Source: a virus. Taken from it: 64,000 nucleotides of DNA. This document shows, in pieces, positions 1 through 64,000 of this stretch. The stretch's first letter is position 1. Every line of letters starts with the position of its first letter. The notes under the pieces are model-generated. The model made no database searches and was not told where the DNA came from. It saw only the letters and a program-made list of their open reading frames with translations. Location of the stretch: positions 1 to 64,000 of the IMG/VR virus record IMGVR_UViG_3300030450_002944; one strand, written 5' to 3'. A program made the position numbers and the translations under genes.

Positions 1-128
1 CTAAAGACGCACTTATAGAAAACGAAATGAGGACTATCATGTCAGACCATTCAGGGTTTAGTGATGTCCTTAAACAACTAAATCTAGCAGGCTATGGAGA
101 CTCTAGAACATATGGAGATTATGACTAA
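1..128 (+). CDS. C-terminal end of an unidentified phage protein (partial)
   Basis: An open frame enters from the left edge (codons in phase with position 3) and stops with TAA at 126-128, leaving about 41 residues that end in TYGDYD. The TAATG junction couples it to the next gene. The tail is rich in Gly, Asp and Tyr. Its place just ahead of head genes would suit a portal or other head protein, but the fragment is too short to tell. Confidence 0.6.
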   Translation, partial: KDALIENEMRTIMSDHSGFSDVLKQLNLAGYGDSRTYGDYD

Positions 129-409
129 TGGAAGTACAGGTAGGAAAAACTAAATATAATATAAGCATGGGTGCTGTCATCTTTTTCTTTTCTATGTTAG
201 TGACTGTAATTGGGGGGTATCTTACTTTGCAAAATAATATTACAAATATGCAGGAAGATATTGCTACCTTACAGGCTGAAGTAAGAGAAGTAAAGGATAA
301 CTCAGGTGCAACTGGGATTATTGAACTAAGGGGATTACTAGACGTAACATCTACAAAGTTGAATTACATAGAAAAGACACTAGATGCTCTTGATTCAGCT
401 ATAAGATAA
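128..409 (+). CDS. Small membrane protein with coiled coil
   Basis: A 93-residue protein starting on the ATG that overlaps the upstream stop. Residues about 15-35 form one hydrophobic segment (MGAVIFFFSMLVTVIGG), followed by a heptad-like stretch (ITNMQEDIATLQAEVREVKD). A membrane anchor plus coiled coil is seen in phage lysis accessory and membrane-tethered virion proteins, and three more small membrane proteins follow. The precise role is unknown. Confidence 0.7.
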   Translation: MEVQVGKTKYNISMGAVIFFFSMLVTVIGGYLTLQNNITNMQEDIATLQAEVREVKDNSGATGIIELRGLLDVTSTKLNYIEKTLDALDSAIR

Positions 410-427
410 ATAAAGGAGAAAACTATT

Positions 428-577
428 ATGGGACAATTTAGACCTCAAATATTTCTTTCTATAGGTTGCCTTACTACACTTTCTGTGGTAGGATTATTTC
501 AAGGAATGCCTGAAGTATCAACAGCTACTATTGGGGGCATAATTGCCCTAGGGATGAAAATTTTAGAAGGTGAGTAA
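428..577 (+). CDS. Very small hydrophobic protein, holin-like candidate
   Basis: A 49-codon gene preceded by AAAGGAGAAAAC. The product is mostly hydrophobic, with two segments (IFLSIGCLTTLSVVGLF and TIGGIIALGMKIL) separated by a short polar turn. Two helices in under 50 residues, within a run of small membrane proteins, would fit a class II holin, but no lysin is visible next to it. The function is inferred from topology only. Confidence 0.55.
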   Translation: MGQFRPQIFLSIGCLTTLSVVGLFQGMPEVSTATIGGIIALGMKILEGE

Positions 578-692
578 AAAGAATAGAAAAATAAATACAA
601 GTGCTTGGGAGTGGATTAAATTCTGGGCTTCAGGTATAACTGTTATAATATGTCTGATGACAATTATGTATATCGGACAAATGCATTCATAG
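570..692 (+). CDS. 40-residue single-span membrane peptide
   Basis: Starts with GTG overlapping the end of the preceding gene, with TTAGAAGG just upstream. It has a basic N-terminus (SKKNRK) followed by one membrane span (ITVIICLMTIMYIG). The translational overlap supports expression together with its neighbours. No family recognised. Confidence 0.5.
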   Translation: MSKKNRKINTSAWEWIKFWASGITVIICLMTIMYIGQMHS

Positions 693-704
693 AAGAAAGG
701 AGAC

Positions 705-884
705 ATGATGTCAAAGAAGAGAATAGTAAAGTCAACTCTTATTAAAGGATTACCAATTGTAGGGGCTCTCGCAGTAGGTGTAGGGGCTACAATGATATTG
801 ATTAATAAGGATAAACTAGAAGATAAAGTTGCTGATAAATTACTAGCTAGACAGATAATAAAGGAAAATATTCCTCTACAGTGA
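705..884 (+). CDS. 59-residue membrane-anchored basic peptide
   Basis: Preceded by GAAAGGAGAC and starting on a double ATG. The N-terminus is basic (SKKRIVKS), then comes a Gly/Ala/Val-rich hydrophobic segment (LPIVGALAVGVGATMILI) and a Lys/Asp-rich tail. It is the last of the small membrane-protein run before the virion genes and ends 1 bp before a GTATAATA late-promoter candidate. Function unknown. Confidence 0.55.
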   Translation: MMSKKRIVKSTLIKGLPIVGALAVGVGATMILINKDKLEDKVADKLLARQIIKENIPLQ

Positions 885-885
885 G

Positions 886-891
886 TATAAT
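886..891 (+). promoter_or_regulatory. GTATAATA late-promoter candidate
   Basis: The hexamer TATAAT sits in GAGTATAATATATTATGG with no -35 match 16-19 bp upstream. The same 18-base string recurs at 33198-33215. The ATG of the next gene is 5 bp downstream, where a transcript would be expected to begin. Confidence 0.5.
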
Positions 892-896
892 ATATT

Positions 897-1526
897 ATGG
901 TAATGGATGAAGAATTTTCCCAAGAAGATCTGCTTGTAATGTTGCAAGAATTTGGGCAGGATGTATTTAATGAATCTCAAGCTAGATGTCCAGAAGACAC
1001 TGGATGGTTAAAGGAAAGCGGAGATATTATTATGAATGCAACTGGATTTGAAATAGTTTATAATGCTCCGCATGCAAGACTGATTCATGATGGGAAAGAA
1101 GCAGCCGAGCAGATTTATAAACAGAAAGTACAAAGGCATAGAAGAAGGAAGAGAGGAAGTACATCACCAGTTGCTTTAAATATTGATACTAAAGTTACTG
1201 GAGTAGGATCAGGAAATCCTAATAGAATGAAAAGACCTAGACAAGGTTCGTATAGTGATTTAAAAAAGATGGCGAATATAAAACGAAAATCTAATACAGT
1301 ATCAGTGAGAGCACATACTAAAACATATTATGGTCGTAGACCAATGTTAAATCCTAAAACAGGTGAGTGGAAAGTTGTAAATACAACTGCAAGACAACCC
1401 ACACCGTTTATTGATGATGCTTATAGAAAAGTATTGGCAAGTAGAAAGTATAGAGATCTTAGGAAGTTAGGTCTTCCTTCGAGTATGAAGAGGGGGAGAC
1501 AAGATGTTCTTAGAAGATTTTTATAA
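897..1526 (+). CDS. HK97 gp10-like head-tail/tail-completion protein
   Basis: A 209-residue protein. The N-terminal half carries the pattern typical of the HK97-gp10-like family: CPEDTGWLKES followed by IVYNAPHARLIHDG. The C-terminal part has QPTPFIDDAYRKV, like the family's conserved end. A strongly basic insert (QRHRRRKRGS) lies in the middle. Such proteins act in head-tail joining or tail completion. No Shine-Dalgarno is visible. The start lies 5 bp after a TATAAT, suggesting leaderless translation. Confidence 0.72.
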   Translation: MVMDEEFSQEDLLVMLQEFGQDVFNESQARCPEDTGWLKESGDIIMNATGFEIVYNAPHARLIHDGKEAAEQIYKQKVQRHRRRKRGSTSPVALNIDTKVTGVGSGNPNRMKRPRQGSYSDLKKMANIKRKSNTVSVRAHTKTYYGRRPMLNPKTGEWKVVNTTARQPTPFIDDAYRKVLASRKYRDLRKLGLPSSMKRGRQDVLRRFL

Positions 1527-1541
1527 ACAAAGGAGGAAACT

Positions 1542-1757
1542 ATGGTAGACATTAGTAAAGTTACAGCTGAACAAGAATATATTATCGCCAGACATTCTAG
1601 GATGGTTGGTAAGGTATTAGATTTAGTTGAAGCATCTATGCCAGAAGGTAATCAACTCGAAAAACTCAAGAAACTTATTCAAGTTCCCTTGTATGACTAT
1701 CGAAACGAGATGATTAAACTTAATTCTGGTGAACTTATTGAAGAAAATATCGAATAA
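1542..1757 (+). CDS. Small hypothetical virion-region protein
   Basis: A 71-residue helical-looking protein preceded by a strong AAAGGAGGAAAC and placed 15 bp after the gp10-like gene. It is rich in Glu, Lys and Leu and has no membrane segment. Position suggests a head assembly helper, but no family is recognised. Confidence 0.7.
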   Translation: MVDISKVTAEQEYIIARHSRMVGKVLDLVEASMPEGNQLEKLKKLIQVPLYDYRNEMIKLNSGELIEENIE

Positions 1758-1816
1758 TCTATACTTTTTATAGATAAAACTCGTAATATTTATGTAAAAA
1801 ATCCCTTTATTTATAG

Positions 1817-1822
1817 TATAAT
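1817..1822 (+). promoter_or_regulatory. GTATAATA late-promoter candidate of the capsid genes
   Basis: AGTATAATA lies 146 bp before the scaffold-like gene and has no -35 element. It probably drives scaffold, capsid and decoration genes. A perfect palindrome follows within 11 bp. Confidence 0.45.
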
Positions 1823-1832
1823 ATAACAGATG

Positions 1833-1967
1833 GGGTAATATTACCCTTTTTATATTATAATTTCATAAAGGTCGGGGGTGGCTTAGACCAACCTTTTGAG
1901 AATTAATAAACTTTTAGACACTTTTAGTCTGGAATGGACTGGAAAGGTGACATAGGAGGTCGTAAAT
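1833..1967 (+). promoter_or_regulatory. Structured leader of the capsid operon
   Basis: The perfect 14-base palindrome GGGTAATATTACCC (1833-1846) is followed by TTTTTA, then by further short inverted repeats (AAAGGT with ACCTTT near 1868-1895, AGAC with GTCT near 1916-1932). The leader ends with AGGAGGTCG before the scaffold-like gene. The palindrome plus T-run could also be a weak terminator of the upstream gene. Confidence 0.4.
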
Positions 1968-2798
1968 ATGTCAGAAGAATTCACACAATTAGAGAACCAC
2001 ATGCAAGGTACTAACCTTGCTTTATCTGCAGTAGCAGAAGTGCTCGCTAAGATGGACGAAAGACTTACAAAAGAAGAAGAGGATGATAGAATAGATGAGG
2101 AAGAGAAGGCTATACAAGCCGAAAAAGCAGACTTAGTAAAAGCAGTCGCATCAGAAGTCGTTTCAATGATAAAAGAGGATAACCCTCTTGGAATGGATGT
2201 CGATGGTAGTAAAGAAAGGAAAGCAAAGAGTTCAGCACCTTCACATGATGATGCTCAATCTGCCGCTAACCCGACTACTAAAATAGAAGATCAGCAAGCT
2301 GTTATTCAAGCTGCCGACATGGAAAGTGATGACGAGGAAGAAGAAAAGGCTGCCTACAAAGCAGCTGATGATGAAGACAATGGTTCTGATGAAGAGCCAG
2401 TTGACAAAGCTGCTGATGAAGAAGAAGATGATGTTGAGAAAGCAGAAGATGAAGACGAAAAAGACGATGACGGAATGAAAGCAATGAGGAAAGAACTTGA
2501 TGCTTTGAGGAAGACAGTCGCTGCTTATGAAGCAAACATGGAAAAAGCTATCGAAGAAGAGTCTGTTGGAAGACTACGAAAGATGGGCTTTAGAGAAGAG
2601 AATGGTTTGCAAAGACCAGCTCTTTTAAATAATGATGCACTAGGAACAGATGGAACTACTCCAATTGTAAAAAGTGCTGCAAGTGGTGATGTAGTAGATG
2701 ACTTAACTAGTTTGTCTTACAAACAATTAAGAGACCTACAACACAAAATAGACTCTGGAGACACTTCTGGTGTACCTAGGGAACTACTTGGCAATTAA
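1968..2798 (+). CDS. Capsid scaffold-like acidic protein
   Basis: A 276-residue, extremely acidic protein located directly before the major capsid gene. Residues about 30-200 are dominated by Glu, Asp and Lys (for example DDEEEEKAAYKAADDEDNG) and include predicted coiled coil (MRKELDALRKTVAAYEANMEKA). The C-terminus is shorter and less charged. High charge, low complexity and position match scaffolding proteins of HK97-type phages. There is no protease signature. The start has AGGAGGTCGTAAAT upstream. Confidence 0.6.
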   Translation: MSEEFTQLENHMQGTNLALSAVAEVLAKMDERLTKEEEDDRIDEEEKAIQAEKADLVKAVASEVVSMIKEDNPLGMDVDGSKERKAKSSAPSHDDAQSAANPTTKIEDQQAVIQAADMESDDEEEEKAAYKAADDEDNGSDEEPVDKAADEEEDDVEKAEDEDEKDDDGMKAMRKELDALRKTVAAYEANMEKAIEEESVGRLRKMGFREENGLQRPALLNNDALGTDGTTPIVKSAASGDVVDDLTSLSYKQLRDLQHKIDSGDTSGVPRELLGN

Positions 2799-2832
2799 TA
2801 AATTTTAGTAAAAGAACGAGGAGAAATTAATT

Positions 2833-4200
2833 ATGGCAACAAATCCATCATTATCTGAGTACGTTGCTCAGTCTCAAAGAGGTTTGTATTCTTCAGTATT
2901 CGGACCTGAATACTTACAGAAACAGACTTACTTTACAGTGGACACTGCTACAGGTATTTTTAATACTACCTATGGTAGAAAAGTTTGGCATTCATTAAAC
3001 AACCAAACTCGTTTCTTCAATGCTGTCCCAAGAACTGTTTGGGGTAACACAGCTGGTTGGAGGATAAGAACAGACAGAGGTTCAGGACGATCAAGACCTG
3101 TAACTGAAACTGGTTCACTTCCTACAGTTGACGTTTCTAACATTGAAAGCATTTCTAGTTTACCTAGAATTGTTTCAACTACTTTTGGTGCTTCAGTGAA
3201 GTCAGTCTTTACTGCACAGCTAGAAGGTGGTGTTGGTGATGTGTTAGCATTGGAAAACGAAAATGCACAACTTGACCACGTTAAAGAAATTAACGAAGAA
3301 CTAATGGCGGGATCTGGATACGTTGTATCTGCAGGTTCCTCAACTACTGGTACTGTACCAGCATCAGTAGCTAAAAACATAAAAATTGGAGACTCAGTTG
3401 CATACTGGGATACTTCTGCAAATGACTACATTGACTCATCTGGACTAGCAGTTTCAGCAGTAAACACATCTACGGGTGCTATTACTCACGCTACTGCATC
3501 AGCTACTATTGCTGACGGTGACGGTATGATCGTTGTAAAAAGAGCAGGACTAACTTCAATTGACGACATCGTTCAAGCTGACGGAGCTGTAGTAGGTGGG
3601 TCTTACGACTCTAACTCAAACTTCGCCGCAAACGGTGGTGTTAATGCTTATGACTTAACATTCGGAGCAAGGGCTGCAGGAAACTGGAACGCCGCTGCTA
3701 CAGTTAAGGATAACAACGGTGTAGGAAGAGACCTTTCTCTAAACCTACTTGATGACTGTATTCAGACAGTAAGAACTAATGGTGGAGAACCTAAACTAAT
3801 CGTTATGGGTCATGACCAATACTTCAAACTAGAAAGATTACTACAATCACAACAGAGATACTTAGGACAGGAAGAGTACCAAGTTGGTGTGGGTTCTGAA
3901 AGAACCTTCCCCGGAACTCGAACTGGACTAGTTCTTGCAACTTACCAAGGTATTCCAATCTTGCCAGATGCAGACACTCCAAAGGGTGTTAGCACAGCTG
4001 ACGCAGTATTGGGTTCAAACGTATATGTTTTGGACACAGACTATCTTGAAATAGCTGTGGCACAACCAACACAGTATATAGAAAACAGAGACTACTTTGC
4101 AGCTAACGCTCTAGTAGTAAGAGGATTACTATACACTATGGCAGAAATGCGATGTCACAACTTCTTCACACAAGCTAAGATTACAGACTTAAACGCGTAA
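2833..4200 (+). CDS. Major capsid protein
   Basis: A 455-residue protein behind GAGGAGAAATT, directly after the scaffold-like gene and before decoration proteins. The N-terminal part resembles the arm and E-loop region of HK97-fold capsids (FFNAVPRTVWGNTAGWRIRT). Residues about 165-235 form a Gly/Ser/Thr-rich insert that looks like an extra surface domain (GDSVAYWDTSANDYIDSSG). The C-terminal half (KLIVMGHDQYFKLERLLQ, then GIPILPDADTP and MAEMRCHNFF) matches capsid A-domain patterns. Codon use is more GC-rich than in nearby genes, as expected for a highly expressed gene. Confidence 0.85.
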   Translation: MATNPSLSEYVAQSQRGLYSSVFGPEYLQKQTYFTVDTATGIFNTTYGRKVWHSLNNQTRFFNAVPRTVWGNTAGWRIRTDRGSGRSRPVTETGSLPTVDVSNIESISSLPRIVSTTFGASVKSVFTAQLEGGVGDVLALENENAQLDHVKEINEELMAGSGYVVSAGSSTTGTVPASVAKNIKIGDSVAYWDTSANDYIDSSGLAVSAVNTSTGAITHATASATIADGDGMIVVKRAGLTSIDDIVQADGAVVGGSYDSNSNFAANGGVNAYDLTFGARAAGNWNAAATVKDNNGVGRDLSLNLLDDCIQTVRTNGGEPKLIVMGHDQYFKLERLLQSQQRYLGQEEYQVGVGSERTFPGTRTGLVLATYQGIPILPDADTPKGVSTADAVLGSNVYVLDTDYLEIAVAQPTQYIENRDYFAANALVVRGLLYTMAEMRCHNFFTQAKITDLNA

Positions 4201-4225
4201 TCTAAACTTGTAAAGAAAATTAATT

Positions 4226-4257
4226 AATGGGATGGGGGGCTAGTCTCCCCACCCATT
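4226..4257 (+). terminator. Hairpin after the capsid gene
   Basis: AATGGG pairs with CCCATT, and inside it GGGG pairs with CCCC, giving a strong GC-rich hairpin between the capsid and decoration genes. There is no T-run, so it may be an attenuator or mRNA-stabilising structure rather than a full terminator. Confidence 0.5.
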
Positions 4258-4282
4258 ATGCTAAACAAGGAGAAAATTAAAT

Positions 4283-5011
4283 ATGGCGAAACATTCATTT
4301 AAAATGTCCGATGTGACCGAAGACACTAGAGTTCTAGCTAGGTCTGCATTAGGATATGACTTTAACTATTTCGCTGATGATGAAACTATAATCTTCGGTA
4401 CAGATAGTGATGCTACACTTTCATGGGACGGTGATTCACTGAACGTAACATCATCTGCTACAGAAGTGTCAGGTACACTAGCAGTTGCAGGTGCAACTAG
4501 TCTAGGAACTACAGAAGCAGTGTCAGCTGGAACTGGTATCACTGGTGGTACTGGTACAGTTTACAAATCTTCAGTAGTAAAAATTGGTGGTTTATATGAA
4601 ACAACTATCTATATTGACCTAACTGGATTAAATTCCAATGTAGCTAACGATATTATTGGTAAAGATGCTACAGCTAACTGTCATATTGGACAGATAACTG
4701 CAGCTGTTAACGGTACTATCGTTGGTGGTTATATGCAATGTTTGGAAACACCTACAACTGGTGAACCAGATATTGACGTATGGTATGCTGACGAAGCTAC
4801 TGGTACAGAAGATGCAGCTATCTCTGGTTTATCTAACCAGACTGCTGTTCTAGCCGCTGGTGCGGACTGGACAGTTGCTGCAAACGTAAATATGAGACCT
4901 ATCACTGGAATGCCAGCTGCTGACAAGTATTTATACTTAACAGGTGGTGGAGGTACTACTGATGGTACTTATGATGCCGGTAAGTTTATAATTAAATTAT
5001 ACGGAACTTAA
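4283..5011 (+). CDS. Head decoration/structural protein
   Basis: A 242-residue protein with AAGGAGAAAATT upstream. Its residues 33-75 (DETIIFGTDSDATLSWDG onwards) resemble the beta-rich modules of phage fibres, and the remainder is a Gly/Thr/Ala-rich beta protein ending in KFIIKLYGT. Its place between the capsid gene and a second structural gene argues for a capsid decoration protein or head fibre. No named family can be assigned. Confidence 0.6.
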   Translation: MAKHSFKMSDVTEDTRVLARSALGYDFNYFADDETIIFGTDSDATLSWDGDSLNVTSSATEVSGTLAVAGATSLGTTEAVSAGTGITGGTGTVYKSSVVKIGGLYETTIYIDLTGLNSNVANDIIGKDATANCHIGQITAAVNGTIVGGYMQCLETPTTGEPDIDVWYADEATGTEDAAISGLSNQTAVLAAGADWTVAANVNMRPITGMPAADKYLYLTGGGGTTDGTYDAGKFIIKLYGT

Positions 5012-5032
5012 ACATTAGCGATTAGCAAAAAT

Positions 5033-5075
5033 CTACTAAAAGCTGCCTTGACTATATTGTCTTGGCAGCTAGTAG
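5033..5075 (+). terminator. Hairpin between structural genes
   Basis: CTACT...AGCTGCC pairs with GGCAGCT...AGTAG around an 18-base loop. The 7-bp GC-rich inner stem is strong, but only scattered T follow it. A partial terminator or RNA-processing structure is likely. Confidence 0.5.
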
Positions 5076-5107
5076 AAAATATTTTATATATAAAGGAGAG
5101 CGAATAA

Positions 5108-6157
5108 ATGGCAGGCTTTACAAATAGTTATGATAAATCATGGGAATGGAAAGAATGGAATACTGATCCTAGTACTCGTACTTCCGTAGCTCCCTATGAT
5201 AGATATGTACCCTTTAGTGGTACTGTAGGAACAAGTGCTGTTGATATCTTAAACATTCATGCAGGACCATATTATGAATTAGATCAAGGTGGTTCAGCAG
5301 GTACTACTGCAAGTTGGGAACTAGCTACTTCAGGTAGTCCCGGAATAAATCAAATAACAAACCCATCAATAGAGAATGCAACTATATCAGAATTTACAGC
5401 AGACGGTTCAGCAATTTCTAGAACCACTGGTGCACCTCATTTGGGTTCAGCAGAACTTACAGCAAACCCATCAAACTCAGCAGCTAAAGAAGGATTTTAT
5501 GTAACTACAACTTCTATTTCTGGAGGTGGGGCTGATTTAAATCAAAACACAGATAGATGGATAGTAGCTTCAGGAATGGTAAGAGGAGCATCAGCATCAG
5601 GAGATGCAGTAATGCAGATTACAGATTCAAGTGGAACTGCTCTAGTTACTGGAACTGCAGTTAGTTTAACTACAGCTTACCAAAGAGTAAGTGTAGCATA
5701 CAATATTCCATCAGGAACAACCCCTGCTACATACAGAGTTAAGTTCTGTTCAAGTACACAACATAATATTAATATGTTATGGGATTGTTTGATGTGGGAT
5801 GTTAGAAAAGATTCAAGTATTATCGATTATATAGATGGTAGCCTAGCAGGTGGAAATGGATATGAATGGGAAGGCACTGCAAACCTCTCAAGATCAAGAC
5901 ATCTCTCACCTATAGGAGTAATTAGAGGCATTAGTATTAGAAACACACACGCCTCTCAAGTATTATATGTAGCATTTGATTGTACTGCAGAAGCAAGTAC
6001 AGCAGCAATTAAGCTGACTGGTAACGATACCACAGAACATAATTGGTTCCATAGTACGCATCCATTAGACTTTAGGAAGAATGCATCTATCTATGGTAGT
6101 GCATCAAGTACTGGATATGAAGGCGTAATTTGGGGAACATCATTCCCAGTAGGATAA
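5108..6157 (+). CDS. Structural protein with carbohydrate-binding-like domain
   Basis: A 349-residue protein with AAAGGAGAGCG upstream. Residues about 78-240 begin ITNPSIENATI and contain WIVASGMVRG and YQRVSVAYNIPSGTTPATYRVKF, the pattern of jelly-roll carbohydrate-binding modules in phage surface proteins. The ends are beta-rich. It probably decorates the capsid and binds glycans. The binding role is inferred. Confidence 0.55.
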   Translation: MAGFTNSYDKSWEWKEWNTDPSTRTSVAPYDRYVPFSGTVGTSAVDILNIHAGPYYELDQGGSAGTTASWELATSGSPGINQITNPSIENATISEFTADGSAISRTTGAPHLGSAELTANPSNSAAKEGFYVTTTSISGGGADLNQNTDRWIVASGMVRGASASGDAVMQITDSSGTALVTGTAVSLTTAYQRVSVAYNIPSGTTPATYRVKFCSSTQHNINMLWDCLMWDVRKDSSIIDYIDGSLAGGNGYEWEGTANLSRSRHLSPIGVIRGISIRNTHASQVLYVAFDCTAEASTAAIKLTGNDTTEHNWFHSTHPLDFRKNASIYGSASSTGYEGVIWGTSFPVG

Positions 6158-6170
6158 GGAGACAACTGTC

Positions 6171-7448
6171 ATGACAATGACTGCAGAACGAATTACTACA
6201 ATAAATAGAGATATGTATCAGAATGTGTCTGATAGTTCTTCATTAGCTTTATTAGAAAAAGCTGAAGGAGGAAAGGTTTCACTTAAAGATATATCAAAAG
6301 CTTTAGATGAATTTAAAAGATTGTATAAAGCAGGGATTGCTTCCTCAGCTGAAATTATGACTTTACATAGAGCGTATCCAAATGATGAAACATATAAGAA
6401 AGCAGCTGTAAAATTAGAAAAAGAACCAGTAGTATTAGGAGGTCCAGCCTCTGTTGAATTAGTAGATAGAGAAGGACATCTTATTACTACAGTTGCTTTG
6501 GAAAAGGCATTTGACAATTACATGAAAAGTTTTAGAACTAGGAACGCTATGGTTCTACATTCAGATGTTCAAGTAGGTTGGGCTTTACCAGCTTATATTA
6601 ACAAAGCTGGTCAAATCTTTAAGAGTGGAGTAAATGAAAATGGTTTGTTCTTTATTACTGAGATGAGAAATGATACAAAGATTTCTGATAGAGTGAAAGA
6701 ACAAATAAATGAAGGAAAGCTCAAATCCTATTCTATAGCTGGTTCAGCAACTAAGATGCAGAATATGACAAAAGGTTTACAATCTTACATGCAAGTAGAT
6801 GATTTAGAACTTGCAGAGGTAACAGTATGTGAAAAAGGAGTGAATCAAGGAGCGTCATTTGATTTACTTAAATCAGACAACGTAGCACAGGGTTCTTGTG
6901 CAGATGGAAGTTGCTTAACAAAATCAACTTCAAAACCAAGAGAGGAAATAAATATGATTAGGAAATCAAACGGAAACATAGACTTTACAACAACTTTCTT
7001 TAATTGGCTTTCAAAAGAGAATGGGAAAGCAAGTGATCCTCTTTCAGGAAATAAGATGTTTGCTACCCTAGAAAACTATCATGGTAGAGAAAGAGTCCAC
7101 CATAATCTGTTAGACGAACAAGGATTTCCAAAGGAATTGGAAGCGGAATTTGCAAGGTACACTCCAGTAATGGAAAACCCAAAGTACGTTCCTTGGGTTG
7201 TTAATGAAGCAGGTGAGGAAGCTGGAGCAAATCATTATGAGGAAGCTCTAACACCTCCAAAGGCATCTCTTCCTCTTACAAAAACTTTCCTAAAATGGTT
7301 TGCAAAAGAAGGCAAAAAAGACTATACAAGTAATAGTCCTTATGCTCTTGCAACAGCACAAGCTAAAAAGGAAGGCTATGATGATTTTTCTGAAGGAAGC
7401 GAAGGACGAGAGAAACGTAACAAGTTAGCTGAAAAATTAAAAGACTAG
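6171..7448 (+). CDS. XkdF-type prohead serine protease with C-terminal extension
   Basis: A 425-residue protein. Residues 75-255 match the XkdF/prohead protease family: AMVLHSDVQVGWALPAYI with candidate catalytic His130, then KLKSYSIAG with candidate Ser188, then LELAEVTVCEKGVNQGASF. These enzymes cleave scaffold and capsid during maturation. Residues 262-425 are an unusual extension with two similar motifs (FFNWLSKE and FLKWFAKEG). An internal ATG at 6954, preceded by GAGAGGAAAT, could yield the extension as a separate protein. Unusually, the gene lies after the capsid gene. Confidence 0.7.
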   Translation: MTMTAERITTINRDMYQNVSDSSSLALLEKAEGGKVSLKDISKALDEFKRLYKAGIASSAEIMTLHRAYPNDETYKKAAVKLEKEPVVLGGPASVELVDREGHLITTVALEKAFDNYMKSFRTRNAMVLHSDVQVGWALPAYINKAGQIFKSGVNENGLFFITEMRNDTKISDRVKEQINEGKLKSYSIAGSATKMQNMTKGLQSYMQVDDLELAEVTVCEKGVNQGASFDLLKSDNVAQGSCADGSCLTKSTSKPREEINMIRKSNGNIDFTTTFFNWLSKENGKASDPLSGNKMFATLENYHGRERVHHNLLDEQGFPKELEAEFARYTPVMENPKYVPWVVNEAGEEAGANHYEEALTPPKASLPLTKTFLKWFAKEGKKDYTSNSPYALATAQAKKEGYDDFSEGSEGREKRNKLAEKLKD

Positions 7449-7456
7449 GAAGCGAG

Positions 7457-7642
7457 ATGAACTCGTATTATAAAATATTAAAAGCTCTTTTTTTAAAGGA
7501 AAGCTTGGGTCCTATTATCTATGAAATCCAAGGAAACAAAAGGAAACCAAGAACTACTGGGAAACAAAATATTGGTATAGGACAAGGAAGCTATGGAAGA
7601 CGTAGCAAGTCAACGAGGGACACAAAATATGGCACTTATTAA
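7457..7642 (+). CDS. Small basic hypothetical protein
   Basis: A 61-residue basic protein with AGGAAGCGAG upstream. The N-terminus is hydrophobic (YYKILKALFL); the rest is rich in Lys, Arg and Gly. It overlaps the next gene by 50 bp in another frame. Unknown family; reality is moderately supported. Confidence 0.4.
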   Translation: MNSYYKILKALFLKESLGPIIYEIQGNKRKPRTTGKQNIGIGQGSYGRRSKSTRDTKYGTY

Positions 7643-7796
7643 AAAATCAAGGAAATGGGGAACACATCCTACTCAAATAACCAAATATGATATTCAAAAA
7701 AATATCAAGGAAAGAGAAGATAAGGAAACGAACCTCGATATTTTAGATGGGAAACCACTTGGAAAGCAGGAGGAGGACACCAATGACGCAGAATGA
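7593..7796 (+). CDS. Small hypothetical protein
   Basis: A 67-residue charged protein with AAGGAAGCT before the ATG. A second in-frame ATG at 7629 is possible. It ends 14 bp inside the next gene. No family recognised. Lys/Glu-rich, no membrane segment. Confidence 0.45.
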   Translation: MEDVASQRGTQNMALIKKSRKWGTHPTQITKYDIQKNIKEREDKETNLDILDGKPLGKQEEDTNDAE

Positions 7797-7947
7797 ATGT
7801 TGTAATCCAGAAGAATGTTGCTTAGAGGTAGAATGTGATTTAGATGAATGTATATGCAAAGAAGAAGGACTGTGTAAATGTGAATGTAATTGCGAAGATT
7901 TACAGAAAAATGAATGTTGTGGAGGTGAGTGTGATTGTTTAGATTAG
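7783..7947 (+). CDS. Metallothionein-like Cys-rich protein
   Basis: The start chosen is the ATG at 7783 because it follows AGGAGGACACC. The 54-residue product has 15 Cys, many as CC, CxC or CEC, interleaved with Glu and Asp. This spacing resembles metal-thiolate proteins such as metallothioneins, although no named family signature is certain. It may bind zinc or another metal in the infected cell or virion. The high Glu content is unusual for bacterial metallothioneins, so the assignment rests on composition only. Confidence 0.6.
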   Translation: MTQNECCNPEECCLEVECDLDECICKEEGLCKCECNCEDLQKNECCGGECDCLD

Positions 7948-7978
7948 ATTTTTTATAAACTAATCAAGGAGATACACT

Positions 7979-8116
7979 TTGAGGGTAAACATAATACTAA
8001 TATTGTATGAAGTTGGAAGCGATCTGATCAAAGGAATACTAGGAAAGGTCAAAGACTTACTACTAGGAATACTAGGAAAGGTCAGATGGGTATTGAAGAA
8101 GATACTACCAATTTAA
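7979..8116 (+). CDS. Cationic amphipathic peptide with internal repeat
   Basis: TTG start, 7 bp after AAGGAG. The 45-residue product is a string of Leu, Ile, Val, Gly and Lys with an 11-residue repeat (GILGKVKDLLL then GILGKVRWVLK). The DNA shows the same 19-bp repeat at 8033-8051 and 8066-8084. An amphipathic, basic helix of this kind resembles membrane-active peptides, so a lysis or membrane-disturbing role is possible. It is the last gene before a strong terminator. Confidence 0.5.
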   Translation: MRVNIILILYEVGSDLIKGILGKVKDLLLGILGKVRWVLKKILPI

Positions 8117-8121
8117 ATTAT

Positions 8122-8158
8122 ATCCCCTACTCGAATAAAATTGGGTAGGGGATTTTTA
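8122..8158 (+). terminator. Rho-independent terminator of the head operon
   Basis: ATCCCCTAC pairs perfectly with GTAGGGGAT around a 14-base loop and runs into TTTTT. It separates the head genes from the early-type region. Confidence 0.9.
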
Positions 8159-8163
8159 TATGG

Positions 8164-8193
8164 TTTACTTGACTGGACTAAATATGATACAAT
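8164..8193 (+). promoter_or_regulatory. Sigma-70-type promoter, first of a tandem pair
   Basis: -35 TTTACT, 18-bp spacer ending AATATGA, -10 TACAAT. It lies just after the terminator. Confidence 0.6.
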
Positions 8194-8232
8194 TTAAATA
8201 TGAATTATATGAGAAGAAATATTTTATTGGAC

Positions 8233-8262
8233 TTGACTTGATTAGGTTTAATATGATAGACT
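8233..8262 (+). promoter_or_regulatory. Sigma-70-type promoter, second of a tandem pair
   Basis: -35 TTGACT, 18-bp spacer ending AATATGA, -10 TAGACT, 69 bp downstream of a very similar promoter. It starts the small-gene region. Confidence 0.65.
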
Positions 8263-8298
8263 ATATAAGAAGTGTATAAATTAGTAGAGGAGTAGATA

Positions 8299-8388
8299 TT
8301 GAGTTTCAGTAATCCTGTTTCAGCATTATTTTGGATAATGGTACTAGGTTTAATATGTAGCATATCAGAGGGGTGTGTGGTAATATGA
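8299..8388 (+). CDS. 29-residue membrane peptide
   Basis: TTG start preceded by AGAGGAGTAGA. The peptide is almost entirely one hydrophobic segment (ALFWIMVLGLICSI). It overlaps the next tiny membrane-peptide gene by four bases (ATGA). Unknown function. Confidence 0.4.
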   Translation: MSFSNPVSALFWIMVLGLICSISEGCVVI

Positions 8389-8459
8389 GAGAAACAATTT
8401 TAAGATATGGATTTATGGTAATTATATTTATCATAATATTGGGAGTAATTAAAATATGA
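8385..8459 (+). CDS. 24-residue membrane peptide
   Basis: ATG overlaps the previous stop. The product is one span (FMVIIFIIILGVI) with a short charged N-terminus. The chain of ATGA overlaps from 8385 to 8623 supports coupled translation. Unknown function. Confidence 0.4.
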   Translation: MRETILRYGFMVIIFIIILGVIKI

Positions 8460-8623
8460 GTGAAGAAATAAGAAAGGCACTAGATAGTGTAGATACTTTA
8501 GCAATATGGGATATATGTGGAGAAGAAGCATTAGAATTAATAAGTGAAGAAGTATTGCGTGAATTAGCATATGAGATTTGTATACGAGATGGATATACAG
8601 TAGAGGAGATTACAAATGAATGA
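8456..8623 (+). CDS. Small acidic hypothetical protein
   Basis: A 55-residue acidic protein whose ATG overlaps the previous stop. It has regular Leu/Ile spacing suggesting a small helical bundle (EALELISEEVLRELAYEI). No recognised family. Confidence 0.55.
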   Translation: MSEEIRKALDSVDTLAIWDICGEEALELISEEVLRELAYEICIRDGYTVEEITNE

Positions 8624-8804
8624 GTTGAATAAAAAAGAGTGGAGAATACTTTTAGATAATTATTTAGATTGCCCTAGATCTACTAGACTTAAATTCATTA
8701 AAATAATGATTAGTATAGCAGATAAACAAAAACAGGGAGAAATAATTGATCGAAATACTATTGCAGATACATTACAAATATTATTTAAGGGGATAAGCAA
8801 ATGA
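8616..8804 (+). CDS. Small hypothetical protein
   Basis: A 62-residue protein with GTAGAGGAG upstream, overlapping both neighbours by a few bases. Predicted helical, mildly basic, with a hydrophobic core pattern. No recognised family. Confidence 0.65.
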   Translation: MNELNKKEWRILLDNYLDCPRSTRLKFIKIMISIADKQKQGEIIDRNTIADTLQILFKGISK

Positions 8805-9349
8805 CCGATTTAATAGATATGAGAAAAGATAGTATAGCATATAGAACTTGGGATAATGTAGGTGTTTACAGATATAGTGTTAGTACAAATACTACATTAA
8901 AAGGATTTCTATTACATAGACCTGAATATTTTGAACAGGTAAGAAAACATGAGGAATTTACAACCTTTGATTTAACAGATAGAGCAAAGGGAGATATAAA
9001 TACTTTTGTTGATTACTTTAAAATGTGGGTAAATGACTATGACAATAGGCATAACTTTGGTGGACACCCTGACGATTGGCACAAACTAGATAGGATAAAT
9101 GAGGTGGAATTACATGGAGAAGATATTGAAGTAACGAATGAAGAAATCTTTAATGAAGCAATCGATAATAGATATGATAATCATATCACTATAAATTTTG
9201 ATATGATAAGTGGTATAAATGGGGAAGTTGGATTTCACACTATGCCTTTCTCTGTTGAAATTTCTATATTCAATATCCTAAGTAGAACAGGAGATTGGTG
9301 GAACTTATGTAAAGATAGTCTACAAGATTGGTGGTTTGATAATGATTAA
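8801..9349 (+). CDS. Hypothetical protein, 182 residues
   Basis: The ATG overlaps the previous stop and GGGG follows at a short distance upstream. The protein is acidic and rich in aromatic residues (DWHKLDRINEVELHGEDIE; GDWWNLCKDSLQDWW). No motif points to an enzyme. It is one of the larger proteins in this early-type region. Confidence 0.75.
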   Translation: MTDLIDMRKDSIAYRTWDNVGVYRYSVSTNTTLKGFLLHRPEYFEQVRKHEEFTTFDLTDRAKGDINTFVDYFKMWVNDYDNRHNFGGHPDDWHKLDRINEVELHGEDIEVTNEEIFNEAIDNRYDNHITINFDMISGINGEVGFHTMPFSVEISIFNILSRTGDWWNLCKDSLQDWWFDND

Positions 9350-9551
9350 GAAGATATTAAGTCAATGGTTTGAACCTACATCAACAAAGCAATATCAGTT
9401 TTATCGTGATGGTATAACTGATGCTTTGCTTCATGGTCGTAGAGATGAGAAGAAATTAGATGAGTTCTTCTTTAGCCATTTTTATAAAAGAGGATATGAC
9501 TTTGGTATGTGGTTGTGGAATGAACAAGATGAAGATGCTAAAGATGAGTAA
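9342..9551 (+). CDS. Small hypothetical protein
   Basis: The ATG at 9342 overlaps the previous stop and is preferred to an upstream TTG at 9336. The 69-residue product has an aromatic, basic N-terminal half and acidic C-terminus (EQDEDAKDE). No recognised family. Confidence 0.65.
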   Translation: MIKKILSQWFEPTSTKQYQFYRDGITDALLHGRRDEKKLDEFFFSHFYKRGYDFGMWLWNEQDEDAKDE

Positions 9552-9693
9552 TTTAATGGAATATATGATACAGATTGCAGATCAGATCCGAGAACTACAG
9601 GAAGATGCAGATGGTAAGATGGAAGTCATATTAAAAGAGATTGCCCTAATTCAAATCAAATTACATGAATTAGATGAAAAGATTAATAAATAG
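9544..9693 (+). CDS. 49-residue coiled-coil protein
   Basis: The start at 9544 overlaps the preceding gene's last codons (ATGAGTAA). The product is a heptad-rich helix (IADQIRELQEDADG and LIQIKLHELDEKI). It may oligomerise. Unknown function. Confidence 0.5.
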   Translation: MSNLMEYMIQIADQIRELQEDADGKMEVILKEIALIQIKLHELDEKINK

Positions 9694-9695
9694 AG

Positions 9696-9701
9696 TATAA
9701 T
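9696..9701 (+). promoter_or_regulatory. GTATAATA late-promoter candidate
   Basis: GAGTATAATAGTAT lies 43 bp ahead of the gene at 9739 and has no -35. It is the only copy of this motif inside the early-type region. Confidence 0.35.
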
Positions 9702-9738
9702 AGTATATATGTATAAAACAAGAAAGTAGGTATAAAAT

Positions 9739-10317
9739 ATGGAAAGACACCCTGAAGATGAAAATGTTTCTAGTTCGACTTCTTTTCTACAAGAGGGAGA
9801 AAGTAAAATTATTTCATTAAATAAGAATGAATGTCTATTCTTAGATGATTGCTTTACAGTTATTATTGATGGTAGAGAAATGCAAGGATTGACAACATTA
9901 AGAAACATATCCTCTACTGCGAGTGTTCCTGTTACAGTTGATTTAATTCAGAAAATAGGTAGAGCAGTATTGTTTACTACTGATAGAAACAATGGTGGAA
10001 AAGAAGCATTAGTTGAAGTAGATGAAACAGACTTACTTGCATTAAGAGAAGTGGCTCAAAGTTATGTTAAGATGGAGGGAGAAGCAGTTGGAGTAAATTT
10101 AAAGAGGAAAATTCTATCTTTATTATTAGAGAACAGTTATGCACAAGAGGTTAAGAAGCAGAAAGATTATAGATATTGGTTAAGAACATTGAACCAAATT
10201 GCTCCTAGAAAGCATTTTGATCAACATGAATGGACTTACAATAGTAAAGAAAGTTATGATGAGATGTGGGAGAAACGAGCATCTAAGGAGAACAAAGGAG
10301 AAGATGGAAGTAAATAA
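9739..10317 (+). CDS. Hypothetical protein, 192 residues
   Basis: A 192-residue protein with a GTAGGTATAAAAT leader. Sequence features are KIISLNKNECLFLDDCFTV near the N-terminus and a basic C-terminal half with LKRKILSLLLENSYAQEVKKQKDYRYW. No catalytic motif is recognised. The gene overlaps the following small gene. Confidence 0.7.
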   Translation: MERHPEDENVSSSTSFLQEGESKIISLNKNECLFLDDCFTVIIDGREMQGLTTLRNISSTASVPVTVDLIQKIGRAVLFTTDRNNGGKEALVEVDETDLLALREVAQSYVKMEGEAVGVNLKRKILSLLLENSYAQEVKKQKDYRYWLRTLNQIAPRKHFDQHEWTYNSKESYDEMWEKRASKENKGEDGSK

Positions 10318-10507
10318 TATTAATCTTATAATAATTGCTTGGACATCTATCATTGTTACACTTGCAACATTCGTATTAACATTCATTAATTATAGAATTT
10401 TAATGGTAACATTGGATATTTCTCGTCAAGCAAAAGCAACGAGAAAAGAATTACAAAAATCAAATATGATAAATAAAGATATTAAAAGATTTATTGGTGG
10501 TCGCTGA
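10304..10507 (+). CDS. Small membrane protein
   Basis: ATG at 10304 is preferred because AAAGGAG precedes it. The 67-residue product has one long membrane span (LIIIAWTSIIVTLATFVLTFI) and a basic cytoplasmic tail (SRQAKATRKELQKS). Unknown function. Confidence 0.6.
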   Translation: MEVNNINLIIIAWTSIIVTLATFVLTFINYRILMVTLDISRQAKATRKELQKSNMINKDIKRFIGGR

Positions 10508-10534
10508 TGACTATCTTAAATATATTAATTTCAG

Positions 10535-10566
10535 TAGGGGACTTGACAGTCCCTTTTTCTTTTTGC
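10535..10566 (+). terminator. Intrinsic terminator overlapping the next promoter
   Basis: GGGACT-TGAC-AGTCCC is a perfect hairpin followed by TTTTTCTTTTT. Its loop and right arm contain the -35 of the promoter at 10543-10572, and the T-run fills that promoter's spacer. Confidence 0.75.
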
Positions 10567-10572
10567 TATAAT
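10543..10572 (+). promoter_or_regulatory. Sigma-70 promoter
   Basis: TTGACA, 18-bp spacer ending TTTTGC, TATAAT, embedded in an intrinsic terminator. It drives the gene at 10608 onwards. Confidence 0.85.
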
Positions 10573-10607
10573 ATCATTAAGTCAATAATTTACAAGTAGG
10601 AGTAGAG

Positions 10608-10859
10608 ATGAGTTACGAACATAATGAACTAAAAGAAAAAGATAAGTATGGGGATACTAAGGAATATGAATTTATATTTTCAGTTCCATGCTACATGAAT
10701 TATACCATAGTAGCAGAGAGTGAAGAACAGGCTAGAGAAATACTTGAAAATGATGGTATTGAAATTGATGGCGAATGGATAGATTGTCCTGATGGGGATT
10801 TATCTATAGAAGCCGAAGATTATGGAGATGCAGATCTAATAGAACAGTTGGAGATATAA
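10608..10859 (+). CDS. Small acidic hypothetical protein
   Basis: An 83-residue acidic protein preceded by GTAGGAGTAGAG. The stretch NYTIVAESEEQAREILENDG followed by EIDGEWIDCPDGDLSIEAED resembles small phage proteins with an alpha-beta fold of unknown role. It overlaps the next start by one base. Confidence 0.75.
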   Translation: MSYEHNELKEKDKYGDTKEYEFIFSVPCYMNYTIVAESEEQAREILENDGIEIDGEWIDCPDGDLSIEAEDYGDADLIEQLEI

Positions 10860-11074
10860 TGAGTAAAATAACACGAAAACAAAAGTACGAAACAATACTT
10901 GAATGGTGGTTAGATGGTTGGCTAGACTCACATCACGATATCAGTATACTTACTGATGAATTGATAAGGTTGCATACAACAGAGGAGATACGATTGTACG
11001 AATATAGTGATGATCAATTAAATGATGAATACGAAGAAGTAATGAAGCAACAGAAAGATTTGGGGTACGAATAA
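10859..11074 (+). CDS. Small acidic protein, paralogue A
   Basis: A 71-residue protein overlapping the previous stop (TAATGAG). Its core (ILEWWLDGWLDSH, then TDELIRLH, then YSDDQLNDEYEE) is shared with the products at 11187 and 11374, so the three arose by duplication. Acidic small proteins are often inhibitors or DNA mimics, but no function can be assigned. Confidence 0.7.
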   Translation: MSKITRKQKYETILEWWLDGWLDSHHDISILTDELIRLHTTEEIRLYEYSDDQLNDEYEEVMKQQKDLGYE

Positions 11075-11197
11075 TTGGATCTAAGTAAATACGAACCGAA
11101 GATAGAACTAGCAGATCAGTATGAGAAGATTGAGGAATGGTTCTGTGATGAATGTAATGCTGACCAAGTATATGTTGGAGATGTAAATGGACTTTAG
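11075..11197 (+). CDS. 40-residue protein with CxxC
   Basis: TTG start immediately after the preceding stop. The product ends with EEWFCDECNADQVYVGDVNGL, a single CDEC knuckle. It overlaps the next gene by 11 bp. The unusual start makes this tentative. Confidence 0.4.
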   Translation: MDLSKYEPKIELADQYEKIEEWFCDECNADQVYVGDVNGL

Positions 11198-11384
11198 CGA
11201 AGATAGAGAAACTTGGGTAGAGGAACTTATAGATAATTATAAAGGTTCTTGGGCATATTCAACTAAGGATCAACTCATAGATGAATTATCTATGGTTTAT
11301 TTAGAGGGGTTGACAGGGCTTAGACATATGAGTTATAATGAATTAGAAAGCGAATTAGCAAACTATAAGGAGAATGATGAGTAA
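11187..11384 (+). CDS. Small acidic protein, paralogue B
   Basis: A 65-residue acidic protein sharing the pattern W-x-x-x-x-I-D and QLIDEL, then YNELESELANY, with the neighbours at 10859 and 11374, though more diverged. Unknown function. Confidence 0.65.
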   Translation: MDFSEDRETWVEELIDNYKGSWAYSTKDQLIDELSMVYLEGLTGLRHMSYNELESELANYKENDE

Positions 11385-11583
11385 ACTTGATAGAGATGAC
11401 ATGATTGAAACTATATTAGATTATTGGCAAGAGGGTTGGTATGATGGCGACCAAAGTGATGTGATTGATGAGTTAAGAGGATTGCACAATGGTAGCGAGA
11501 AATCACTTGACAAATGGTCAGATAGTGATATAAAAAATGAATATGAAATAGCAGTTAAATTCTTAGAGGAATTAGAGGATTAA
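11374..11583 (+). CDS. Small acidic protein, paralogue C
   Basis: A 69-residue acidic protein with TAAGGAGA upstream of a double ATG. It has the family core TILDYWQEGWYDGD, then VIDELRGLH, then WSDSDIKNEYE. The closest match within the window is paralogue A. Unknown function. Confidence 0.7.
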   Translation: MMSKLDRDDMIETILDYWQEGWYDGDQSDVIDELRGLHNGSEKSLDKWSDSDIKNEYEIAVKFLEELED

Positions 11584-11584
11584 T

Positions 11585-11968
11585 ATGGAAGAAGATATAA
11601 AACAATATAAGATTGACCTAGCGAATAAAATAGAGGATATCCTAAGCAGTCTTGATGAGCATAAGTTTAATGACGATAGAGTATATCCTATACTTATTAC
11701 TACTCTATTAGAGGATAGTTATGGAGAAGTCTTTTGTAGTGGCACATCTACTGATGATGCGTGGTTTACATTCTTAGATAATGTTGAAAGAGAAGAAAAT
11801 TTTATAAAGGACATGGGAATAGATAATTATCATGCGTTGTTAGACATTAAACCTTATGAATATGACCACGAACTACAGGGTAAATTAATAGACCTATATT
11901 GTTTCATGTTTAACTTAGAATGGGATTTCATTTATTCTGCATGGGATTTAAAGGAGCAAGAAGAATGA
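11585..11968 (+). CDS. Hypothetical protein, 127 residues
   Basis: Acidic 127-residue protein starting one base after the preceding stop. Tyr/Phe/Trp-rich C-terminal half (YCFMFNLEWDFIYSAWD). The next gene starts inside its last codons. No recognised domain. Confidence 0.7.
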   Translation: MEEDIKQYKIDLANKIEDILSSLDEHKFNDDRVYPILITTLLEDSYGEVFCSGTSTDDAWFTFLDNVEREENFIKDMGIDNYHALLDIKPYEYDHELQGKLIDLYCFMFNLEWDFIYSAWDLKEQEE

Positions 11969-12111
11969 GTAGCACATTAGAAAAATTTATTGAGAGTGAA
12001 ATTCCTGAAGATGTAATATGGAGAAACAAGATGATTGAACTTGTTATCAAAGCATATGAATTAGGGCAAGTTACCAAAGCATATCAATTATTAGGAGAAG
12101 ATGATGAATAA
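11965..12111 (+). CDS. 48-residue hypothetical protein
   Basis: The ATG at 11965 follows GGAGCAAGAAG and overlaps the preceding TGA. The protein is helical (KMIELVIKAYELGQVTKAYQLL), like a single TPR-type hairpin. Unknown function. Confidence 0.55.
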   Translation: MSSTLEKFIESEIPEDVIWRNKMIELVIKAYELGQVTKAYQLLGEDDE

Positions 12112-12454
12112 TTTAGAAGATGAATTGGAAAATTTTATGGAGAGTAATCAGTATAGGGAACAACCTAAAGTAGTAGAAGAAGAAGTAAGAGATTGTGAGT
12201 TCAGGGTTTATGGTATATCTAATACAATAGGTTTAGAGAAAGATGTAGTTAATATGTCTGATGATGAGTGGGTAGAAGAAGCAGAGCAGTTTGGATACAT
12301 TTCAACACTAGATACTTTTATGCACAATGTTAATAAAGGCATAATAGCCAAAGACCATTCTAACCTACAATTTAGAGTAGTACCTGTTGGGTATTATGAT
12401 AAACAAGTTGATGTAGTACCTAAAAGTAAACTACACTACATAATAAGGGATTGA
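12101..12454 (+). CDS. Hypothetical protein, 117 residues
   Basis: ATGATG start overlapping the previous gene, with TAGGAGAAG upstream. It has an acidic N-terminal half and a mixed alpha-beta C-terminal half (LQFRVVPVGYYDKQVDVVPKS). The last codons overlap the next promoter. No family recognised. Confidence 0.7.
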   Translation: MMNNLEDELENFMESNQYREQPKVVEEEVRDCEFRVYGISNTIGLEKDVVNMSDDEWVEEAEQFGYISTLDTFMHNVNKGIIAKDHSNLQFRVVPVGYYDKQVDVVPKSKLHYIIRD

Positions 12455-12480
12455 CACGCATATCTTTAATATGTTATAAT
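12451..12480 (+). promoter_or_regulatory. Sigma-70 promoter
   Basis: TTGACA, 18-bp spacer ending AATATGT, TATAAT. Overlaps the stop codon of the preceding gene. Confidence 0.85.
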
Positions 12481-12497
12481 TTAATTAAAGGAGAATA

Positions 12498-12761
12498 ATG
12501 ACAAAACGAGAAAAAGAATTACATAAAGATTTTGCAGAGATTTTAACTAAACTACATGAAGTAACAGGAGTAGTAGGAGAATTTTCTGATAGCACAATCA
12601 GAAGTTGGCTAGATGATTTATGGAACGATATAGAAGAAATGATGGCAAAGCATTTAGGATATACATTAGAAGATATGTCATATGAAGAATGGCAAGTAGA
12701 AAAAGATGATTTGAGAAAAGAAATTAAAGAATTACAAAAGCAAGTGAAGATAAAAGCATGA
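12498..12761 (+). CDS. Small coiled-coil protein
   Basis: An 87-residue charged helical protein with AAAGGAGAAT upstream, only about 18 bp from the -10 box. Its end (DDLRKEIKELQKQVKIKA) is a coiled coil. Unknown function. Confidence 0.7.
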   Translation: MTKREKELHKDFAEILTKLHEVTGVVGEFSDSTIRSWLDDLWNDIEEMMAKHLGYTLEDMSYEEWQVEKDDLRKEIKELQKQVKIKA

Positions 12762-12859
12762 AAAAAGATTTAGTATTAGTAACATTTATGTTGTTTGCAG
12801 TTATGTTACTATGGACAGTAACAGAAACAATCAAGAAAGTATTTGAGTTGACATTATGA
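12758..12859 (+). CDS. 33-residue membrane peptide
   Basis: The ATG overlaps the previous TGA. One span (LVLVTFMLFAVMLLW) between a Lys-rich start and a short tail. It overlaps the next gene by ATGA. Unknown function. Confidence 0.5.
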   Translation: MKKDLVLVTFMLFAVMLLWTVTETIKKVFELTL

Positions 12860-13149
12860 AAGTAAGAGAATTAGTAGGAGAATTGTGGAAACTTGATCCT
12901 GAAGCCGAAATAGGTTTCGCATTAACCTTACCACAAAGCGAGTGGGATAAAAATCGTAATAATCCAATTACAGACGATTTGGATATTACATTAGAAGATT
13001 GGATACACATAGATCGAAACTATACCGAACTCGAAGATGACTACTTTGCTTTGATGAGATTTAGAGTAGACGAAAGTCAAATTGATATGCTACCTACTTT
13101 TCAAGACGAGGGAAGAATGAATATAGATTATAGAAAATTAATGAATTAG
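12856..13149 (+). CDS. Hypothetical protein, 97 residues
   Basis: Overlaps the preceding stop by four bases. It begins MKVRELVGELWKLDPEAEIGFAL, a pattern widely seen at the start of small phage proteins of unknown role (KVxELIxxLxxxDPDAEV). Acidic. The function is not known. Confidence 0.75.
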   Translation: MKVRELVGELWKLDPEAEIGFALTLPQSEWDKNRNNPITDDLDITLEDWIHIDRNYTELEDDYFALMRFRVDESQIDMLPTFQDEGRMNIDYRKLMN

Positions 13150-13153
13150 GGTA

Positions 13154-13183
13154 TTGACTTACCTCTTTCAAATATGTTATAAT
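13154..13183 (+). promoter_or_regulatory. Sigma-70 promoter
   Basis: AGGGTATTGACT, 18-bp spacer ending AATATGT, TATAAT. Confidence 0.85.
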
Positions 13184-13212
13184 CGTAGTATAGTAAATAC
13201 AAAAGGAGTATT

Positions 13213-13542
13213 ATGCAAAACGAAAGTGTAGAAACACTAAACAATGAAATAGAAACTAGATTAATACAGATAGGTAGCGAACTAGCAGAATTTAGAGGAA
13301 TGAAAGCAGACTTAGAAAGGGCTATCAAGAAAATGAGTAGTCAAATAATTGAGATGTTAGATACTCTTGCTATTACTACTTATGAAGATGATGAGGTTAA
13401 GATATCTAAACAAGATGTAAGTAGGACTGTGATTGATAACAATGTAGCAAAGGTTGTTATCCCTAAGAAGTACCTAAGTCAAATTATGAAAACCACAGAG
13501 TTTTCTAAAGTCTTAGTGAAAGAGAAAGAGGTAGTAGTATAA
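13213..13542 (+). CDS. Coiled-coil hypothetical protein
   Basis: A 109-residue protein with AAAGGAGTATT upstream. Residues 1-50 are a coiled coil with heptads (LNNEIETRLIQIGSELAEF), followed by a beta-type half (DDEVKISKQDVSRTVI). The layout resembles small phage proteins that accompany recombination genes, but no such partner is seen. Unknown function. Confidence 0.7.
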   Translation: MQNESVETLNNEIETRLIQIGSELAEFRGMKADLERAIKKMSSQIIEMLDTLAITTYEDDEVKISKQDVSRTVIDNNVAKVVIPKKYLSQIMKTTEFSKVLVKEKEVVV

Positions 13543-13700
13543 TGAGTGGAAGTGATGATTTATATGAAGTTACCATTACAACTTATACTGAAAAAGATTG
13601 GGAGTATGTCTTGGATAAAGTCCAAGAACTCGAAAGAAATGGTTACTTTGATGAACTAAGTATAAATGGAATGACAGTCTTTTCAGATATAGTCTATTAG
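13542..13700 (+). CDS. 52-residue hypothetical protein
   Basis: The ATG shares its A with the preceding stop (TAATG). Acidic, with an alpha-beta pattern (YEVTITTYTEKDWEYVLDKV) resembling half of a ferredoxin-like fold. It is followed by an intrinsic terminator. Unknown function. Confidence 0.6.
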   Translation: MSGSDDLYEVTITTYTEKDWEYVLDKVQELERNGYFDELSINGMTVFSDIVY

Positions 13701-13732
13701 TCTGACACCATATAGGTTATTAGAACGCCTGT

Positions 13733-13766
13733 AAGACGCTTTAAATGGCTTATATGCAGTCTTTTT
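13733..13766 (+). terminator. Intrinsic terminator
   Basis: AAGACGC pairs with GCAGTCTT (one bulged A) and runs into TTTTTAG. It ends the transcript of the gene at 13542. Confidence 0.65.
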
Positions 13767-13774
13767 AGAGGGTA

Positions 13775-13804
13775 TTGACATTCCCTAACCAAATATGTTA
13801 CAAT
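13775..13804 (+). promoter_or_regulatory. Sigma-70 promoter
   Basis: AGGGTATTGACA, 18-bp spacer ending AATATGT, TACAAT. AGGG and CCCT flank the -35. Confidence 0.8.
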
Positions 13805-13810
13805 TAATTT

Positions 13811-13947
13811 AACAATAGAATATAGAAAGTTGTTGGGAACATTTATGAAATCTCGATCAATGGATTAAATGTGAGTGGCAGAACTTTAGGTCGGTAACCT
13901 AGATTGCAGAGGACAAACGAACTGACGAACAAGTGTTTGAGGTCGTG
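13811..13947 (+). promoter_or_regulatory. Structured 5' leader RNA
   Basis: A roughly 137-nt leader between promoter and coding region. It holds a hairpin ACATTTA/TAAATGT (13839-13872) and a second one TAGGT/ACCTA (13887-13901), then TTGAGGTCGTG before the ATG. No known riboswitch class is recognised. The length and hairpins suggest regulation of the downstream gene. Confidence 0.45.
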
Positions 13948-14301
13948 ATGAAGTCGTATGCGTTGAGTATAAATAAAGAAGGTGTACGAGAAAGTACAAA
14001 TACTACTCTTAGAGCATCAGAGGAACGAAAAATCCTATTTCCTCTCTCTTACCCAACTACTTCTATATCTTATAAAGGAAAAATTATAGTGGAAAAAGAT
14101 CTACCAAAACACAAATATAGAATAGTGGTGGAAAAAACTTTAGAATACCACTTCGATATTCTAAGTGAAGATGTTAAAGATATTCAAAATAAACAACAAA
14201 TAATAAAAATGATTGAACTTGGTAAGTATGAATTACCTAAAACGCAAATAGAACACATTAGAGTAATATCTTGTGATGATAGTCAAGAATTGAGTATATA
14301 A
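13948..14301 (+). CDS. Hypothetical protein, 117 residues
   Basis: ATG at 13948 (GAGGT 8 bp upstream) is preferred over the GTG at 13933. The protein is Lys-rich and mixed alpha-beta (YKGKIIVEKDLPKHKYRIVVEKTLEY). It is preceded by a structured leader. No family recognised. Confidence 0.65.
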   Translation: MKSYALSINKEGVRESTNTTLRASEERKILFPLSYPTTSISYKGKIIVEKDLPKHKYRIVVEKTLEYHFDILSEDVKDIQNKQQIIKMIELGKYELPKTQIEHIRVISCDDSQELSI

Positions 14302-14303
14302 AT

Positions 14304-14642
14304 ATGAACAGAACTGAGTATAAATATTATGGTGTCCCAAACAAATCCGAGATATTAGAAAGTATTTTTGTAGCAAGTGATTGGATCGAAAAAGCCAAAG
14401 AATATAAAATGGTTTGGACTGAAAAATATTGGAATAAAATTAGACATACTATCAATCCTAACGAAACTAAAGTTACAAAGATAGAAGTGTGGAAAGATTT
14501 AGCGAAAAACAAAGAGGATATAATATACGCTATAACTGAAAGTCATAGGTATTGGTCTGATAATGGAGAATATATTTTTAGAATGGGTGGAATACCTAAA
14601 GAAGAATGGTATACATCTATAAAGCAAAATAAGGAGAAATAA
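14304..14642 (+). CDS. Hypothetical protein, 112 residues
   Basis: Starts two bases after the preceding stop. Rich in Lys, Trp and Tyr (WIEKAKEYKMVWTEKYWNK). The stop overlaps the next start (TAATG). No family recognised. Confidence 0.7.
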   Translation: MNRTEYKYYGVPNKSEILESIFVASDWIEKAKEYKMVWTEKYWNKIRHTINPNETKVTKIEVWKDLAKNKEDIIYAITESHRYWSDNGEYIFRMGGIPKEEWYTSIKQNKEK

Positions 14643-14806
14643 TGGATAGATATGAATTTGTAGACGAAATAGCACAAATACTAATAGATGAGAATAGTAT
14701 GGATTTGTTTGATATAGTGGTTCAGGGTTTGGACACTTGGTCAACTGCTGACTTACAAAACCTAGCAGAAGAATATTCATTAGTATTGTCTGTTGACAAT
14801 GCTTAA
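14642..14806 (+). CDS. 54-residue acidic protein
   Basis: AAGGAGAAATA precedes the ATG. Acidic and helical (FVDEIAQILIDENSMDLFDIV). Its last codons contain the -35 of the next promoter, so coding and promoter sequence overlap. Unknown function. Confidence 0.65.
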   Translation: MDRYEFVDEIAQILIDENSMDLFDIVVQGLDTWSTADLQNLAEEYSLVLSVDNA

Positions 14807-14822
14807 TTAAATATGTTACACT
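14793..14822 (+). promoter_or_regulatory. Sigma-70 promoter inside a gene end
   Basis: TTGACA, 18-bp spacer ending AATATGT, TACACT. The -35 is part of the small hairpin ATTGTC-TGTT-GACAAT. Confidence 0.75.
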
Positions 14823-14850
14823 TTTAAGTAACAACGAATTTGGAGATCAA

Positions 14851-15936
14851 ATGGATAAAACACAATTTAAATTAGCAGAACGAAAACAGTTTAGAGGGGA
14901 TCTATCTAACATGATGAATGTAGTCAATGATTACATCAACATTGATAGACAAGATTTCTTGCAAAGTGCATATACTGAATTTTCTCCTGATGAAGATTGG
15001 CTCAAACACTATGCCAAAAAAGAGGGAGAATTTTGTGCAATAGGTTGGTTAGCAATAGCCAAAGACATTGATCTACCTAGCTTTACTCATAACCTAGAAC
15101 CAACAGGATATGTTTATAAAGGTAAACAGATGCAGAGTAAATATGGAACAGATGAGAATGGCGATATGATTAAAGTCGGCGAAAAAGAAGTAGTTCATGA
15201 AGTACATGAAAGAGCCTGTGAATGTGAATTACATACTCAACAAGATGATGAAGATAGAGAAACTTGGGTAGAAGATGACTACTTAGATTTTGGTGTAACT
15301 TATGCAGATACAGAGCATATACCTGTTCCCGAAGTAGATGATGATATTTCAAACAATACATATAAAGAATACTTTTTAAAATCTACTCTTGATTTAGAGA
15401 GTGTATCTAGCAGAGCATATGTAGATACTAAAAGATTTGTTAAAGACTTACTCTTGAATTATAGAGTACCAAATGCAATCTTAGAAGATATACAGTTGAT
15501 AAATGATAATCCCACTTTTACACGATTACATTCAATGTTGGGAGATTGTGGATCAGACTATGCTTATGATGAGTCATTTGCAGTATCCGAAGATATGTAT
15601 GGTAAAAGAAGTGGGCAATGTATTCACTTATTCACAGAAACTAATCCTGTTAGTTCCTGTATCAATGGATCATCTTATGGCTATCTAAAAGATAAAAAGA
15701 TAGGTAGTTGGAAGAAGAATGTTGTAGACTATTTAAAGAATACTCAAAGTTTTGCTTGGGCAGACGAAACAGAATTTGAGAAAATGATGGATTGTAATTA
15801 TCAAGCAAACGCAGTAAATTCTATTGATATGGTAAAAGCATATCTAAATCTATTATTAACGAATGATGATTATGCAGATTTCTATTTGCGTGGCGAAATG
15901 AGAACAGAACTAGATGATGAGATAAGTGGGACTTGA
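14851..15936 (+). CDS. Hypothetical protein, 361 residues
   Basis: The largest protein of the small-gene region; GGAGATCAA precedes the ATG. It is acidic. Features seen are EGEFCAIGWLAIAKD (residues 67-81), a Cys pair in ERACECELHT, and a C-terminal part with NPVSSCINGSSYGYLKDKKIG. No membrane segment or catalytic motif is recognisable. Its TGA overlaps the next promoter. Confidence 0.75.
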   Translation: MDKTQFKLAERKQFRGDLSNMMNVVNDYINIDRQDFLQSAYTEFSPDEDWLKHYAKKEGEFCAIGWLAIAKDIDLPSFTHNLEPTGYVYKGKQMQSKYGTDENGDMIKVGEKEVVHEVHERACECELHTQQDDEDRETWVEDDYLDFGVTYADTEHIPVPEVDDDISNNTYKEYFLKSTLDLESVSSRAYVDTKRFVKDLLLNYRVPNAILEDIQLINDNPTFTRLHSMLGDCGSDYAYDESFAVSEDMYGKRSGQCIHLFTETNPVSSCINGSSYGYLKDKKIGSWKKNVVDYLKNTQSFAWADETEFEKMMDCNYQANAVNSIDMVKAYLNLLLTNDDYADFYLRGEMRTELDDEISGT

Positions 15937-15962
15937 CATAGGTATTTCATTTATGCTATTAT
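15933..15962 (+). promoter_or_regulatory. Sigma-70 promoter
   Basis: TTGACA, 18-bp spacer ending TTATGC, TATTAT. Confidence 0.8.
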
Positions 15963-15989
15963 CTAATTAACGAAACTAATTAAGGAGAA

Positions 15990-16610
15990 ATGATTATGCC
16001 AAATTGGTGTGAGAATACATTAGAGATATGGGGAGAAGAAGAACACATGAAAGAGTTTTATGACCTCTTTGGTGGGCAAGACAAGATACAAGAGAACTTT
16101 TGTTTTGATATGATTACCACTATGCCCAAAGAATTAGATGGGACACGCAGTCCACAGAAAATCGTACCTCAACATAAACTTGATTTATTTGAGAAATTTA
16201 AAAAAGAGATAGATCTTAATTCAACAGAGTTGGATTACCAAAGTAAAACAATAATGGATAAATCTGATAATAAAGAATTTTCTAAGTTTGAAAGTGTTAA
16301 TGAGATTGTAAAGGATTTCTTTTGGGATCACGATCAAGCAATTACTCTAGAAACATCTGATAGACTTAAATCAGAATATGGATCTGATAATTGGTATGAT
16401 TGGAGAAACAAGCATTGGGGAACTAAGTGGGACATCAATGGAGAGGTTGGAATAAATGACATTCATGATGAGGGTTGTACTTTAAACTTTAATACTGCTT
16501 GGAGTCCACCTCAACCAATCGTATTCAAGTTACAGGATATGTTCCCTGAACTAACTGTATATGGTGGATATATTGGAGAGGGCTATGAGTTCGCAGGAGT
16601 ATTTGAATAA
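15990..16610 (+). CDS. DUF1281/Api92-like protein
   Basis: A 206-residue protein behind TTAAGGAGAA. Homologues start near the second ATG at 15996 (MPNWCENTLEIWG). The MxNWCxN start and the end LNFNTAWSPPQPIVFKLQDMFPELTVYGGYIGEGYEFAG are hallmarks of the DUF1281/Api92-like ferredoxin-fold family of phages and plasmids. Its biochemical role is not established. Confidence 0.85.
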   Translation: MIMPNWCENTLEIWGEEEHMKEFYDLFGGQDKIQENFCFDMITTMPKELDGTRSPQKIVPQHKLDLFEKFKKEIDLNSTELDYQSKTIMDKSDNKEFSKFESVNEIVKDFFWDHDQAITLETSDRLKSEYGSDNWYDWRNKHWGTKWDINGEVGINDIHDEGCTLNFNTAWSPPQPIVFKLQDMFPELTVYGGYIGEGYEFAGVFE

Positions 16611-16764
16611 GACAATGGAGAAGTGGGAAAAAAGAGATAAGAAACGAGATAGTAAAAAACGATTTAAAGATTATAAGAATAATATTAAGTCGATTACTAC
16701 GCTTTGGGATATTACTACAAAACCTAAAAGAAAGAAAGATTATGAAAACGATAGCGAAGAATAG
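16585..16764 (+). CDS. Basic hypothetical protein
   Basis: ATG at 16585 follows GGAGAGGGCT inside the end of the preceding gene. The 59-residue product is strongly basic (EKRDKKRDSKKRFKDYKNN) and could bind nucleic acid. Unknown function. Confidence 0.55.
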   Translation: MSSQEYLNKTMEKWEKRDKKRDSKKRFKDYKNNIKSITTLWDITTKPKRKKDYENDSEE

Positions 16765-16990
16765 CCACACTTGTACAGAGTGTGGGAATAAAAAGAATAG
16801 CAGACATAATGCAAAACAAATATTCCATATAAAAACAAAGTGTGTTAGAAAGTCAAATTTTGTATTTGATAAAAGACATAAGATACAGGATAGATTTAAC
16901 TGTGTTTATATCTGTAAAGATTGTGGTGGCGAGAAATTATTTTTAGATATGACTAAGAAGAATATGCCAAAGTCAGAAGATGAAGAATAG
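16742..16990 (+). CDS. Zinc-ribbon protein
   Basis: An 82-residue basic protein with two CxxC knuckles: CTECGN near the N-terminus and CKDCGGE near residue 60, plus a Cys in the intervening part. This is a zinc-ribbon arrangement found in many small nucleic-acid-binding proteins. Overlaps the preceding gene by 23 bp. Confidence 0.7.
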   Translation: MKTIAKNSHTCTECGNKKNSRHNAKQIFHIKTKCVRKSNFVFDKRHKIQDRFNCVYICKDCGGEKLFLDMTKKNMPKSEDEE

Positions 16991-17010
16991 GGTATTGACA
17001 TAGCCTATTC
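16982..17010 (+). other. Hairpin at gene end containing the next -35
   Basis: GAATAGG at the stop codon pairs perfectly with CCTATTC across a 12-base loop that contains TTGACA. The arrangement recalls the terminator-promoter overlap at 10535 but lacks a T-run. Confidence 0.5.
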
Positions 17011-17024
17011 CAATATGATATAGT
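16995..17024 (+). promoter_or_regulatory. Sigma-70 promoter
   Basis: AGGGTATTGACA, 18-bp spacer ending AATATGA, TATAGT. Confidence 0.8.
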
Positions 17025-17056
17025 AAAGGTAACAACAGAAACGAAAGTATAGAACA

Positions 17057-17554
17057 ATGACTTTTAATAAAGCAAAAAACAAGTCAACAATTTGGCACAA
17101 CGAGGGACATCAATTAAGTGATTGGGCAAAGTCTGATTATAATTTAACTGTGACTCATAACAATTATGCAATTACAGATAATGGCAATCCTACAACTATT
17201 GAGGGTTTAGAAGAAGAATATAACCGAGTTGGTTGGCAGTCTTGTAATGAATGTTCTTATGATCCAAATGAACCATTTATTGAATGGAGATTGGTATCTG
17301 ATGACTATGATGAAGATGAACCTGATGATAGTGCATGGAACTTAGAAACTGTTGGTCATATCGGAATAATCTTTCCTATGCAAAGAACATTTCCAATCGA
17401 GGAATTTAGTTGTTTAAGTGGTGGTGGAAAAGTATGTTATTTATGCTTAGATACAATTACTTACAAATGGGCAGTTGATGAGGGTTGTCCACATATTCAA
17501 ATTAAAGAAAATGGTAAATGGGTAACTCAATACGATAGCAGTTTTTTTGGTTAG
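17057..17554 (+). CDS. Cys-containing hypothetical protein
   Basis: A 165-residue acidic protein with Cys knuckles (SCNECSYD near residue 58 and CYLCLDT near residue 129), probably one zinc site. The middle is very acidic (SDDYDEDEPDDSAW). No clear Shine-Dalgarno is seen. Unknown function. Confidence 0.7.
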   Translation: MTFNKAKNKSTIWHNEGHQLSDWAKSDYNLTVTHNNYAITDNGNPTTIEGLEEEYNRVGWQSCNECSYDPNEPFIEWRLVSDDYDEDEPDDSAWNLETVGHIGIIFPMQRTFPIEEFSCLSGGGKVCYLCLDTITYKWAVDEGCPHIQIKENGKWVTQYDSSFFG

Positions 17555-17558
17555 GGTA

Positions 17559-17588
17559 TTGACTTAACTATATCAAATATGTTATATT
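17559..17588 (+). promoter_or_regulatory. Sigma-70 promoter
   Basis: AGGGTATTGACT, 18-bp spacer ending AATATGT, TATATT. Confidence 0.8.
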
Positions 17589-17619
17589 GATTATAACAAC
17601 GAAAACTAAAGGAGAAAAT

Positions 17620-18054
17620 ATGGCTCTAACTTGGGACATAACAAAAGTAGATTTACCGAAAGAGGTAATATATGTAAAGAATGATGAGGGAGAAGAAAAC
17701 CTAAATCCAATTACTTGGTCAATTATTTGGTCAACAATCTTTCTTGGTATGAATGAACTTACCGAGAAGAACCTAAATGATTGGCACAGACGAATGAAAC
17801 AATTAGAAATGTGTGGAATGGGATTGCTTGGAGAAAAAGATAGTGATGTAAAACGTATGCCTAATCTAAGAGAACTCAAATTACACATTGGTTTAAAGAC
17901 AAATGGTTCTTTGATTAAAAAAGGTTCAGCATGGAATAGAGAATTAGTAAGACAAATTAATATGACTACTGATGAGATTGTTAAAAAAGAAAGAACAGAA
18001 TTAGCAGAAGTCGAACAAGTTGTAATAACTGATGATGAGGAAAATGATGAATAA
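17620..18054 (+). CDS. Hypothetical protein, 144 residues
   Basis: ATG at 17620 is chosen because AAAGGAGAAAAT precedes it. The first half includes PITWSIIWSTIFLGMNELTEKN; the second half is basic, then an acidic tail. The phrase WHRRMKQLEMCGMGLL may belong to a helical domain. No family recognised. Confidence 0.7.
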   Translation: MALTWDITKVDLPKEVIYVKNDEGEENLNPITWSIIWSTIFLGMNELTEKNLNDWHRRMKQLEMCGMGLLGEKDSDVKRMPNLRELKLHIGLKTNGSLIKKGSAWNRELVRQINMTTDEIVKKERTELAEVEQVVITDDEENDE

Positions 18055-18265
18055 AGATTTATCAGAAATCAAAGTAGATGATGTAGAATTTACTAACTTA
18101 GATGATGAGATTTACGATAATTTATCGTGGTATTGTGATATGAATTTAGTAGATGAAACACCAAGATTAAAAAATAAGTTCTACGAAGTTAGAAACAAGA
18201 TGATTGATTTTATTGAAAGTGTAAGAGCAGAACAAGTAGAGGGCAAAGATGAAAGTAATTATTGA
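18047..18265 (+). CDS. Small acidic hypothetical protein
   Basis: The start at 18047 sits 7 bp after GAGG; two ATG codons just upstream are alternatives. The 72-residue product is acidic and helical. Overlaps neighbours on both sides. Unknown function. Confidence 0.6.
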   Translation: MNKDLSEIKVDDVEFTNLDDEIYDNLSWYCDMNLVDETPRLKNKFYEVRNKMIDFIESVRAEQVEGKDESNY

Positions 18266-18599
18266 TTTAGAAGAGGATACTATCTACGCAGAAGATGATG
18301 AACAAGTAGAAGAAGAAATAATAATAGAAAATCCTACTGCTGAAAAGATTAAGAAATTAGTAGACTCTGGAATACCTGTTTATTGGTCTAATTGTAATTA
18401 TGAAATTATAAAAGACGAACATACTTACATGATTAAAGCAAAAACAAAAGAAGATGTTAGTCATCTTGAGGGTTATATCTTTACACTTATGGATAGTACA
18501 GGGTTCGACAGAGGTATTCGTTACTTAGACTTAACTGACAGAGCAGACAAATTATTAAATACACATGAGAAATATTTTTATATGAGAGGGCAAAGATGA
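18249..18599 (+). CDS. Hypothetical protein, 116 residues
   Basis: GTAGAGGGCAAAG precedes the ATG. It has an acidic beginning (KVIIDLEEDTIYAEDDEQVEEE), then an alpha-beta part (VYWSNCNYEIIKDEHTYMIKA). No recognised domain. ATGA overlap with the next gene. Confidence 0.65.
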   Translation: MKVIIDLEEDTIYAEDDEQVEEEIIIENPTAEKIKKLVDSGIPVYWSNCNYEIIKDEHTYMIKAKTKEDVSHLEGYIFTLMDSTGFDRGIRYLDLTDRADKLLNTHEKYFYMRGQR

Positions 18600-18796
18600 A
18601 TAAAGAAAACGAAATGGATTTACATCAAGCGATTGAGATTATTGAAATGGAAGAAAATCCAACAGAAGATGAATATAGATGTGCTTGGCAATTTTTAGTA
18701 GATAAAGGACACGCTTGGAATTTACAAGGTTGGTATGGTAGAACTGCTATGAGTTTAATTGAAAGTGGATTTATACAGGGGAGAATAACAGGATAA
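18596..18796 (+). CDS. Hypothetical protein, 66 residues
   Basis: GAGAGGGCAAAG precedes the ATG, which overlaps the previous stop. It has a helical pattern with EYRCAWQFLVDKGHAWNLQGWYGRT. Similar WYGRTA endings occur in small phage proteins of unknown role. Confidence 0.7.
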   Translation: MNKENEMDLHQAIEIIEMEENPTEDEYRCAWQFLVDKGHAWNLQGWYGRTAMSLIESGFIQGRITG

Positions 18797-19083
18797 TGAG
18801 TGAAGAAGAACTAACCATACAGAAACTACATTGGGATAATATTAAAAAAGGTTATCCACATATTGCAGATGATGATGACAATAATGGATATGTCTATGGC
18901 ATTGAATATAGTATAGGTTTGGGAGATACAGATCAACAATGGTTTAAGTCTGAAACAGAGCGAGATAGAATGGTAGAAGAAATGCTTATGGATATTTACC
19001 TAGAGATAGAAGAACCATATCAAGTCAATCCATTCGTAACAAATTTAATACAAGAACAAATGGATAAAGGATTATTAAGATGA
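18796..19083 (+). CDS. Hypothetical protein, 95 residues
   Basis: ATG overlaps the previous stop by one base. Acidic, with YVYGIEYSIGLGDTDQQWFKSETERDR in the middle. Coupled to the next gene by ATGA. Unknown function. Confidence 0.7.
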   Translation: MSEEELTIQKLHWDNIKKGYPHIADDDDNNGYVYGIEYSIGLGDTDQQWFKSETERDRMVEEMLMDIYLEIEEPYQVNPFVTNLIQEQMDKGLLR

Positions 19084-19292
19084 TAGTAGATGTAAGAAGT
19101 GCTACAAGTGGATATATAGAAATTGGAGATTGGGTAGTTTATGTTGATGATAGTACAGGAGAAAGAATTATAAATTCTTGGGATAAGACTGACATAAGAC
19201 TTAACAATGAGGGGATAAAGTGTGGGGAAATAAAAGAACATACCTCAATGGGTACTAGATTAATAGACTACAAGAAAACAGGTCATGGATAA
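19080..19292 (+). CDS. Hypothetical protein, 70 residues
   Basis: ATGA overlap with the preceding gene, weak AAGG upstream. Beta-rich (GYIEIGDWVVYVDDSTGERI), like a small barrel. Unknown function. Confidence 0.65.
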   Translation: MIVDVRSATSGYIEIGDWVVYVDDSTGERIINSWDKTDIRLNNEGIKCGEIKEHTSMGTRLIDYKKTGHG

Positions 19293-19524
19293 ACTATGTA
19301 GACAATTAAATAATGGTTTAACAATATTAGATGAAAACGAATTATCTGATAAGGATATAAACAACTGTGATAACTGTGGGGAATTAGACTATTATCCTAA
19401 TCTTATATGGGATAGTGATGAACTATGGTGGAGTAGTCAATATCTTTCAGATATGTCTGCTCAAAGTAAACTGAACGCTTTATGTGAAGAATGTTTTGTT
19501 CAATTAAAAGGTAGTAAAAAGTAG
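19285..19524 (+). CDS. Zinc-ribbon-like protein
   Basis: A 79-residue acidic protein with NNCDNCGELDYYPN near residue 30 and LCEECFVQL near the end, so four Cys in two CxxC pairs. It probably holds one zinc. The role is unknown. Followed directly by a promoter. Confidence 0.7.
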   Translation: MDKLCRQLNNGLTILDENELSDKDINNCDNCGELDYYPNLIWDSDELWWSSQYLSDMSAQSKLNALCEECFVQLKGSKK

Positions 19525-19528
19525 GGTA

Positions 19529-19558
19529 TTGACTTATCTATTTTGATTATGCTATAAT
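19529..19558 (+). promoter_or_regulatory. Sigma-70 promoter
   Basis: AGGGTATTGACT, 18-bp spacer ending TTATGC, TATAAT. Confidence 0.85.
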
Positions 19559-19584
19559 GATTATAGAAACTATAAAAGGAATAT

Positions 19585-20025
19585 ATGTTAAAAGATATAG
19601 AAATAAATACTAAAAGTTTAATCACTTTAATACAGGATATCTATGATACATTTGATGCTCTTGAAAAAGATAATGAGAAAGAAAACCTCAAATGGACAAT
19701 AGAGGGAAAATCAAAATCTCAACAAGCATTGATTATGACTTCTTTCTTTGAAGATATACAGAAGAAGAAAGGATTATCTGATCATTTAGTTAAGAGTTTA
19801 CAGAATGATAAATTCAAACTTACTAGAAAAATAGATAAATTGAAGAATGAAATCGCAGTATTGGAACAAGCCTACGATAATATTCAACATAAATATCTAA
19901 GCGTGGGGAGAGGAATAGATAGTACACATAGTGTATTAAAGAGATTAGCATTTGATAATAAACATCAAGTCTTTAAAGATGATATGTTAGTAAAGTTATG
20001 GAAGATTAAATCAGATTGGTATTGA
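19585..20025 (+). CDS. Coiled-coil hypothetical protein
   Basis: A 146-residue Lys/Asp-rich helical protein with AAAAGGAATAT upstream. Residues 65-105 form a coiled coil (LTRKIDKLKNEIAVLEQAYDNI). Unknown function. Confidence 0.65.
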   Translation: MLKDIEINTKSLITLIQDIYDTFDALEKDNEKENLKWTIEGKSKSQQALIMTSFFEDIQKKKGLSDHLVKSLQNDKFKLTRKIDKLKNEIAVLEQAYDNIQHKYLSVGRGIDSTHSVLKRLAFDNKHQVFKDDMLVKLWKIKSDWY

Positions 20026-20026
20026 A

Positions 20027-20167
20027 ATGCGTGGGGAAAGAGAAATAGCCAAAGACTATGACTATAACATAGTATACTGTCAATGTAATAAACCTTTATA
20101 TATAGATGATATAGATGAAGAAAACAACTTGATAGCAATATGTGAAGATACAGATTGTGAGTATTGA
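20027..20167 (+). CDS. 46-residue Cys-containing protein
   Basis: Starts one base after the preceding stop. CQCNKPL and CEDTDCEY supply four Cys and suggest a small zinc site. Its last codons contain the -35 of the next promoter. Confidence 0.55.
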   Translation: MRGEREIAKDYDYNIVYCQCNKPLYIDDIDEENNLIAICEDTDCEY

Positions 20168-20193
20168 CTTACCTTTTATCAATATGCTATAAT
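20164..20193 (+). promoter_or_regulatory. Sigma-70 promoter
   Basis: GTATTGACT, 18-bp spacer ending AATATGC, TATAAT. It transcribes a structured leader. Confidence 0.85.
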
Positions 20194-20199
20194 GATTAT

Positions 20200-20335
20200 A
20201 GATAAAAAAGTAATTGATTAGAAACAATAAAGATACGAATGATTGAGTGTTGAGCAATGTATAGTTCATTACTAATCAACTCAACTGATCGCTAGTCGCT
20301 AATCAATTACACTAATAAATAAGAGGTAAAAGACT
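20200..20335 (+). ncRNA. Structured leader or small RNA
   Basis: A perfect 12-bp inverted repeat, GTAATTGATTAG (20210-20221) with CTAATCAATTAC (20299-20310), closes a domain of about 100 nt. Inside are GTTGAG/CTCAAC (20249-20254 with 20280-20285) and AATG/CATT (20256-20259 with 20267-20270). It begins just after a promoter and ends 25 nt before a coding start. No known class recognised; it may be a regulatory leader. Confidence 0.55.
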
Positions 20336-20506
20336 ATGAAAATGAGTAGAGGTTTAATGGAAATTAGTATAGATGAATTTCTTGCAGATAGAAAACCATG
20401 CGAATTACTATCAGAGTTTGGATTAGAACATAAACATACAACTGATTGTGATTTAATTGATGAAATAGTATATCAAGCGTATCTGTTAGGGGAGAGGAAT
20501 AGATAG
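20336..20506 (+). CDS. Hypothetical protein, 56 residues
   Basis: AAGAGGTAAAAGACT precedes the ATG. Begins MKMSRGLMEISIDEFLADRKPCELL, followed by a helical end. It lies behind the structured leader, so it may be controlled by it. Unknown function. Confidence 0.6.
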   Translation: MKMSRGLMEISIDEFLADRKPCELLSEFGLEHKHTTDCDLIDEIVYQAYLLGERNR

Positions 20507-20507
20507 T

Positions 20508-20801
20508 ATGAAAAAATATAGAGTAATATGCAATGAGGGAACAACATTTCTTTCAAGAACATGGAAGAATGGGGAAACAGAAGAAGAAATATATGAAATT
20601 TTTGAAGATTTCTATGAAACAGAGAATATGGGATTTGATGAAGAAATAGATGACTATATCCCAATGCCAAGAGAGTTAGATTATATTAGGGATCTATGGA
20701 ATGTAACCATAGAAGAAATAGAAGATCCTAATTACTCTGATGAAATAGGGGATTTATCTGAATGGGAATATAATAGTGGTAAAGTATCTTTATATAGATA
20801 G
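20508..20801 (+). CDS. Acidic hypothetical protein, 97 residues
   Basis: Starts one base after the preceding stop, with GGGGAGAGG upstream. Very acidic, ending DLSEWEYNSGKVSLYR. Small acidic phage proteins of this type can be host-factor inhibitors, but nothing specific is recognised. Confidence 0.7.
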   Translation: MKKYRVICNEGTTFLSRTWKNGETEEEIYEIFEDFYETENMGFDEEIDDYIPMPRELDYIRDLWNVTIEEIEDPNYSDEIGDLSEWEYNSGKVSLYR

Positions 20802-20805
20802 GGTA

Positions 20806-20835
20806 TTGACTTACCTATATACGATATGCTATAAT
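20806..20835 (+). promoter_or_regulatory. Sigma-70 promoter
   Basis: AGGGTATTGACT, 18-bp spacer ending ATATGC, TATAAT. The -35 is flanked by a TAGG/CCTA inverted repeat. Confidence 0.85.
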
Positions 20836-20915
20836 AGATATATAAGGTAAATAAAGATCGATATACAGAAATAGAGTAATAAATATATAGTAAATAAAAG
20901 GTAGGTATTGAATAT

Positions 20916-21404
20916 ATGGCTAAAACTAAGTTAAGAAAGCGAAAGCAATCTAATGGTACTTATAACCTAGAATATGACCCAATTCCAATGGATAGGGTAC
21001 GAAAACAGGGAATTGAGTACATAAAAGCAACAGAATTGGTTAATGGAACTATCTTTGAGGGTAGGAAGATACCAAGTAGAATAGTATGCTTTTATAATAT
21101 AAAAGACCAAGAGATATCTTGGAAGTATAATGAGGGGAAAGCAGAGGAAGTATGTAATGGGAATACAGACTATTGTTATCTAGTTAGAGATGATATGTTC
21201 TGTCCTAATGGATACTATCTATGTCTACCTCATAATCATATAGTGGATTGGAGAGTATCAGGATTGGATTATCACTTTCTCTCCCCACAGGAATTTGAAG
21301 AAGATGAGAAAATGACTATGGAAGAATATGGGAAAATACAGGAAAAAGACCATATTACTTCGTATGAGAATATGAAAGATAAATTTGATTATTTAAGTAA
21401 ATAA
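20916..21404 (+). CDS. Hypothetical protein, 162 residues
   Basis: AAGGTAGGTATTGAAT lies upstream of the ATG. Basic N-terminus (KTKLRKRKQ), then an alpha-beta domain with YCYLVRDDMFCPNGYYLCLPHNHIV, where Cys and His could bind metal. The C-terminus is acidic. It is the last plus-strand gene before the strand switch. Unknown function. Confidence 0.7.
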   Translation: MAKTKLRKRKQSNGTYNLEYDPIPMDRVRKQGIEYIKATELVNGTIFEGRKIPSRIVCFYNIKDQEISWKYNEGKAEEVCNGNTDYCYLVRDDMFCPNGYYLCLPHNHIVDWRVSGLDYHFLSPQEFEEDEKMTMEEYGKIQEKDHITSYENMKDKFDYLSK

Positions 21405-21417
21405 CTTACCTTTTATA

Positions 21418-21456
21418 AGGGGATAGGTTTTATGGTTTTTCCCTATCCCCTTGACT
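21418..21456 (+). terminator. Terminator hairpin running into the next promoter
   Basis: GGGGATAGG (21418-21426) pairs with CCTATCCCC around a T-rich loop and is followed at once by TTGACTT, the -35 of the next promoter. Confidence 0.6.
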
Positions 21457-21480
21457 TAGGTATAGCGAATATGTTATAAT
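21451..21480 (+). promoter_or_regulatory. Sigma-70 promoter of a small RNA
   Basis: TTGACT, 18-bp spacer ending AATATGT, TATAAT. No reading frame of useful length follows; the transcript is a folded RNA. Confidence 0.85.
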
Positions 21481-21485
21481 AATAT

Positions 21486-21593
21486 TATAGGGTATTTAAG
21501 TATGCGAGGGTTGTCAGGGAAATTAGTAGTGAATGAACTGACCACAGAATGTGTTAATCCAACTACCCATACTTAACCACCCCCCCTTTTTTT
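21486..21593 (+). ncRNA. Candidate structured small RNA
   Basis: About 105 nt from a strong promoter to CCCCCCCTTTTTTT. TTAAGTATG (21496-21504) pairs with CATACTTAA (21568-21576). Inside are GTTG/CAAC, GTCAG (21513-21517) with CTGAC (21538-21542), and a CAC/GTG hairpin, giving a branched fold. No ribosome-binding site or frame is present. The class is unknown. Confidence 0.6.
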
Positions 21594-21599
21594 CCTAAA

Positions 21600-21617
21600 G
21601 GAGTTATATGATATATC
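21600..21617 (+). repeat. 18-bp box, copy 1
   Basis: GGAGTTATATGATATATC on the plus strand, 6 bp after the T-run of the small RNA. No matching -35 follows, so this copy marks the left edge of the box cluster. Confidence 0.9.
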
Positions 21618-21755
21618 AGCAGCCACCACCACAGGAGAGGAAATAGGTATATATAAGGAATGGAAAAGGAGAGGAAATGGAGAAGGAAAGGGGTGGGAAA
21701 TGGAAAGGAAGGAAGGGGTCAAATGTCGCATAACTCCCCATGTGGTAGGGGGTAC
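21618..21755. other. Purine-rich non-coding stretch
   Basis: Positions 21634-21720 are almost purely A and G on the plus strand (runs such as GGAAAGGAAGGAAGGGG). It ends with CGCATAACTCCCC (21728-21740), a partial box. No gene is seen. It lies between a plus-strand RNA and the end of a minus-strand gene. Confidence 0.6.
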
Positions 21756-22235
21756 TTAAAAGCACTCCCCTGATTGTTGCAATTCAAATATACTAGGTCC
21801 ACGATCTCTATGACGTATTAAGCTCTTATAGGCTTCTTGCAATCCCCATTCATAATAGAACGATTGACCAAATGACCTTTTGCACCACACAGTTAAACCT
21901 AGCATATCGTCAATTATAATTTCTCCCACTTCTCCGAGCCAATGTGCCAAATGATCAGAGATAAGAAAATATTGCATTACTTCTCCCTGTTTCCATTCAA
22001 TAAGTGCTTCTTTAAACTCTGGCTCTTCCATGTCTGGTAGGTTTTCAGGGTCATATCCCTGTCTAAAATCTTCTATATCTTCTGATGTTATAGCGTTTTC
22101 GGTTGCTATATATAAACTCTCGTAACTGTCGTCTTGCTCAAAGAACCTTTCGGCTACTTCGTTTACAAGATATAGTACGTTCTTATCACACCATTTCTTA
22201 AAGTCTTTATCTTCTGCTAATTTGTCGCTATTCAC
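21756..22235 (-). CDS. Hypothetical protein, 159 residues
   Basis: GTG start with AAGGAGTAAAAA upstream. Acidic, with YFLISDHLAHWLGEVGEIIIDDMLGLTVWCKRSFGQSFYYEWGLQEAY in the second half. This resembles small phage proteins of unknown function. It is the last gene of the box regulon and is preceded by two tandem promoters. Confidence 0.75.
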   Translation of the reverse strand: MNSDKLAEDKDFKKWCDKNVLYLVNEVAERFFEQDDSYESLYIATENAITSEDIEDFRQGYDPENLPDMEEPEFKEALIEWKQGEVMQYFLISDHLAHWLGEVGEIIIDDMLGLTVWCKRSFGQSFYYEWGLQEAYKSLIRHRDRGPSIFELQQSGECF

Positions 22236-22270
22236 TTTTTACTCCTTTATTAGTTTTTACTTATATATCA

Positions 22271-22300
22271 ATAATAGCATATATAGGGGGGGTAGGTCAA
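22271..22300 (-). promoter_or_regulatory. Box-associated promoter
   Basis: -35 TTGACC, 18-bp spacer, -10 TATTAT with ATATGC in front. The 18-bp box ends 5 bp upstream of the -35. Confidence 0.8.
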
Positions 22301-22305
22301 CCCCT

Positions 22306-22323
22306 GATATATCCTATAACTCC
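22306..22323 (-). repeat. 18-bp box, copy 2
   Basis: GGAGTTATAGGATATATC, one mismatch at position 10, reading toward the promoter at 22271. Confidence 0.9.
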
Positions 22324-22333
22324 ACCTACTATT

Positions 22334-22363
22334 ATTATATCATATAGGGAAGGGGTCTGTCAA
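22334..22363 (-). promoter_or_regulatory. Second, upstream promoter
   Basis: TTGACA, 18-bp spacer ending ATATGA, TATAAT. Not preceded by a full box but by a G-rich tract. Its transcript would run through box copy 2. Confidence 0.75.
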
Positions 22364-22407
22364 GGGAAAAGGGAAGGAAGGGAAAAGGGAAGGAAGGGGA
22401 TAGGGGG
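22364..22407 (+). repeat. G-tract repeat with quadruplex potential
   Basis: A 16-bp unit GGGAAAAGGGAAGGAA is present twice in tandem (22364-22395), then GGGGATAGGGGG. Six runs of three or more G occur in 44 bases. It abuts the -35 of the promoter at 22334-22363. Confidence 0.75.
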
Positions 22408-22410
22408 ACT

Positions 22411-22452
22411 GGAGTTATGCGATTATGGGTAGTGGCTCAAAGAGAGAGCCAC
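22411..22452. other. Partial box and hairpin
   Basis: GGAGTTATGCGA (22411-22422) matches the first half of the 18-bp box; the same partial box occurs inverted at 21727-21738. GTGGCTC (22432-22438) pairs with GAGCCAC (22446-22452), a hairpin past the end of the gene at 22499. Confidence 0.5.
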
Positions 22453-22498
22453 CACACAATTACGCCAACCACTATTAAGATTTCCAATCAATCCCCTT

Positions 22499-22753
22499 TT
22501 ACCACATAGAGTCAAATGCTTTAACCATGTTAGCCTGTACTTCATACCTAGATGCGTCTACCTGAACGTCTTGACCATCAATTATTACATAATCAATATC
22601 ATGAGCATAGATACTACCAATTTCTGTAGCATAGCCATACACTTTAGCCATTCTGATATTACCTTTTTTGTTGTCCATCATCTCAAACTTCCAACCATTT
22701 TTTTGGTATCCGACTGTCCCTTTTTTTATGTCATTAGGTTCAATAGTTTTCAT
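22499..22753 (-). CDS. Hypothetical protein, 84 residues
   Basis: AAAAAGGAACT precedes the ATG. It has a beta-rich N-terminal half (GYQKNGWKFEMMDNKKGNIRM), then IDYVIIDGQDVQVDASRYE. Unknown function. It has its own promoter without a box. Confidence 0.7.
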   Translation of the reverse strand: MKTIEPNDIKKGTVGYQKNGWKFEMMDNKKGNIRMAKVYGYATEIGSIYAHDIDYVIIDGQDVQVDASRYEVQANMVKAFDSMW

Positions 22754-22787
22754 AGTTCCTTTTTGCTAGTTTTTTCTTTATGTAATA

Positions 22788-22817
22788 AGTATATCATATT
22801 TGATCACTCTATGTCAA
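22788..22817 (-). promoter_or_regulatory. Promoter inside a gene end
   Basis: TTGACA, 18-bp spacer ending ATATGA, TATACT. The -35 overlaps the stop codon of the gene at 22809-22973. Confidence 0.75.
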
Positions 22818-22973
22818 CTCAATGTTTACAATTTCTTTGTCTGTTAATTTAATATTGTGTTGCTCATAAAAGTTATCTTTTACATTTTGGATAAATTCTT
22901 TTTTGGTTTCTCCATAATTATTTATCGCAAATGATAATTCTATTTCACAGAACCATTCTTTTTCTTCACTCAT
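22809..22973 (-). CDS. 54-residue acidic protein
   Basis: AAAGGAGTACGAAA precedes the ATG. Product begins MSEEKEWFCEIELSFAINNYG and continues with a charged helix (TKKEFIQNVKDNFYEQHNI). It is too short for a confident fold. Transcribed from a box promoter. Confidence 0.6.
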   Translation of the reverse strand: MSEEKEWFCEIELSFAINNYGETKKEFIQNVKDNFYEQHNIKLTDKEIVNIELT

Positions 22974-22992
22974 TTTCGTACTCCTTTATTTA

Positions 22993-23022
22993 AGTATAGC
23001 ATATTTGATCATTCTATGTCAA
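22993..23022 (-). promoter_or_regulatory. Box-associated promoter
   Basis: TTGACA, 18-bp spacer, TATACT; the box ends 4 bp upstream of the -35. Confidence 0.8.
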
Positions 23023-23026
23023 TAGG

Positions 23027-23044
23027 GATATATCATATAACTCC
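23027..23044 (-). repeat. 18-bp box, copy 3
   Basis: Exact GGAGTTATATGATATATC toward the promoter at 22993; directly preceded by the T-run ending the structured RNA. Confidence 0.9.
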
Positions 23045-23485
23045 AAAAAAAATAAATTTAACTAAGCGTGGCGAAGGTGTCAGATTGAATGAAACTCACT
23101 TTCAAACTTAGACTTACGATATCATGATATGATCGTGCTACATCAGGCTACAACTTCGGCTTTCTATCCTAGGCTAGTGGCGGAAGTGATACATCTGGCT
23201 CAACGTCAGGGAACAGAGGGATCTGCAAGATACTCTATTTCTATTCGTTTATCTGAACTTGTACTAAAAGTTCGTTAACAATTAAGTACAACTGATAGTT
23301 TGACAATAACCTTCAAAAGTTTCTGTACAGGTTGCGAACCTATGAGCCTACTTAACCACGCTTATTAAATTGTTAAACAAGATTGATGATCGGTTGTTAT
23401 AGACCGAATTTAATCTGTCCACATTCCCTACTTCGTTGTATTGGTAAAATGTTATTCACATTCATCGTTACTTCCTCAACCTTGT
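23045..23485 (-). ncRNA. Large candidate structured RNA
   Basis: A box promoter at 23492 is followed by about 440 nt with no substantial reading frame. TAAGCGTGG (23364-23356) pairs with CCACGCTTA (23071-23063), closing a 290-nt domain, and the 3' end runs into ATTTTTTTTGG. An inner hairpin AGGTT-CGC-AACCT lies near 23325-23340. A 22-codon frame starts near 23473 in the 5' leader. It does not look like tmRNA, RNase P or 6S RNA. Confidence 0.6.
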
Positions 23486-23491
23486 AATATA

Positions 23492-23522
23492 AGTATAGCA
23501 TATTAAAGAGTGGTAATGCAAT
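23492..23522 (-). promoter_or_regulatory. Box-associated promoter of the structured RNA
   Basis: -35 TTGCAT, 19-bp spacer, -10 TATACT; the box ends 5 bp upstream. Confidence 0.7.
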
Positions 23523-23527
23523 ACCTT

Positions 23528-23545
23528 GATATATCATATAACTCC
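23528..23545 (-). repeat. 18-bp box, copy 4
   Basis: Exact GGAGTTATATGATATATC toward the promoter at 23492. Its first two bases lie in the hairpin CCTCTT/AAGAGG (23544-23560). Confidence 0.9.
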
Positions 23546-23560
23546 TCTTAAAAAAAGAGG
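23544..23560 (-). terminator. Hairpin abutting box copy 4
   Basis: CCTCTT pairs with AAGAGG around a T-only loop on the minus strand, past the end of the gene at 23617. Confidence 0.4.
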
Positions 23561-23616
23561 GCAGGTGGGGGAAGGGGAAAAATGAAAAAACCCCAAACCC
23601 CTCTTGTACCTACCTA

Positions 23617-23853
23617 TTACATTTCCTCAGCCATTGCCCAAAGGATAGGCTCAACTTCACTAGATATCTGTAAATGGAAGTCGCAACACTTTAACCTGTC
23701 GTTCATTTGATCTTTGGAAAAGATTAGAATATCCTTTATGGAAAAGGCTTTCCTATCTTTACAATCAAACCATTGTCGCCAATACCCTTTATCAGAGTCC
23801 ACTTCATAGTGAACATTCTCGTTTCTATATTTAAAAGTTCCTTTAGCTTTCAT
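23617..23853 (-). CDS. Hypothetical protein, 78 residues
   Basis: Follows the gene at 23855 by one base and has GAGGTTAAG upstream. KGTFKYRNENVHYEVDSDKG at the start is beta-type; a helical end follows. Unknown function. Confidence 0.65.
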   Translation of the reverse strand: MKAKGTFKYRNENVHYEVDSDKGYWRQWFDCKDRKAFSIKDILIFSKDQMNDRLKCCDFHLQISSEVEPILWAMAEEM

Positions 23854-23854
23854 C

Positions 23855-24046
23855 TTAACCTCTATTCATTTCTATATATTTTTCATTTAGTTCTGTTCTT
23901 ATTACATCGCAATCATCAGAACACACAACATTATTTCCATAACATTCTGTATGATCTTTTTGATAGTTTTTCCACTCTAAAATTTCATCATCTGTTAGAG
24001 TGAAAGACTTAGGGTGTTTATGTGAGTTGCTAATCCAAGATATCAT
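23855..24046 (-). CDS. Hypothetical protein, 63 residues
   Basis: AAAGGAATAAA precedes the ATG. LTDDEILEWKNYQKDH is followed by two Cys pairs (ECYGNNVVCSDDCDV), so a metal site is possible. Transcribed from 24076 and from a box promoter further upstream. Confidence 0.65.
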   Translation of the reverse strand: MISWISNSHKHPKSFTLTDDEILEWKNYQKDHTECYGNNVVCSDDCDVIRTELNEKYIEMNRG

Positions 24047-24075
24047 TTTATTCCTTTACTTGTTTCTATACTTAT

Positions 24076-24105
24076 ATTATAGCATATTTAATGTAGGCTT
24101 GTCAA
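24076..24105 (-). promoter_or_regulatory. Sigma-70 promoter
   Basis: TTGACA, 18-bp spacer ending AATATGC, TATAAT. No box directly upstream. Confidence 0.85.
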
Positions 24106-24198
24106 GTGTGTCTTGTTTAGATTTACATATAACGACTTGCAAGAGCTTTCAGGATCAGGGAATACTTACTCAACCCCACTTGACTACCTACTAAGTAT

Positions 24199-24228
24199 AT
24201 AATAACATATATGAAGTAGTGAAGTCAA
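24199..24228 (-). promoter_or_regulatory. Box-associated promoter
   Basis: TTGACT, 18-bp spacer ending ATATGT, TATTAT; the box ends 5 bp upstream. It lies about 120 bp above the promoter at 24076, a tandem pair. Confidence 0.8.
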
Positions 24229-24233
24229 TACTG

Positions 24234-24251
24234 GATATATCATATAACTCC
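24234..24251 (-). repeat. 18-bp box, copy 5
   Basis: Exact GGAGTTATATGATATATC, overlapping the end of a 16-bp tandem repeat array. Confidence 0.9.
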
Positions 24252-24312
24252 CATAAAGAATGTGTCCCATAAAGAATGTGTCCAGTAAAGAATGTGTCCA
24301 GTAAAGAATACG
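24250..24312. repeat. 16-bp tandem repeat, about 4 copies
   Basis: Units CCCATAAAGAATGTGT, CCCATAAAGAATGTGT, CCAGTAAAGAATGTGT and a partial CCAGTAAAGAAT follow each other without gaps. The array abuts box copy 5. It resembles iterons or an operator array. Confidence 0.85.
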
Positions 24313-24380
24313 AGGATTTTTTTCACAAAAAACTTTTCTCCCAAGTCAATGGGCTAGGTGGGCTAGATTTTTAAATCCTC
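24312..24380 (-). terminator. Long hairpin at a gene end
   Basis: GAGGATTT (24312-24319) pairs with AAATCCTC (24373-24380), which includes the stop codon of the gene at 24380. On the minus strand several T-runs lie within it. Confidence 0.4.
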
Positions 24381-24517
24381 TATTGGATGTCGTCTGAAAT
24401 CTTCAGATCAGGAGAGAGGTCATTCCAGTTAAGGATTTCCTCTACTTCTTTATCGGCAGACTCATCATTCCTACCGACACTCATTAGGATTTCATCTATT
24501 AGTTCTCTTAGAGTCAT
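24380..24517 (-). CDS. 45-residue acidic protein
   Basis: GGAGGTCTATT precedes the ATG. Acidic, helical (TLRELIDEILMSVGRNDESAD) with DLSPDLKISDDIQ at the end. Unknown function; a single-gene cassette behind a box promoter. Confidence 0.6.
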   Translation of the reverse strand: MTLRELIDEILMSVGRNDESADKEVEEILNWNDLSPDLKISDDIQ

Positions 24518-24562
24518 AATAGACCTCCACTTTTTTTGGTTTTGTTTTATCGACCTAATATA

Positions 24563-24590
24563 AGTATAACATATATTCTTTTTACGTCAA
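24563..24590 (-). promoter_or_regulatory. Box-associated promoter, 16-bp gap
   Basis: TTGACG, 16-bp spacer, TATACT. Here the box ends 16 bp upstream of the -35, one helical turn further than in most copies. Confidence 0.7.
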
Positions 24591-24606
24591 ACCCCTACCC
24601 CCCATT

Positions 24607-24624
24607 GATATATCATATAACTCC
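24607..24624 (-). repeat. 18-bp box, copy 6
   Basis: Exact GGAGTTATATGATATATC, immediately after a terminator T-run. Confidence 0.9.
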
Positions 24625-24672
24625 AAAAAATGAGAGTATAGAAAGAAAAAATGTAAAACTTCCTATACTCTC
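24625..24672 (-). terminator. Intrinsic terminator
   Basis: GAGAGTATAG pairs perfectly with CTATACTCTC and is followed on the minus strand by ATTTTTT. It ends the genes at 24680 and 24739 and abuts box copy 6. Confidence 0.75.
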
Positions 24673-24679
24673 TTAATTG

Positions 24680-24742
24680 TTAATGTTCTTCACATTTAGG
24701 GCAAATAATAGTTGAGCCATTTCTTATACAATCGCAACTCAT
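24680..24742 (-). CDS. 20-residue zinc-ribbon-like peptide
   Basis: The ATG overlaps the stop of the preceding gene (ATGA). The peptide has MSCDCIRNG and CPKCEEH, four Cys in 20 residues. It may be a real mini-protein coupled to its neighbour, or chance. Confidence 0.4.
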   Translation of the reverse strand: MSCDCIRNGSTIICPKCEEH

Positions 24743-24966
24743 AAGGGTAATTTTCCAGACTCTTTTTTCTGTTCCCACGTTGCCGACTCTATAGCACCTC
24801 TGAAAATCTGTTCATTAAAGTTTGGGTTATCATCTGCAAATATTTTGCATAATTCTTGGTATAGTATATCAGGGTCTATATATTGAAAACTGCTTGTCGC
24901 AGAGTCAATAAATTTTATACTGTTTTTCCACACGTCCACAAATTTTATGTAATCTTTTTTAGTCAT
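24739..24966 (-). CDS. Hypothetical protein, 75 residues
   Basis: AAAAGGAAAAAAAG precedes the ATG. Helical, with YIKFVDVWKNSIKFIDSA and a C-terminal ESATWEQKKESG. The pattern is known from small phage proteins of unknown role. Transcribed from a box promoter. Confidence 0.65.
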   Translation of the reverse strand: MTKKDYIKFVDVWKNSIKFIDSATSSFQYIDPDILYQELCKIFADDNPNFNEQIFRGAIESATWEQKKESGKLPL

Positions 24967-24997
24967 CTTTTTTTCCTTTTTATTAGTTGATACATTA

Positions 24998-25027
24998 AGT
25001 ATAGCACATTAAAGATTATTAATGCAA
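24998..25027 (-). promoter_or_regulatory. Box-associated promoter, 16-bp gap
   Basis: -35 TTGCAT, 18-bp spacer ending ATGTGC, -10 TATACT; the box ends 16 bp upstream. Confidence 0.75.
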
Positions 25028-25043
25028 TACCCCCACCCCTATT

Positions 25044-25061
25044 GATATATCCTATAACTCC
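25044..25061 (-). repeat. 18-bp box, copy 7
   Basis: GGAGTTATAGGATATATC, same variant as copies 2 and 9. Confidence 0.9.
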
Positions 25062-25086
25062 AGTTGAAATTAAATGAAATCAACTG
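25061..25086 (-). terminator. Hairpin at a gene end
   Basis: CAGTTGA pairs with TCAACTG; the stop codon of the gene at 25070 lies in the loop. The hairpin touches box copy 7. No T-run follows. Confidence 0.35.
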
Positions 25087-25375
25087 AATTAGGTTCTTGT
25101 CTAGTTATTAGAACTGAATCTTGTTCAAATTTAGTTTTATATTTTAGGGCAACTTTATTAACCACGTTGATATAATTAATATTATTTTTTTCATGAAGGA
25201 TAGATACAACTTTAGTTTTCTCTTTAGTTCCCTTCCAATAACCTGTAATTTCTGATACTGAAAAACCTTCAACTTCATTAGCAAGTTCAGTATCTAGAAA
25301 ACTATTAAATTGTTTATCTGATACAACTGACTTATTTTTTATATCAGTTCCAAAATATATTAATGTGTTTATCAT
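25070..25375 (-). CDS. DUF3574-like protein
   Basis: A 101-residue protein. LIYFGTDIKNKSVVSDKQFNSFLDTE, then GFSVSEITGYWKG, KVVSILHEKN and YKTKFEQDSVLIT follow, in order, the pattern of DUF3574 (YFG, VSxxxWxxFLD, GQW, YxxRFxQESVL). That family is mostly bacterial and of unknown function, often periplasmic; here there is no signal peptide. Transcribed with the basic protein upstream from box copy 8. Confidence 0.65.
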   Translation of the reverse strand: MINTLIYFGTDIKNKSVVSDKQFNSFLDTELANEVEGFSVSEITGYWKGTKEKTKVVSILHEKNNINYINVVNKVALKYKTKFEQDSVLITRQEPNSVDFI

Positions 25376-25379
25376 TTTA

Positions 25380-25559
25380 TTACCATACCTTCCGTTCTAG
25401 AGTTTGCTTTATTCTTAGTTCATTAATCTTAGCTTTAGTTAATGGTTTAGGTTTAGATCCATTGCCCTTAACAACTGTTATACATTTTCCATTTTTTCCA
25501 ATGGGTACAATCAGTCTTGACTTACTTCTTTTAACTTGTCTTTTACTTGGTATATTCAT
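25380..25559 (-). CDS. Basic hypothetical protein, 59 residues
   Basis: AAGAAGGATTAAAAAA precedes the ATG. Strongly basic (PSKRQVKRSKSRL; SKPKPLTKAKINELRIKQ), so nucleic-acid binding is possible. It stops 5 bp before the DUF3574-like gene. Confidence 0.6.
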   Translation of the reverse strand: MNIPSKRQVKRSKSRLIVPIGKNGKCITVVKGNGSKPKPLTKAKINELRIKQTLERKVW

Positions 25560-25591
25560 TTTTTTAATCCTTCTTTTTAGTTACTATAATT

Positions 25592-25621
25592 ATTCTATCA
25601 TTTTATTTACTACCATGTCAA
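25592..25621 (-). promoter_or_regulatory. Box-associated promoter
   Basis: TTGACA, 18-bp spacer, TAGAAT; the box ends 5 bp upstream. Confidence 0.75.
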
Positions 25622-25626
25622 CCCCT

Positions 25627-25644
25627 GATATATCATATAACTCC
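25627..25644 (-). repeat. 18-bp box, copy 8
   Basis: Exact GGAGTTATATGATATATC; its GG belongs to the hairpin at 25643-25669. Confidence 0.9.
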
Positions 25645-25669
25645 CCCGAAAAATAATAAAAATCGGGGG
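25643..25669 (-). terminator. GC-rich hairpin abutting box copy 8
   Basis: CCCCCGA pairs with TCGGGGG; the loop on the minus strand is T-rich. It ends the gene at 25684. Confidence 0.5.
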
Positions 25670-25683
25670 GAGAGAGTAATTAA

Positions 25684-25911
25684 TTAATCGTCAATGTTTG
25701 GTTGTTCCATTCTTGCGATATGGTTATCCACAATGTACCCTGAATATATTTCATCAGAGAGAATGAAAATCTGTTTCCAGAATAACCCTGATTGAGTATC
25801 AAGAAAATCTTCATCTTCTTTAACACCTGATTTAATAATCGCTAATGCTAAATCGTTGTATCCCTGTGCTATTGCTTGTTCTTTATCTAATCCATTATAA
25901 TCTGTAGCCAT
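25684..25911 (-). CDS. Hypothetical protein, 75 residues
   Basis: AAAGGAGATTTAAAAA precedes the ATG. Acidic, helical (KEQAIAQGYNDLALAIIKSG). Unknown function. Confidence 0.65.
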   Translation of the reverse strand: MATDYNGLDKEQAIAQGYNDLALAIIKSGVKEDEDFLDTQSGLFWKQIFILSDEIYSGYIVDNHIARMEQPNIDD

Positions 25912-25958
25912 TTTTTAAATCTCCTTTGATTTAATTTATTTATTTATTTAACCTATAA

Positions 25959-25989
25959 TTATTGTCTCATGGATTTGATTTTTTTACAA
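25959..25989 (-). promoter_or_regulatory. Weak box-associated promoter
   Basis: -35 TTGTAA, 19-bp spacer, -10 AATAAT; the box ends 7 bp upstream. This is the poorest match of the set and may depend on activation. Confidence 0.4.
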
Positions 25990-25996
25990 CCCCCAT

Positions 25997-26014
25997 GATA
26001 TATCCTATAACTCC
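25997..26014 (-). repeat. 18-bp box, copy 9
   Basis: GGAGTTATAGGATATATC toward the gene at 25684. Confidence 0.9.
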
Positions 26015-26019
26015 TCTGC

Positions 26020-26244
26020 TTATTCGTACACCTCCCCTAATAAGTCGCCGTCTGCTTCTTGAGGTGTATCAAAATCTACAACCTCATAATTTTCTATGGC
26101 GTGTTTCTGTACTGTAGGTATGCCCTGATCCTCGCAAGCCTGCAACCTTTTTAAAGGCGTTTTGTAGCCGTCATCATCTGCCTGATACGCAGACTCCCAG
26201 TCCCAGTTCTCAGCCCAAAATTTTAAGTTCTCTAAGTTATCCAT
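26020..26244 (-). CDS. Acidic hypothetical protein, 74 residues
   Basis: TAAGGAGAAAAA precedes the ATG. Begins MDNLENLKFWAENWDWESAYQ, very acidic throughout; ends DGDLLGEVYE. Unknown function. Confidence 0.65.
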   Translation of the reverse strand: MDNLENLKFWAENWDWESAYQADDDGYKTPLKRLQACEDQGIPTVQKHAIENYEVVDFDTPQEADGDLLGEVYE

Positions 26245-26277
26245 TTTTTCTCCTTAACTAAATTTAACTATACCTAT

Positions 26278-26305
26278 AGTATATCACATATTCAAAACTT
26301 GTCAA
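26278..26305 (-). promoter_or_regulatory. Box-associated promoter, 25-bp gap
   Basis: TTGACA, 16-bp spacer, TATACT. The box ends 25 bp upstream, about two turns further than the common spacing. Confidence 0.7.
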
Positions 26306-26330
26306 CCCTGTGCCACTCGGCTCAACTAGG

Positions 26331-26348
26331 GATATATCACATAACTCC
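26331..26348 (-). repeat. 18-bp box, copy 10
   Basis: GGAGTTATGTGATATATC, one change at position 9. Confidence 0.9.
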
Positions 26349-26374
26349 ACTTCAGCCGAAAAAAAACTGAAGTG
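26348..26374 (-). terminator. Hairpin abutting box copy 10
   Basis: CACTTCAG pairs perfectly with CTGAAGTG; T-rich loop on the minus strand. It ends the gene at 26381. Confidence 0.45.
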
Positions 26375-26380
26375 AGTATA

Positions 26381-26524
26381 TTAATCGTTCTGAAAATATT
26401 CAATCATAAGTTTAAAGTGTTCCCTATCTAGTTTTTCAACTGGGACATGTTGCAATAATTCCATTAACATATTAACAATAGTATTTAATTTTATATCTAT
26501 TCGTTCTAAGTCTAATTTATCCAT
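26381..26524 (-). CDS. 47-residue helical protein
   Basis: GGAGAAATAATAAA precedes the ATG. A heptad-like helix (LERIDIKLNTIVNMLMELLQ) then a polar end. No promoter of its own is clear; it may be transcribed with the gene at 26717. Confidence 0.55.
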   Translation of the reverse strand: MDKLDLERIDIKLNTIVNMLMELLQHVPVEKLDREHFKLMIEYFQND

Positions 26525-26621
26525 TTTATTATTTCTCCTTTAGTTGTTTATTGTTTTAATTTAATTTTTTATTTATTTTTTATTTCTCCCTTCTACTTAA
26601 TATTACGTGTAATAAAGGGTA

Positions 26622-26654
26622 AAAAACGTCAGAGAAACATCAGAAAAACGTCAG
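26622..26654. repeat. 11-bp tandem repeat, 3 copies
   Basis: AAAAACGTCAG, AGAAACATCAG, AAAAACGTCAG in direct succession, one per helical turn, in a non-coding gap between two minus-strand genes. Possible operator array. Confidence 0.7.
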
Positions 26655-26716
26655 AGTTTTTTATATTCAAAAAACAAACTGAAGTAAGTATATTAAGATT
26701 ATGTATAATAAAATTT

Positions 26717-26947
26717 TCATTTTAAATCTCCTATAATAATTTGAAAATCCATATTCCCAGAGTTCTCATCACCTCCCACAATAGTGATGAAATCCTTTTG
26801 AGAAGGATCATCAATATCAAAATAGTGTGACTCCACCCAGTAGCAGTAACCACACATAACCACTTCATCACCATCTACATCAACCACCAATCCCCAAGAT
26901 GCTATTTGGTTTATTATTAAGTTGCAGAAGTTACATTCTTTATTCAT
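26717..26947 (-). CDS. Zinc-finger-like protein, 76 residues
   Basis: AAAGGAGATTTAAAAAA precedes the ATG. CNFCNLIINQ at the N-terminus and CGYCYWVESHYFD in the middle give two CxxC pairs. Unknown function. Confidence 0.65.
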   Translation of the reverse strand: MNKECNFCNLIINQIASWGLVVDVDGDEVVMCGYCYWVESHYFDIDDPSQKDFITIVGGDENSGNMDFQIIIGDLK

Positions 26948-26992
26948 TTTTTTAAATCTCCTTTATTTGTTTTTTGGGCATAGTATCCCGTA

Positions 26993-27020
26993 TTTATAAT
27001 ATTAGCACATTTGGGGTCAA
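26993..27020 (-). promoter_or_regulatory. Promoter with box in opposite orientation
   Basis: TTGACC, 16-bp spacer, TATAAA. Box copy 11 lies 2 bp upstream but reads away from the promoter. Confidence 0.5.
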
Positions 27021-27022
27021 AA

Positions 27023-27040
27023 GGAGTTATATGATATATC
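27023..27040 (+). repeat. 18-bp box, copy 11
   Basis: Exact GGAGTTATATGATATATC on the plus strand, inverted relative to the neighbouring minus-strand promoter. Confidence 0.9.
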
Positions 27041-27124
27041 CCGTACCACTCCCATTTATTTACCTCAGCCGTAAACGAACTGGAGTAAATAAATTAAAAT
27101 GATATATAATAAAATTTTCATCAG

Positions 27125-27325
27125 TTACGCCTTTCTATCTACAATTGTTGCTGAATATTTTCTACTCATTAAAAATAATTTAGAACCATTAGGGCTAGTT
27201 ATTTCCAAATCTCCAAAATCATCATAATCATCTTTATCAACTGACTTTTCTATCGCTTCTTTTTTTGATTTAGCCACAACCGTTTTGTAAGCAATCTGGG
27301 TTTCTTTGATTAAGTATTCTTTCAT
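27125..27325 (-). CDS. Hypothetical protein, 66 residues
   Basis: AAAAGGAGAAAAAA precedes the ATG. The start (KEYLIKETQIAYKTVVAKSKKEA) resembles small beta-alpha phage proteins. Unknown function. Confidence 0.65.
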   Translation of the reverse strand: MKEYLIKETQIAYKTVVAKSKKEAIEKSVDKDDYDDFGDLEITSPNGSKLFLMSRKYSATIVDRKA

Positions 27326-27360
27326 TTTTTTCTCCTTTTGTTATTTAACCTTATATAGAT

Positions 27361-27389
27361 ATTTTACAATACCACCCCCCTTATTGCAA
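27361..27389 (-). promoter_or_regulatory. Promoter beside an inverted box
   Basis: -35 TTGCAA, 17-bp spacer, -10 TAAAAT; box copy 12 lies 7 bp upstream in opposite orientation. Confidence 0.55.
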
Positions 27390-27396
27390 CCCCTTT

Positions 27397-27414
27397 GGAG
27401 TTATATGATATATC
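27397..27414 (+). repeat. 18-bp box, copy 12, between divergent promoters
   Basis: Exact GGAGTTATATGATATATC. It is correctly oriented for the plus-strand promoter at 27431 with a 16-bp gap and also adjoins the minus-strand promoter at 27361. Confidence 0.9.
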
Positions 27415-27430
27415 CTTTGTATTTTTATTA

Positions 27431-27459
27431 TTTACAATGTGGCTTACATGTAATAGAAT
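27431..27459 (+). promoter_or_regulatory. Promoter of the candidate regulator
   Basis: -35 TTTACA, 17-bp spacer, -10 TAGAAT, with the 18-bp box 16 bp upstream of the -35. Confidence 0.65.
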
Positions 27460-27500
27460 AATATTAGATTAAATAAATAAGTAAACCGAAAGGCGAAAAA

Positions 27501-27929
27501 ATGACTAAACAAGAAATTAAAGCGTGGGTGAAATTACAAGATAATATCAACATGCAAAAAACATTTGATACTATCACTACTAACTTACGCCCACTAGATA
27601 AAGAAATCCTTAGTAGATTTATTATAGAAAAGGACACTATAAAAAATATTACTGAATGGCTAAATTCAGAATTAGGTCTAAATTTAACTACTTTTAAAAC
27701 TTCCAAAATTATTAAGACAATTCAAAGATACTTAGTAGCTTTATATCATGACACACCACATCATATTAGAGATGCCCGAAAAATGGGAATGTCTGTTACA
27801 AGATTCGTACCTACAACCAATGCTCCCGCTACTCCACATATAATAGTGGAGCAGAAAAAATACATTGGGGACATCTGTATTTCTAGAACTATCAACATCA
27901 AAAGAAGCAAGAGCGGTTATTGGAAGTAA
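27501..27929 (+). CDS. Possible HTH regulator of the box regulon
   Basis: A 142-residue basic protein, the only plus-strand gene in this region. Residues 32-75 (LDKEILSRFIIEKDTIKNI, then LGLNLTTFKTSKIIKTIQRYL) look like a helix-turn-helix of the sigma region 4 type: acidic helix, turn, then a second helix. The C-terminus is basic (TINIKRSKSGYWK). It sits behind box copy 12 and faces the cassettes. That it binds the box is inference; the HTH match is weak. Confidence 0.45.
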   Translation: MTKQEIKAWVKLQDNINMQKTFDTITTNLRPLDKEILSRFIIEKDTIKNITEWLNSELGLNLTTFKTSKIIKTIQRYLVALYHDTPHHIRDARKMGMSVTRFVPTTNAPATPHIIVEQKKYIGDICISRTINIKRSKSGYWK

Positions 27930-27940
27930 TTATTACTTAC

Positions 27941-27972
27941 TCCCCTTGTCAGAATAGATGAGGGGAATTTTC
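27941..27972 (+). terminator. Intrinsic terminator
   Basis: TCCCCT pairs with AGGGGA, followed by ATTTTCTTT. It ends the gene at 27501. Confidence 0.6.
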
Positions 27973-28301
27973 TTTCCCTTCTCCAATCCTCAGAGATACA
28001 CGCCACTATGACACGCTAAGAAATAGACGATATGATACATTCCCTATCATAAATGTTATTGTTTTGAACTAATAAAAGTTGAGTCGCTCCATATCAAGAA
28101 GCCTGATATAATAACCCCCTATTGTACTATATAACCCCCTTAAGGTTAACCAATAAAGGTAGGGTTAGCTACAGAGAGTACTTTTTTTAAAAATGAATGT
28201 TTCCAAAATGTTACATAGATGAAGGGTGGGGGGTACTAGATTTTGGCGATAGGTATAGGGTCCCATACACTAGGCTAAATTTTTTCAGAAAAAAATCTGA
28301 G
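27973..28301. other. Non-coding stretch
   Basis: No gene is seen on either strand. It contains ATAACCCCCT-type direct repeats (near 28110 and 28130) and, at its right end, TCAGA/TCTGA (28286-28300) with T- and A-runs. It separates the box regulon from the late region. Confidence 0.5.
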
Positions 28302-28341
28302 AAAAACGGCGTTTCGCTTATGGCTAGGTTGGCGTTAACGC
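28302..28341 (-). terminator. Probable terminator of the minus-strand gene
   Basis: On the minus strand GCGTT pairs with AACGC and TTTTT follows after CG. The palindrome GCGTTAACGC is inside. Confidence 0.5.
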
Positions 28342-28358
28342 TATTCTTTGCTATTCTA

Positions 28359-28502
28359 TTATACTTGAGCTAAATAGTAAACTACTAATTCCTGTGATGG
28401 CTGATACTTAGGATAGTAGTAGTCGTCTTCTAGATGTAGAATTCTATTTAGACTATACGTTCTAGTATCCTTTGAAAATAGTGAACGAAAAAACTTGGTC
28501 AT
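28359..28502 (-). CDS. 47-residue hypothetical protein
   Basis: AGGAGGATTAA precedes the ATG. The sequence begins TKFFRSLFSKDTRTYSLNR and is Tyr-rich at the end (DDYYYPKYQ). Single gene with its own promoter and terminator but no box. Unknown function. Confidence 0.6.
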   Translation of the reverse strand: MTKFFRSLFSKDTRTYSLNRILHLEDDYYYPKYQPSQELVVYYLAQV

Positions 28503-28532
28503 TTAATCCTCCTTTACTAAGTCTTCCTTTAT

Positions 28533-28562
28533 ATTATATCATATTTGGGGTAGTAATTGCAA
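28533..28562 (-). promoter_or_regulatory. Sigma-70 promoter
   Basis: -35 TTGCAA, 18-bp spacer ending AATATGA, TATAAT, facing left. Divergent to the promoter at 28598. Confidence 0.75.
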
Positions 28563-28597
28563 GTCTTTTATTAAATATGTGTTACAAAAAGAAGGGG

Positions 28598-28627
28598 TTG
28601 ACTCGGCTTATTGAAATATGCTATAAT
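28598..28627 (+). promoter_or_regulatory. Sigma-70 promoter
   Basis: TTGACT, 18-bp spacer ending AATATGC, TATAAT. Confidence 0.85.
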
Positions 28628-28686
28628 ATATAAATAGTATATATAATAATATATAATAGTATAGAATAGATAAGAAAGAGAATAAT

Positions 28687-28845
28687 ATGAATAATAATAT
28701 AGAATTTAATGTTTTAGAGTATAGGATACAGAAAACTTTAGATAACAGATTACCAAATGATACTATGTTTGATTATCTTGGTGTAGTAGAAGATGCTAGA
28801 TATGAAGATTTTTATGATGGCTATAATTTAATAGAACGTGGATAA
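28687..28845 (+). CDS. 52-residue acidic protein
   Basis: AAGAAAGAGAAT precedes the ATG. Acidic, helical, with YRIQKTLDNRLPNDTMFDYLG and a Tyr-rich end. Unknown function. Confidence 0.6.
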   Translation: MNNNIEFNVLEYRIQKTLDNRLPNDTMFDYLGVVEDARYEDFYDGYNLIERG

Positions 28846-28859
28846 TATGTATTTAGCTG

Positions 28860-28865
28860 TATAAT
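28860..28865 (+). promoter_or_regulatory. GTATAATA late-promoter candidate
   Basis: CTGTATAATAGTATATGG: the ATG of the next gene is 5 bp after TATAAT; no -35. Confidence 0.5.
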
Positions 28866-28870
28866 AGTAT

Positions 28871-29086
28871 ATGGTTAGGGGAACATTAATTCTGTTTTTA
28901 ATAAGTGTCTGTGTATTATCATTACCAGACGTAATAAACTTGCAGCGACATTCAGATGATTTTATACAAATGGGATGGAGTCGTATAAAACGTGATATAT
29001 TTCGTGAGTCGCCTGCGGCTCCTCAAAAATATGTGGGGTTGCCGCCGCCCATCGAAAGAACTATATCTGGTGATAGGAAATTCTGA
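28871..29086 (+). CDS. Small secreted or membrane-tethered protein
   Basis: A 71-residue product with a signal-peptide-like start (MVRGTLILFLISVCVLSLP) and a basic, Pro-rich rest (SPAAPQKYVGLPPPIER). This layout is common for outer-membrane spanin subunits and small exported phage proteins; the Cys is not in a good lipobox. No ribosome-binding site is seen and the ATG is 5 bp after TATAAT. Confidence 0.5.
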   Translation: MVRGTLILFLISVCVLSLPDVINLQRHSDDFIQMGWSRIKRDIFRESPAAPQKYVGLPPPIERTISGDRKF

Positions 29087-29095
29087 AAAAGGGAG

Positions 29096-29101
29096 TATAA
29101 T
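29096..29101 (+). promoter_or_regulatory. GTATAATA late-promoter candidate
   Basis: GGGAGTATAATAGTACATG: the SNase-like gene begins 5 bp after TATAAT; no -35. Confidence 0.5.
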
Positions 29102-29106
29102 AGTAC

Positions 29107-29529
29107 ATGTATACATATAAATGCACAGTTACAAAAGTAATAGATGGAGACACTATTGATGTTGATATCCAATTAGGGTTTAATGTTATTCTATATAAAC
29201 AAAGAATAAGATTACATGGGATAGACACGCCAGAATCTAGAACTAGGAATTTGGAAGAAAAGGCTAGAGGATTACTTTCAAAAGATTTTATGAAGAAATT
29301 GGCTCCTGTCGGATCTTCCATTACTTTAAAGTCCTTAGAAAAAGGAAAATTTGGTAGGATATTAGGTATTATTTGGCAAGAAGGGGATGAATGGGAAACT
29401 GATTCTCCAATAAACGACTTAATGATTGAAAACTATCATGCAGTTCCATATACTGGACAAAACAAGAACGATGTAGAATCTTTACATGAAGCTAATAAAC
29501 TCAAGCTAATTGAAAAGGGAATCTTGTAA
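29107..29529 (+). CDS. Staphylococcal-nuclease-like (thermonuclease) protein
   Basis: A 140-residue protein with the SNase pattern: VTKVIDGDTIDVDI near residue 9, RIRLHGIDTPESR near residue 37 (Arg and Asp/Glu of the active site) and EKGKFGRILG near residue 79. The length equals a single catalytic domain with no signal peptide. SNase-like enzymes cut DNA and RNA with calcium; in phages they may degrade host DNA. The position at the head of virion genes is notable. Confidence 0.85.
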   Translation: MYTYKCTVTKVIDGDTIDVDIQLGFNVILYKQRIRLHGIDTPESRTRNLEEKARGLLSKDFMKKLAPVGSSITLKSLEKGKFGRILGIIWQEGDEWETDSPINDLMIENYHAVPYTGQNKNDVESLHEANKLKLIEKGIL

Positions 29530-29530
29530 A

Positions 29531-32500
29531 ATGCCAGACATTGATGCAATGACAGAAAAGTTAATGAAGGATCCTGATTTTCAGGCTAAGATAGGTAAAA
29601 CTAAGCGTGAAACTGCTCAAGAAGAGGCTACTCAAAGAGCACATCAACATAGAAAAAATTCTATGGCATTAGCATTAGGTAATGAGAGTAAGACTGCTGT
29701 AGAACATTTAAGTGAATATGCTAAATTAGAGGCTCAACGAAAAGAGATTGATGAAATGGTTTTCGGTGTTCCTACTGAAGAAATTCGAGATAAGATGGCA
29801 CGTCCTCTCAATGTGGTTGATATAGACATAAATGATCTTACTTTGAGTCCACCACCAGCTAATACAAGTACTCAGGTTAAAGAAGAATTAGAGACCATCA
29901 TTGATAAACATCTTCAAACAAAAGAAGATACAGATAATTTTGAATTTGAGATTGCAAAGCCTGCTGAAATACAAGATTTAGATATTTTAAAATCTTTCAT
30001 TAAATTAGCTGAAGAATTGGGACTTAGTGATGATATTACTAAAAAGAAATTAGAAGTAATAAAAGATGATTCTGCTACTATTGTTTTAAATCTAAAATAT
30101 TATTTCAATAGACCTAGACCTGAACAATTAATGGACTATCATGGAGTAGATTTTAAACCTGCAGATTTCAAAACTTCTGATACTCCTGCTTATCCATCTG
30201 GACATGCCTTTCAAGGTACATTAATTGCATTGATTTTATCTGAAGTGTTTCCACAACATGCAGATTCGTTTATGAAACTTGGTGAATCTATTGGTGAGAA
30301 TAGAGTAATTTTCGGTGTTCATTATCCTTCAGACCACGCCGCTGGTATAGAATTAGCAAAACAGGTTTTTCCTTATGTAAATTTTGAGAAATTAGATTTT
30401 AAACCCATTCCACAGGAATCCCAACCTTTAGAAAAAGACTTACCTAATATAGAAAAAGCTACAGGTATAGAAATTGCAGCTACAGGAGCAGCTCTAGCAT
30501 CTGGAGGAATAGCATTATGGGATTTATATCAAGCTTTTAAGAAAAATAAAAAATTAAAGCAGGAAGATAAAGTAGAATTAAACGAAGCTTTAGAGGAAAA
30601 TGAAGATAGTTTAAAAGAAACAAAAATTGATATAAAAGAAGATGAATTACCAGATTTAGAAAATGCTGATAATGTAGATGAATTAATAAGTGGTGTAAAA
30701 AATCCAGACAAAGCTGAACCAATTATTGAGAAAGTTAGGAAAAAAAGATGGGATTCTGGACTAAGTAAAGAAGACGCAGCTAAAATTAGAGCTGAACGTG
30801 AGGCTAAAAGAAAGGATGCTGCTACTCCTTTACCTAAAATTGGAGAAGGTGTAGAAGAACCAAAAGGTGAAGAACCTAAAAAAGTAGACGCTGAAAAGAA
30901 AGAGTCTGAACAAGTAGAGGAGAAGAAAGAGCCTCGAAAAATTCCTTTAGATATCCATAGTAAAAAAACTCTTATTGATAACATTGGTAAATTAGTAAAT
31001 CATATTCCTACTCATAGAGGAAAAAATGATAGTGATACTTCTAGAGGAAAATTTAATGCTTCTCAAATAAATCCAGATACATCATCTTTAGATCCTGTAG
31101 TACATCAATCATTTGAAAATTGGAGTACCCGAAACCCAGAAGATTTACATGATCATTTAAATTCCCTATCTGAAGAGAAATTAAGAGCTATAGCTTCAGC
31201 GTTAGGAGAACAAGCTAACCAAGTCGCTCCGGGTAGTGAATTGAATCCAGTAGGTTCATCAACAAGATTAGGTATTTTAGGTAGAATGCTTAGAGACGAT
31301 AAATCAGGTAAAAAAGAAATAGAAGGTGTATCTAATAAGGATTACCAAACAGCTTTAAGAGATTCTTTAAGTAGAGCTGTAAATTCTAATCACGATATAA
31401 CAGTTCCGGGTGGTGAAGAAGAAATTGTAGAAGCTGCTAATGAGAATTTAGAAGAAGAAACAAGACCTTCACCTGAAGAAGAGGCTAGAAGAAAATATGA
31501 AGCGGAACAAAAAGCAAAACGAGATGCTGAAGAGGCAGATAAAAAAGAAGAGGAATCTAAAGATAAAAAAACAGGGGGTCCTTCTCCTTTTGCAGTAGAA
31601 GAAGAGAGTAAACCAATTAATTTAGATGAAGCTGATTTAGGTAAGATTAAACTTGGTGACTCTAAAGAACTTACTAATTTAAATGGTTATCTATCAGATG
31701 CTAAATATGGTGGAATAAAAGGTCAAGAATTTACTAATGAAGATGGTACAGTAAAATCAAGATACATGCATGGTTTACAAGAATATATTAAAAAGAATCC
31801 TACTTCAGCTAAAATTGGTACTGATGGTTCAGTAGAGTTTGATCCTGAATACATAGGTAATTTAACAAAACACTTCTCAGAAAACCATGATGATGCTGCT
31901 ATGAGTAGATTATGGGAGAAAAACTATAGACATAAAGGAGCAAGTGATACATCTTCTATTGGATATGGTGATTATTCTCCATCAAAAGAAGCAAGAGGGG
32001 CTATACTTTCTAGAAAAGAAAAAATGGATAAAGTTATGGAACAACAATTTGGAGAAGATTGGGAAGATTCTAATGACTTTGATGTGAGAGCTGAAAGAGA
32101 ACATCTTCAATCAATGGATTCAAAAACATTTAATAAACATTTTGATACTGCATATTTAAAACCATTGAGATCTCAGAGACAAAAAGATAGGACTGCAGGT
32201 ATAAAAGCAGAGACCCCCAAAGATCCTAATAAAGAACGATGGAATTTAAAGGATTCTAGTCCTGATGAAGCCTATGAAAAAGCTAAAGAAATGATAGCTC
32301 ATTCACTTGAACATAGTGAAGAACATGGTGGAAAAGGTTTAGACGAAAAGACTGTTTCTCATATGAATAAACAACTATCAGCTGCTCGTAAAGCAATGGG
32401 AGCTGATAATATTAAAAAACTTAACCAAGAAATCAAAGATGGTAGTATCCAACCTACTAAAGCTGAAGAGCCTAAAGAGGATAAAGATTACGAAGGATCA

Positions 32501-33205
32501 GATATTCCAGATGAAGCAAGAGGATATGGAGATGCTCCTGAAGGTGTTAAGACATATAAAGGACCATCAGGTGGAGTATTTTATGATAAGAGGGAAGCAA
32601 AAAAGAAAGATAGTGAAGGTGGGGGTGACGGAACATCTGATTCTGGTGATACGGGAGACTCAGGTGAAAAAATGCCTCCACCATCTATACCAGAAGATTC
32701 TAAAATATCTTCAGATGAACCTGTTGGAGATAAAGCATCTGCATGGGGAGATAAAATCGGATCTGCTGTAAGTGCTTTAGGTAGACTTACTGGAAAAGCA
32801 GGTAAAGAAGATAGAAAAAAATTAATAGCTGATGCGGCTAAGACATTTAAAGAAGCTGGTAAAGCAGTTGGAAAAGAAGGTAAAAGAGCTTTTAATGAAA
32901 TTGGATCAGCAATGGCTGAAGAAATAGCTAGATCTAGAGGTTATGGTGAGGCTCAAGCCAAAAATGCTAAACTTAAATATCAATTACAAGCTGCTGCCAG
33001 AGGTATTCCAATAGCAGGTAAAATAATTCCTAAAACTGAAGGATATAAAGGAGAATCAAAGGCTGGAGTCAGAGGGGCAAAACAAGAAACAAGAGCTAAA
33101 GAACAAGCAGCTTATGAGAAATTAACCTATGGAGACAAAGTAGATTTTGAAGTTTCTAAGAGTAATTTAAAAAAACTACAGGATTTTACTAAAAATAGAG
33201 TATAA
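29531..33205 (+). CDS. Large virion protein with PAP2-type phosphatase domain
   Basis: Start at ATG 29531, since no ribosome-binding site supports the TTG at 29510; 1224 residues. Residues 189-268 hold a complete PAP2/class A acid phosphatase signature: K189-x6-R196-P197, then PSGH (222-225), then R258-x5-H264-x3-D268. The remainder is charged and coiled-coil-rich, with YKGPSGGVFYDKRE (about 1015), a motif seen in phage minor head proteins. Lys/Ala-rich C-terminal part. Probably virion-internal or neck protein. The enzymatic substrate is unknown. Confidence 0.7.
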   Translation: MPDIDAMTEKLMKDPDFQAKIGKTKRETAQEEATQRAHQHRKNSMALALGNESKTAVEHLSEYAKLEAQRKEIDEMVFGVPTEEIRDKMARPLNVVDIDINDLTLSPPPANTSTQVKEELETIIDKHLQTKEDTDNFEFEIAKPAEIQDLDILKSFIKLAEELGLSDDITKKKLEVIKDDSATIVLNLKYYFNRPRPEQLMDYHGVDFKPADFKTSDTPAYPSGHAFQGTLIALILSEVFPQHADSFMKLGESIGENRVIFGVHYPSDHAAGIELAKQVFPYVNFEKLDFKPIPQESQPLEKDLPNIEKATGIEIAATGAALASGGIALWDLYQAFKKNKKLKQEDKVELNEALEENEDSLKETKIDIKEDELPDLENADNVDELISGVKNPDKAEPIIEKVRKKRWDSGLSKEDAAKIRAEREAKRKDAATPLPKIGEGVEEPKGEEPKKVDAEKKESEQVEEKKEPRKIPLDIHSKKTLIDNIGKLVNHIPTHRGKNDSDTSRGKFNASQINPDTSSLDPVVHQSFENWSTRNPEDLHDHLNSLSEEKLRAIASALGEQANQVAPGSELNPVGSSTRLGILGRMLRDDKSGKKEIEGVSNKDYQTALRDSLSRAVNSNHDITVPGGEEEIVEAANENLEEETRPSPEEEARRKYEAEQKAKRDAEEADKKEEESKDKKTGGPSPFAVEEESKPINLDEADLGKIKLGDSKELTNLNGYLSDAKYGGIKGQEFTNEDGTVKSRYMHGLQEYIKKNPTSAKIGTDGSVEFDPEYIGNLTKHFSENHDDAAMSRLWEKNYRHKGASDTSSIGYGDYSPSKEARGAILSRKEKMDKVMEQQFGEDWEDSNDFDVRAEREHLQSMDSKTFNKHFDTAYLKPLRSQRQKDRTAGIKAETPKDPNKERWNLKDSSPDEAYEKAKEMIAHSLEHSEEHGGKGLDEKTVSHMNKQLSAARKAMGADNIKKLNQEIKDGSIQPTKAEEPKEDKDYEGSDIPDEARGYGDAPEGVKTYKGPSGGVFYDKREAKKKDSEGGGDGTSDSGDTGDSGEKMPPPSIPEDSKISSDEPVGDKASAWGDKIGSAVSALGRLTGKAGKEDRKKLIADAAKTFKEAGKAVGKEGKRAFNEIGSAMAEEIARSRGYGEAQAKNAKLKYQLQAAARGIPIAGKIIPKTEGYKGESKAGVRGAKQETRAKEQAAYEKLTYGDKVDFEVSKSNLKKLQDFTKNRV

Positions 33206-33206
33206 T
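33201..33206 (+). promoter_or_regulatory. GTATAATA late-promoter candidate
   Basis: GAGTATAATATATTATGG, the same 18 bases as at 883-900, overlapping the previous stop; ATG 5 bp after TATAAT. Confidence 0.5.
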
Positions 33207-33211
33207 ATATT

Positions 33212-34834
33212 ATGGACATACTAAAACGGTTAGCAAAACTTACATTAAAAAAGGCTCAGAGGGTTAGAGACCCTTGGGCTGTCGCTACGTCTATGACTGA
33301 AGGTAACAATAAGAAGAATAATCCGGGTGGTACTCCAAAAGGAGCTATTGTTGAAGGTATAAAAAGAAATGAATGGAACTCACCAGAAGGTTTAGATGGA
33401 GCAATGGAGCGACATGGGGAACATCATGGAACAAGTTCAGAACGAAAAAAAGGACACTCTTACGATAGAGACTATAAAGAGGGTCAGAAGTATGATTCAT
33501 CTAAAAGAAATACAGATGCTGTAACCCCAGAAGAAAAAAAGAAGACTAAAGAAGAATATGCAGCTAGAAAACCTGTAACTGAAACAGAGATGAGTCAAGA
33601 AACTGCTTTAAGAGAGGCAGTAGATTCAATAAAAGACGAATTAAAGACCAGTCAAAAAGATAGAACCTTCGTATATTCTCAAATTAGAGATGCTTTAGCT
33701 AAAATTACTGGTGATAGTAAAGCAGAAACTGATAAAGATATTAAAGATAAACTTACTCCTGAAGAACAGGAGAAAATTAAAGATGAACCTCCTATAAAAG
33801 ATGTAGTCGAAAAGGTCCCAGAACCGAAAGAAGGAGACACTATATCAAAAATAAATTCAAAGGTTAATGAAGGTAATATTAACCAAATACGACAACAGGT
33901 TGAATCGGAAGTAAAAAGTGTTTTATCAGTTAAAAGAGAAGGTAAAAAACCTGATATTGCAGATGCTAAAAATAAAGTACAAAATGCTCTTGATGCATAC
34001 AGTAGTAAAGCAACTGATTTATCAGTTGGATATGGGGGTGAATCCGAGGTTAAAGATGCTGCCAAGAAAATAGATTCTGCTTTAAAAGACTTAAATAATT
34101 TCAAAGTTGAAAAATCTACATCATCTTCTAGAAGATTACTTAATATATTAAAAGAAACAACTACTGTAAATAATGACCAACTTGAAAAAGATCTTATATC
34201 AGCTCTAAGTCAAGCAATGAAAAAACATTCAGATGGATTTAAAGTACCTACTGGTAACAATGAAATTTTAAAAAATATTAGAAAACAATATGTTAAAAAA
34301 GGTATAGGAAGTGCTTTACTAGCTATGCTAGCAGGGTATGCTCTAACACCTAAAGTAAGTTCGGGTGAGATGACACCAGCTCAACAAAGACAATGGGAGA
34401 GAACTCTCGCAAATCAAATGAGAAAAAAGAATATAGACATCGACTCGGACACATTTAAAGCCCTACAAAATTTCTATAAAGATCAATCAGATACTTATAC
34501 TAGAAAAAAACCAGCTAAAAATGGTGTAAATATTGAAAAGATATTAACTTCTCCACCATTTCAAGGAGCAGAATTTGATCCAACTTCTCACAGATGGAAG
34601 AAAGCTGGACAAGTTTCAGCTCAAACTGGACAAGTAAATGTTGGAACTGGTGGTAAAAGAAGAATTAGAGGAGCTGGAACAGGAGCTGCTCAAAGATCTG
34701 TAGGTGGACATAAACGAGGAATAGTAAGAGAAGCAAGAAGAGGAATTGGAGCAAGAGCTGCTAGAAGAAAATCTGATATTAAAAGTAGGTCTTCTAGAAT
34801 TAAAGCGTATAAAAAATTAACACGAAAGAAATAG
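33212..34834 (+). CDS. Virion protein with basic C-terminus
   Basis: A 540-residue protein. The N-terminal third is polar and rich in Lys, Gly and Glu; the middle is coiled coil; near residue 368 a short hydrophobic segment (GSALLAMLAGYAL) occurs. The last 70 residues are arginine-rich (KRGIVREARRGIGARAARRKS), fit for DNA binding. No ribosome-binding site; start 5 bp after TATAAT. Probably packaged with DNA or at the neck. No named family. Confidence 0.6.
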   Translation: MDILKRLAKLTLKKAQRVRDPWAVATSMTEGNNKKNNPGGTPKGAIVEGIKRNEWNSPEGLDGAMERHGEHHGTSSERKKGHSYDRDYKEGQKYDSSKRNTDAVTPEEKKKTKEEYAARKPVTETEMSQETALREAVDSIKDELKTSQKDRTFVYSQIRDALAKITGDSKAETDKDIKDKLTPEEQEKIKDEPPIKDVVEKVPEPKEGDTISKINSKVNEGNINQIRQQVESEVKSVLSVKREGKKPDIADAKNKVQNALDAYSSKATDLSVGYGGESEVKDAAKKIDSALKDLNNFKVEKSTSSSRRLLNILKETTTVNNDQLEKDLISALSQAMKKHSDGFKVPTGNNEILKNIRKQYVKKGIGSALLAMLAGYALTPKVSSGEMTPAQQRQWERTLANQMRKKNIDIDSDTFKALQNFYKDQSDTYTRKKPAKNGVNIEKILTSPPFQGAEFDPTSHRWKKAGQVSAQTGQVNVGTGGKRRIRGAGTGAAQRSVGGHKRGIVREARRGIGARAARRKSDIKSRSSRIKAYKKLTRKK

Positions 34835-34846
34835 GAGATTATTATT

Positions 34847-35422
34847 ATGGCAGATAAAAAGAATGCTAAAACTAAATCGACTACTAAGAAAGTAGCAGAA
34901 AAGAAACCAAGATATGCAACATTAGAACCTCAAGTAGAGGAAGAAGAAGTTGTAGAAGAAAAGGTAGTAGAGGAAAAAATTGTAAATTCTTTTTCAACAG
35001 AAAAGGTAACTAAAAAAGCACCTAAAAAAACTGTGGAAGATGAGGAAGTTTTAAAAGAAAAAGCTAGAGCTGCAACAGTCGCTGCAGCAGAAAAAGCTAA
35101 TCAACCTAAAGAAGTTAAACGATACGAAACTAAAATACTCATTAAAAAAGAGCCTATTGCTAAGAATATTTATGCAGCAACTTATGGGTATCATGAAACT
35201 ACTGGTGAATTATCTATACTTCAAGGGGAAAATGGAGCATATGGTGCTGACATAGAAAATTTATTTAACAATGACATTATAATAATCGATAAAGAGACTG
35301 GGGCTAAATCAGTAGTAAGTAGAACTGAAAATCCAAAATTATGGATCCAAAGTTTATATAAAGCTGAGTTAGGTAAACCATATATAGCTGAAGAGGCAAG
35401 GTCTTTTTATGAAACTGAATAA
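34847..35422 (+). CDS. Structural-region hypothetical protein, 191 residues
   Basis: ATAGGAGATTATT precedes the ATG. The first 90 residues are Lys/Glu/Ala-rich and disordered; the second half is a small alpha-beta domain (YAATYGYHETTGELSILQGENG). Overlaps the next gene. Role in virion inferred from context only. Confidence 0.6.
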   Translation: MADKKNAKTKSTTKKVAEKKPRYATLEPQVEEEEVVEEKVVEEKIVNSFSTEKVTKKAPKKTVEDEEVLKEKARAATVAAAEKANQPKEVKRYETKILIKKEPIAKNIYAATYGYHETTGELSILQGENGAYGADIENLFNNDIIIIDKETGAKSVVSRTENPKLWIQSLYKAELGKPYIAEEARSFYETE

Positions 35423-36344
35423 TTTTTTTGAGAAAAGAACAGCAAGGAAGGTAACAAAGAAAATAATTTCTTTTAATAATGAAAAAAAGGAAAACGAGTT
35501 ACATCAAAAAATAAATGAATTAGAAACAGAATTGAATAGATTAAAGGATATTGAAACACGAAGTGATCAGTTAGTAAACTCTAATAATGTTTTTATGAAT
35601 GAGAAATCAGGTTATTTAAAAGAAATTGATAACCAACATTCTGAACTTGAAGACTTAAAACTTTATATTTCTAATTTAGAGCCTAAAGCAACTGCAATGG
35701 AAGATGCTGTTAAAAGCTCTAAAGAACATCAAGATGCTTTAAATCAAGCAAAAGCGGATTTACAACAAAGTAAAAATAGTAGATTACAACAAGATAAGAA
35801 CATTCATATGTTGTCTAAAGAGAGATCTGAGTTTCAACTTGAACTAAAAGATGTAGTAAAGAAGTATGAAGTGGAGAAAATGACCCATAAAAAGGTACAT
35901 GATTTGTATCAACATTTGAAAAAAGAATATGAAAATGTGTTGGGTTTTTCAAAAGAAAATAGTAAAATAAATATAGAGGCAAAGAATAAGATTAGGGATT
36001 TAGAACGAGAACTTAATTTTCTCGAACCTATGGTAATTGGACTTAGAAAACAATTAGCTAAAGCTGATAGTAATGAAGTCGAATTAAAAGAATGGCTTAC
36101 TTCTTTAAAAGAAGAAATCCAAGAAAATGGAACTGGGGATTATGATTTCACGTTCCGTAAACTAAATGATTTAATATTAGATCATTATAGAAGATATAAG
36201 AAAGAATTAGAAAAGCCTAGATACATGTCGATGGAGTCGATAGCTAGAAAGGAAGGGTTTAGAATGCCCGGAATTGCATCAGCTAAAAACTATACTAAGT
36301 TACATCTAGGTAATGCTAAACCAACATTATTAAAGTTTAAATAA
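35409..36344 (+). CDS. Long coiled-coil protein
   Basis: A 311-residue protein that is nearly all coiled coil from residue 25 to 270 (LHQKINELETELNRLKDIE and similar). A basic N-terminus and a short C-terminal tail ending KPTLLKFK. Possibly a fibre scaffold or connector. Starts inside the previous gene's end. Confidence 0.65.
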   Translation: MKLNNFFEKRTARKVTKKIISFNNEKKENELHQKINELETELNRLKDIETRSDQLVNSNNVFMNEKSGYLKEIDNQHSELEDLKLYISNLEPKATAMEDAVKSSKEHQDALNQAKADLQQSKNSRLQQDKNIHMLSKERSEFQLELKDVVKKYEVEKMTHKKVHDLYQHLKKEYENVLGFSKENSKINIEAKNKIRDLERELNFLEPMVIGLRKQLAKADSNEVELKEWLTSLKEEIQENGTGDYDFTFRKLNDLILDHYRRYKKELEKPRYMSMESIARKEGFRMPGIASAKNYTKLHLGNAKPTLLKFK

Positions 36345-36354
36345 GGAGTAAAAT

Positions 36355-36675
36355 ATGGCAAAACCTTGGAGACAAGAAATTGAACTGCTTCAGAGCTATT
36401 CTAAGCATAAGACGTTTACTTTTACAACGTCTAGTGGTTCTGCTGAAACAGCAGTAGATCTTGCAGCTAACTTTGAAGAAGTGAATAAAATTTCATTTGT
36501 TGTAGAACTAGCAGACGCGTATGTAGCCTTCGATGAAGACGCAACTTCATCATCTATGCTTATCCCTGAAAATGAGGGGTATTTTGATGAAGGAGTATTT
36601 ATGTCAAATAAAATCAGTATTATACGTTCTAGCTCTACAAATGCAAGAGTTAGAGGTATAGTCTGGGGTAGATAG
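36355..36675 (+). CDS. Small beta-rich structural protein
   Basis: ATAAGGAGTAAAAT precedes the ATG. A 106-residue beta-type protein (HKTFTFTTSSGSAETAVDL; ISIIRSSSTNARVRGIVWG), similar in style to small capsid or fibre head proteins of marine phages. Directly before the large fibre gene. Confidence 0.55.
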   Translation: MAKPWRQEIELLQSYSKHKTFTFTTSSGSAETAVDLAANFEEVNKISFVVELADAYVAFDEDATSSSMLIPENEGYFDEGVFMSNKISIIRSSSTNARVRGIVWGR

Positions 36676-36698
36676 ATTATACATAGGAGCAACAACAA

Positions 36699-39600
36699 AT
36701 GCCAAAAAGTAGAGGAATACAAGGTGGACTTACCAGAGGTCGACTATTTGATACTAATATAAAAGCTACATCTATTGATGAGGATATTTTTACTGATCAA
36801 GAGGTATTATCTTCTATTGCAGGAGATGATTTAGTATTAGTTCTTGATGTTTCAGAAACACCTGATAAAATTAAATATATTACTAGAACCAACTTTACAG
36901 CTGGTATTACTACAGTAACAGTTACTGATAACGAATCTACTGCAGAAAATAATTTAATTACATTCGTAGCCGATGCAGCTACTGCAACAGGTGCTCATGG
37001 GTTAGAAATGGATGGAGATTTCCATTATAATCCAAATACTGGCACTTTAACAGCTACTAATCTTACAGGAACTTTAGGTACAGCATCACAACCTAATGTA
37101 ACCACTCTTGCTGGTGTAACAACGATGGGGACTGTATCAAATGCATTAACTCTTACTTTTAGTGATGCAACTTTATATCATGACGCAAATAATGCAGATA
37201 CCTCATTTGCAATGGGTACTAGTGCAACTGAAGCATTAAAAATTGAAGTATTAAATGGTGGCTCTAATAAAACAGCAGAATCAATTGCTTTTACTACCTA
37301 TACAGCATCTAGTACAGGAGACCATGGAAAAATTACATTTAGTGTTGACGAAGCAGATGTTATGCTTACGATTGATGATGGTGGAATTTCAATTGCAGAA
37401 AGTGGGGCGTATGAAATAGATGGTACTGCAATATTATCAGATTCATCAGGCACTTTAACATTACAAAATGTAGATGCATTAGATGCTACTACAGAATCTA
37501 CTATTGAATCTGCACTAGATACATTATCTAATCTAACATCAATAGGTTCAACTGGTTCTACAACCAACTTTGTTGCAGGAGATGTAACAGTATATAATGC
37601 TGTAAACGGTGGAAACCCTAGCGTTAGTTTGGGATCAGGAGCTAATGAGAGATTAGCAATAACTACAACTTATGATACAAGTGCTCAGACTTTAGATAAG
37701 GTAGAATTTGCTACCCACGCAGCTTCAGGAACTGCAAATAAAGGTAAATTTGTATTTGATGTAGATGGCACAGATATTTTTGATATTGATGATTCAGGTA
37801 TTAATTTAGCTTCTGGAAAAACTTTTAGAGTTAATGGAGCTACTACTATTGGAAGTGTTTATGATTTTTCAGATGCAGCAATAGCAGATGGGGATTCAAT
37901 ACTCTTTTCTGATTCAGATGATAGTAATGCTACTAAAAGAGATGCACTAGCAGACGTTGCAACATTGTTTGCAGGTGCTGGTATGACAGCTACAAGTTCT
38001 GTATTAAACGTAATCGCAGGTACAGGTATAGATGTAACTTCTGATGCAGTTGCAGTAGATGTTTCCGACTTTATGTCTAATGGTGCTAATAATTATGTTG
38101 TAACTGCAACAGGCACAGATGCTATGAACGCAGAGGCTCAATTAACTTTTGATGGAGATGTGCTTGCAATTACAGGTACAGGTTCAGCAACAGGTAATAA
38201 AGATATTTTAACAATTACAAATGATGCAAATGCTTCTAGTATGACTGCTACTGAAACATCCATCTTATTTAATCAATGGTATTACGATGGTTCTAGTCCA
38301 GCAGTAGCAGATGCTGGTAGAATTTCTATAGGTACTGAAGGAAACTGGACTTCTACTGGTAGTACTCAAGATGCTTACATGGCATTAGAAACTGCACTTA
38401 ATGGAACTGTAACTGAAAATGTTAGAATTACAAGTGCGGGTCTTGTAGGAATTAATAATACAGACCCCGGTAGTTTATTAGATGTTCGTGGAGATGCTGG
38501 AGCACCGGGAATTTTAACTTTATCTACTGCTGAAACAACAGTTGTTGATGGAGATAAATTAGGTAGGATTGATTTCCAAGCTCCTAAAGAAACTGGAGCA
38601 GATGCACTTCTTGTATCTGCAGCTATTTGGGCAGAATCAGATGTTACTTTTGATGCCACTAACAATGCAACAGATTTAGTTATAGCATTAGGACATTCTG
38701 AAGCAGCAGCAGAAAAATTTAGATTTACAAGTCAAAATGAACTAGGTATAGCAGGAGCTAACTATGGTACTGATGGGCAAGTACTAACTTCAGGTGGTGC
38801 TGGAGCTGCAGTGGCTTGGGAAGATGCTGCAACTGGAGATATTACAGGTGTAACAGCAGGTGTAGGACTTAGTGGAGGTGGAACTTCAGGTGGTGTAACA
38901 TTAACACTAGACTTATCAGAATTAAGTGCAGTAACACCAGCGGCTAGTGATAGCTTTTCAACATTAGATTCAGATGGTGCAAATGAACAACTTACAACAA
39001 CTGATGCTCTTGCGACATTATTTGCTGGAACTGGTTTAACAGCATCAAGTGCTGTTATAGGTGTAGATGCTTCACAAGCAATTAATGCATTAACTGGAGG
39101 AGATTTAACAATATATGATGACCAAAATAATGCTGATGTGTCCTTCAAAATGGGAACAAGTGCGACTGAAGCATTAAGTATAGAGGTTCTTAATGGTGGT
39201 AGTGATAAGATAAACGTAGAAACTAAATTTCAAACGACTACAGGTGATGGCACAGCAAACTATGGTAAGTTTTCATTTTATGTTGATGAAGCAGAGATAT
39301 TAGACATTGATGACGGTGGTATTGATTTAGCTTCTGGTATGACTTTTGCAGTAAATGGCACAGATGTTGTTTCTGCAACTGGTGCTAATACAGCACTTAC
39401 ATCTGTATATAACTCAAGTCTTGCAGTTGGATATGGAGCTTCCCACGCTAATATAGATTTTGGAACTGATAACAGTATTATTTTTGATATTGATGGAACA
39501 TCACAGATACAACTAGATGATGGAATATTAAAACCAACTACAGATGTTGATGTTGATTTGGGTACTGCTACTTTAAGATACAAGAGTTTATATGCTCAAA

Positions 39601-40025
39601 AATTTGCAATGGATGCTTCTGCTGATGGAATAGCAGAACATGATTATTCAGGTATAACTGCTTTGCTTAGAGTAGGTGATGGAGCTGATGTAGGAGCTTT
39701 TGACTTAGTATGTATAAGTGATGTGACTAATGAGGTTCAAATAGCAGATGCAGATGCAGTTGCAACATCTAAGGTTATAGGAATAAACCCAAGCAATAGT
39801 GCTATTTCAGACAATTCAGAGGGAATCATATTATTACATGGAATTGTTAGAGATGATTCTTGGAGCTGGACTACTGGGCAAACATTATACCTATCTACAA
39901 CGGCAGGAGATATAACGGCTACAGCTCCAACAGGTTCAGGTGATTGTGTTGTTCCTATTGGTGTAGCACTAGAACCAGACATGATATATTTTAATCCAAC
40001 TCAAAGTATTGTTGAATTAGCATAA
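36699..40025 (+). CDS. Tail fibre protein with repeated modules
   Basis: A 1108-residue fibre. A module of about 85 residues occurs three times (about residues 157-247, 296-387, 803-890); each begins with LYHDANNADTSF-like sequence and passes through GTSATEALxIEVLNGGS to DIDDxGIxLASG. Between them are Gly/Thr/Ala-rich beta stretches. The C-terminal 90 residues (RYKSLYAQKFAMDASADGI onwards) end with a compact domain. It probably binds receptors. Repeats suggest growth by duplication. Confidence 0.8.
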   Translation: MPKSRGIQGGLTRGRLFDTNIKATSIDEDIFTDQEVLSSIAGDDLVLVLDVSETPDKIKYITRTNFTAGITTVTVTDNESTAENNLITFVADAATATGAHGLEMDGDFHYNPNTGTLTATNLTGTLGTASQPNVTTLAGVTTMGTVSNALTLTFSDATLYHDANNADTSFAMGTSATEALKIEVLNGGSNKTAESIAFTTYTASSTGDHGKITFSVDEADVMLTIDDGGISIAESGAYEIDGTAILSDSSGTLTLQNVDALDATTESTIESALDTLSNLTSIGSTGSTTNFVAGDVTVYNAVNGGNPSVSLGSGANERLAITTTYDTSAQTLDKVEFATHAASGTANKGKFVFDVDGTDIFDIDDSGINLASGKTFRVNGATTIGSVYDFSDAAIADGDSILFSDSDDSNATKRDALADVATLFAGAGMTATSSVLNVIAGTGIDVTSDAVAVDVSDFMSNGANNYVVTATGTDAMNAEAQLTFDGDVLAITGTGSATGNKDILTITNDANASSMTATETSILFNQWYYDGSSPAVADAGRISIGTEGNWTSTGSTQDAYMALETALNGTVTENVRITSAGLVGINNTDPGSLLDVRGDAGAPGILTLSTAETTVVDGDKLGRIDFQAPKETGADALLVSAAIWAESDVTFDATNNATDLVIALGHSEAAAEKFRFTSQNELGIAGANYGTDGQVLTSGGAGAAVAWEDAATGDITGVTAGVGLSGGGTSGGVTLTLDLSELSAVTPAASDSFSTLDSDGANEQLTTTDALATLFAGTGLTASSAVIGVDASQAINALTGGDLTIYDDQNNADVSFKMGTSATEALSIEVLNGGSDKINVETKFQTTTGDGTANYGKFSFYVDEAEILDIDDGGIDLASGMTFAVNGTDVVSATGANTALTSVYNSSLAVGYGASHANIDFGTDNSIIFDIDGTSQIQLDDGILKPTTDVDVDLGTATLRYKSLYAQKFAMDASADGIAEHDYSGITALLRVGDGADVGAFDLVCISDVTNEVQIADADAVATSKVIGINPSNSAISDNSEGIILLHGIVRDDSWSWTTGQTLYLSTTAGDITATAPTGSGDCVVPIGVALEPDMIYFNPTQSIVELA

Positions 40026-40042
40026 TAGCATAAGGAGAACTT

Positions 40043-42331
40043 ATGGCAGATATAAGTAAAATTAATGGAGTCGATATAGGCGACATTGAAAAAATTAATG
40101 GTGCAGATAAAGGTGACCTAGAGAAATTCAATACTGGAGAAGTACCTGCATCACAAACAGATCCAAGTGTTTCAGCATTAACAAACTACCAATTTGATTC
40201 TGGAGATGCTAAAAATGGGGCAATGGCATATAGCCCAGATGATTCTACACTAGGTGTTGCATACTGTGATGGTGGGAACAGTAGTTATCCTACAGTAAGA
40301 TTAGGAACTTTATCAGGTACAACAATTACATGGGGAAATGAGACAGTTTGTGAGTCTGCGTCATGTGGACCAATGGGGCTTGCATATGATACAAATGTTG
40401 ATAGATATGTGGTAGCTTGGCAGGTAAGTGGTTCAGGTAACGCCCCTAAAGTAGCAGGAGCAAGTGTGGAAAGTGGACCAGTTATAGGTAGCCTACAAAC
40501 AGATTCACTCTCACAAGTAAGTGGTAAAGGTGATGGAAAAACACCTGAAGGTAATATGCTTATTTACGACCCAGCAGGTTCAAGAACGCTTTTATATTTT
40601 GGTAGGTCAGGTAGTCATAACATGGACCAAGATGATATTTTTCCAATTACATTTGATGATGTAGGTAGTGATAATAGTGTAACAATTAATTCAGCTACAA
40701 CAGTATCAAATAGTGGTGCAGATTATACACAAGCAATGTCTTTGGCTTATGATGCATCAGCAAATAAAGTAGTAGGTATATATCAAGGTAGGGGTTCTCC
40801 ATATAAAGTAACTGCTTTTGTAGTGTCAGGCACAGGTACAACTGTAACTGCGAATACAGGAGTAGAATATGCAAATACAAGCATAATGTGCCATAATGGA
40901 GACTCTGGTGGAAGTAGTTTAAATAGGCACAGAGCAGATAATTCACAATTGTTAGTTCATGTAAACGGAGTAAATCATTGCCTGCTTTTTGATGATAGTG
41001 ATGATACATATGTTTTAACTGGATTTACAGTATCTGGAACCACACCAACTTGGCTAGTTGATTCACACCAAAGTAAACCAATAAGGTCAAATGATATACT
41101 CAACCAATTTGACGCTGAACTTAGTTATGGTGATGATGATGACCGGGATGGTGGAGGCGAAGATGAATATGCTACCTATGGTTTATTTGCTAACTCTGGT
41201 AGAAACAGATTTGCACTTGCAGGTCCAGAAGATAAAAGCGACACAGGTGATATGAATGTAGTTGGCGTAGAATATGCTGCTGCTACTGGGTATCATTTTA
41301 TTGGTGGGTATTTAGAATTGCATAGTGAACAGGTGCATTTTAATTATGGAGATGTAGATATAAACAACGATTCATGGTATTCAAAACATGCTTTAATAAC
41401 AGGGCAACCTATTGATGATAGTGGGGGTTATGTATTAGCCTTTGACCCCGGTGTAGGGCAAAGAGCTACTAGTGGTGCTATATGGAGTTTATCAAGTGCA
41501 ACACTAAGTACTGCACGAAGTAGAAACGGTATAGGAATAGGAACTTCAAGAATTGCAAGTATGACGGGTGGTGGAACTAATACAAGTGCTACTAAATTAG
41601 TCAGTACAGAGGAATATAATGGTAGTACCATTACTGCTGGTGGTAATATGGCAACTGCGAGAATGGCACCATCAGGAACAGGAACATTAACAGCAGGTTT
41701 AGTATTAGGTGGTACAACTGCATCTGGAGAAGTATTAACTACAGAAGAATATGATGGCTCATCTTTTAGTAGTGGGGGAACTGCTAATGTAGTTGGTGGC
41801 GAACAAGCTGGCATGTGTGGCACTCAAACTTCTGCGATAGCAGCAGGTGGTTATGTGGGTAGCTACGCTACTCAAATAGAAACATACAATGGTAGTTCTT
41901 GGTCAGATACGGGTGCAGATTTGGATGATGGTAAGGGATATCTGGGAGCTGCTGGAACTTCAAGTGATTGCATATTTTTTGGAGGTACAGGTAGTGGTGG
42001 TGGTGCAAATAGACAAAGAACAGAAGGCTGGGATGGAAGTTCATTAACAACATTAAACAGTATGTCCAATGGTAGAAATGTATTCCAATCTGCTGGAACT
42101 AGAAATGATGTTGTCTTAACTGGGGGTAGTAGATATTCAAATAATGATGGAGAGGTTTGGAATGGTACGTCTTGGGCAGCATCCTCTACAAATGGTCTTT
42201 CAGGTGCAGATTTATATTCATCATCAGACAATGTAGATTGTAGTGGTACATCTGCTGCCGTATTTTTTGGTGGTGGTACAGCTACTGGTTATGGCGATGC
42301 AACTAATAGAATAGCACATTACGATAGGTAA
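40043..42331 (+). CDS. Tail tip/adhesin with Kelch-like propeller
   Basis: A 762-residue protein behind TAAGGAGAACTT. The N-terminus has a short repeat (KINGVDIGDIEKINGADKGD) typical of fibre attachment regions. Residues about 55-320 are a beta domain. Residues 490-762 contain about six repeats of the type GGxxxxxxxxxTEEYNGSxW, a Kelch-like propeller common in phage receptor-binding proteins. Codon use matches neighbours. Confidence 0.7.
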   Translation: MADISKINGVDIGDIEKINGADKGDLEKFNTGEVPASQTDPSVSALTNYQFDSGDAKNGAMAYSPDDSTLGVAYCDGGNSSYPTVRLGTLSGTTITWGNETVCESASCGPMGLAYDTNVDRYVVAWQVSGSGNAPKVAGASVESGPVIGSLQTDSLSQVSGKGDGKTPEGNMLIYDPAGSRTLLYFGRSGSHNMDQDDIFPITFDDVGSDNSVTINSATTVSNSGADYTQAMSLAYDASANKVVGIYQGRGSPYKVTAFVVSGTGTTVTANTGVEYANTSIMCHNGDSGGSSLNRHRADNSQLLVHVNGVNHCLLFDDSDDTYVLTGFTVSGTTPTWLVDSHQSKPIRSNDILNQFDAELSYGDDDDRDGGGEDEYATYGLFANSGRNRFALAGPEDKSDTGDMNVVGVEYAAATGYHFIGGYLELHSEQVHFNYGDVDINNDSWYSKHALITGQPIDDSGGYVLAFDPGVGQRATSGAIWSLSSATLSTARSRNGIGIGTSRIASMTGGGTNTSATKLVSTEEYNGSTITAGGNMATARMAPSGTGTLTAGLVLGGTTASGEVLTTEEYDGSSFSSGGTANVVGGEQAGMCGTQTSAIAAGGYVGSYATQIETYNGSSWSDTGADLDDGKGYLGAAGTSSDCIFFGGTGSGGGANRQRTEGWDGSSLTTLNSMSNGRNVFQSAGTRNDVVLTGGSRYSNNDGEVWNGTSWAASSTNGLSGADLYSSSDNVDCSGTSAAVFFGGGTATGYGDATNRIAHYDR

Positions 42332-42335
42332 AATT

Positions 42336-42626
42336 ATGATTTATTTTTATGGACAACAAATAACTGAATATACACACAGTGATGCAAAAAGATTTAAACT
42401 TACAGGGTATCCGGGTGACATCTATAAAGCAGTAGATAATGCTGATTATGGTGGTGGCGTAGAACATTGTACAGAGTGGGTAAATAAATATAGTTATACA
42501 ATTAAAACAAAAGCAGAAGCACAAGAACTAGTAAATGCTGGTATAATAGAAGAGAATAATAAATATAGCAATGATGCCTTAATAGGTGGAGAGAAACCAG
42601 TACAAGGAGAGATAACACTTGAATAA
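42336..42626 (+). CDS. Fibre-associated small protein
   Basis: A 96-residue acidic protein starting 5 bp after the adhesin gene. TIKTKAEAQELVNAGIIEENN suggests a small alpha-beta domain. The site next to fibre genes would suit a tail-fibre assembly helper. Not recognised. Confidence 0.55.
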   Translation: MIYFYGQQITEYTHSDAKRFKLTGYPGDIYKAVDNADYGGGVEHCTEWVNKYSYTIKTKAEAQELVNAGIIEENNKYSNDALIGGEKPVQGEITLE

Positions 42627-43263
42627 TTTTCCAATGTTAAAAAAAGAAGATAATAACTTCTTAAAAGAATTAAAAAAAGAATTAGAAGCAACACATAATA
42701 AAGTACAGATATACAGAACTGAAACAGAAATGCGATATTCTGTTTTAAATGATGCTAGCTTTCCTACAAAAGCCAGTAAATATTGGCAATGTGTTAGAGA
42801 ACAAGATGTTTTTTATACTAATTTAAGAGAAGAATCTTATGCATATAGAAAACTTTTAGTTGAAATACAAAAAATAGAAAGAGCAATAAAAAACGAACAG
42901 GATGATTTAGAGATAGAATTACTGGAAATAGGACTTGAACAAAAATTATGGGAAAAAGAAGAAAGAGAAAGAATGGGTAAAGATAGAGTAAGAGAAATAG
43001 AACATTGGTCTAGGCTTAAAAAAGAACTAGATGATGGTTCATTCGATACAAAAAATGTTAATGTACATCAAAAAGAATCATTAAAGCTACAGTTACAAGA
43101 GAGAGCAAAAAACTTAACACCGGGCAGTTCTCAAGGGGAAGCATTAAATGTAATAGGTCCTCTTAAAACAATAGACCCAGAGTTTAGAAACCAACTTGAA
43201 GCACAAGAGAGGATAGCTCTTGAGGCAAACAAAAGGCAGGCATTAAATGGCAAAAATAATTAG
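42619..43263 (+). CDS. Coiled-coil structural-region protein
   Basis: TTG start 8 bp after AAGGAGA, overlapping the previous gene; an ATG at 42634 is the alternative. The 215-residue product is a charged helical protein with coiled coil at residues 70-130 (KLLVEIQKIERAIKNEQDDL). Unknown role. Confidence 0.6.
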   Translation: MNNFPMLKKEDNNFLKELKKELEATHNKVQIYRTETEMRYSVLNDASFPTKASKYWQCVREQDVFYTNLREESYAYRKLLVEIQKIERAIKNEQDDLEIELLEIGLEQKLWEKEERERMGKDRVREIEHWSRLKKELDDGSFDTKNVNVHQKESLKLQLQERAKNLTPGSSQGEALNVIGPLKTIDPEFRNQLEAQERIALEANKRQALNGKNN

Positions 43264-43555
43264 AAGAAAGTCTGATAATAAGGTATTTTACTGTTTAGAT
43301 AATGCAGAAACTGCTGACCTTACATCTACAGTATTTAATTTTACACTAGATAATGGTGGAAGAACATTAACAGCATTAGACATAAACTCATCTACACACG
43401 AACTACTAACTGGTATTACACCACCCACAACATTTACTGGAAGTGGCGTTTTTACTTATGATGGAAGTTCATGGACAATAGATACTGACTTGTTAAATAA
43501 GATTAATGCAGGTAGAACAATACACGATAGCCCTAATATAGTAGCAGAAGTTTAA
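43247..43555 (+). CDS. Small beta-rich structural protein
   Basis: A 102-residue protein overlapping the preceding gene. The pattern RRKSDNKVFYCLDNAETADL then GSGVFTYDGSSWTID is typical of phage tail-fibre accessory proteins (YDGSxW). Role unknown. Confidence 0.55.
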   Translation: MAKIIRRKSDNKVFYCLDNAETADLTSTVFNFTLDNGGRTLTALDINSSTHELLTGITPPTTFTGSGVFTYDGSSWTIDTDLLNKINAGRTIHDSPNIVAEV

Positions 43556-43595
43556 ATATTTAGTGGAAAAAAGTCGTAAATCTATAGAAAATTAG

Positions 43596-43601
43596 TATAA
43601 T
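43596..43601 (+). promoter_or_regulatory. GTATAATA late-promoter candidate
   Basis: TAGTATAATAGTAAG, 12 bp before the -35 of a sigma-70 promoter, so the next operon may have both promoter types. Confidence 0.4.
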
Positions 43602-43613
43602 AGTAAGAGAGGG

Positions 43614-43643
43614 TTGACTTAGGTATAAGGATTATGATATAAT
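43614..43643 (+). promoter_or_regulatory. Sigma-70 promoter
   Basis: TTGACT, 18-bp spacer ending TTATGA, TATAAT. Confidence 0.85.
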
Positions 43644-43664
43644 TACTTATAGGGAGGTCTACTA

Positions 43665-44021
43665 ATGAAGACATTATATAGTAAATGGACTAAAGAAGAG
43701 TATAAGGTTGCAGAAGTAACTTATAAAACACACTTCAAAAGAACTAAGACAGTTGAAGCGAAAATACGGAGATATGAAAAAAGTCATATCCCTTATTTTT
43801 TAACTACAAATGCTTTAGAAAATGAGAAGGTGCAATGGACAACTAAAAATTTTACCTATGAAGGTATGGATGAAAGAGTTTTTGATAAAGAAGAAGAACT
43901 TTTTATAGATAGTGCAGGTTGGGTAATACAAAAAGGTAAACTTTTAAGATATAATAATGGGAAATCAATCCATATAAAGAATTTACTGCCTGAATTATGG
44001 GCAACAAAGAATAGAAAATAG
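43665..44021 (+). CDS. Basic hypothetical protein, 118 residues
   Basis: AGGGAGGTCTACTA precedes the ATG. Lys-rich mixed protein with RRYEKSHIPYFLTTNAL and WVIQKGKLLRYNNGKSIH. It begins a new transcription unit inside the late region. Unknown function. Confidence 0.65.
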   Translation: MKTLYSKWTKEEYKVAEVTYKTHFKRTKTVEAKIRRYEKSHIPYFLTTNALENEKVQWTTKNFTYEGMDERVFDKEEELFIDSAGWVIQKGKLLRYNNGKSIHIKNLLPELWATKNRK

Positions 44022-44032
44022 GAGGACATAAT

Positions 44033-44287
44033 ATGTCAGAGACTAATGAAGTTAAAGAGATAGATATAACTAATGATCTAGGTTTACTAGAAAAAGAAAT
44101 AGGGAATATTTCTGAACAACTTAGACAAGTAGATGAGAATAGAATGCAACTAATAACTAAGTTACAACAAATACAGGGAGCGGCTGCTTATTTAAGAGGC
44201 AAACAAGACCCAACACCTGAAGAAAATGTAGCAGCAGTATTGGATGAAGAAGAAAAGTCTGAGGAGGAATCAACAGATAATAAATAA
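44033..44287 (+). CDS. Small coiled-coil protein
   Basis: AGGAGGACATAAT precedes the ATG. An 84-residue protein with one coiled coil (LEKEIGNISEQLRQVDENRM, then LQQIQGAAAYLRG) and an acidic tail. Such proteins are frequent before head-tail genes; the role is unknown. Confidence 0.65.
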   Translation: MSETNEVKEIDITNDLGLLEKEIGNISEQLRQVDENRMQLITKLQQIQGAAAYLRGKQDPTPEENVAAVLDEEEKSEEESTDNK

Positions 44288-44299
44288 TAGGAGGGTTAA

Positions 44300-45418
44300 A
44301 TGCCATCTACTGTAGAACAATATTTTGACATCGTAGAAGTTTATGATGGTAGTTCATTTACAGATAGGACATTAGAAGCACAGTCACCAGCTGGTACTGC
44401 ATTTTCCGTATTAGCAGGCACTGATGACTTTTTATATTTAGGAGATGCGTCTAAATTTGATATGGCTTTGTTTGATATAGACACAGCTGGTAGTCTAGGC
44501 ACGCTTAAATATGAATACTATAATGGTTCTGCATGGAAGGAATTTATACCTTTGTCTGGAACATATCAACATGATCCTGATGATAACGAATATACTGCTT
44601 ATGGATTTGATGAAGATGGAGCTGAAACATTTCCAGTAAATAGGTTAGGTAATTGGGCTGAAGTAGCTATTGATGGTGAATCAGCTTTTTGGATTAGGAT
44701 TAGTAGCCCAACTTCTGTATCAACTGCACCCACTATAAAGAGTATTAGAAAACGTGGAGTACAAGCATATTGTACAACAGCAGATGTATTTCAATTATTA
44801 CAACTAGGAAATGTAATAGGGGGAGATAACTTTACCTCATCTACAACACCTAGTCTAGCTACAGTAGAAAATTTTATTCATGAAGCTCAATCTAAAATAG
44901 ATTATTACACAAGAAAATCTTGGAGACCTAATATAGTTTATAATGAATATCATGAATTTAATCTTAATGGATTTAAATTAGACAGATTAGATCCATACAA
45001 AGTAATAAAAGTTCAAATATGGAATGGTGGAAACTGGGATAGTAAAAGTCCCGGAAGAAAAAGTGATTTCTTCCTAATTCCAAATACAGGAATGGTACAA
45101 TTTTCTAGATATTTCTTACTTCCTGCAAGATTCACATCTTACAATGCTCCAGTTTGGAGATGGGGAGGTGGAGAATTCACAATGCCTGTTAAGGTAACTT
45201 ATTTATATGGTCGAGATTTAACAACAGACGGTAGAGATGGACCTCTAATTACAGATGTATGTAAAAAATTAGCAGCTATTGATGTACTTAGAGACGCTGA
45301 TTTTGGTGGTGTAACAGTGAGTGGTATGGATAGAGTACAATTATCTCAAAAAATTGATGGTTGGACTGCTGAAACACTAGAAATTATGGATTCTCTCCGA
45401 TCATTTGAGGTATTTTAA
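44300..45418 (+). CDS. Head-tail adaptor fused to a beta-rich surface domain
   Basis: A 372-residue protein with TAGGAGGGTTAA upstream. Residues 155-372 resemble a head-tail connector: CTTADVFQLLQLGN, then VENFIHEAQSKIDYYTRKSW, which is the helix pattern of gp6-like adaptors, and a C-terminal helical part (DVCKKLAAIDVLRDADFG). The first 150 residues (YDGSSFTDRTL, LKYEYYNGSAWKEF) form a beta domain like those of virion surface proteins. Precedes the tail terminator gene. Confidence 0.65.
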   Translation: MPSTVEQYFDIVEVYDGSSFTDRTLEAQSPAGTAFSVLAGTDDFLYLGDASKFDMALFDIDTAGSLGTLKYEYYNGSAWKEFIPLSGTYQHDPDDNEYTAYGFDEDGAETFPVNRLGNWAEVAIDGESAFWIRISSPTSVSTAPTIKSIRKRGVQAYCTTADVFQLLQLGNVIGGDNFTSSTTPSLATVENFIHEAQSKIDYYTRKSWRPNIVYNEYHEFNLNGFKLDRLDPYKVIKVQIWNGGNWDSKSPGRKSDFFLIPNTGMVQFSRYFLLPARFTSYNAPVWRWGGGEFTMPVKVTYLYGRDLTTDGRDGPLITDVCKKLAAIDVLRDADFGGVTVSGMDRVQLSQKIDGWTAETLEIMDSLRSFEVF

Positions 45419-45855
45419 TGGCTAATGAACCAATGCCAGCTAAAGAATTTACTGATGAATTAAATTCACAATGGAATGCAAGTAATGTTACTGAACCTAA
45501 TTATATTGTGGTTACAGGGGCAAGCGAACAACTAAGATATGATCTTAATAAAGGAGATTATATTATTGCTGGTCCCGGAAGTCCTGAAATTCAAGAAATT
45601 CCTATTGGAAACCATAAATATGGGGATAGAATTTATGCTGTAGATTTAGAATTATATACTAATGATAGTCGTCAAAGACTATATAATTTAATGCAAGAGG
45701 TAAGACGAATATGTCATGCTAGACGACATAGTTTAACTAATTTTCAGAGGGTAACCTTTGAGAGTTTTTCTGAAGATATGGACGAAAACGTCAATGTTTG
45801 GAGCGGTACTATTGGAATTGAGTTAGAAAATAGCTCTGTTTTGTTGGAAACTTAA
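45418..45855 (+). CDS. Tail terminator/neck protein
   Basis: A 145-residue protein whose ATG overlaps the adaptor's stop. Alpha-beta pattern with GDYIIAGPGSPEIQEIPIGNHKYGDRIYAVDLELYTND, and LMQEVRRICHARRHSL. Its size and place between adaptor and tail tube match tail terminators. Confidence 0.6.
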   Translation: MANEPMPAKEFTDELNSQWNASNVTEPNYIVVTGASEQLRYDLNKGDYIIAGPGSPEIQEIPIGNHKYGDRIYAVDLELYTNDSRQRLYNLMQEVRRICHARRHSLTNFQRVTFESFSEDMDENVNVWSGTIGIELENSSVLLET

Positions 45856-45865
45856 GTAATTCTAG

Positions 45866-45871
45866 TATAAT
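45866..45871 (+). promoter_or_regulatory. GTATAATA late-promoter candidate of the tail operon
   Basis: CTAGTATAATATATATGAGGAG. A transcript starting about 7 bp later would keep the GAGGAG ribosome-binding site of the tail-tube gene. Confidence 0.45.
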
Positions 45872-45891
45872 ATATATGAGGAGAAAATAAT

Positions 45892-47769
45892 ATGGCTATA
45901 TATAGAAGTGATCAATCACAATTAACATTTGCAGCTGAGGCTGCCCAAGGTGGTGACCCAGAAATGAACTCTGGAACTAGAGTTAGTAGTGGATGGTACG
46001 GAGATATTAATGAAACAGACGGTGTTCCTGCAGGAAGTATTAGTTTCGCATTTAATAATGGTAACAATACTTTAAAAGTAGGGGATTTTATTCGTATTGG
46101 GGATGTAAATCCTAGTGGAACTGAACAAACTTCTGATGCGGCTGATGGAACAACTAACAGTGAATATGAATTACGAAGAGTAGAACATTTTGGAACAAGT
46201 AGTTCATCAGGAACTATTTATTTAGATAGACCAACCGCATTTTTCCATGCTAATGATGATAAACTTGTAGAAGTAGAAGCAACTAGGACTACATGGGAAC
46301 ATACTTATATAAATCGAATTCCGGGAGTATATGAATCAGTATCAGTACCTGATATAGCCCCTACAATTGAGCCTAGATATTATTTAGGTACAGCATCTAA
46401 AAGACAAGCAACAGAATTTTATGCTGGACAACAGGCTTATGCAGGATCTATTAGTGGAATGGTTGTATTAGATCCATCTGCTTTGAGATTCCCTATAGGA
46501 AAAATGGTATCAACAGCTAGTACAGCTGTGTCAAGTAGTCCTTTTGATTCTACTATTCAAACTGCAGCTAAGAAGGGGGATACGTTTATTAATTTTGCAA
46601 CCCATAGTAATTTAGCAGACGATGAATATCTTCAAATTTCAGGTGGAACTGGTGATGTAGTAAGCAGTACAACTATTGGTAATGTAACAGGAAATTATGA
46701 AATTGTTAGAGTTAGAGATATAATTGGTTCAAGTTCAAGTACTATTGCCCATTTATATACTCCATTAAAGTTTGATCATGCAGCTGGAGAAACAGTAGGT
46801 GAAATTGATGAAGCATCTACTGATAATGTATATACTCATATAATTACACCTGAAAATGATTTAGATACAATGACTTGGCATCTTCATATGAAAGATAGTG
46901 CAGAGTCAGAGGAAGCCCTAGCTAGTAGTCACCATTTTAATAGACGATATTATGGTGGTATGGTTGACTCAGCATCAATTACAGCCGAAGAAGGTGGATT
47001 ATTAACAATGGGTTGGGATACTGTAAACTTTATGGGTATGCTACATAACCAAAAGAATCAAGGAACTGTAAGTACTAATGAATATAATGGGGACTCATCT
47101 ACAGCTGGTATGCCAAAATATGCCATAATGAATGATGTTGAATCAACAGATATAACCTTCCCTTCAAATAATCCATATTATTTCTCACAAGGATCAATTA
47201 CTTTATTTGGACAAGAAGTTGCAAGAGTTAGAAACTTTAGTATAAGTATATCAAATGCAACAGAACCTAGATATTATATTTCAACTAGATATGGTAGGAA
47301 TAGAGGACCAAGTGAAATAAGAGAAGGTAGAAAATCTTATACAATGAGTTGCACATTAGCATTACCAGATACAGTTTTATCAAATGCTACTACATATACA
47401 GGGACAACAGGAGCTTTAGAAATATTTAAGCAATTGATATTAGAAGGAAACTATGGAGCTGCGGCTGGAATGAATGGATTTGACTTAGAATTAACCTTTA
47501 CTAGAGGTACTAATGATTATATTAAAATCACTACAAAGAAAACATCTACTCCACTGACCCCAGCCGATTTTGGAGATACTGCAGCAACGACTGGAATAAA
47601 TAATCAGGGAGCTTTTATAACAAGTGCTCCACATAATGTTACTGGAGATGGTTCTGCAATGCAAGTAGATGTGGATATGGTATTAAGATCTATACAAATA
47701 GAAATTAAAGAGCCGTATACTGCCGCAACTACTACAGCAGATTCTATAACCGGAGCAATATATCCATAA
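45892..47769 (+). CDS. Major tail tube protein
   Basis: A 625-residue protein behind GAGGAGAAAATAAT. The C-terminal half has the tail-tube pattern (GSITLFGQEVARVRNFSIS, then RYYISTRYGRNRGPSEIREGR and FDLELTF). The N-terminal half has a Gly/Ser-rich insert (residues 1-300). It is long for a tube protein, so extra surface domains are likely. Immediately followed by tail chaperones. Confidence 0.75.
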   Translation: MAIYRSDQSQLTFAAEAAQGGDPEMNSGTRVSSGWYGDINETDGVPAGSISFAFNNGNNTLKVGDFIRIGDVNPSGTEQTSDAADGTTNSEYELRRVEHFGTSSSSGTIYLDRPTAFFHANDDKLVEVEATRTTWEHTYINRIPGVYESVSVPDIAPTIEPRYYLGTASKRQATEFYAGQQAYAGSISGMVVLDPSALRFPIGKMVSTASTAVSSSPFDSTIQTAAKKGDTFINFATHSNLADDEYLQISGGTGDVVSSTTIGNVTGNYEIVRVRDIIGSSSSTIAHLYTPLKFDHAAGETVGEIDEASTDNVYTHIITPENDLDTMTWHLHMKDSAESEEALASSHHFNRRYYGGMVDSASITAEEGGLLTMGWDTVNFMGMLHNQKNQGTVSTNEYNGDSSTAGMPKYAIMNDVESTDITFPSNNPYYFSQGSITLFGQEVARVRNFSISISNATEPRYYISTRYGRNRGPSEIREGRKSYTMSCTLALPDTVLSNATTYTGTTGALEIFKQLILEGNYGAAAGMNGFDLELTFTRGTNDYIKITTKKTSTPLTPADFGDTAATTGINNQGAFITSAPHNVTGDGSAMQVDVDMVLRSIQIEIKEPYTAATTTADSITGAIYP

Positions 47770-47804
47770 AAATTAAATAGCAAAAGTAAAGTAAGGAGAG
47801 AATT

Positions 47805-48158
47805 ATGAGTTTCGATTTAGCGAAATATCAGATAGGTAATGAGCCTACTAAAATAACAGTAGAGATACCAGAAACTGGAGACTCATTTGAATTAACAGTA
47901 AAGAATTTAAGTTGGAGTAAACAAAATAGACTCCTCTCTAATTCAGTTATTATTTCAAAAGGGGGAGGAACATCTTTTGATGGTGATGCCTATGTAAAGA
48001 GTTATCTAAAAGAATATATTATAGAGGCTCCATGGGGTAAAACTACTGAAGCCTTCTTAGTATCGATTGATGAAAGATTAGGTAGAGCATTAGAAACTCT
48101 AGTGCCAAAACTTGATGATGAAGAAACAGTAGATACTGCAGAAGTAAAAAAAGAGTAG
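47805..48158 (+). CDS. Tail assembly chaperone, short form
   Basis: A 117-residue protein with AAGGAGAGAATT upstream, between tail tube and tape-measure-like genes. It is acidic and ends EVKKE before TAG. The codons for the last lysines (48146-48152) form A AAA AAA G, a slippery site. Part of the population of ribosomes would shift by -1 into the frame of 48167, making a longer form as in lambda gpG/gpGT. Confidence 0.75.
   Translation: MSFDLAKYQIGNEPTKITVEIPETGDSFELTVKNLSWSKQNRLLSNSVIISKGGGTSFDGDAYVKSYLKEYIIEAPWGKTTEAFLVSIDERLGRALETLVPKLDDEETVDTAEVKKE
48146..48152 (+). other. -1 ribosomal frameshift site
   Basis: A AAA AAA heptamer followed by G, in phase with the upstream frame. After slippage the reading frame continues AGA GTA GAC GCT TAT TTG without a stop to 48406, giving a product of about 200 residues. 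Confidence 0.7.
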
Positions 48159-48406
48159 ACGCTTATTTGAAAGGACAAAAGTCTAAGTTAGATGAAAAGT
48201 CCATGTTAGATATAGCATATTGGGTGACTATGATTAGACTTGTTCAAATGGGTATACCTTGGGAGGTAGCTATAGATTTAAGTAAACCAGATTTAAATCT
48301 AGTAATAGCAACTCTCACTTCTATGTCCGAAGTAAATGGGAATCAACAAACAGAATTAGACTTAGCAACAAATTATAGTGCTATGGCTAAACAATTTGGA
48401 GGATAA
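48152..48406 (+). CDS. Tail assembly chaperone, frameshift extension
   Basis: Read by a -1 shift from the gene at 47805. The downstream frame has no ATG and no ribosome-binding site; its first plausible start would be TTG at 48167. The region encodes about 84 residues (RVDAYLKGQKSKLDEKSML, then LVQMGIPWEVAIDLSKPDLN), matching the position and size of gpT-like extensions. Confidence 0.7.
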   Translation, partial: RVDAYLKGQKSKLDEKSMLDIAYWVTMIRLVQMGIPWEVAIDLSKPDLNLVIATLTSMSEVNGNQQTELDLATNYSAMAKQFGG

Positions 48407-48411
48407 TAATC

Positions 48412-49320
48412 GTGGTGTTTAAACGAATGGCAAAAGCTTTACCTAGTAGGGCTGGATTAAGTGCAATAGGATCTGCTTATAGAAAAGGCGGAGCTGCATC
48501 TGCATCTTATTCAGGCATTGGTACTGCTATGGCTTCTCCGTTTAAAGCCTTAGCTGAAACTGCAAAAGAGATGAAAAGTCCTGCAGGTAAGTTTTGGGGA
48601 GCTTTAACTAAAAATAAAAGTATATTAGGAATTAATCTTGGTATTGGTTCACTCTTAAAACAATCTCAGGTATTTACTGGGGCAGTAAGTACAATTATGC
48701 AAATCATTGGAGCTATGGTGGATGTTTTAATTGCACCTTGGATTGTTCCTTTATTTATACCATTAGCTAAAAAAATGGTTTCATTTATACCTAAAATTCG
48801 AGAATGGTCAGCGGATTTAGCTGAAAAATATGTTCCAAAAATTAAAGCTATATTTGATAATTTAGTTACTGGTGAAGGAACTCTTTGGGAAAGAATAGGA
48901 GAATTTATTGGCGAGAGTTGGAATCTAATTTGGGAAGATACCGGACTATCAAAATGGTGGAATGAGCAAACAGGAATTTTAGGAGTATTTACAAAAACAT
49001 TATCAGCTGCTGGTACAGGATTAGCAAAAGTGTATAATTTCTTTGCGAATATTGGAGAAGGTCCATTTAATAATTATTGGGCTAATATGGCTTGGAACGC
49101 AATTTCAGTATCTGCCTCATTTGCTGCTGGTCCAATGTCTAGCAGAGCTGTCAGTCGACTTTTTAACCTTTTAGAAAGTTTAATTGAAGGGGGAGATCCA
49201 GCACCTGACTTTCCTCAAATACCAACATCACCTCCAGCCCCAGCTGCATTTCAAGATATATATGAAAAATCTGGTGTAGGACTAGGAGTAAGCTATGATC
49301 CATATGGGGGTAATGTATAA
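48412..49320 (+). CDS. Short tape-measure-like protein 1
   Basis: GTG start. A 302-residue protein placed directly after the tail chaperones, where the tape measure gene is expected. Core residues 50-150 (GKFWGALTKNKSILGIN, FTGAVSTIMQIIGAMVDVLIAP, PLFIPLAKKM) form hydrophobic helices. It is closely similar to the next gene. Tape measures are usually much longer; about 300 residues would imply a short tail. Confidence 0.55.
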   Translation: MVFKRMAKALPSRAGLSAIGSAYRKGGAASASYSGIGTAMASPFKALAETAKEMKSPAGKFWGALTKNKSILGINLGIGSLLKQSQVFTGAVSTIMQIIGAMVDVLIAPWIVPLFIPLAKKMVSFIPKIREWSADLAEKYVPKIKAIFDNLVTGEGTLWERIGEFIGESWNLIWEDTGLSKWWNEQTGILGVFTKTLSAAGTGLAKVYNFFANIGEGPFNNYWANMAWNAISVSASFAAGPMSSRAVSRLFNLLESLIEGGDPAPDFPQIPTSPPAPAAFQDIYEKSGVGLGVSYDPYGGNV

Positions 49321-50360
49321 TGGTATTTAAAGCAGCAGGAGCAGGAATTAGAGGTGTTAAGGGCACATATCAATTTGGAAAAAGAATGCATAAAGAGGTA
49401 GGTCGTGCTCATAGAACAGGTGGGAGAGCATCAGCAGCTTATAAAGCAGCCGGAATGCTTGCAAGTGGTCCCGGAAAACTTGTAGCCGAATCTGCTAAAG
49501 ATGTACTAAAACCGAGTGGTAAATTTTGGTCAATATTATCTAAAAATAAAACTATATTAGGAATAAATGTAGGTGTTGGGGCATTTTTAAAACAATCTCA
49601 GGTATTTACTGGAGCTATCAGCTCTATTTTACAAATTGTTGGAGCTATGGTTGACGTATTGATAGCTCCTTGGTTAATACCATTAATTATTCCATTAGCT
49701 AAAAAAATGGCATCAGCCATTCCAAAAATTCAAGAATGGTCACAAGCATTAGCAGATAAATATGTTCCAATTATTAAGGATAAACTTAGTGCAATTTGGA
49801 ATGGTGAAGGAAGCTTTATGGGTAAAATCTGGGATTCTATAAAAGGTGTAATTAATATAGTATGGACAGAAAGTGGTTTACAAAAATGGTGGCAAGAGGC
49901 AGAAGGTATAATGGGATTTTTTAGAACCACTGTTGAGGCTACAGTTGGTATATTACGATTTATGGGATTAATTGAAAAACCAGCAGTTCAAATGACTCAG
50001 GGAGATATGGATAGAGAGGCATTTGGAGCTAAATATAAAGATGCAGCTTATGAAAGATCTCATCAAGAAGGATTAGCCTTTGAGGGTCGCTGGGCATATT
50101 ATACTGGGCATATGGAAAGATATGGAAATATGTACGACTCAGGTAAAAATGAATGGTCAGGTACTGATTATGGTGGTTTTGGGACAGGACCCGGATTTGC
50201 TAACGTACCCGGAGGAGCTGGTGGAGTAATGGCTCCTGCAAATAGTTTAGCCCAAACGATTCAAAAATCACATACACAAAATTCAGCTGAAGGTATAGAA
50301 AAAGTCTTAGAGTGGTTAACAGATCCAGCAGGGATTTTCAGTAATTGGAAACCATGGTAA
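49320..50360 (+). CDS. Short tape-measure-like protein 2
   Basis: A 346-residue paralogue of the preceding gene, with ATG overlapping its stop. Shared blocks are GKFWSILSKNKTILGIN, LKQSQVFTGA, IVGAMVDVLIAPWLIPL and PLAKKM. The C-terminal half differs (FEGRWAYYTGHMERYGN). Tandem duplication is clear. It may have split the tape-measure or initiator role with its neighbour. Confidence 0.6.
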   Translation: MVFKAAGAGIRGVKGTYQFGKRMHKEVGRAHRTGGRASAAYKAAGMLASGPGKLVAESAKDVLKPSGKFWSILSKNKTILGINVGVGAFLKQSQVFTGAISSILQIVGAMVDVLIAPWLIPLIIPLAKKMASAIPKIQEWSQALADKYVPIIKDKLSAIWNGEGSFMGKIWDSIKGVINIVWTESGLQKWWQEAEGIMGFFRTTVEATVGILRFMGLIEKPAVQMTQGDMDREAFGAKYKDAAYERSHQEGLAFEGRWAYYTGHMERYGNMYDSGKNEWSGTDYGGFGTGPGFANVPGGAGGVMAPANSLAQTIQKSHTQNSAEGIEKVLEWLTDPAGIFSNWKPW

Positions 50361-50382
50361 AATTTAAATAAGGAGATAAATT

Positions 50383-50925
50383 ATGGCAGAAGGAACATTA
50401 TCAATATTATTAAGAGACGGAACACATGCATCAGCAGCTAAAAGATTAGCTTTAAAATGTGAAAATATAACTGTAAATATTGGACGTACTCCAATCCAAG
50501 TACCTATACCTACAAATAGTCCATATCTTATTGATTTAGGTATAGTAAGACCCACTATTTCAGTTAGTGGACTAGTAGATAATATTGGAGGAGATACAAG
50601 TAATACCACATCAGTTGTTGGTGGAATGTCAAGTTTTTCATATAATGATGGCTCAAGTAGTCAAACTTATTATATTCCATATAAAAATTTCTTAGAAGAA
50701 TTTTGCTGTGAAGAAATGTATTCTGATGATAATTTAATTCAAATACAAATAGGTGATACTACAAGACCACTGTATACATCAAGTACAAATTTTTCAACGG
50801 GTGGTGCAACTTATCATGTTGCAATACAAAGTGCTAACTTTACTCAGACACCGGGATTAGAAGATAGATGGCAATTTGCAATTCAATTTGTGTCTAAAAC
50901 TGCAAGTCACATTGACTTTGCGTAG
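50383..50925 (+). CDS. Distal tail/baseplate protein
   Basis: A 180-residue beta-rich protein (GTLSILLRDGTHASAAKRLAL; YHVAIQSANFTQTPGLEDRW) between the tape-measure-like genes and the large hub/fibre gene. Position and style fit a distal tail protein that joins tube and fibre. TAAGGAGATAAATT precedes the ATG. Confidence 0.6.
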   Translation: MAEGTLSILLRDGTHASAAKRLALKCENITVNIGRTPIQVPIPTNSPYLIDLGIVRPTISVSGLVDNIGGDTSNTTSVVGGMSSFSYNDGSSSQTYYIPYKNFLEEFCCEEMYSDDNLIQIQIGDTTRPLYTSSTNFSTGGATYHVAIQSANFTQTPGLEDRWQFAIQFVSKTASHIDFA

Positions 50926-50933
50926 GAGAATTT

Positions 50934-53900
50934 ATGGCTATATCAAATGCAAATAAGAAAATAGAGCTTTATTATTGGATTGGAGATAATTCTAATTACG
51001 ATCCTGATGATTCAGGTACAACTAGTAGATGGTTAAGAGCCAATACTTCAGAGGGTAAAAATGCTGTTCTATCAGTTGATTATGAACATGCATTAGGTAA
51101 ACCAGCAACTGCAAAAGTAACATTACAAAATGGTGTACCTAATTTTAAAGCTGGAGATGCAGATAGTTATTCATCTGTTTTTGCAAGTCTACCTGCTGCG
51201 GATGATGGAGGTTCAGCAAGTCCTGTATTTACAGATTTTATGCGAGTAAAACTGGTAGATATAAATACTAAACTTGTTATTTTATATGGACGTATATATG
51301 ATATTAAGAATGAATATAATAACTTTGAAGGAAATACTTGTAAATTAGTAATTAAAGATGAATTAGAAGTATTACGAGGAATTTATTCATCAGAATTACC
51401 AGATCAATCATATACTGGTGGATCAACAAAACGATCAACCATGATAAAAACTAATATTTTAGCCAATTCAGCGTGGAATACTCCAGCTGCTGACGCTCTT
51501 AAAGTAGATACTTCTGATGGAGATAGATTTGAAGACTCAATATCGGAATATGGAACAACTGGAGTCTTAAAGCTTAAAAAATCTGGTAATAATATATTAA
51601 ATGAAATTGCAATTATAGCTAGAGCAGATCCAAATGATATTACAAGCGGAGACGATAGAAGAGCGAAATCTTTTGGATATGATTATTATTTAGATGCTAA
51701 CCAAACTCAAATGGATGTGTCTAGTATTAATAGTGTTATATATGATGTTACAGCTCCAGCAAGTGCTCATTTAAATTATTTTAAACGAGGTAGTCGAACA
51801 GCGACTCCAGCAACATATGGATTAACTGTTGAGTTACCAAATGCAGCATTTACCCCTACAGGACAAAAACTTCCAATGCTACAAGATTTTAGTTTTGATA
51901 GACCAAAACATGAGGTTTATACAGAAGCTCAAGTTACTGGAATATTTAAAGGTAATATAAAATCAACAAAAACTTTTGAATCGATCATCGTTTCTGGTAT
52001 GAGCTCTGGACATGAATTTGATTATGAAGGTAAACCATTTTCTACAGGATTTGAAGGTGGTACTCCATCAGCTACTGCAGACTCATTAACATCTGAATAC
52101 TTAGATGAGTATACTGCAGATGGAAGTAGTAAAGTTCATGATGATATATGTAAAGTACAATGGCAATCAGATACAGGAACTGGAACTAAATATTTATTAA
52201 TCTCTGATTTAACTAGTGACTTTCCAGAGGGTACAACGCAAGTAATGTTAAAGGGAGCATCATCTGGTAGATCATGTTTATTTACTCCAAGTACAGGAAG
52301 ATTAAGAAATAAAACAGGAGTCAAAAGAACTTTTAAAACTCAATGGGGTTTAGATGGAGAACCTGCAAGTGCAGCTGGAAGTGGAGCCACTTATGATCGA
52401 GCTAGAGAACGATTAGCAACTATTTTATCAAGAGCAGGAGGAACTGGAACTGAAATAATTAGAGGTAGTTTTAGTATACCTCAATATCCTTCTTATTATA
52501 AAGATGTTACCCCAACTTCTACATCCTCGACTGTTTGTAATACATCGGTTAATTTAGAAACTTATGGTGTTAAAAAAGGTATGCCAATAGGAATTTTAGA
52601 TTCTAATAGTAACTTTATGGAATATCATAGCTATGCTTCTGCAACAGCGTCTGGTGCAATAACTGTTGGGGATGCTCCTACGAAAAGTGATCCTACAGCA
52701 ACACATGGATGGACAGCAAGTACAGCTCAATTTTCAGGTGCTATAACTGCAAGAGCACAGGTTCCAGTACGAGCTGGGGATTTAATAAAAGTCATAAATA
52801 AAATAGAGAATATTAATACTGATATGTTAGTAACTAAGGTTAGTTACATGGAAGGACCGGGAGTACAAAATGCAAGAATAGAAGTTGTAGGGGAACAAGC
52901 AGCTCTTGCAGGTAGAGTACCAAAAACTACTTCAAATAATATGCCAGAAGAGTTTGGAGCTAGTGGTGAAGTTAATCTAACAGGAAATTATTCTACCACG
53001 TTCTCAAAAGATGGTGATAATAGTGTAATTGAATTTACTGCAGCTACCAGAAATACAGTAACTTGGACTGCAGGATTACTAAATTTGGAAGATGGGCAAC
53101 CTTTAGAAACTAATGTTAATAGCTTTGCTATTGGATCAGGTACTACTGGAACTATGAGTGAATTTAATACTAGCAGTGCTTCTACTAGAGCTGATACAAC
53201 TTATGTTGTGTATCTAGATCTAGATGTATCTAAAACAGCTTTACAAGTAACTACTCAAACTTTATATGCACAAGTAGATGATTCTAATACAACAATAATA
53301 GCATTATGTAAAGCAACAGAAAGTGATTCAGGTGCAGCTTCATTAGGTTTGTCAGAATTTGTAGCTACAAATACTTCATCAACACCATTAGCATTGGGTA
53401 GAAGTAACGTAATTACTGGAAGTCAATTCCAAACTGCAATCGCAACAGATGGTACTAATTCAGCTACAGCCAGTTCTTCAGAGGGTAGAATTGTAATTCT
53501 AGATGATAAAATAATTATTCATGACGGAGCCAGTACCACCAAACATCTTCAATGGTATAAAGCTGGAACTGAAATTGCTTTTATAGGACATTCAGTAGAT
53601 TCTGGTACACCCAAGTTTGAGGGTATGTATGTAATAAATTATGATAATACCTCTAGTCCTGAAAGTAGAAATCTAACTTTATGGTCTCAAAATGGTAAAA
53701 CAGTTCTAAGAGGTGGTTTAGGTGTTGATGTAGTTACTGGAAATCTAAATATTCAACATGCTGCCTCATCTGGTGATGTTCCAAACCTTTCGTTTTCTAA
53801 CCAAGCTACAGGCACTCTAAGATGGCGTATAGGAGTAGATGGTGATGATTCAGATAAAATGAAATGGGATTGGCAAGACCTTGTAGGTGATGCAACCAAG

Positions 53901-54962
53901 ATGACATTAGATTCATCAGGTAATCTCTATGTTGGACCTTCAGGAAGCTTCGCTGGATTTTATTCATGGCTAAATGATCAAAATACATACATGGATAATC
54001 CAGCAGCTGACCAGCTGAGAATTGTAACTGGTGGAACACAAAATACTCTATTTGAAGCTGGTAATATATATGTTGGACCGGGTGGAGGTTTTAGTGGTGT
54101 TTATACATGGCTAAATGACACTAATACATACATAGATAATCCACAAGCCGATACTATAAGATTAATGACTGGTGGAACACAAAATACTCACTTTGAAGCT
54201 GGTAATATATATGTTGGAGCTGGTGGAGATTTTGGAGGTGCTTATACATGGATTTATGATCCAAATACATATATATCAAACCCATCAGCAGATAGAATAG
54301 CTCTTTATACTGGTGGAACATTAAATGCCACTTTTGAAGCCAATAATATATATATAGGACCGAGTGGAGATTTTGGAGGTGCTTATACATGGTTTTATGA
54401 TCCAGATACTTCTATACAAAACCCATCAGCTGATCTTATGAGAATTAATGTTGGGGGTGATACACTTGCAGAGTTTAGAGAGTCCGGGGGGTCATATTTT
54501 ACAGGTATAAATCAAGCTTATAATGGTTCATATAATTTCATAGTTGCCGGAAGTGTTGCTAAAACAACTGCAGGTACAGTATGGACATCAACTTCAGATG
54601 ATAGATTAAAACAAGATATAGCCTCAATTACTAATGCAACTGATGTCTTAAAAACATTAAATCCTGTTGAATATAACTGGAAAGATGAGTGGAAAGATGC
54701 AGAAGCATCTATACCCAATCATAAAGTACATGGATTTTTAGCTAGTGAATACGAAGATACTTTTTCTGATTTCGTAGACACTACAGATATGAAACTAATT
54801 AAAAGAACAGATGATAGTTATAGACAATCAAATGAAGTAGAAGAAAATGAAACAATTATCTATGACAATATTAAATTTATAAATACTGACTCATTAGTAC
54901 CGCATTTAGTTGCGGCAATAAAAGAACTAGATGCTAGAATAGCTAGCTTAGAAGGAGGATAA
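50934..54962 (+). CDS. Tail hub/fibre with S74 chaperone domain
   Basis: A 1342-residue protein. The N-terminal 300 residues (VLSVDYEHALGKPATAKVTL; FMRVKLVDINTKLVILYGRI) resemble baseplate hub proteins. Residues about 996-1178 contain four repeats of about 43 residues (NIYVGPxGxFxGxYTWLND). The C-terminal 120 residues are a Peptidase_S74/endosialidase chaperone, with TSDDRLKQDI at 1220-1229, predicted to cleave itself before Ser1221, and a coiled-coil end (AIKELDARIASLEGG). Confidence 0.85.
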   Translation: MAISNANKKIELYYWIGDNSNYDPDDSGTTSRWLRANTSEGKNAVLSVDYEHALGKPATAKVTLQNGVPNFKAGDADSYSSVFASLPAADDGGSASPVFTDFMRVKLVDINTKLVILYGRIYDIKNEYNNFEGNTCKLVIKDELEVLRGIYSSELPDQSYTGGSTKRSTMIKTNILANSAWNTPAADALKVDTSDGDRFEDSISEYGTTGVLKLKKSGNNILNEIAIIARADPNDITSGDDRRAKSFGYDYYLDANQTQMDVSSINSVIYDVTAPASAHLNYFKRGSRTATPATYGLTVELPNAAFTPTGQKLPMLQDFSFDRPKHEVYTEAQVTGIFKGNIKSTKTFESIIVSGMSSGHEFDYEGKPFSTGFEGGTPSATADSLTSEYLDEYTADGSSKVHDDICKVQWQSDTGTGTKYLLISDLTSDFPEGTTQVMLKGASSGRSCLFTPSTGRLRNKTGVKRTFKTQWGLDGEPASAAGSGATYDRARERLATILSRAGGTGTEIIRGSFSIPQYPSYYKDVTPTSTSSTVCNTSVNLETYGVKKGMPIGILDSNSNFMEYHSYASATASGAITVGDAPTKSDPTATHGWTASTAQFSGAITARAQVPVRAGDLIKVINKIENINTDMLVTKVSYMEGPGVQNARIEVVGEQAALAGRVPKTTSNNMPEEFGASGEVNLTGNYSTTFSKDGDNSVIEFTAATRNTVTWTAGLLNLEDGQPLETNVNSFAIGSGTTGTMSEFNTSSASTRADTTYVVYLDLDVSKTALQVTTQTLYAQVDDSNTTIIALCKATESDSGAASLGLSEFVATNTSSTPLALGRSNVITGSQFQTAIATDGTNSATASSSEGRIVILDDKIIIHDGASTTKHLQWYKAGTEIAFIGHSVDSGTPKFEGMYVINYDNTSSPESRNLTLWSQNGKTVLRGGLGVDVVTGNLNIQHAASSGDVPNLSFSNQATGTLRWRIGVDGDDSDKMKWDWQDLVGDATKMTLDSSGNLYVGPSGSFAGFYSWLNDQNTYMDNPAADQLRIVTGGTQNTLFEAGNIYVGPGGGFSGVYTWLNDTNTYIDNPQADTIRLMTGGTQNTHFEAGNIYVGAGGDFGGAYTWIYDPNTYISNPSADRIALYTGGTLNATFEANNIYIGPSGDFGGAYTWFYDPDTSIQNPSADLMRINVGGDTLAEFRESGGSYFTGINQAYNGSYNFIVAGSVAKTTAGTVWTSTSDDRLKQDIASITNATDVLKTLNPVEYNWKDEWKDAEASIPNHKVHGFLASEYEDTFSDFVDTTDMKLIKRTDDSYRQSNEVEENETIIYDNIKFINTDSLVPHLVAAIKELDARIASLEGG

Positions 54963-54963
54963 A

Positions 54964-55155
54964 ATGCCAGACGTAACAGTGTCATTTACAGATGCACAAT
55001 GGACAAGAGTAGTTGCAGCATCATCTCAAATTAAAGGAATGTTAAATGATGGAACAGATGTGGATGCAGATTATTTAGCCGCTGATTTCAAGAAGAAAAT
55101 AGAGGCTATCGTTAAAGAATATGAAAGACAACAAGCATCCGTTGATGACTTCTAA
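54964..55155 (+). CDS. Small hypothetical protein
   Basis: A 63-residue acidic protein with AGGAGGATAAA upstream. VSFTDAQWTRVVAASSQI at the start and a Lys/Glu helix at the end resemble small proteins next to fibre genes. Unknown function. Confidence 0.6.
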   Translation: MPDVTVSFTDAQWTRVVAASSQIKGMLNDGTDVDADYLAADFKKKIEAIVKEYERQQASVDDF

Positions 55156-55530
55156 ATGAAGCTTACTACTAAAGTAATTAAATATAGGACTAGAAATCCT
55201 TTGATGTCAACACATCAAATTTCAAGAGAAACTGGAGTTTCATATTCTTGGGTACATGCTATATTAAAGAAAGCAAATCTATCAACAAACCCACCCAAAA
55301 GAAATAAGAGTTCTCGTATATGTCCTGAATGTAATGAACTCTTTACATCAAGACGTAAATTTTGTAGTTCTGAGTGTAAATATAATTATCAGCGTCCTGT
55401 GTTTGAATGCCATTACTGCCATTCTAAATTTCGTAGATTACGAAAAGATGTGGTTAGATCTATTAAAAAAGGCTCAAAACACATATTTTGTGATATAAAA
55501 TGTTGGAATAGATATAGGAGAGTAGAGTAA
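55156..55530 (+). CDS. HTH plus zinc-finger DNA-binding protein
   Basis: A 124-residue basic protein. Residues 12-40 form a helix-turn-helix (NPLMSTHQISRETGVSYSWVHAILKK), followed by CPECNELFTSRRKFCSSECK and CHYCHSKF, several treble-clef-like CxxC pairs, and CDIKCWNRY at the end. It probably binds DNA. Start directly after the preceding stop. Confidence 0.7.
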   Translation: MKLTTKVIKYRTRNPLMSTHQISRETGVSYSWVHAILKKANLSTNPPKRNKSSRICPECNELFTSRRKFCSSECKYNYQRPVFECHYCHSKFRRLRKDVVRSIKKGSKHIFCDIKCWNRYRRVE

Positions 55531-55736
55531 TGCCAACTTATGAATATAAATGCAATAATGAAAAATGTTCTGAATACTTCGAGAAAATTCAGAAGTTCAC
55601 CTCTAAGGCTGTAGCCAAATGCCCTAGCTGTAGTACAAAAGCAACCAGATTAATCAGTGGGGTTGCTGTCCAATTCAAAGGTTCTGGGTGGTATTCAACA
55701 GCAAATAGAAGTTCAAAAGAGTCAGATTCCGATTAA
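55530..55736 (+). CDS. FmdB-family zinc-ribbon protein
   Basis: A 68-residue protein with the FmdB pattern: MPTYEYKCNNEKC, then AKCPSCSTKATRLISG and FKGSGWYST. The family is a small zinc ribbon linked to gene regulation. The fourth Cys pair is complete. Overlaps the preceding stop by one base (TAATG). Confidence 0.8.
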   Translation: MPTYEYKCNNEKCSEYFEKIQKFTSKAVAKCPSCSTKATRLISGVAVQFKGSGWYSTANRSSKESDSD

Positions 55737-55741
55737 AAAGC

Positions 55742-55771
55742 TTGACTTGGCTACCCCCAATATGATATAAT
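55742..55771 (+). promoter_or_regulatory. Sigma-70 promoter
   Basis: TTGACT, 18-bp spacer ending AATATGA, TATAAT. It drives the Hsp20 operon. Confidence 0.85.
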
Positions 55772-55827
55772 TACTATAGAGGGTATAATTATGTGCCCTT
55801 TTGTTAATTTAAAATATAGGAGGAAAT

Positions 55828-56250
55828 ATGACATTAGCATATACTAATCGTACAGATCCATTTAATATTTTTGGAGATTTTCTAAATAGAGAATGGTCAG
55901 CTTCAAGAGCTACCGTAAAATATCCATTAGATATTGTGGAATCTAAAGATGCATATAAAGTTAAGATTTCGTTACCCGGTGTGGAAAAAGGGAATCTTTC
56001 AGTTACTATAGATAAGGACATTCTAGTTATAGAGGCAAAGGATGTAGCAGCTGAAAAAGAAGCAGAGAAAGGTACATATATTTATAAAGGTATTAGAACA
56101 GGTTCTTACAAGAGAGAAATCTCTGTAAAAGATTACGGTGTAGACAGTAAGAAAGTTACTTCTGTTTACAAGAATGGTATCCTAACTATAAACATGCCTA
56201 AAACTAAGGAGGCAAAACCACAGATTATTTCTGTGGCTATGGATGGATAA
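55828..56250 (+). CDS. Hsp20 small heat-shock chaperone
   Basis: A 140-residue protein with AGGAGGAAAT upstream. The alpha-crystallin domain covers residues 30-125 (YPLDIVESKDAYKVKISLPGVEKGN; the closing GILTINMPK). It likely holds unfolded proteins, and Hsp20 is known in marine T4-like phages. It is co-transcribed with the sigma factor. Confidence 0.9.
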   Translation: MTLAYTNRTDPFNIFGDFLNREWSASRATVKYPLDIVESKDAYKVKISLPGVEKGNLSVTIDKDILVIEAKDVAAEKEAEKGTYIYKGIRTGSYKREISVKDYGVDSKKVTSVYKNGILTINMPKTKEAKPQIISVAMDG

Positions 56251-56774
56251 TGGAGATAAACGATGAATTAATTAGGCAATGGGAACCTAAAATTCATAAA
56301 ATGCTCCAAACATCGTATGTAATTGGGTATGATCGTGATGATCTTGCTCAAGAACTTAGAATTGCTATTATGAAAGCAGCTAAATCCTTTAACCCAGAGC
56401 GAGGTGTAATCTTTCATACCTATTTACATACTACAATGGTTAATACTATTAGAACTTTAATATCAAAAGCACAGAAGAAACCTGTGACTGTTAGTTATGA
56501 TGAACGCTTTTATGGTGATGATTCCGATATTTTACCTAAGAAACTTGGCGAAGCCTTAACATATGCCGAGGATTGGGAAATATTAGAATTATATGATGAA
56601 CTAGAGAAGTTTAATCTAACTGATAGAGAGAAAAGATTTATAGAATTAAGATTAGAAGGTTGGACCATGGATGAAATTTCCACTGATTTAGAGAAATCTG
56701 CCTATAGAATTAGACAAAATTTAAGAATAAAAGTAGAGAATATTTTTTATGGTAAAGAAACAGAAAAGGATTGA
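56250..56774 (+). CDS. Phage RNA polymerase sigma factor
   Basis: A 174-residue protein. Region 2 is visible at residues 25-70 (YDRDDLAQELRIAIMKAAKSFNPERG, then TYLHTTMVNTIRTLI) and region 4 at 117-165 (LTDREKRFIELRLEGWTMDEIS, then RIRQNLRIKVENIF). Regions 1 and 3 are missing, as in phage late or ECF-like sigma factors. It is expected to redirect host RNA polymerase, plausibly to the GTATAATA promoters. ATG overlaps the Hsp20 stop. Confidence 0.75.
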   Translation: MEINDELIRQWEPKIHKMLQTSYVIGYDRDDLAQELRIAIMKAAKSFNPERGVIFHTYLHTTMVNTIRTLISKAQKKPVTVSYDERFYGDDSDILPKKLGEALTYAEDWEILELYDELEKFNLTDREKRFIELRLEGWTMDEISTDLEKSAYRIRQNLRIKVENIFYGKETEKD

Positions 56775-57174
56775 TCAATATAATTCTAAAGATTTATTTG
56801 AAGATTTTAAGACCCTATATGCTCGTAAACATAAGAAAGAATATGAGCCCAAGAACTTTATTGGGAATGAGCTAAAGTCTTTAAAAATTTTATTAGATAA
56901 ATACTCAGCCTATGAAATATTATCGGCTATTTATAACTGTATTTCAAAGAATACGGACAATATCTCTGTGAATTATTTCGCAGGGGGTGTTAAATACTAC
57001 TTAACTGACCATGATCCTAAGTTGTATTGGTCAGTTATGTCCTCTCCAGATCCTATGATTAAAAAGAAATGGAGACTTTTTACTATTCTAAACTCAAAAT
57101 GGTTACCTACTGCCACAGATAAGAAGAGGCTTGAAGCTCTTGAACAAGAATTGCAGGAGGTTTTATCTAAATGA
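56749..57174 (+). CDS. Hypothetical protein, possibly replication-linked
   Basis: A 141-residue protein overlapping the sigma gene's end. Lys-rich, helical (FKTLYARKHKKEYEPKNFIGNEL; YEILSAIYNCISKNTDNISVNYFAGGVKYYL). This style resembles small replication-initiation or helicase-loading proteins, and it lies before the helicase. Not confirmed. Confidence 0.6.
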   Translation: MVKKQKRIDQYNSKDLFEDFKTLYARKHKKEYEPKNFIGNELKSLKILLDKYSAYEILSAIYNCISKNTDNISVNYFAGGVKYYLTDHDPKLYWSVMSSPDPMIKKKWRLFTILNSKWLPTATDKKRLEALEQELQEVLSK

Positions 57175-57422
57175 GATCTAAAAGAAAAGGGGGGTTGACA
57201 CAGACTACCCAAAAAGTGTATAATAGTAATATAGATAATAAATATAATAGTAAATATAGAGTTATTAGTATACATAATATAACAAAACATATAATGATTA
57301 TTGGAGTATATGATTGTTTAGAAGCAGCTAAGTTAATAGCAGAAGATATGTCTAAACAAGACGATTTAAAATGTTATGTACATAGTGACGACAACAGAGT
57401 TTTACATATAGCAGGGGAGTAA
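57171..57422 (+). CDS. Small hypothetical protein
   Basis: ATG preceded by AGGAGGTTTTATCTAA and overlapping the previous stop by four bases. The 83-residue product has ITKHIMIIGVYDCLEAAKLIAEDM. A promoter lies within its first codons (57195-57224), so translation must come from the upstream transcript. Confidence 0.55.
   Translation: MRSKRKGGLTQTTQKVYNSNIDNKYNSKYRVISIHNITKHIMIIGVYDCLEAAKLIAEDMSKQDDLKCYVHSDDNRVLHIAGE
57195..57224 (+). promoter_or_regulatory. Sigma-70 promoter inside a coding region
   Basis: TTGACA, 18-bp spacer, TATAAT followed by AGTAAT. It probably boosts helicase, primase and polymerase transcription. Confidence 0.75.
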
Positions 57423-57423
57423 T

Positions 57424-58677
57424 ATGGAAAGTTATGAATATATAGAGTCTGGGATTGTACTAAATCTAGACAGTAAGGAATCTTTACGAAAGTTTAAACA
57501 TTCTTCTAAGGATTTTGCTAAACATGGAGACGCATTAAAATTCATCAATAAACATTTTGATGATTATGGAAGCTTTCCATCAACTGATACCTTAGTTGAG
57601 AATTTTCCTACAATTGACACTACTGCAAATAGTTTAAATTTAGATTATGCAATTGACTCTTTTAAAAGTCAAGTCTTATTTAGAAATATTGTTTCTTCAT
57701 TTCAGTCAAATAAAGATTTATTAAAAGAAGATCCTAAGAAAGCTCTCTCATATATTCAATCTAACTTAAATGATATAGAAGTTGTTTACGATGAAGATGT
57801 AATTTCATATGATTCAGCAGCAGATGGAAGATTTGATGCATGGCAGGCTAGAAGTAAGAAACGAAAGATGGGGGAAGGTATGATGGGTATACCAACACCT
57901 TTCAAGTCTTTGAATAAAACAGGTGTAGGATGGATGCCGGGAGAATTAATTGCAATGTTTGCTAGACCAACTGTTGGTAAAACATGGATGTGTATTCAAG
58001 TAGCAGCAACTGCAATGATGAATGGACATAAAACACTTATGATTTCTACAGAAATGCCTGTAGATGCTATTAGCTTAAGAGCAGATGTTGTCTTAGCTAA
58101 TATGATGGGATACAAATTCTCTCATTCAGCTCTTAGAACAGGTAAACCCATAGATGAAGATAAGTATAAAGAATTTTTACAGAAATTAAATGGACGACCA
58201 TTATTAATATGTGATCATATTCAAGGAGAAAGCAGTATATCATTAGAAAGTATTGCTGCATTAATAAGAAAACACAATCCAGACTTAGTTGTTTTGGATG
58301 GAATTTATTTAGTATCATCGGGAGATGGTAGAAAAGCAATGTGGGAACAGTCCCATTCATTGTTTTATGGTATGAAGACTCTTGCTCTTAGTACTAATAC
58401 TCCTGTATTCGTTTCTACACAAGCTACTAGGGAAGCTGCAAATATGTTTGAGCCACCTAGAGCAGATCAAGTTGCATTTGGGGATGCTTTAATTCGTTCT
58501 TCAGATGTTGCAATGGCAATGTGTAGAGTTGAGAATGAGGAAGATAAGAGATTAGTTCAATACCAAAAATACAGAGATGGAGTCCTTGCATCTGATGTTT
58601 CTATTATGGATTGGGATGTGGATAGAGGGCGTATAGAAGAAACAGATGAGGATATCTGGAGCAACGATAGCTTTTAA
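57424..58677 (+). CDS. DnaB-like replicative helicase
   Basis: A 417-residue SF4 helicase. The N-terminal 130 residues are the DnaB-N type helical domain; then GIPTPFKSLNKTGVGWMPGE, Walker A ARPTVGKT (180-187), LMISTEMP, and Walker B LVVLDGIYLV (Asp292), followed by PVFVSTQATREAA. Unwinds DNA at the fork. AGGGGAGTAAT precedes the ATG. Confidence 0.9.
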   Translation: MESYEYIESGIVLNLDSKESLRKFKHSSKDFAKHGDALKFINKHFDDYGSFPSTDTLVENFPTIDTTANSLNLDYAIDSFKSQVLFRNIVSSFQSNKDLLKEDPKKALSYIQSNLNDIEVVYDEDVISYDSAADGRFDAWQARSKKRKMGEGMMGIPTPFKSLNKTGVGWMPGELIAMFARPTVGKTWMCIQVAATAMMNGHKTLMISTEMPVDAISLRADVVLANMMGYKFSHSALRTGKPIDEDKYKEFLQKLNGRPLLICDHIQGESSISLESIAALIRKHNPDLVVLDGIYLVSSGDGRKAMWEQSHSLFYGMKTLALSTNTPVFVSTQATREAANMFEPPRADQVAFGDALIRSSDVAMAMCRVENEEDKRLVQYQKYRDGVLASDVSIMDWDVDRGRIEETDEDIWSNDSF

Positions 58678-58686
58678 GGAGGCGAT

Positions 58687-58878
58687 ATGAAAGTTCTAGG
58701 AATGATTATGAAATATTACTCTCTCTTTAATAAGTACTCAGACGTAATACCTGAATTGGTTAAGCTTGTAGATACTGCAGTAAAAGCAGTTGAAGACAAA
58801 AAGATCAGTAAGGCAGAACAGAGTGCTTTGATGAAAGAGTATTGGAACGTAATTAACAAAATAAAAGAGGCAAAATAA
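58687..58878 (+). CDS. Small hypothetical protein between helicase and primase
   Basis: A 63-residue helical protein with AAGGAGGCGAT upstream (YSDVIPELVKLVDTAVKAVEDKKI). The stop overlaps the primase start. Function unknown. Confidence 0.7.
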   Translation: MKVLGMIMKYYSLFNKYSDVIPELVKLVDTAVKAVEDKKISKAEQSALMKEYWNVINKIKEAK

Positions 58879-59741
58879 TGATAGATTGGGCACAAGTGCT
58901 ATTAGATACAGGAATTGATGTACCTGAAGACTATGATGAGTTTTCAATAAGATGTCCATTCCATGATGATGGTGTCGCTTCATGCTCAATCAATATCGAA
59001 AAAGGGTTGTGGATATGCTTCGCAGGGTGTGGTCAAGGAAGTCTAAAGAATTTTCTTAGAAAATATCTAGATTGTAATGGAGTAGAGCTAGAAAAATTAT
59101 TAGTTGATAGTCAAATGGATTTTTCCATTAACTTCTTTGATGATTTAGTAGCTACTATTGAAGAACGAGAAGAGTTTTTTATGAAAGCAGATACATCAAA
59201 ACATCCAAGTTGGATATTTGATAGAGGTTTCTCTGAAGAAACCCTGAAAGAGTGGGGTTGTGGAACAACAGAATACAATGATTTAGTAATTCCAATTCAT
59301 GACTTGGAGTCAAATCTAGTTGGATCAGTAACAAGAAGGGTAAATGCTACCCCAAAGTACATGTATTCAAAAGGATTAAAGAAATCACAGGTCATATTTG
59401 GAGCACATAAGTTAACTGAACCTAAAAAATACGTCTGTATTACAGAGGGGTCACTTGATACAATGTGGTTAAATCAAAAGGGTTATCCAAGTGTAGCTAT
59501 TCTAGGAGCAACTATGTCTAGAGCACAATTGGATATTCTGCGATCATTAAGAACAGAAGAATATATCTTATGTTTCGATAATGATGAGGCAGGACAAAGG
59601 GCGATATCGAAAGCAATGCTTGACATATCAACCAGCTTTATGGTATCATATATAAAGATGCCGAAAAAATATAAGGACGTACAAGATGTACGTTCCGAGG
59701 CATTACTCAAAGAAGTAATAGCAAAACGACATTATTGGTAA
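58878..59741 (+). CDS. DNA primase (CHC2 zinc finger and TOPRIM)
   Basis: A 287-residue primase. The zinc finger is C26-x2-H29 with C47-x3-C51. The TOPRIM domain spans about residues 190-265, with CITEGSLDTMWLNQKG and ILCFDNDEAGQRA (Glu and Asp-x-Asp). It makes RNA primers for replication. Shorter than DnaG, lacking the helicase-binding tail, like the primase half of T7 gp4. Overlaps the preceding gene by one base. Confidence 0.85.
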   Translation: MIDWAQVLLDTGIDVPEDYDEFSIRCPFHDDGVASCSINIEKGLWICFAGCGQGSLKNFLRKYLDCNGVELEKLLVDSQMDFSINFFDDLVATIEEREEFFMKADTSKHPSWIFDRGFSEETLKEWGCGTTEYNDLVIPIHDLESNLVGSVTRRVNATPKYMYSKGLKKSQVIFGAHKLTEPKKYVCITEGSLDTMWLNQKGYPSVAILGATMSRAQLDILRSLRTEEYILCFDNDEAGQRAISKAMLDISTSFMVSYIKMPKKYKDVQDVRSEALLKEVIAKRHYW

Positions 59742-59754
59742 AGGAGGATTTACT

Positions 59755-60441
59755 ATGTCAGGAATAGCAAAAATTTTGCAAAAGAGAGAAGCCATATTAA
59801 ATCCATCAGATAATCAATCTTTTGGTAAAGAGATTTGGTTTAAAGATGGAGATCAAGCATTTCTTACTCCAGTGGCTTCAGGAGAAGAAGGGGATGCTTT
59901 ATTAGATGAAATCTATCTGTATACATACAGATCAGGTAATAGGTGGATTAACCTATTATCAGACGATTCAGTCGACTCAAGTGCTGTACCATCTGATTCT
60001 AGACCATCACATAAGTTTGCCTTTTGGGCATACGTTCACGAAATTATCCACACTGAAAAGAAAATGGATGATTGGGAAGAAGTTGAAGGTCCAGCTGGCA
60101 AGAAGATGTACAAACAAGTCGTAGATGACTTTAAAGTTGTACCTCTAGGGTTTGGAAGAAGTGATTACGTTTGGAACCAGATTGTAGACATCTACAATGA
60201 TTGGGGAAATCTAAATAAAGGTGTAATTAGGATCAAGAGAACAGGTGCAGGAATGTATGATACTTCATATACTATTGCAGCAACTACTAGATCATCAGAC
60301 ATACCTGAAGACAAACAGCCTGAAATCAGTGACTTACCATCTATCAAAGACTATTACATGGATAGATATGGTAACACACCTGAAACTGAAGACACAAATA
60401 ACTCATTTAGTACTGATGATACAGAGGATGATTTATTTTAA
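59755..60441 (+). CDS. Single-stranded DNA-binding protein
   Basis: A 228-residue protein between primase and polymerase. The core has KFAFWAYVHEIIHTE and KVVPLGFGRSDYVWNQI, then an acidic tail ending STDDTEDDLF. The acidic C-terminus with final Phe is typical of gp2.5/gp32/SSB proteins that coat single-strand DNA and contact polymerase. AAAGGAGGATTTACT precedes the ATG. Confidence 0.75.
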   Translation: MSGIAKILQKREAILNPSDNQSFGKEIWFKDGDQAFLTPVASGEEGDALLDEIYLYTYRSGNRWINLLSDDSVDSSAVPSDSRPSHKFAFWAYVHEIIHTEKKMDDWEEVEGPAGKKMYKQVVDDFKVVPLGFGRSDYVWNQIVDIYNDWGNLNKGVIRIKRTGAGMYDTSYTIAATTRSSDIPEDKQPEISDLPSIKDYYMDRYGNTPETEDTNNSFSTDDTEDDLF

Positions 60442-62442
60442 ATGCTAGTAAGAGATCAAAATACATTTAACAAGGTTCTACCTACACTTAACAATCATAC
60501 TGTGGTAGTGGATGTAGAGACAAATGGTTTTGATTCTTATGGTATAAATCAAATTTGTGGAATCGGAGTCGGATTTGTAGACAACTTAGACTCGTACTAC
60601 TTCCCTTTCCGACATCAACAAGTAGGAAATAACCTTCCTAGCGAGTGTTTAGATACCCTCATCGAGTGGTTAAATCAATCCAAGCACCTTGTTGGTTACA
60701 ACATCAAGTTCGATCTTCGATTCCTTGAAAAAGAAGGACTATTAGTTGAAGACAAGACTTTAATTGATGTACTCACGATGGTTCGTTTGACTGAACCATC
60801 CACAGTTAAAGACTTGGATCTCACTAATACGATAAAAAGAAGCTATGGGGAAAGTCATGCAAGCTATGATTTAGAGACAAAAAAAGTTTTACGCTCTAAT
60901 AAATGGAATAAGGATTTTTCCCTAGCTCCTATAGAAGTTTTAGGACCATATTGTGAAAAAGATGTGCTCTATACTGCAAAACTTTTTAATGATAGATTAG
61001 AAGTCATTAAAAAATCTAAACAGTTAGACGTATTTAAATCTCAAATGGAATTGACTAAAGTTCTGTATGTTATGGAAGGGCATGGAATTAAAATAGATAA
61101 CAACTATGTGCATGAAACTATGCTCAAACTAGAGAAACGTAAGGATGAGATTAAAAAAAGAGTTTTAGATCTTGCAGGGAAGGAATTTAATCTTAATAGT
61201 ACACAACAACTAGGGGAAGTACTTAATGAAAGAGGTATAAAATCTCCTGAGAAGACTGCAAAAGGACAACAGTCATGGAATGAAGCTGCGTTAGTACAAA
61301 TAAATGATCCGATTGCTGGATATGTACGTCAATATAGAGCTTTAGAGAAATTGAGGTCTACATATTTAGAGCCTTTCTCGGTAAAGAACGAATTACATAC
61401 AACTTTTTGTAATTGGGGTACTTTAACAGGAAGACTATCATCTAGGAATCCAAATTTGCAGAACATTCCTCGAAACCATTTCAATCTAATGGATAAAAAG
61501 TTAACTGAGGAAGATAAGAAAGAATTGAAAAGTAGAATTAATGCTACATTAGCTGCCAAAGGGCAAACAAGTAGAGTTGAAGGATTAAGTGATGAGGTTT
61601 TAAATACTTGGACGTTTGTTGGAGACGAATCTTTTGATAAATCACAAGAAGGGCAGATAGCAATTAGGAATTTATTTGTACCAAGAGATGATTATAAGTT
61701 AGTTTCGTTTGATTATTCTCAAATGGAAGTAAGAGTATTCTTAAGCTATCTTCAAAATGAAGAAGTTAATCAAATGTTGACTAAATCAAATGTAGATTTT
61801 CATGGGGAAGCAGCAAAATTAGCATTTAATGTAACTGAAGATGATGAAACATTTAAAATGTTTAGGCAAACTGCTAAGAGTATTACATTTGGAACTATAT
61901 ATGGTATAGGAAATCAAAAGTTAGGTATTCAATTAGGTGTTCCAGCTCAAGAAGCTGCCGCTTATAAGAAAAGATACTTTGATGGTATTAAGGGTTCAAG
62001 AGAATTTTTTAATGCAGTAGTGAGGAAAGTAGAATTATTAGGACAAATAAAGAATAAATATGGTAGGGTTTATCAAATTCCTAAGAATTTAGGATACAAA
62101 GGGATAAACTATCTTGTACAAGGCACAAGTGCCGACATTCTTAATGAAAGAATGATACAAGTACATAAATTATTAGAAAACTTTAAGAGTAATTTACTTT
62201 TACAAGTGCATGATGAAATAATATGTGAGATACATAAGGATGAAATGGAGACATTGCCAAACTTAATTAGGGATGTTTTAGTAGAGAATACTTTACGCAT
62301 ACCTTTAGAAGTTGATATAGAAATATGCGAACCATCATGGGCAGTAAAAAAAGATTATTTTAAAAAAGAAGAGTCTATACAGGAAGAACCTGTAGTAGAA
62401 GTAAAAGAAAAAGAATTAGCATATAGTATAGATTGGAGCTAA
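60442..62442 (+). CDS. DNA polymerase, family A (with 3'-5' exonuclease)
   Basis: A 666-residue polymerase. Exonuclease: VVDVETNG (Asp24, Glu26), YNIKFDLRFL, YCEKDVLY. Polymerase motif A FDYSQMEVRVF (Asp424), motif B RQTAKSITFGTIYG (Arg475, Lys479, Phe483, Tyr487) and motif C VHDEI (His590, Asp591). Phe483 aligns with E. coli Pol I Phe762. All catalytic residues are present. No ribosome-binding site is obvious; translation is probably coupled to the SSB gene. Confidence 0.95.
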   Translation: MLVRDQNTFNKVLPTLNNHTVVVDVETNGFDSYGINQICGIGVGFVDNLDSYYFPFRHQQVGNNLPSECLDTLIEWLNQSKHLVGYNIKFDLRFLEKEGLLVEDKTLIDVLTMVRLTEPSTVKDLDLTNTIKRSYGESHASYDLETKKVLRSNKWNKDFSLAPIEVLGPYCEKDVLYTAKLFNDRLEVIKKSKQLDVFKSQMELTKVLYVMEGHGIKIDNNYVHETMLKLEKRKDEIKKRVLDLAGKEFNLNSTQQLGEVLNERGIKSPEKTAKGQQSWNEAALVQINDPIAGYVRQYRALEKLRSTYLEPFSVKNELHTTFCNWGTLTGRLSSRNPNLQNIPRNHFNLMDKKLTEEDKKELKSRINATLAAKGQTSRVEGLSDEVLNTWTFVGDESFDKSQEGQIAIRNLFVPRDDYKLVSFDYSQMEVRVFLSYLQNEEVNQMLTKSNVDFHGEAAKLAFNVTEDDETFKMFRQTAKSITFGTIYGIGNQKLGIQLGVPAQEAAAYKKRYFDGIKGSREFFNAVVRKVELLGQIKNKYGRVYQIPKNLGYKGINYLVQGTSADILNERMIQVHKLLENFKSNLLLQVHDEIICEIHKDEMETLPNLIRDVLVENTLRIPLEVDIEICEPSWAVKKDYFKKEESIQEEPVVEVKEKELAYSIDWS

Positions 62443-62443
62443 C

Positions 62444-62626
62444 ATGGAAGTTACAGCAAAGAATAATGAACCCTTTGAAAAGCTTATGAAGCGTTTTACA
62501 AAGAAAGTTCAAAAAGAAGGTTTATTAGAGACTTATAGGGATCATTTAGTATTTGAGCCTAAGAGTGTTAAAAGACAACAACAAAAAGCGAATAAGCTAA
62601 GAAAGAGTAGACAAAATGAATCTTAA
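62444..62626 (+). CDS. Small basic protein
   Basis: A 60-residue basic protein directly after the polymerase (KRFTKKVQKEGLLETYRDHLVFEPKS). The shape resembles ribosomal protein S21-like small RNA-binding proteins of marine phages, which have KRFKKKxxxxGIL; that match is suggestive. Overlaps the next gene. Confidence 0.6.
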   Translation: MEVTAKNNEPFEKLMKRFTKKVQKEGLLETYRDHLVFEPKSVKRQQQKANKLRKSRQNES

Positions 62627-62936
62627 TGAAAAATTAGAGAAATTTTTAGAGTCAACCGAAGAAGAAGTAATGTTATATGATGATTACGAAGATGCATTTA
62701 TAGGGTTAGGATATCAACAATATAATGGTCCTATTGCTATATATGATGCATCAAAGTGTATTGAAATCTTAACTAATAATTTTATGGATGATCCTGATTG
62801 TGACGATTGGGATGATGCAAATGAAATGGCTGTAGAATATTTTGATTATAATAGTGTTGGAGCATGGTATGGGGACAAAACACCCATATTCATAATGACA
62901 ACAAATGAAGATATAAACGAACACATAGGAGAATAA
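62616..62936 (+). CDS. Hypothetical protein, 106 residues
   Basis: A 106-residue acidic protein overlapping the previous gene. The stretch YEDAFIGLGYQQYNGPIAIYDASKCIEILTNNFM resembles small phage proteins found by polymerase genes (EAFxGxGxxxxxxPxxVYDxxKCI). Unknown role. Confidence 0.75.
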   Translation: MNLNEKLEKFLESTEEEVMLYDDYEDAFIGLGYQQYNGPIAIYDASKCIEILTNNFMDDPDCDDWDDANEMAVEYFDYNSVGAWYGDKTPIFIMTTNEDINEHIGE

Positions 62937-62937
62937 T

Positions 62938-63357
62938 ATGGTAGGATCATGGAAAAACCCTGACTTTAAAGGAGACTTTACACAAGGAGAATGGGATGAT
63001 AAAAAAGCAAATTATCCGGATCTAAGTTGGGATGAGTATCGAAAAATAAAAAAGACTGAAGAAGAATTAATTGCTGAAGTCGATATAAAAATGCCGGAAG
63101 AAGAACTTGTAGAAGTACAAACAAAAAAATATAGTTTTAAAGAAGCTTATGAAAGAGATAATGCAGTAGATCCAGAACATTATCATTTCGCTATAGAACC
63201 ATGGAAATTTATAGCTGAGAATAACCTTGACTTTGCTCAAGGCAATGTGGTAAAATATATATGTAGATATAAATATAAGAATGGTATTGAAGACCTTAAG
63301 AAGGCAAAACAATACATAGATATGCTAATTGATAAGGAGGAAAATGCCGATAACTAA
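62938..63357 (+). CDS. DUF3310-containing protein
   Basis: A 139-residue protein with TAGGAGAATA upstream. The C-terminal half (residues 78-134; VDPEHYHFAIEPWKFIAENN then VVKYICRYKYKNGIEDLKKAKQYID) is the DUF3310/SaV-like phage domain sometimes linked to nucleotide metabolism. The N-terminal half is acidic and unrecognised. Confidence 0.85.
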   Translation: MVGSWKNPDFKGDFTQGEWDDKKANYPDLSWDEYRKIKKTEEELIAEVDIKMPEEELVEVQTKKYSFKEAYERDNAVDPEHYHFAIEPWKFIAENNLDFAQGNVVKYICRYKYKNGIEDLKKAKQYIDMLIDKEENADN

Positions 63358-63733
63358 CCCTGTACAAAGAGGTGATGGTATTATCATAGGAAAATATTAT
63401 TCAGATAAAAATATTTTTGTTAGAAAACTTAACTATAAAAGCCATATTTTCAGAAAAACTAATTCATCAACTTTTGATGAAAATGTAATAAAACACTTAG
63501 AAGCATATGTAGATTATTATGACAATGCTTTAGAAGAATTAGTTATGGTAAATGAGTATAAAGACAAACCTTATAATCATTCAATAACTTATAAAGAATT
63601 TTTAAAATGTACAGATAATAAAGAAAATTTAATATTCCATCATGGGAAGAATATAGGTAAATATAAACCTAGATATAAACAATATGAAATCCCTATAGAG
63701 AATATGGTAAAGGAAACAAATGGCAAGACGTAA
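63344..63733 (+). CDS. Hypothetical protein, 129 residues
   Basis: The start at 63344 follows AAGGAGGAAA; a TTG at 63329 is less likely. Lys/Tyr-rich alpha-beta protein (GDGIIIGKYYSDKNIFVRKL; LEAYVDYYDNALEEL). No recognised domain. Confidence 0.65.
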   Translation: MPITNPVQRGDGIIIGKYYSDKNIFVRKLNYKSHIFRKTNSSTFDENVIKHLEAYVDYYDNALEELVMVNEYKDKPYNHSITYKEFLKCTDNKENLIFHHGKNIGKYKPRYKQYEIPIENMVKETNGKT

Positions 63734-63878
63734 TTGGAGTAAATGTTATGACTGTGGTAAAAAAATAAATACTAAACGCAATGCCATCTCAAGACATGGG
63801 CATGGTTGTGAGGCGTGTTGGTTAAAGAAAAGAAGAAAAGAACGTAGAGAAGAAAGGAGGGCTATAACAAATGGCTAA
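63720..63878 (+). CDS. Small basic zinc-ribbon protein
   Basis: A 52-residue protein overlapping the previous gene by 14 bp, with TAAAGGAAACAA upstream. CYDCGKKIN and CEACWLKKRRKERRE give a C-x2-C pair and a second pair followed by a basic helix. Likely nucleic-acid binding. Confidence 0.65.
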   Translation: MARRNWSKCYDCGKKINTKRNAISRHGHGCEACWLKKRRKERREERRAITNG

Positions 63879-64000
63879 AGTAGGAGTGAAATTAGGCTTT
63901 ACTTATAGAGTAGGAGATCTAAATAATAATCAATATGGAAGGATAGATGTAGATATACATGATATAGATACAGAACTACCATTAGATGAGCAATTAGATA
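63871..64000 (+). CDS. Hypothetical protein (partial, cut by window end)
   Basis: ATG overlaps the preceding stop; GAAAGGAGGGC lies upstream. The visible 43 residues (KVGVKLGFTYRVGDLNNNQYGRIDVDIHDIDTELPLDEQLD) resemble the acidic beta-type start of small phage replication-region proteins. Unknown. Confidence 0.65.
   Translation, partial: MAKVGVKLGFTYRVGDLNNNQYGRIDVDIHDIDTELPLDEQLD

Follow-up and report, generated by a model that had tools for sequence, protein, structure and literature searches.

Upstream of several head, tail and other genes, this phage carries copies of the motif GTATAATA, which raises the question of whether they form a promoter class of their own and, if so, which sigma factor would read it. 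The 64,000-nt stretch of DNA analysed here (the window) comes from an 81,307-base record of an uncultured marine phage. A sequence-only reading had described the motif as a -10-only promoter class that lacks any -35, lies nearly always before virion genes and would be served by a sigma factor that the phage itself encodes, with T4 late transcription as a known parallel. We find that the GTATAATA sites are a second promoter class with its own two-part motif, and we consider it rather probable that the phage uses two promoter classes, of which the late one is directed by a sigma-H-like phage sigma factor, with leaderless starts at four genes.

Copies of the motif

GTATAATA matches the window 14 times, 11 times on the plus strand and three times on the minus strand, whereas dinucleotide shuffles give 6.4 ± 2.5 matches and reach 14 in one of 100 cases. 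The motif is thus not equally frequent in shuffled sequence, and the excess by count alone is modest, about twofold. All eight sites that had been listed exist, with the G one base before each coordinate given, i.e. at positions 885, 1816, 9695, 28859, 29095, 33200, 43595 and 45865 on the plus strand. That list is real but selective, leaving out the plus-strand copies at 26703, 42541 and 57218. The copies at 26703 and 42541 are likely chance matches; the latter is inside a gene and, together with those at 69692 and 70916, was excluded as a promoter because it lies in coding DNA and is conserved for coding reasons. The copy at 57218 was excluded from the late class because it is the -10 of an ordinary, host-type TTGACA-18-TATAAT promoter at 57195. 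Beyond the window, the record contains two more late-type sites, at 78178 and 80876. The placement before virion genes holds for 885 and 1816 (head genes) and for 33200, 43595 and 45865 (tail region), but not for 9695, 28859 and 29095, which precede an unknown 192-aa gene, an unknown 71-aa gene and a gene for an SNase-like nuclease, respectively, none of them a clear virion gene.

The merely twofold over-representation of GTATAATA alone, and the copies at 42541, 69692 and 70916 that are kept for coding reasons, would suit an explanation of the sites as chance occurrences in AT-rich sequence. For the class, this explanation is refuted by the two-part motif, its exact spacing, strand bias and conservation, and an independent set of loci, leaving it a negligible probability; the evidence for the sites as a promoter class is as follows.

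A conserved box at the -35 place

Near the GTATAATA sites, the best match to TTGACA has 2-4 of 6 letters, the same as at random positions, and in this sense the reported lack of a -35 stands. In general it does not, since a second box is present at fixed spacing, with the consensus GTARRAWWTT, the best form GTAGGATTTT and, in the relatives, the register RRAWW-N15-TATAAT and then TAGTATAATA; the description of the class as -10-only is refuted by this conserved -35. Both boxes are kept where orthologous sites of the window and its relatives are aligned, and conserved blocks lie upstream of the -10 at 29095 (GTGATAGGAAATTCT), 33200 (ACTACAGGATTTT), 43595 (GTAAATCT) and 45865 (TGTTGGAAA). The same box occurs at the same place in 15 capsid-operon promoters and 17 promoters of ORF 897 orthologues, all non-redundant. 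A two-spacer idea (15 and 18 nt) was dropped because the longer GTARRAWWTT box fits most sites in one register; the 78178 site fits best with one extra nucleotide of spacing.

For scoring, a weight matrix was trained on relatives only and then applied to the window's record; the training set was picked by the presence of GTATAATA, so that the -10 was fixed by selection while the -35 was unselected. By the -35 part alone, nine of the ten promoter sites rank within the top 0.03-5% of positions and 28859 at 12%, while GTATAATA copies that lie in coding DNA or in a host-type promoter rank at 21-56%. The eight sites with orthologues outside the training set score +2.6 on average with the expected spacing, and shifts of 1-6 nt bring this down to -3.1 or less; in 200,000 draws, whether of eight random positions or of eight other TATAAT sites, the average of +2.6 is never matched. 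With both matrix parts and a score of 16, five sites are found on the plus strand and none on the minus strand, compared with a dinucleotide-shuffle mean of 0.14. A further set of 26 new, non-redundant loci was gathered by a hairpin in the capsid-operon leader, a feature unrelated to the promoter. The best promoter score is at least 14 in 18 of these loci and in none of 61 control regions, GTATAAT is present in 25 of the 26, and their consensus is TAGGATTTTT-N10-TAGTATAATA. The G in front of TATAAT is a constant feature, also of loci that were not chosen for it.

Late-type promoters of the window

All eight late-type promoters of the window are on the plus strand. The promoter of ORF 897 (863..892; -35 box at 863-872, GTATAATA at 885-892) has a -35 score reached at 0.03% of genome positions and has orthologues in G001, a colinear 82-kb record, in G002, a 49-kb record, and in 17 non-redundant relatives; ORF 897 itself (897..1526, plus strand, 209 aa) weakly matches minor head or neck proteins. 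Separately, the GGAAA stretches at 885 and 78178 were considered, from sequence, as a possible terminator-like inverted repeat. The capsid-operon promoter (1794..1823; -35 score at 0.19% of positions) is kept in relatives and precedes a 276-aa ORF and the gene for the major capsid protein (1968..4200 together, plus strand; capsid protein at 2833-4200, with PHROG and NCBIfam capsid matches). The promoter at 9673..9702 (5% of positions) is kept in G002 and is separated by a 37-nt leader region from the 192-aa ORF at 9739. Those of the SNase-like ORF 29107-29529 (29073..29102; 0.1%) and of ORF 33212-34834 (33178..33207; 4%) are both kept in G001 with the same ATG spacing; ORF 33212 has no relatives in the viral collection. 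ORF 43665 has a dual arrangement, in which a late-type promoter (43573..43602; 3.4%) is followed by a host-type promoter (43614-43643), both kept in G001. The promoter at 45843..45872 (0.3%) precedes the tail-tube-like gene 45892, which has a Phage_tube_2 match and returned just five loci when searched for; here, CTGTTGGAAA and TAGTATAATA are conserved and the leader has a Shine-Dalgarno sequence (SD). The least certain late-type site is 28859, in the weak promoter (28837..28866; 12%) of the 71-aa ORF 28871, which shows no conservation in G001 and is still possibly a chance match.

The phage sigma factor and the host-type promoters

Profile matches and a structure model confirm the reported sigma gene with region 2 and region 4 (56250..56774, plus strand), which encodes 174 aa and whose start overlaps by one base an Hsp20-like gene (55828..56250, plus strand; phrog_432, 4.6e-17). 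Region 2 scores 46.8 bits with Pfam Sigma70_r2 (cut-off 24), and residues 5-159 score 65.2 bits with TIGR02937 (cut-off 42.9). Region 4 consists of helices 125-135, 140-147 and 151-167, with pLDDT about 80 in an AlphaFold model of moderate quality (mean pLDDT 72, pTM 0.43), and conservation of the C-terminus in relatives is weak. The protein is nearest to sigma-H in three comparisons: sporulation sigma-H models come first among the named sigma families of NCBIfam and span regions 2 and 4; among solved structures, the family profile finds sigma-H (3mzy) as its best relative; and a Foldseek search with the model gives a single hit below 0.001, 9a4r, titled RPSH-RPOB and presumably sigma-H of B. 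subtilis, at an overall TM-score of 0.40, a low value such as two loosely linked domains would be expected to give. Because it scores 36.1 bits with TIGR02859 (SigH), far under the cut-off of 294.8, we call it sigma-H-like and not SigH. The gene is present in eight of 20 capsid-gene records, and in all six of those tested above 31 kb.

The record contains 26 strict TTGACW-18-TATAAT promoters, of which 23 have the TG of an extended -10, and the few further host-type candidates have 16- or 19-bp spacers, making the statement that all other promoters have TTGAC and an 18-bp spacer nearly right. Most lie in an early region of small genes (8233..28627, both strands). One such promoter, TTGACT-18-TATAAT with an extended -10 (55742..55771, plus strand), precedes hsp20-sigma and thereby suggests an early-to-late cascade from host-type promoter to sigma to late promoters. 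A similar host-type promoter precedes the sigma gene in most closer relatives and in 17 of the 37 relatives examined overall; it was not found in the more distant of these 37. That the second promoter class is expressed late is suggested by the virion genes downstream.

In our model, host-type promoters, mainly at 8.2-28.6 kb, would serve early genes and the hsp20-sigma operon, whereupon the phage sigma would direct RNA polymerase to about ten late promoters located upstream of head, tail and certain other genes, with GTARRAWWTT, the RRAWW-N15-TATAAT register and TAGTATAATA as the recognition pattern. At four genes, transcription would start on or beside the A of the ATG and yield a leaderless mRNA, while at the other late genes a leader with SD would be made.

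Comparison with known systems and other possible readers

The phage box, GTAGGATTTT or GTARRAWWTT, fits the sigma-H -35 consensus RNAGGAWWW, and the -10, GTATAATA or TAGTATAATA, is Pribnow-like, its sigma-H counterpart being RNNGAATWW (PMC8510167). In listed C. difficile SigH promoters, AGGA lies 20-21 nt before GAAT (PMC7438776), close to the distance of 19-20 nt between AGGA and the -10 in the phage; GTAT of the phage can be aligned with GAAT, the spacing then being 1-2 nt shorter. Unlike sigma-H (Spo0H/SigH) of Bacillus and Clostridioides, the present factor is phage-borne and would serve virion genes. A sigma-H-like factor thus occurs together with a sigma-H-type box, so that the sigma and the -35 belong to matching classes. 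The proposal that the phage's own sigma probably reads the second class is well supported; we infer that it does so.

The box at the -35 place might instead be the site of a phage activator, as in the MotA box of T4 middle promoters, with the host primary sigma reading GTATAATA as -10. The -10 is indeed a perfect Pribnow box, and the spacing fits sigma region 4 and an activator at about -30 alike, but the box has the form of a sigma-H -35, a sigma-H-like factor that includes region 4 is among the phage's own gene products, and the constant G before TATAAT is not needed by a primary-sigma -10, all of which makes an activator unlikely. A host alternative sigma, of sigma-H or ECF type, could also read the late promoters, the phage sigma then having another task. 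Such factors could exist in host genomes, and the searched MAGs are incomplete; against this, in ten genomes of SAR202 type, the presumed host, the phage sigma profile matched nothing beyond region 2, in long frames the size of RpoD, and the phage clade has retained the sigma gene throughout, so that we consider a host reader very improbable.

With the phage sigma as the reader, two phage systems invite comparison. T4 late promoters (TATAAATA, with gp55) are without a -35, and gp55 is without region 4. Both phages combine a phage sigma with a conserved -10 before late genes, but the present phage has a -35 and sigma region 4 while T4 has neither; because the phage sigma has region 4 and the candidate promoters a matching -35, T4 and gp55 are not the closest parallel. 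SPO1-type cascades (gp28, gp33/gp34) start from early host-type promoters and express later genes via phage sigma factors with two-part promoters. The present phage resembles them in its early host-type promoters and in the proposed use of a phage sigma for later genes, and differs from them in sigma and promoter sequences.

Promoter position and probable leaderless starts

At ORFs 897, 28871, 29107 and 33212, the ATG lies exactly 5 nt after TATAAT and has no SD. These four starts were absent from the sequence-only reading. The exact 5-nt spacing is found in 15 of 46 non-redundant promoter-ORF pairs from the window and its relatives; most of the 15 are ORF 897 orthologues, and the number of independent gene families is therefore three, with 28871 as a weak fourth. 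Three of the 15 pairs were flagged as SD-like, with the string upstream of the -10 and outside the expected mRNA. Where the spacing is at least 16 nt, an SD is present in 23 of 26 pairs. In the SigH promoters of C. difficile, the last listed base, which we took as the start point, lies in most cases 9-10 nt past the T of GAAT (PMC7438776). With GTAT aligned with GAAT, the A of the ATG is nucleotide 9 and the transcript start would thus coincide with the AUG, suggesting that the mRNAs of the 5-nt-spaced genes are probably leaderless; the start sites of the late-type promoters are all predicted from sequence. Leaderless genes have been described to carry a TANNNT/TAtaaT box about 12 nt ahead of the start codon, with the TAtaaT form in Chloroflexi (PMC3160421). 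The phage starts are similar to these in the lack of SD and in a -10 at nearly the same distance from the ATG, and differ in belonging to phage genes and in having promoters of a class that includes a distinct -35.

Relatives, host and implications

A scan of IMG/VR with the sigma gene gave 47 relatives, including G001 and G002, and one scan in which the major capsid protein was the query gave 376, many of them marine metagenome contigs, of which 80 were kept. Isolated phages gave no match by megablast, and searches with the terminase and sigma proteins gave remote hits only and no related isolate phage. A phage lipoprotein gene behind a late-type promoter (78219-79367 in record coordinates) encodes a protein 71% identical to one from marine Dehalococcoidia, and its best hits are mostly in SAR202 and marine Chloroflexi genomes; on the basis of this one gene, the host is probably a SAR202-type Chloroflexota. 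The literature searched, which includes few subscription papers and so supports absence weakly, showed neither a SAR202 phage with such promoters nor a phage sigma that drives leaderless late mRNAs.

The phage is best described as running its late transcription through a sigma-H-like system that it encodes itself, with mRNAs that are probably leaderless at several genes. A broader reading, to which we give an even chance, is that an undescribed marine phage clade with a probable SAR202-type Chloroflexota host runs its late programme by means of a sigma derived from sigma-H together with a hybrid promoter, that promoter placement selects between leaderless and SD-leader translation, and that the capsid leader carries a conserved structured RNA. 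If true, the hybrid promoter would join a sigma-H-like -35 to a Pribnow-like -10, and promoter position would be tied to leaderless translation inside one regulon. Two promoter classes and a probable switch protein would then make up a readable regulatory code for a clade without a close sequenced isolate, and the sigma-promoter pair can be tested in vitro with no need for a phage or host culture.

A conserved hairpin in the capsid-operon leader

The hairpin in the capsid-operon leader (1866..1897, plus strand) has a covarying outer stem and an invariant core, GTCGG..TGGCTNAGACCAAC, and has no match in Rfam. In the alignment, 44 cells are changed on both sides compared with 15 ± 3 in shuffles, and 95.6% of cells pair compared with 22-56% in slid versions. 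The core occurs in at least 120 stretches of IMG/VR; in the stretches examined, the hairpin lies 30-61 nt after the -10. A capsid gene is downstream in 56 of 68 examined, and control of capsid translation is our likeliest guess for the role of the hairpin.

The tandem late-type (GTARRAWWTT box with a TATAAT-type -10) and host-type (TTGACW-18-TATAAT) promoters that lie ahead of ORF 43665 (window 43573-43643) are both retained in G001, a colinear 82-kb relative, and this ORF is likely expressed both early and late. Elsewhere in the late region, the 1231-aa ORF at window 29510-33205 carries a PAP2 phosphatase domain, which is uncommon for such a region in a phage.

The capsid-operon leader contains a conserved and covarying hairpin (window 1866-1897) that is also present in relatives, its core, GTCGG..TGGCTNAGACCAAC, being invariant across the window and these relatives. 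At least 120 stretches within IMG/VR carry this core, and a comparison with Rfam gave no match. Many relatives also have an inverted repeat, AACGTTTAAATATAACGTT or similar, immediately 3' of the capsid promoter -10 (window 1824-1860), where it possibly serves as an operator or an RNA stem.

An Hsp20-like gene (window 55828-56250) overlaps the start codon of the phage sigma gene by one base, an arrangement in which the two are probably translated together.

On L003, a stretch of the same record reaching beyond the window, a BMP-family lipoprotein gene (L003:15219-16364; record 78219-79367) encodes a protein with 71% identity to marine Dehalococcoidia/SAR202 proteins. The gene is a probable host-derived auxiliary gene and would serve as a pointer to the phage host. 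The same stretch encodes an 1129-aa protein (L003:10902-14291), which, from inspection of its translation by eye, appears to be a fusion of a tRNA-nucleotidyltransferase-like N-side part with other domains.

Follow-up and report, generated by a model that had tools for sequence, protein, structure and literature searches.

An 18-bp element in helical phase with the promoters of a shuffled small-gene module in a lineage of uncultured tailed phages

Why a phage genome should carry a dozen near-identical copies of one short sequence in a single block of small genes, and nowhere else, is the question raised by this locus. The 18-mer GGAGTTATATGATATATC is present in 12 copies between positions 21600 and 27414 (5.8 kb) of the window, the 64,000-nucleotide stretch of virus record IMGVR_UViG_3300030450_002944 that was analysed here. 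Eight of the 12 match GGAGTTATNNGATATATC exactly, and the other four carry a change solely at position 9 or 10; these counts, and the placement of every copy, agree with the initial annotation. Shuffled sequence yields 0.16 ± 0.39 matches at up to three mismatches. The annotation had noticed no copy elsewhere in the window, and a scan of the other ~75 kb of the 81,307-bp record likewise returned no further 18-mer. With a looser scan and a search for the 8-mer GGAGTTAT, the rest of the genome was again empty: the 8-mer occurs in the 12 full copies and in two half-elements, GGAGTTATGCG, all inside the module. The copies and the module features are listed below, where the gap is the distance from the element to the −35 box and each pair of hexamers gives the −35 and −10.

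21600..21617, + strand: copy 1, located 3′ of a small rightward RNA unit, with a promoter on neither side
21730..21737, − strand: half-element GGAGTTATGCG at the 3′ end of gene A, with counterparts in three relatives
21756..22235, − strand: gene A, function not assigned, found in every genome that has the element and in the one that has its variant
22306..22323, − strand: copy 2, AG spacer, gap of 5 bp to TTGACC/TATTAT, gene A
22363, − strand: upstream promoter, starting just ahead of copy 2
22411..22418, + strand: half-element GGAGTTATGCG near the 3′ end of gene B
23027..23044, − strand: copy 3, gap of 4 bp to TTGACA/TATACT, gene C (22809-22973)
23046..23500, − strand: non-coding RNA unit, RNA of ~430 nt, conserved in four genomes with elements on both flanks
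23528..23545, − strand: copy 4, gap of 6 bp to TTGCAT/TATACT, the non-coding RNA unit
24234..24251, − strand: copy 5, gap of 5 bp to TTGACT/TATTAT, a short leader or small RNA preceding gene E, no ORF beginning within 160 bp
24607..24624, − strand: copy 6, gap of 16 bp to TTGACG/TATACT, gene F (24380-24517)
25044..25061, − strand: copy 7, AG spacer, gap of 16 bp to TTGCAT/TATACT, gene G (24739-24966); ortholog gaps of 15 and 16 bp in two relatives
25070..25375, − strand: gene H, DUF3574, with weaker similarity to S-adenosylmethionine lyase
25627..25644, − strand: copy 8, gap of 5 bp to TTGACA/TAGAAT, genes I-H; gap of 16 bp at the ortholog of I in relatives
25997..26014, − strand: copy 9, AG spacer, gap of 7 bp to a weak promoter, gene J; ortholog gap of 15 bp
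26331..26348, − strand: copy 10, GT spacer, gap of 25 bp to TTGACA/TATACT, gene K (26020-26244)
27023..27040, + strand: copy 11, inverted relative to the sole adjoining promoter, that of gene M (TTGACC/TATAAA, 2 bp from the GGAG end); in a relative the M ortholog has the normal orientation and a gap of 15 bp
27397..27414, + strand: copy 12, gap of 16 bp to TTTACA/TAGAAT, gene O (27501-27929, + strand); common to the divergent gene N

The similarity of gene H makes it a possible anti-restriction protein; the leftward units otherwise encode small proteins without an assigned function.

The genome encodes an SU10-type major capsid protein, a DnaB-type helicase, a primase, a family A DNA polymerase, a sigma-70-like protein and a ribonucleotide reductase. 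It has no megablast match in INPHARED, which also holds no relative of gene A, and many related contigs are found in IMG/VR by means of the DNA polymerase. Besides the source genome (G000), the element occurs in IMG/VR only in 3300030098_001779 (G001, 82 kb), 3300025132_005424 (G002) and 3300006920_000450 (G003). The four related uncultured phages together carry 32 copies, all in the homologous module, so that the genome-wide search called for by the annotation, here and in relatives, did not encounter an equal density of the element elsewhere. It is absent from G010, which represents 49 kb of a close relative and has many core proteins that are 84–95% identical, and from two distant full-size relatives (G013 and G014). 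A fifth genome, reached via gene A, has homologs of the same flanking genes and carries two identical copies of the variant GGAGTTATAGATATC with no normal copy. Searches for further relatives via gene M returned none, and those via gene B and the RNA returned only the known ones. Among 84,980 bacterial and archaeal genomes there were 21 single matches, approximately the number that simple arithmetic predicts by chance for 17 fixed bases.

Alignment of the 32 copies reveals a bipartite and polar site of the form GGAGTTAT-N(0-2)-GATATATC. All of the variation resides in the spacer, which is of two bases in 29 copies, one base in two and none in one, and conservation falls off at either end of the element. 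Relative to local transcription, 31 of the 32 have the GGAG end on the upstream side (p ~1.5e-8), the exception being the copy at 27023. The core had previously been described as containing a palindrome; the bipartite form describes the structure better, and the case for one 15-bp palindrome (GATATAT-C-ATATAAC) bound by a homodimer is weakened, as variation is found only at positions 9–10 and is not mirrored at 12–13. A leader-peptide reading (GGAG-TTAT-ATG) is ruled out by several copies that have no ATG.

To evaluate where the element lies relative to promoters, a scoring matrix was trained on those promoters of these phages that lack the element, and was then run on both sides of every copy. 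Promoters on the GATATATC side score far above background, with the exception of two J promoters that fall at or below the 95% background level, and the gaps from the element to their −35 boxes are 3–7, 14–16 or 25 bp. No gap of 8–13 or 17–24 bp is seen among the scored element promoters, save that one promoter of G002 ties at 18 versus 16. When each orthologous architecture is counted once, which leaves 19 independent promoters, the strongest periodicity is at 10.5 bp (R=0.88, Rayleigh p ~3e-7); p is 6e-7 with a strict set of 17 and 4e-4 with the ten gaps of the window alone. The gaps of 4–7, 16 and 25 bp and the helical phasing proposed in the initial annotation are thereby reproduced, the latter also in genomes outside the window. 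Its description of the copies as lying upstream of promoters holds for most and fails for those at 21600, which has no promoter, and 27023, which is inverted. No ORF begins within 160 bp of the promoter at 24234.

The same genes can be followed between genomes with their spacing changed. The gap is 5 bp at gene A in the window and 14 bp in relatives, 5 versus 16 bp at gene I and 7 versus 15 bp at gene J, so that in these orthologs the distance has shifted by 8–11 bp with the phase retained. The long spacers between element and −35 are unrelated in sequence, and a copied spacer therefore does not account for the steps. The stop codon that precedes the element lies anywhere from 5 to 175 bp away, indicating that the element is positioned by the promoter and not by the gene end. 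The tie of the copies to promoter phase is also the reason for setting aside a reading as replication iterons or partition sites. Assuming an 18-bp promoter spacer, the element centres lie at about −50.5, −61.5 and −70.5, positions a helical turn or so apart and of the kind from which class I activators act. Such phasing requires something that reads the helix face relative to RNA polymerase.

Promoters throughout these phages resemble TTGAC-N18-TATAAT with an extended −10 (TG-N), and the spacer is of 18 bp in 41 of 43. Where an element is present the −10 box is weaker, as would be anticipated for an activator regulon: with all promoters compared having a TTGAC core, TATAAT occurs in 1/11 element-bearing and 30/38 element-free promoters (p=5e-5, or p=0.0014 if regex matches inside genes are retained without curation), a comparison that is not fully independent because the four genomes are related. 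A weaker −35 in the element promoters, scored by matches to TTGACA, was not significant. Several of them carry a good TTGACA and could fire unaided, which counts against a need for an activator.

The explanation that we favour, with moderate confidence, is that the element is the site of a trans-acting factor controlling initiation in the module, most likely an activator making a class-I-like contact with polymerase. The polar, bipartite site would bind a DNA-binding protein, either encoded by the phage or recruited from the host, which would sit at about −50, −61 or −70 from the start site and always occupy the same helical face with respect to RNA polymerase. By touching the polymerase it would activate promoters with a sigma-70-type −35 and an extended −10, compensating for the weaker −10. 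The controlled set would be the leftward module of some ten short transcription units, nearly all comprising one small gene or RNA, and this early-type module would be confined to a single lineage of tailed phages, all of them uncultured. We infer protein binding, activation, polymerase contact and early expression from the pattern of the sequences. The annotation had called the locus an apparent regulon and had taken helical phasing as a hallmark of activator sites; the phased regulon is well supported, and activation is favoured over repression by the phasing, the weaker −10 boxes and the class-I-like distances. Against the activator reading are the copies at 21600 and at 12596 of G001, which have no promoter, and the inverted copy at 27023.

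It is rather unlikely, though the strongest of the alternatives, that the sites act in silencing in the manner of operators and stoperators, with a phage repressor bound to polar sites at promoters and unit 3′ ends and acting through polymerase contact or a block to elongation. The orientation of the sites follows transcription even at 3′ ends without a promoter (21600, and 12596 of G001, the only such copies among the 32 in four genomes), and half-sites are found at gene ends. Cluster A stoperators (L5 and TipsytheTRex; PMC9283540) likewise are numerous, near-identical and asymmetric sites, aligned with transcription and located in promoter regions and short intergenic spaces, some of which have no promoter. 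The stoperators differ in being 13-mers that are dispersed genome-wide and serve as binding sites of the immunity repressor, whereas the element is found in one module only (5.8 of 81.3 kb) and is phased to the −35. Its position is upstream of the −35 and not over it, weaker −10 boxes are not expected at repressed promoters, and the proteins scanned, which represent part of the ORFs, included no recognisable lysogeny repressor or ordinary integrase. The two copies without a promoter leave room for a stoperator-like role.

We consider it improbable that the element is mainly a recombination joint for shuffling one-gene units, with regulation secondary. Shuffling itself is evident, for the order of units in G000 and G001 has a Kendall tau of 0.44, against 0.87 for the early rightward genes and 1.0 for the remainder; unit B is inverted, and in each of the four genomes the RNA unit has an element on either flank and different neighbours. 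However, phasing to the −35 with a period of 10.5 bp would not be expected of a joint, orthologous units have promoters that differ on the downstream side of the element, so that breakpoints are not limited to it, and no dedicated recombinase was found nearby. A role in recombination could coexist with regulation. Direct binding of the C-terminal domain of the polymerase alpha subunit, as at an UP element and with no extra factor, would suit the A+T-rich core, its location in the UP-element region and the phase dependence, but is very improbable given the 16 near-invariant specific bases including GGAG, the polarity, the absence of the element from 20-odd other promoters with the same core and the concerted variant site in a relative.

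In the middle promoters of T4 the MotA box replaces the −35 at about −30; here a −35 is present and the element lies further upstream. The Mu middle promoter Pm, with Mor, is similar in being part of a phage regulon that combines host sigma-70 polymerase with a DNA site upstream of the −10, and differs in that the Mor site overlaps the −35 at a fixed −43.5, whereas the promoters described here have an intact −35 and a site whose distance changes in steps of a turn (PMC4390567). Class I promoters of the CRP type, such as aer with CRP at −49.5, share the site upstream of the −35, the helical-turn steps and the apparent compensation for a weak core (PMC2859248). A poor core element can likewise be offset by a factor such as IscR (PMC8561392). 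The CRP site is unrelated in sequence, and no CRP-like protein was identified here.

By analogy, the closest counterpart is the extended start-associated sequence (ESAS) of Cluster K mycobacteriophages, of which Adephagia has seven copies. ESAS (PMC3203893, PMC11373665) is also a lineage-specific repeat, containing an inverted repeat, that lies upstream of some scattered non-structural genes with putative sigma-70-like promoters, is common to several gene families and has no assigned regulator. It differs in being a 46–47 bp motif that contains the promoter and precedes a 13-bp SAS near start codons. In the present module the promoter does not include the element, which is set at three helically phased distances from it, conservation stops at the 18-mer, and there is no SAS-like repeat. 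Phasing in multiple helical registers is not described for ESAS or stoperators in the parts of those sources available (PMC3203893, PMC11373665, PMC9283540). In the literature searched, mostly outside subscription journals, no phage system of this layout was found beyond ESAS, stoperators, CRP-type promoters and Mu Pm. The earlier description of the regulon as undescribed fits the searches of INPHARED and of the bacterial and archaeal genomes, although its general kind is known from ESAS and stoperators.

For the regulator of the favoured activator model, the best phylogenetic matches are gene A and the protein encoded at 20916-21404. Structure models of these two products, the best conserved among the neighbouring proteins, were too poor for use (pLDDT 45 and 31). 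Gene O was rejected as a candidate, having no homolog in the other element-bearing genomes, and the regulator may instead be among other shared early genes. More tentatively, a single dedicated activator might accept sites at any of three helical registers, such that units could be gained, inverted and re-ordered freely and yet be kept in the regulon. The accessory module would then probably serve host takeover and counter-defence, and close relatives with GGAGTTATAGATATC or with different repeats might represent turnover of regulator specificity, much like that of phage immunity.

The small accessory genes of phages are a source of new anti-defence proteins, and how one-gene units enter and leave while timing is kept is poorly understood in phages. 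The natural promoter series, in which the gap at one gene is changed by about one turn, suits tests of activator geometry, and the element would serve as a sequence tag for finding further members of the module. Were a site able to work from several helical registers, this would account for the retention of control by shuffled units.

Several features besides the 18-bp element are listed here, from the region of the leftward module and from L014.

23046-23500, (-) strand: non-coding RNA of ~430 nt, with counterparts in L009, L010 and L013.
25070-25375, (-) strand: DUF3574 protein that also resembles phage S-adenosylmethionine lyases, though less strongly.
21480-21598, (+) strand: predicted small RNA unit, with a promoter of its own at 21451 and a T-run at its end.
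24254-24311: tandem 16-bp repeat (ATAAAGAATGTGTCC..), directly adjoining element copy 5.
L014:9902-13291: single 1129-aa protein in which a poly(A)-polymerase-like head is fused to an HD domain and a topoisomerase IB-like domain.
L014:14219-15367: substrate-binding lipoprotein of the PnrA/Bmp type, encoded by the phage.

The ~430-nt RNA has its own promoter and its own terminator. Across the four element-bearing genomes its mean column identity is 84%, and changes on both sides are seen in 12 of the predicted pairs. Its fold energy is by itself unremarkable, and no match to the RNA was returned from Rfam. The DUF3574 protein is a possible anti-restriction protein.

Long polypurine tracts (21630-21725 and 22350-22405) adjoin the half-elements (GGAGTTATGCG), which are partial copies of the element; the relatives have kept these tracts. 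At the spot matching the predicted small RNA unit, the relatives carry instead a leftward promoter opposing a hairpin. The close relative G010 (L223, a contig end) lacks the element and has different repeats in its leftward region, where TGTGATATTAGA occurs five times, compared with zero in the remaining 41 kb. The start of contig L010 (1-2750) bears tail-type genes differing from those of the other relatives, and this contig may be a chimeric assembly.

The nearest named relatives of the major capsid protein (2833-4200) are from haloarchaeal tailed viruses, with ~30% identity over one third of its length. Standing against this likeness, both the promoters and the sigma-like gene speak for a bacterial host. 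Genome-wide, the spacer of the phage promoters measures 18 bp in 41 of 43, and their -10 is extended.

Follow-up and report, generated by a model that had tools for sequence, protein, structure and literature searches.

Class A non-specific acid phosphatases, among them PhoN, PhoC and the enzymes of E. blattae (1d2t/1eoi) and P. aeruginosa (7f17), hydrolyse mononucleotides well, releasing phosphate (PMC12356135). The leaders of the T4 internal proteins are capsid-targeting sequences in which targeting depends chiefly on residues 4 and 7, and processing on residues 8 and 10; many such proteins are ejected into the host (PMC9026906; PMC3012670). The viral PAP2 domains described here resemble class A acid phosphatases in their whole-domain fold, their N-terminal PPPA..S segment and helices, and their catalytic K/R/PSGH/R/H/D residues, but the viral family lacks the signal peptide and its domains are embedded in, or tagged for, phage head proteins. 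T4-like members share with the T4 internal head proteins (Alt, IPI, IPII and IPIII) an N-terminal leader of the capsid-targeting type, and ejection with the DNA is expected of them; their mature part, by contrast, is a PAP2 phosphatase. To our knowledge, only a few model phages (T4 with Alt and IPI, SPN3US with its ejection proteins) are known to inject proteins along with their DNA, and our literature search on PAP2 in virions found nothing on point. A known enzyme superfamily is here put to a use undescribed in the literature searched: virus-specific phosphatases repeatedly attached to head-targeting devices.

The window analysed here, a 64,000-nucleotide stretch of the 81,307-bp record of an uncultivated tailed virus, encodes a 1224-aa protein with a PAP2 domain near its N-terminus (Table 1). 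The first-pass annotation had read a complete PAP2 signature in this protein, and the translation bears it out: K189-x6-RP, PSGH (222–225) and R258-x5-H264-x3-D268 occur in order with gaps of 24 and 32 residues, and all catalytic residues are kept, with N257 in the usual place of Ser before R258. Pfam assigns the protein to PF01569 with an E-value of 3.1e-13 and 50.1 bits against a cut-off of 27.2; on these scores the match is far beyond chance. The homologous unit (~aa 82–297) exceeds the motif span and includes the N-terminal PPPA segment common to class A acid phosphatases. The latter were recovered from the PDB by phmmer with the window protein (E 4e-11), and a profile of 12 viral relatives matched P. 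aeruginosa 7f17 over most of the domain (E 1.5e-23).

Table 1. The PAP2 gene and its surroundings (window coordinates)
Feature	Position	Strand	Evidence or remark
PAP2-carrying 1224-aa protein	29531..33205	+	open frame translated; domain near N-terminus
PAP2 / class A acid-phosphatase-like domain, aa 82-300 as modelled	29774..30430	+	PF01569, AF2 model, Z against 1eoi/2akc
Motif 1, K189-x6-R196-P197	30095..30121	+	K and RP invariant in alignment of relatives
Motif 2, PSGH, aa 222-225	30194..30205	+	invariant in alignment of relatives
Motif 3, R258-x5-H264-x3-D268, preceded by N257	30302..30334	+	R, H and D invariant in alignment of relatives
C-terminal 924 aa of the 1224-aa protein, highly charged	30431..33202	+	no known domain, no relatives found
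Staphylococcal-nuclease-like (SNase) gene, directly upstream of PAP2 gene	29107..29529	+	PF00565 E 1e-8; phrog_452 E 3e-33
540-aa orphan protein, directly downstream of PAP2 gene; late cluster start	33212..34834	+	no family match over cut-off
Major capsid protein (MCP)	2833..4200	+	81-84% identity to MCP of sisters with head-module PAP2 fusion

An AlphaFold2 model of the window domain, built with the 12 viral relatives, reached a pLDDT of 92.1 and a pTM of 0.90. Its closest solved structure is 1eoi from E. blattae (Z 18.9, rmsd 3.0 Å, 194 aa), with 2akc PhoN and 7f17 both at Z 18.4 and the class as a whole at Z 16–19; haloperoxidase structures follow at about 13–16. The structure comparison proposed in the first-pass annotation therefore returned a PAP2 fold, and a contrary fold was not seen. 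The domain combines the superfamily's motif, Pfam score and all-helical core with the fold and full-length similarity of class A acid phosphatases. The PROSITE signature of that class is G-S-Y-P-S-G-H-T; the window domain instead reads PAYPSGHA (AYPSGHA for GSYPSGHT). We found in the domain no cysteine, no membrane-type hydrophobic helix and no signal peptide, and thus no secretion signal of the kind class A enzymes carry: the first 45 aa of the protein are hydrophilic (maximum KD11 -0.25), as are the 81 aa upstream of the domain. By simple hydropathy alone, a signal-peptide-like N-terminus was seen in 1 of 61 viral proteins versus 19 of 29 cellular relatives. As modelled, the window domain is a soluble PAP2 domain with a class A acid-phosphatase fold and an intact catalytic site.

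The window domain falls into a virus-specific family. A direct search of IMG/VR returned 11 relatives, and a profile of these identified 348 tblastn-confirmed IMG/VR stretches, the best 80 of which were retained. In 84,980 species genomes the strongest cellular hit had an E-value of 7e-19, versus 1e-46 for the best viral match. Four queries against 50,697 GenBank phage records gave weak matches only (best E 4e-7), of which several fell on bacterial contigs. Three close folds did emerge when viral structure models were searched (best A0A1B1IV46, E 2.8e-9), and databases are therefore not entirely devoid of the family. Maximum-likelihood analysis sets the viral rows apart from the cellular rows, with two label changes when two very long cellular branches are included and one (SH-aLRT 76) when they are left out; a single viral origin of the family is likely on this topology. 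Although the relatives are only 30–45% identical to the window domain overall, the complete catalytic motif is present in 66 of 66 distinct viral domains, a count partly biased in that the search seeds covered PSGH or GxHxxSD, with K, RP and R lying outside them. K189, H225 and H264, whose poor conservation would have spoken against the first-pass annotation, are kept throughout. The residue before the motif 3 Arg varies in these 66 domains (S 36, G 14, N 13, A 3).

How the domain is carried differs from virus to virus: 25 of the 66 domains are free-standing, 28 lie at the N-terminus of a longer protein, 9 have a C-terminal or central place, and 4 are cut. A T4-type capsid-targeting leader (for example MKSFKSYISLQEQ, MKTFLQVIKETP and MKSFAEIIQEES) begins 34 of the 53 proteins in which the domain lies close to the N-terminus and is absent from the other 19, as compared to 1 of 931 ORFs in cellular loci. 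The rule behind this count was defined in this analysis and loosened after a stricter first pattern (20/53 versus 0/1006 in the background); applied to T4, it picks out IPII and IPIII (MKTYQEFIAEA) and none of 24 other T4 genes tested. Leader-bearing neighbour genes cluster around the phosphatase, with 28 of 29 lying within 6 kb of PAP2, and a T4-type prohead protease and gp23 are encoded in the records of L027, L031, L057, L010 and L012. Arrays of leader-bearing genes were also observed (L033:3500-11568, L062:7872-16512, and in L031 and L063), with leaders of the types MKSFKQYIKEE and MKSFEQYIAEA or, in L031 and L063, MIKLxxIL-E; their members include DUF6267, cytidyltransferase/NMNAT-like and kinase-like proteins, and these arrays are possibly a catalogue of injected phage proteins.

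A second form of attachment joins the phosphatase to the prohead protease. In L075, PAP2 is followed directly, in one polypeptide, by a domain modelled like T4 gp21 (5jbl, Z 12.4 over 150 aa) and then by a scaffold-like tail; the match comes from structural re-alignment on a model of pLDDT only 66.7, and the next-best structures are herpesvirus proteases at Z about 5. Foldseek alone gave no significant match for this segment; PHROGs recovered no protease, and Pfam gave only a sub-threshold S78 match. L178 carries the same PAP2-protease fusion (PF04586 E 9e-4, just under the cut-off), and the L075 fusion gene sits between the portal and MCP genes. Relative to known prohead proteases (T4 gp21 of S77, HK97-type of S78), PAP2 is an N-terminal addition: close relatives of this protease carry another N-terminal part (L177) or none (L179). 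In L177 (1657-4329) the same prohead protease-scaffold is preceded by a different domain in place of PAP2. In L056 the portal gene and a 1195-aa gene precede the PAP2 gene, whose product also shows a weak HNH match. Many marine phages appear to tag or fuse the domain for packing inside the virus head.

The window virus itself keeps the domain on a different carrier. Its sisters L002-L015 have terminase, ribonucleotide reductase, portal and MCP proteins 75–85% identical to its own (portal 75%, MCP 81–84%), and in them PAP2 forms the C-terminal domain of a protein whose gene directly follows that of the portal. The orthologue of that protein in the window virus (genome 77236-78144, 34% identity) lacks PAP2, and a PAP2 domain 41% identical to those of the sisters is found instead within the 1224-aa protein, at 29.5 kb of the record; the domain has been kept and its carrier differs. 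By these comparisons, PAP2 has moved onto another, orphan protein. The new carrier starts MPDIDAMTEKLMKDPDF, with no capsid-targeting leader. Its ATG at 29531 comes 1 nt after the stop of the SNase gene, and it opens a late cluster that runs on into tail genes. Its C-terminal part (744–924 aa) had no Pfam or PHROG match and, like the downstream 540-aa protein, no relatives in viral contigs or sister virus records. Of 11 other PAP2-bearing virus records tested, 4 also contain SNase genes, which lie close to PAP2 in L062, L051 and L057.

We consider it probable, though far from certain, that the family consists of head-packaged soluble phosphomonoesterases injected with the genome, which would probably act on small phosphorylated metabolites such as nucleotides. 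PAP2 would be attached to whatever brings cargo into the prohead (a T4-type leader, a prohead protease-scaffold polyprotein or a portal-adjacent head protein), and the packaged enzyme would be ejected into the host together with the DNA. Early in infection it would then remove phosphate from small phosphorylated compounds, and the benefit would be a host-takeover or counter-defence step. Nucleotides are the best guess from the PhoN-type relatives; they, or another small phosphorylated metabolite, would be the likeliest target because mononucleotides are good substrates of class A enzymes. The support for packaging is good in the T4-like and protease-fused members and moderate in the portal-adjacent fusions. 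The first-pass annotation had called the window protein a virion protein; that description holds for its relatives, through their head-module fusions, leaders and protease fusion, and extends more weakly to the window protein, by gene position and kinship only, given its missing leader, ~900 orphan residues and tail-side position.

The first-pass annotation suggested action on host membrane lipids at entry, a reading in which a virion-borne enzyme would dephosphorylate host membrane or envelope lipids. PgpB, LpxE and LPP1 do belong to the same superfamily, sharing the catalytic motif and core fold, and association with the virion is plausible. The viral domain, however, is clearly less similar to them in structure (LpxE and YodM Z 14.1, PgpB 10.0, LPP1 8.8, versus 18.9 for the nearest class A enzyme) and in sequence, the viral profile reaching LpxE with an E-value of only 6e-7. 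A soluble fold without transmembrane helices, signal peptide or cysteines does not favour action on membrane lipids, and the leaders and protease fusion place the relatives within the capsid and not on the tail, as would befit cargo carried inside the head and delivered into the cell; we therefore regard the lipid role as improbable. The same comparisons lower the case for a vanadium-dependent haloperoxidase-like enzyme, which we judge extremely unlikely. These enzymes share the active site of the viral domain and match it in structure at Z 14–16, and the P-[AS]-Y-PSGHA segment of the viral domain resembles theirs; yet sequence matches are marginal (E 0.002–0.007), and the viral domain can be aligned over its whole length with class A acid phosphatases but with only part of haloperoxidase chains of 400–600 aa. 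At ~215 aa, preceded by 81 hydrophilic residues, it falls short of the size (over 400 aa) and additional helical bundle of that family.

Two further readings leave the fold as modelled and question its use. The enzyme could be an auxiliary metabolic phosphatase made in the infected cell, freeing phosphate or recycling nucleotides, its links to head genes being incidental. Class A acid phosphatases free phosphate from mononucleotides, many carriers are T4-like phages, and T4-like phages often carry auxiliary genes; against this, repeated fusion to head proteins and a prohead protease, together with capsid-targeting leaders, is unexpected for an ordinary metabolic gene, and the viral proteins lack the signal peptide of their cellular relatives. 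We hold this reading to be unlikely, if worth keeping in mind. Alternatively, the PAP2 fold may have been retained as a structural or binding domain, for example one that binds phosphate or DNA within the head, and catalysis would then not be the selected function. The domain is indeed embedded in charged, scaffold-like proteins, and Asn, Gly or Ala often replaces the Ser before the motif 3 Arg, but the catalytic positions are preserved across the whole divergent set of viral domains, which makes a non-catalytic role very unlikely.

A bolder form of the head-packaged phosphatase reading is that such enzymes are widespread, virus-specific and capsid-delivered, that they move between unrelated tailed phages and join a different head-targeting device at each transfer, and that within minutes of the start of infection they disarm a phospho-metabolite or nucleotide signal of the host; we offer this tentatively, as somewhat less than an even bet. 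An enzyme family with leaders, a head-protease fusion and portal adjacency in uncultivated viruses would provide a handle on what such phages bring into the cell, and would be a testable candidate for host takeover or counter-defence in the first minute; it also suggests that leader-based mining may find injected proteins in metagenomes.

Several other features of the window virus were observed. Beyond the window, directly after the portal gene (genome 73902-77291; L169:10902-14291), a 1129-aa protein combines poly(A)/CCA-type nucleotidyltransferase, HD and topoisomerase IB domains and ends in a ~90-aa module found at the C-terminal end of the sisters' portal protein; it is possibly another head-associated multi-enzyme protein. 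A gene for a PnrA/BMP-type substrate-binding lipoprotein lies inside the head module (genome 78219-79367; L169:15219-16367). A sigma-70-like protein with regions 2 and 4 (56250-56774), RecA, a DnaG-type primase and a family A polymerase suggest a bacterial host, at odds with the window MCP, which among GenBank phages is nearest to haloarchaeal viruses. Finally, two adjacent genes (48412-49320 and 49320-50360) encode paralogous tape-measure-like proteins that are 56% identical over 163 aa.
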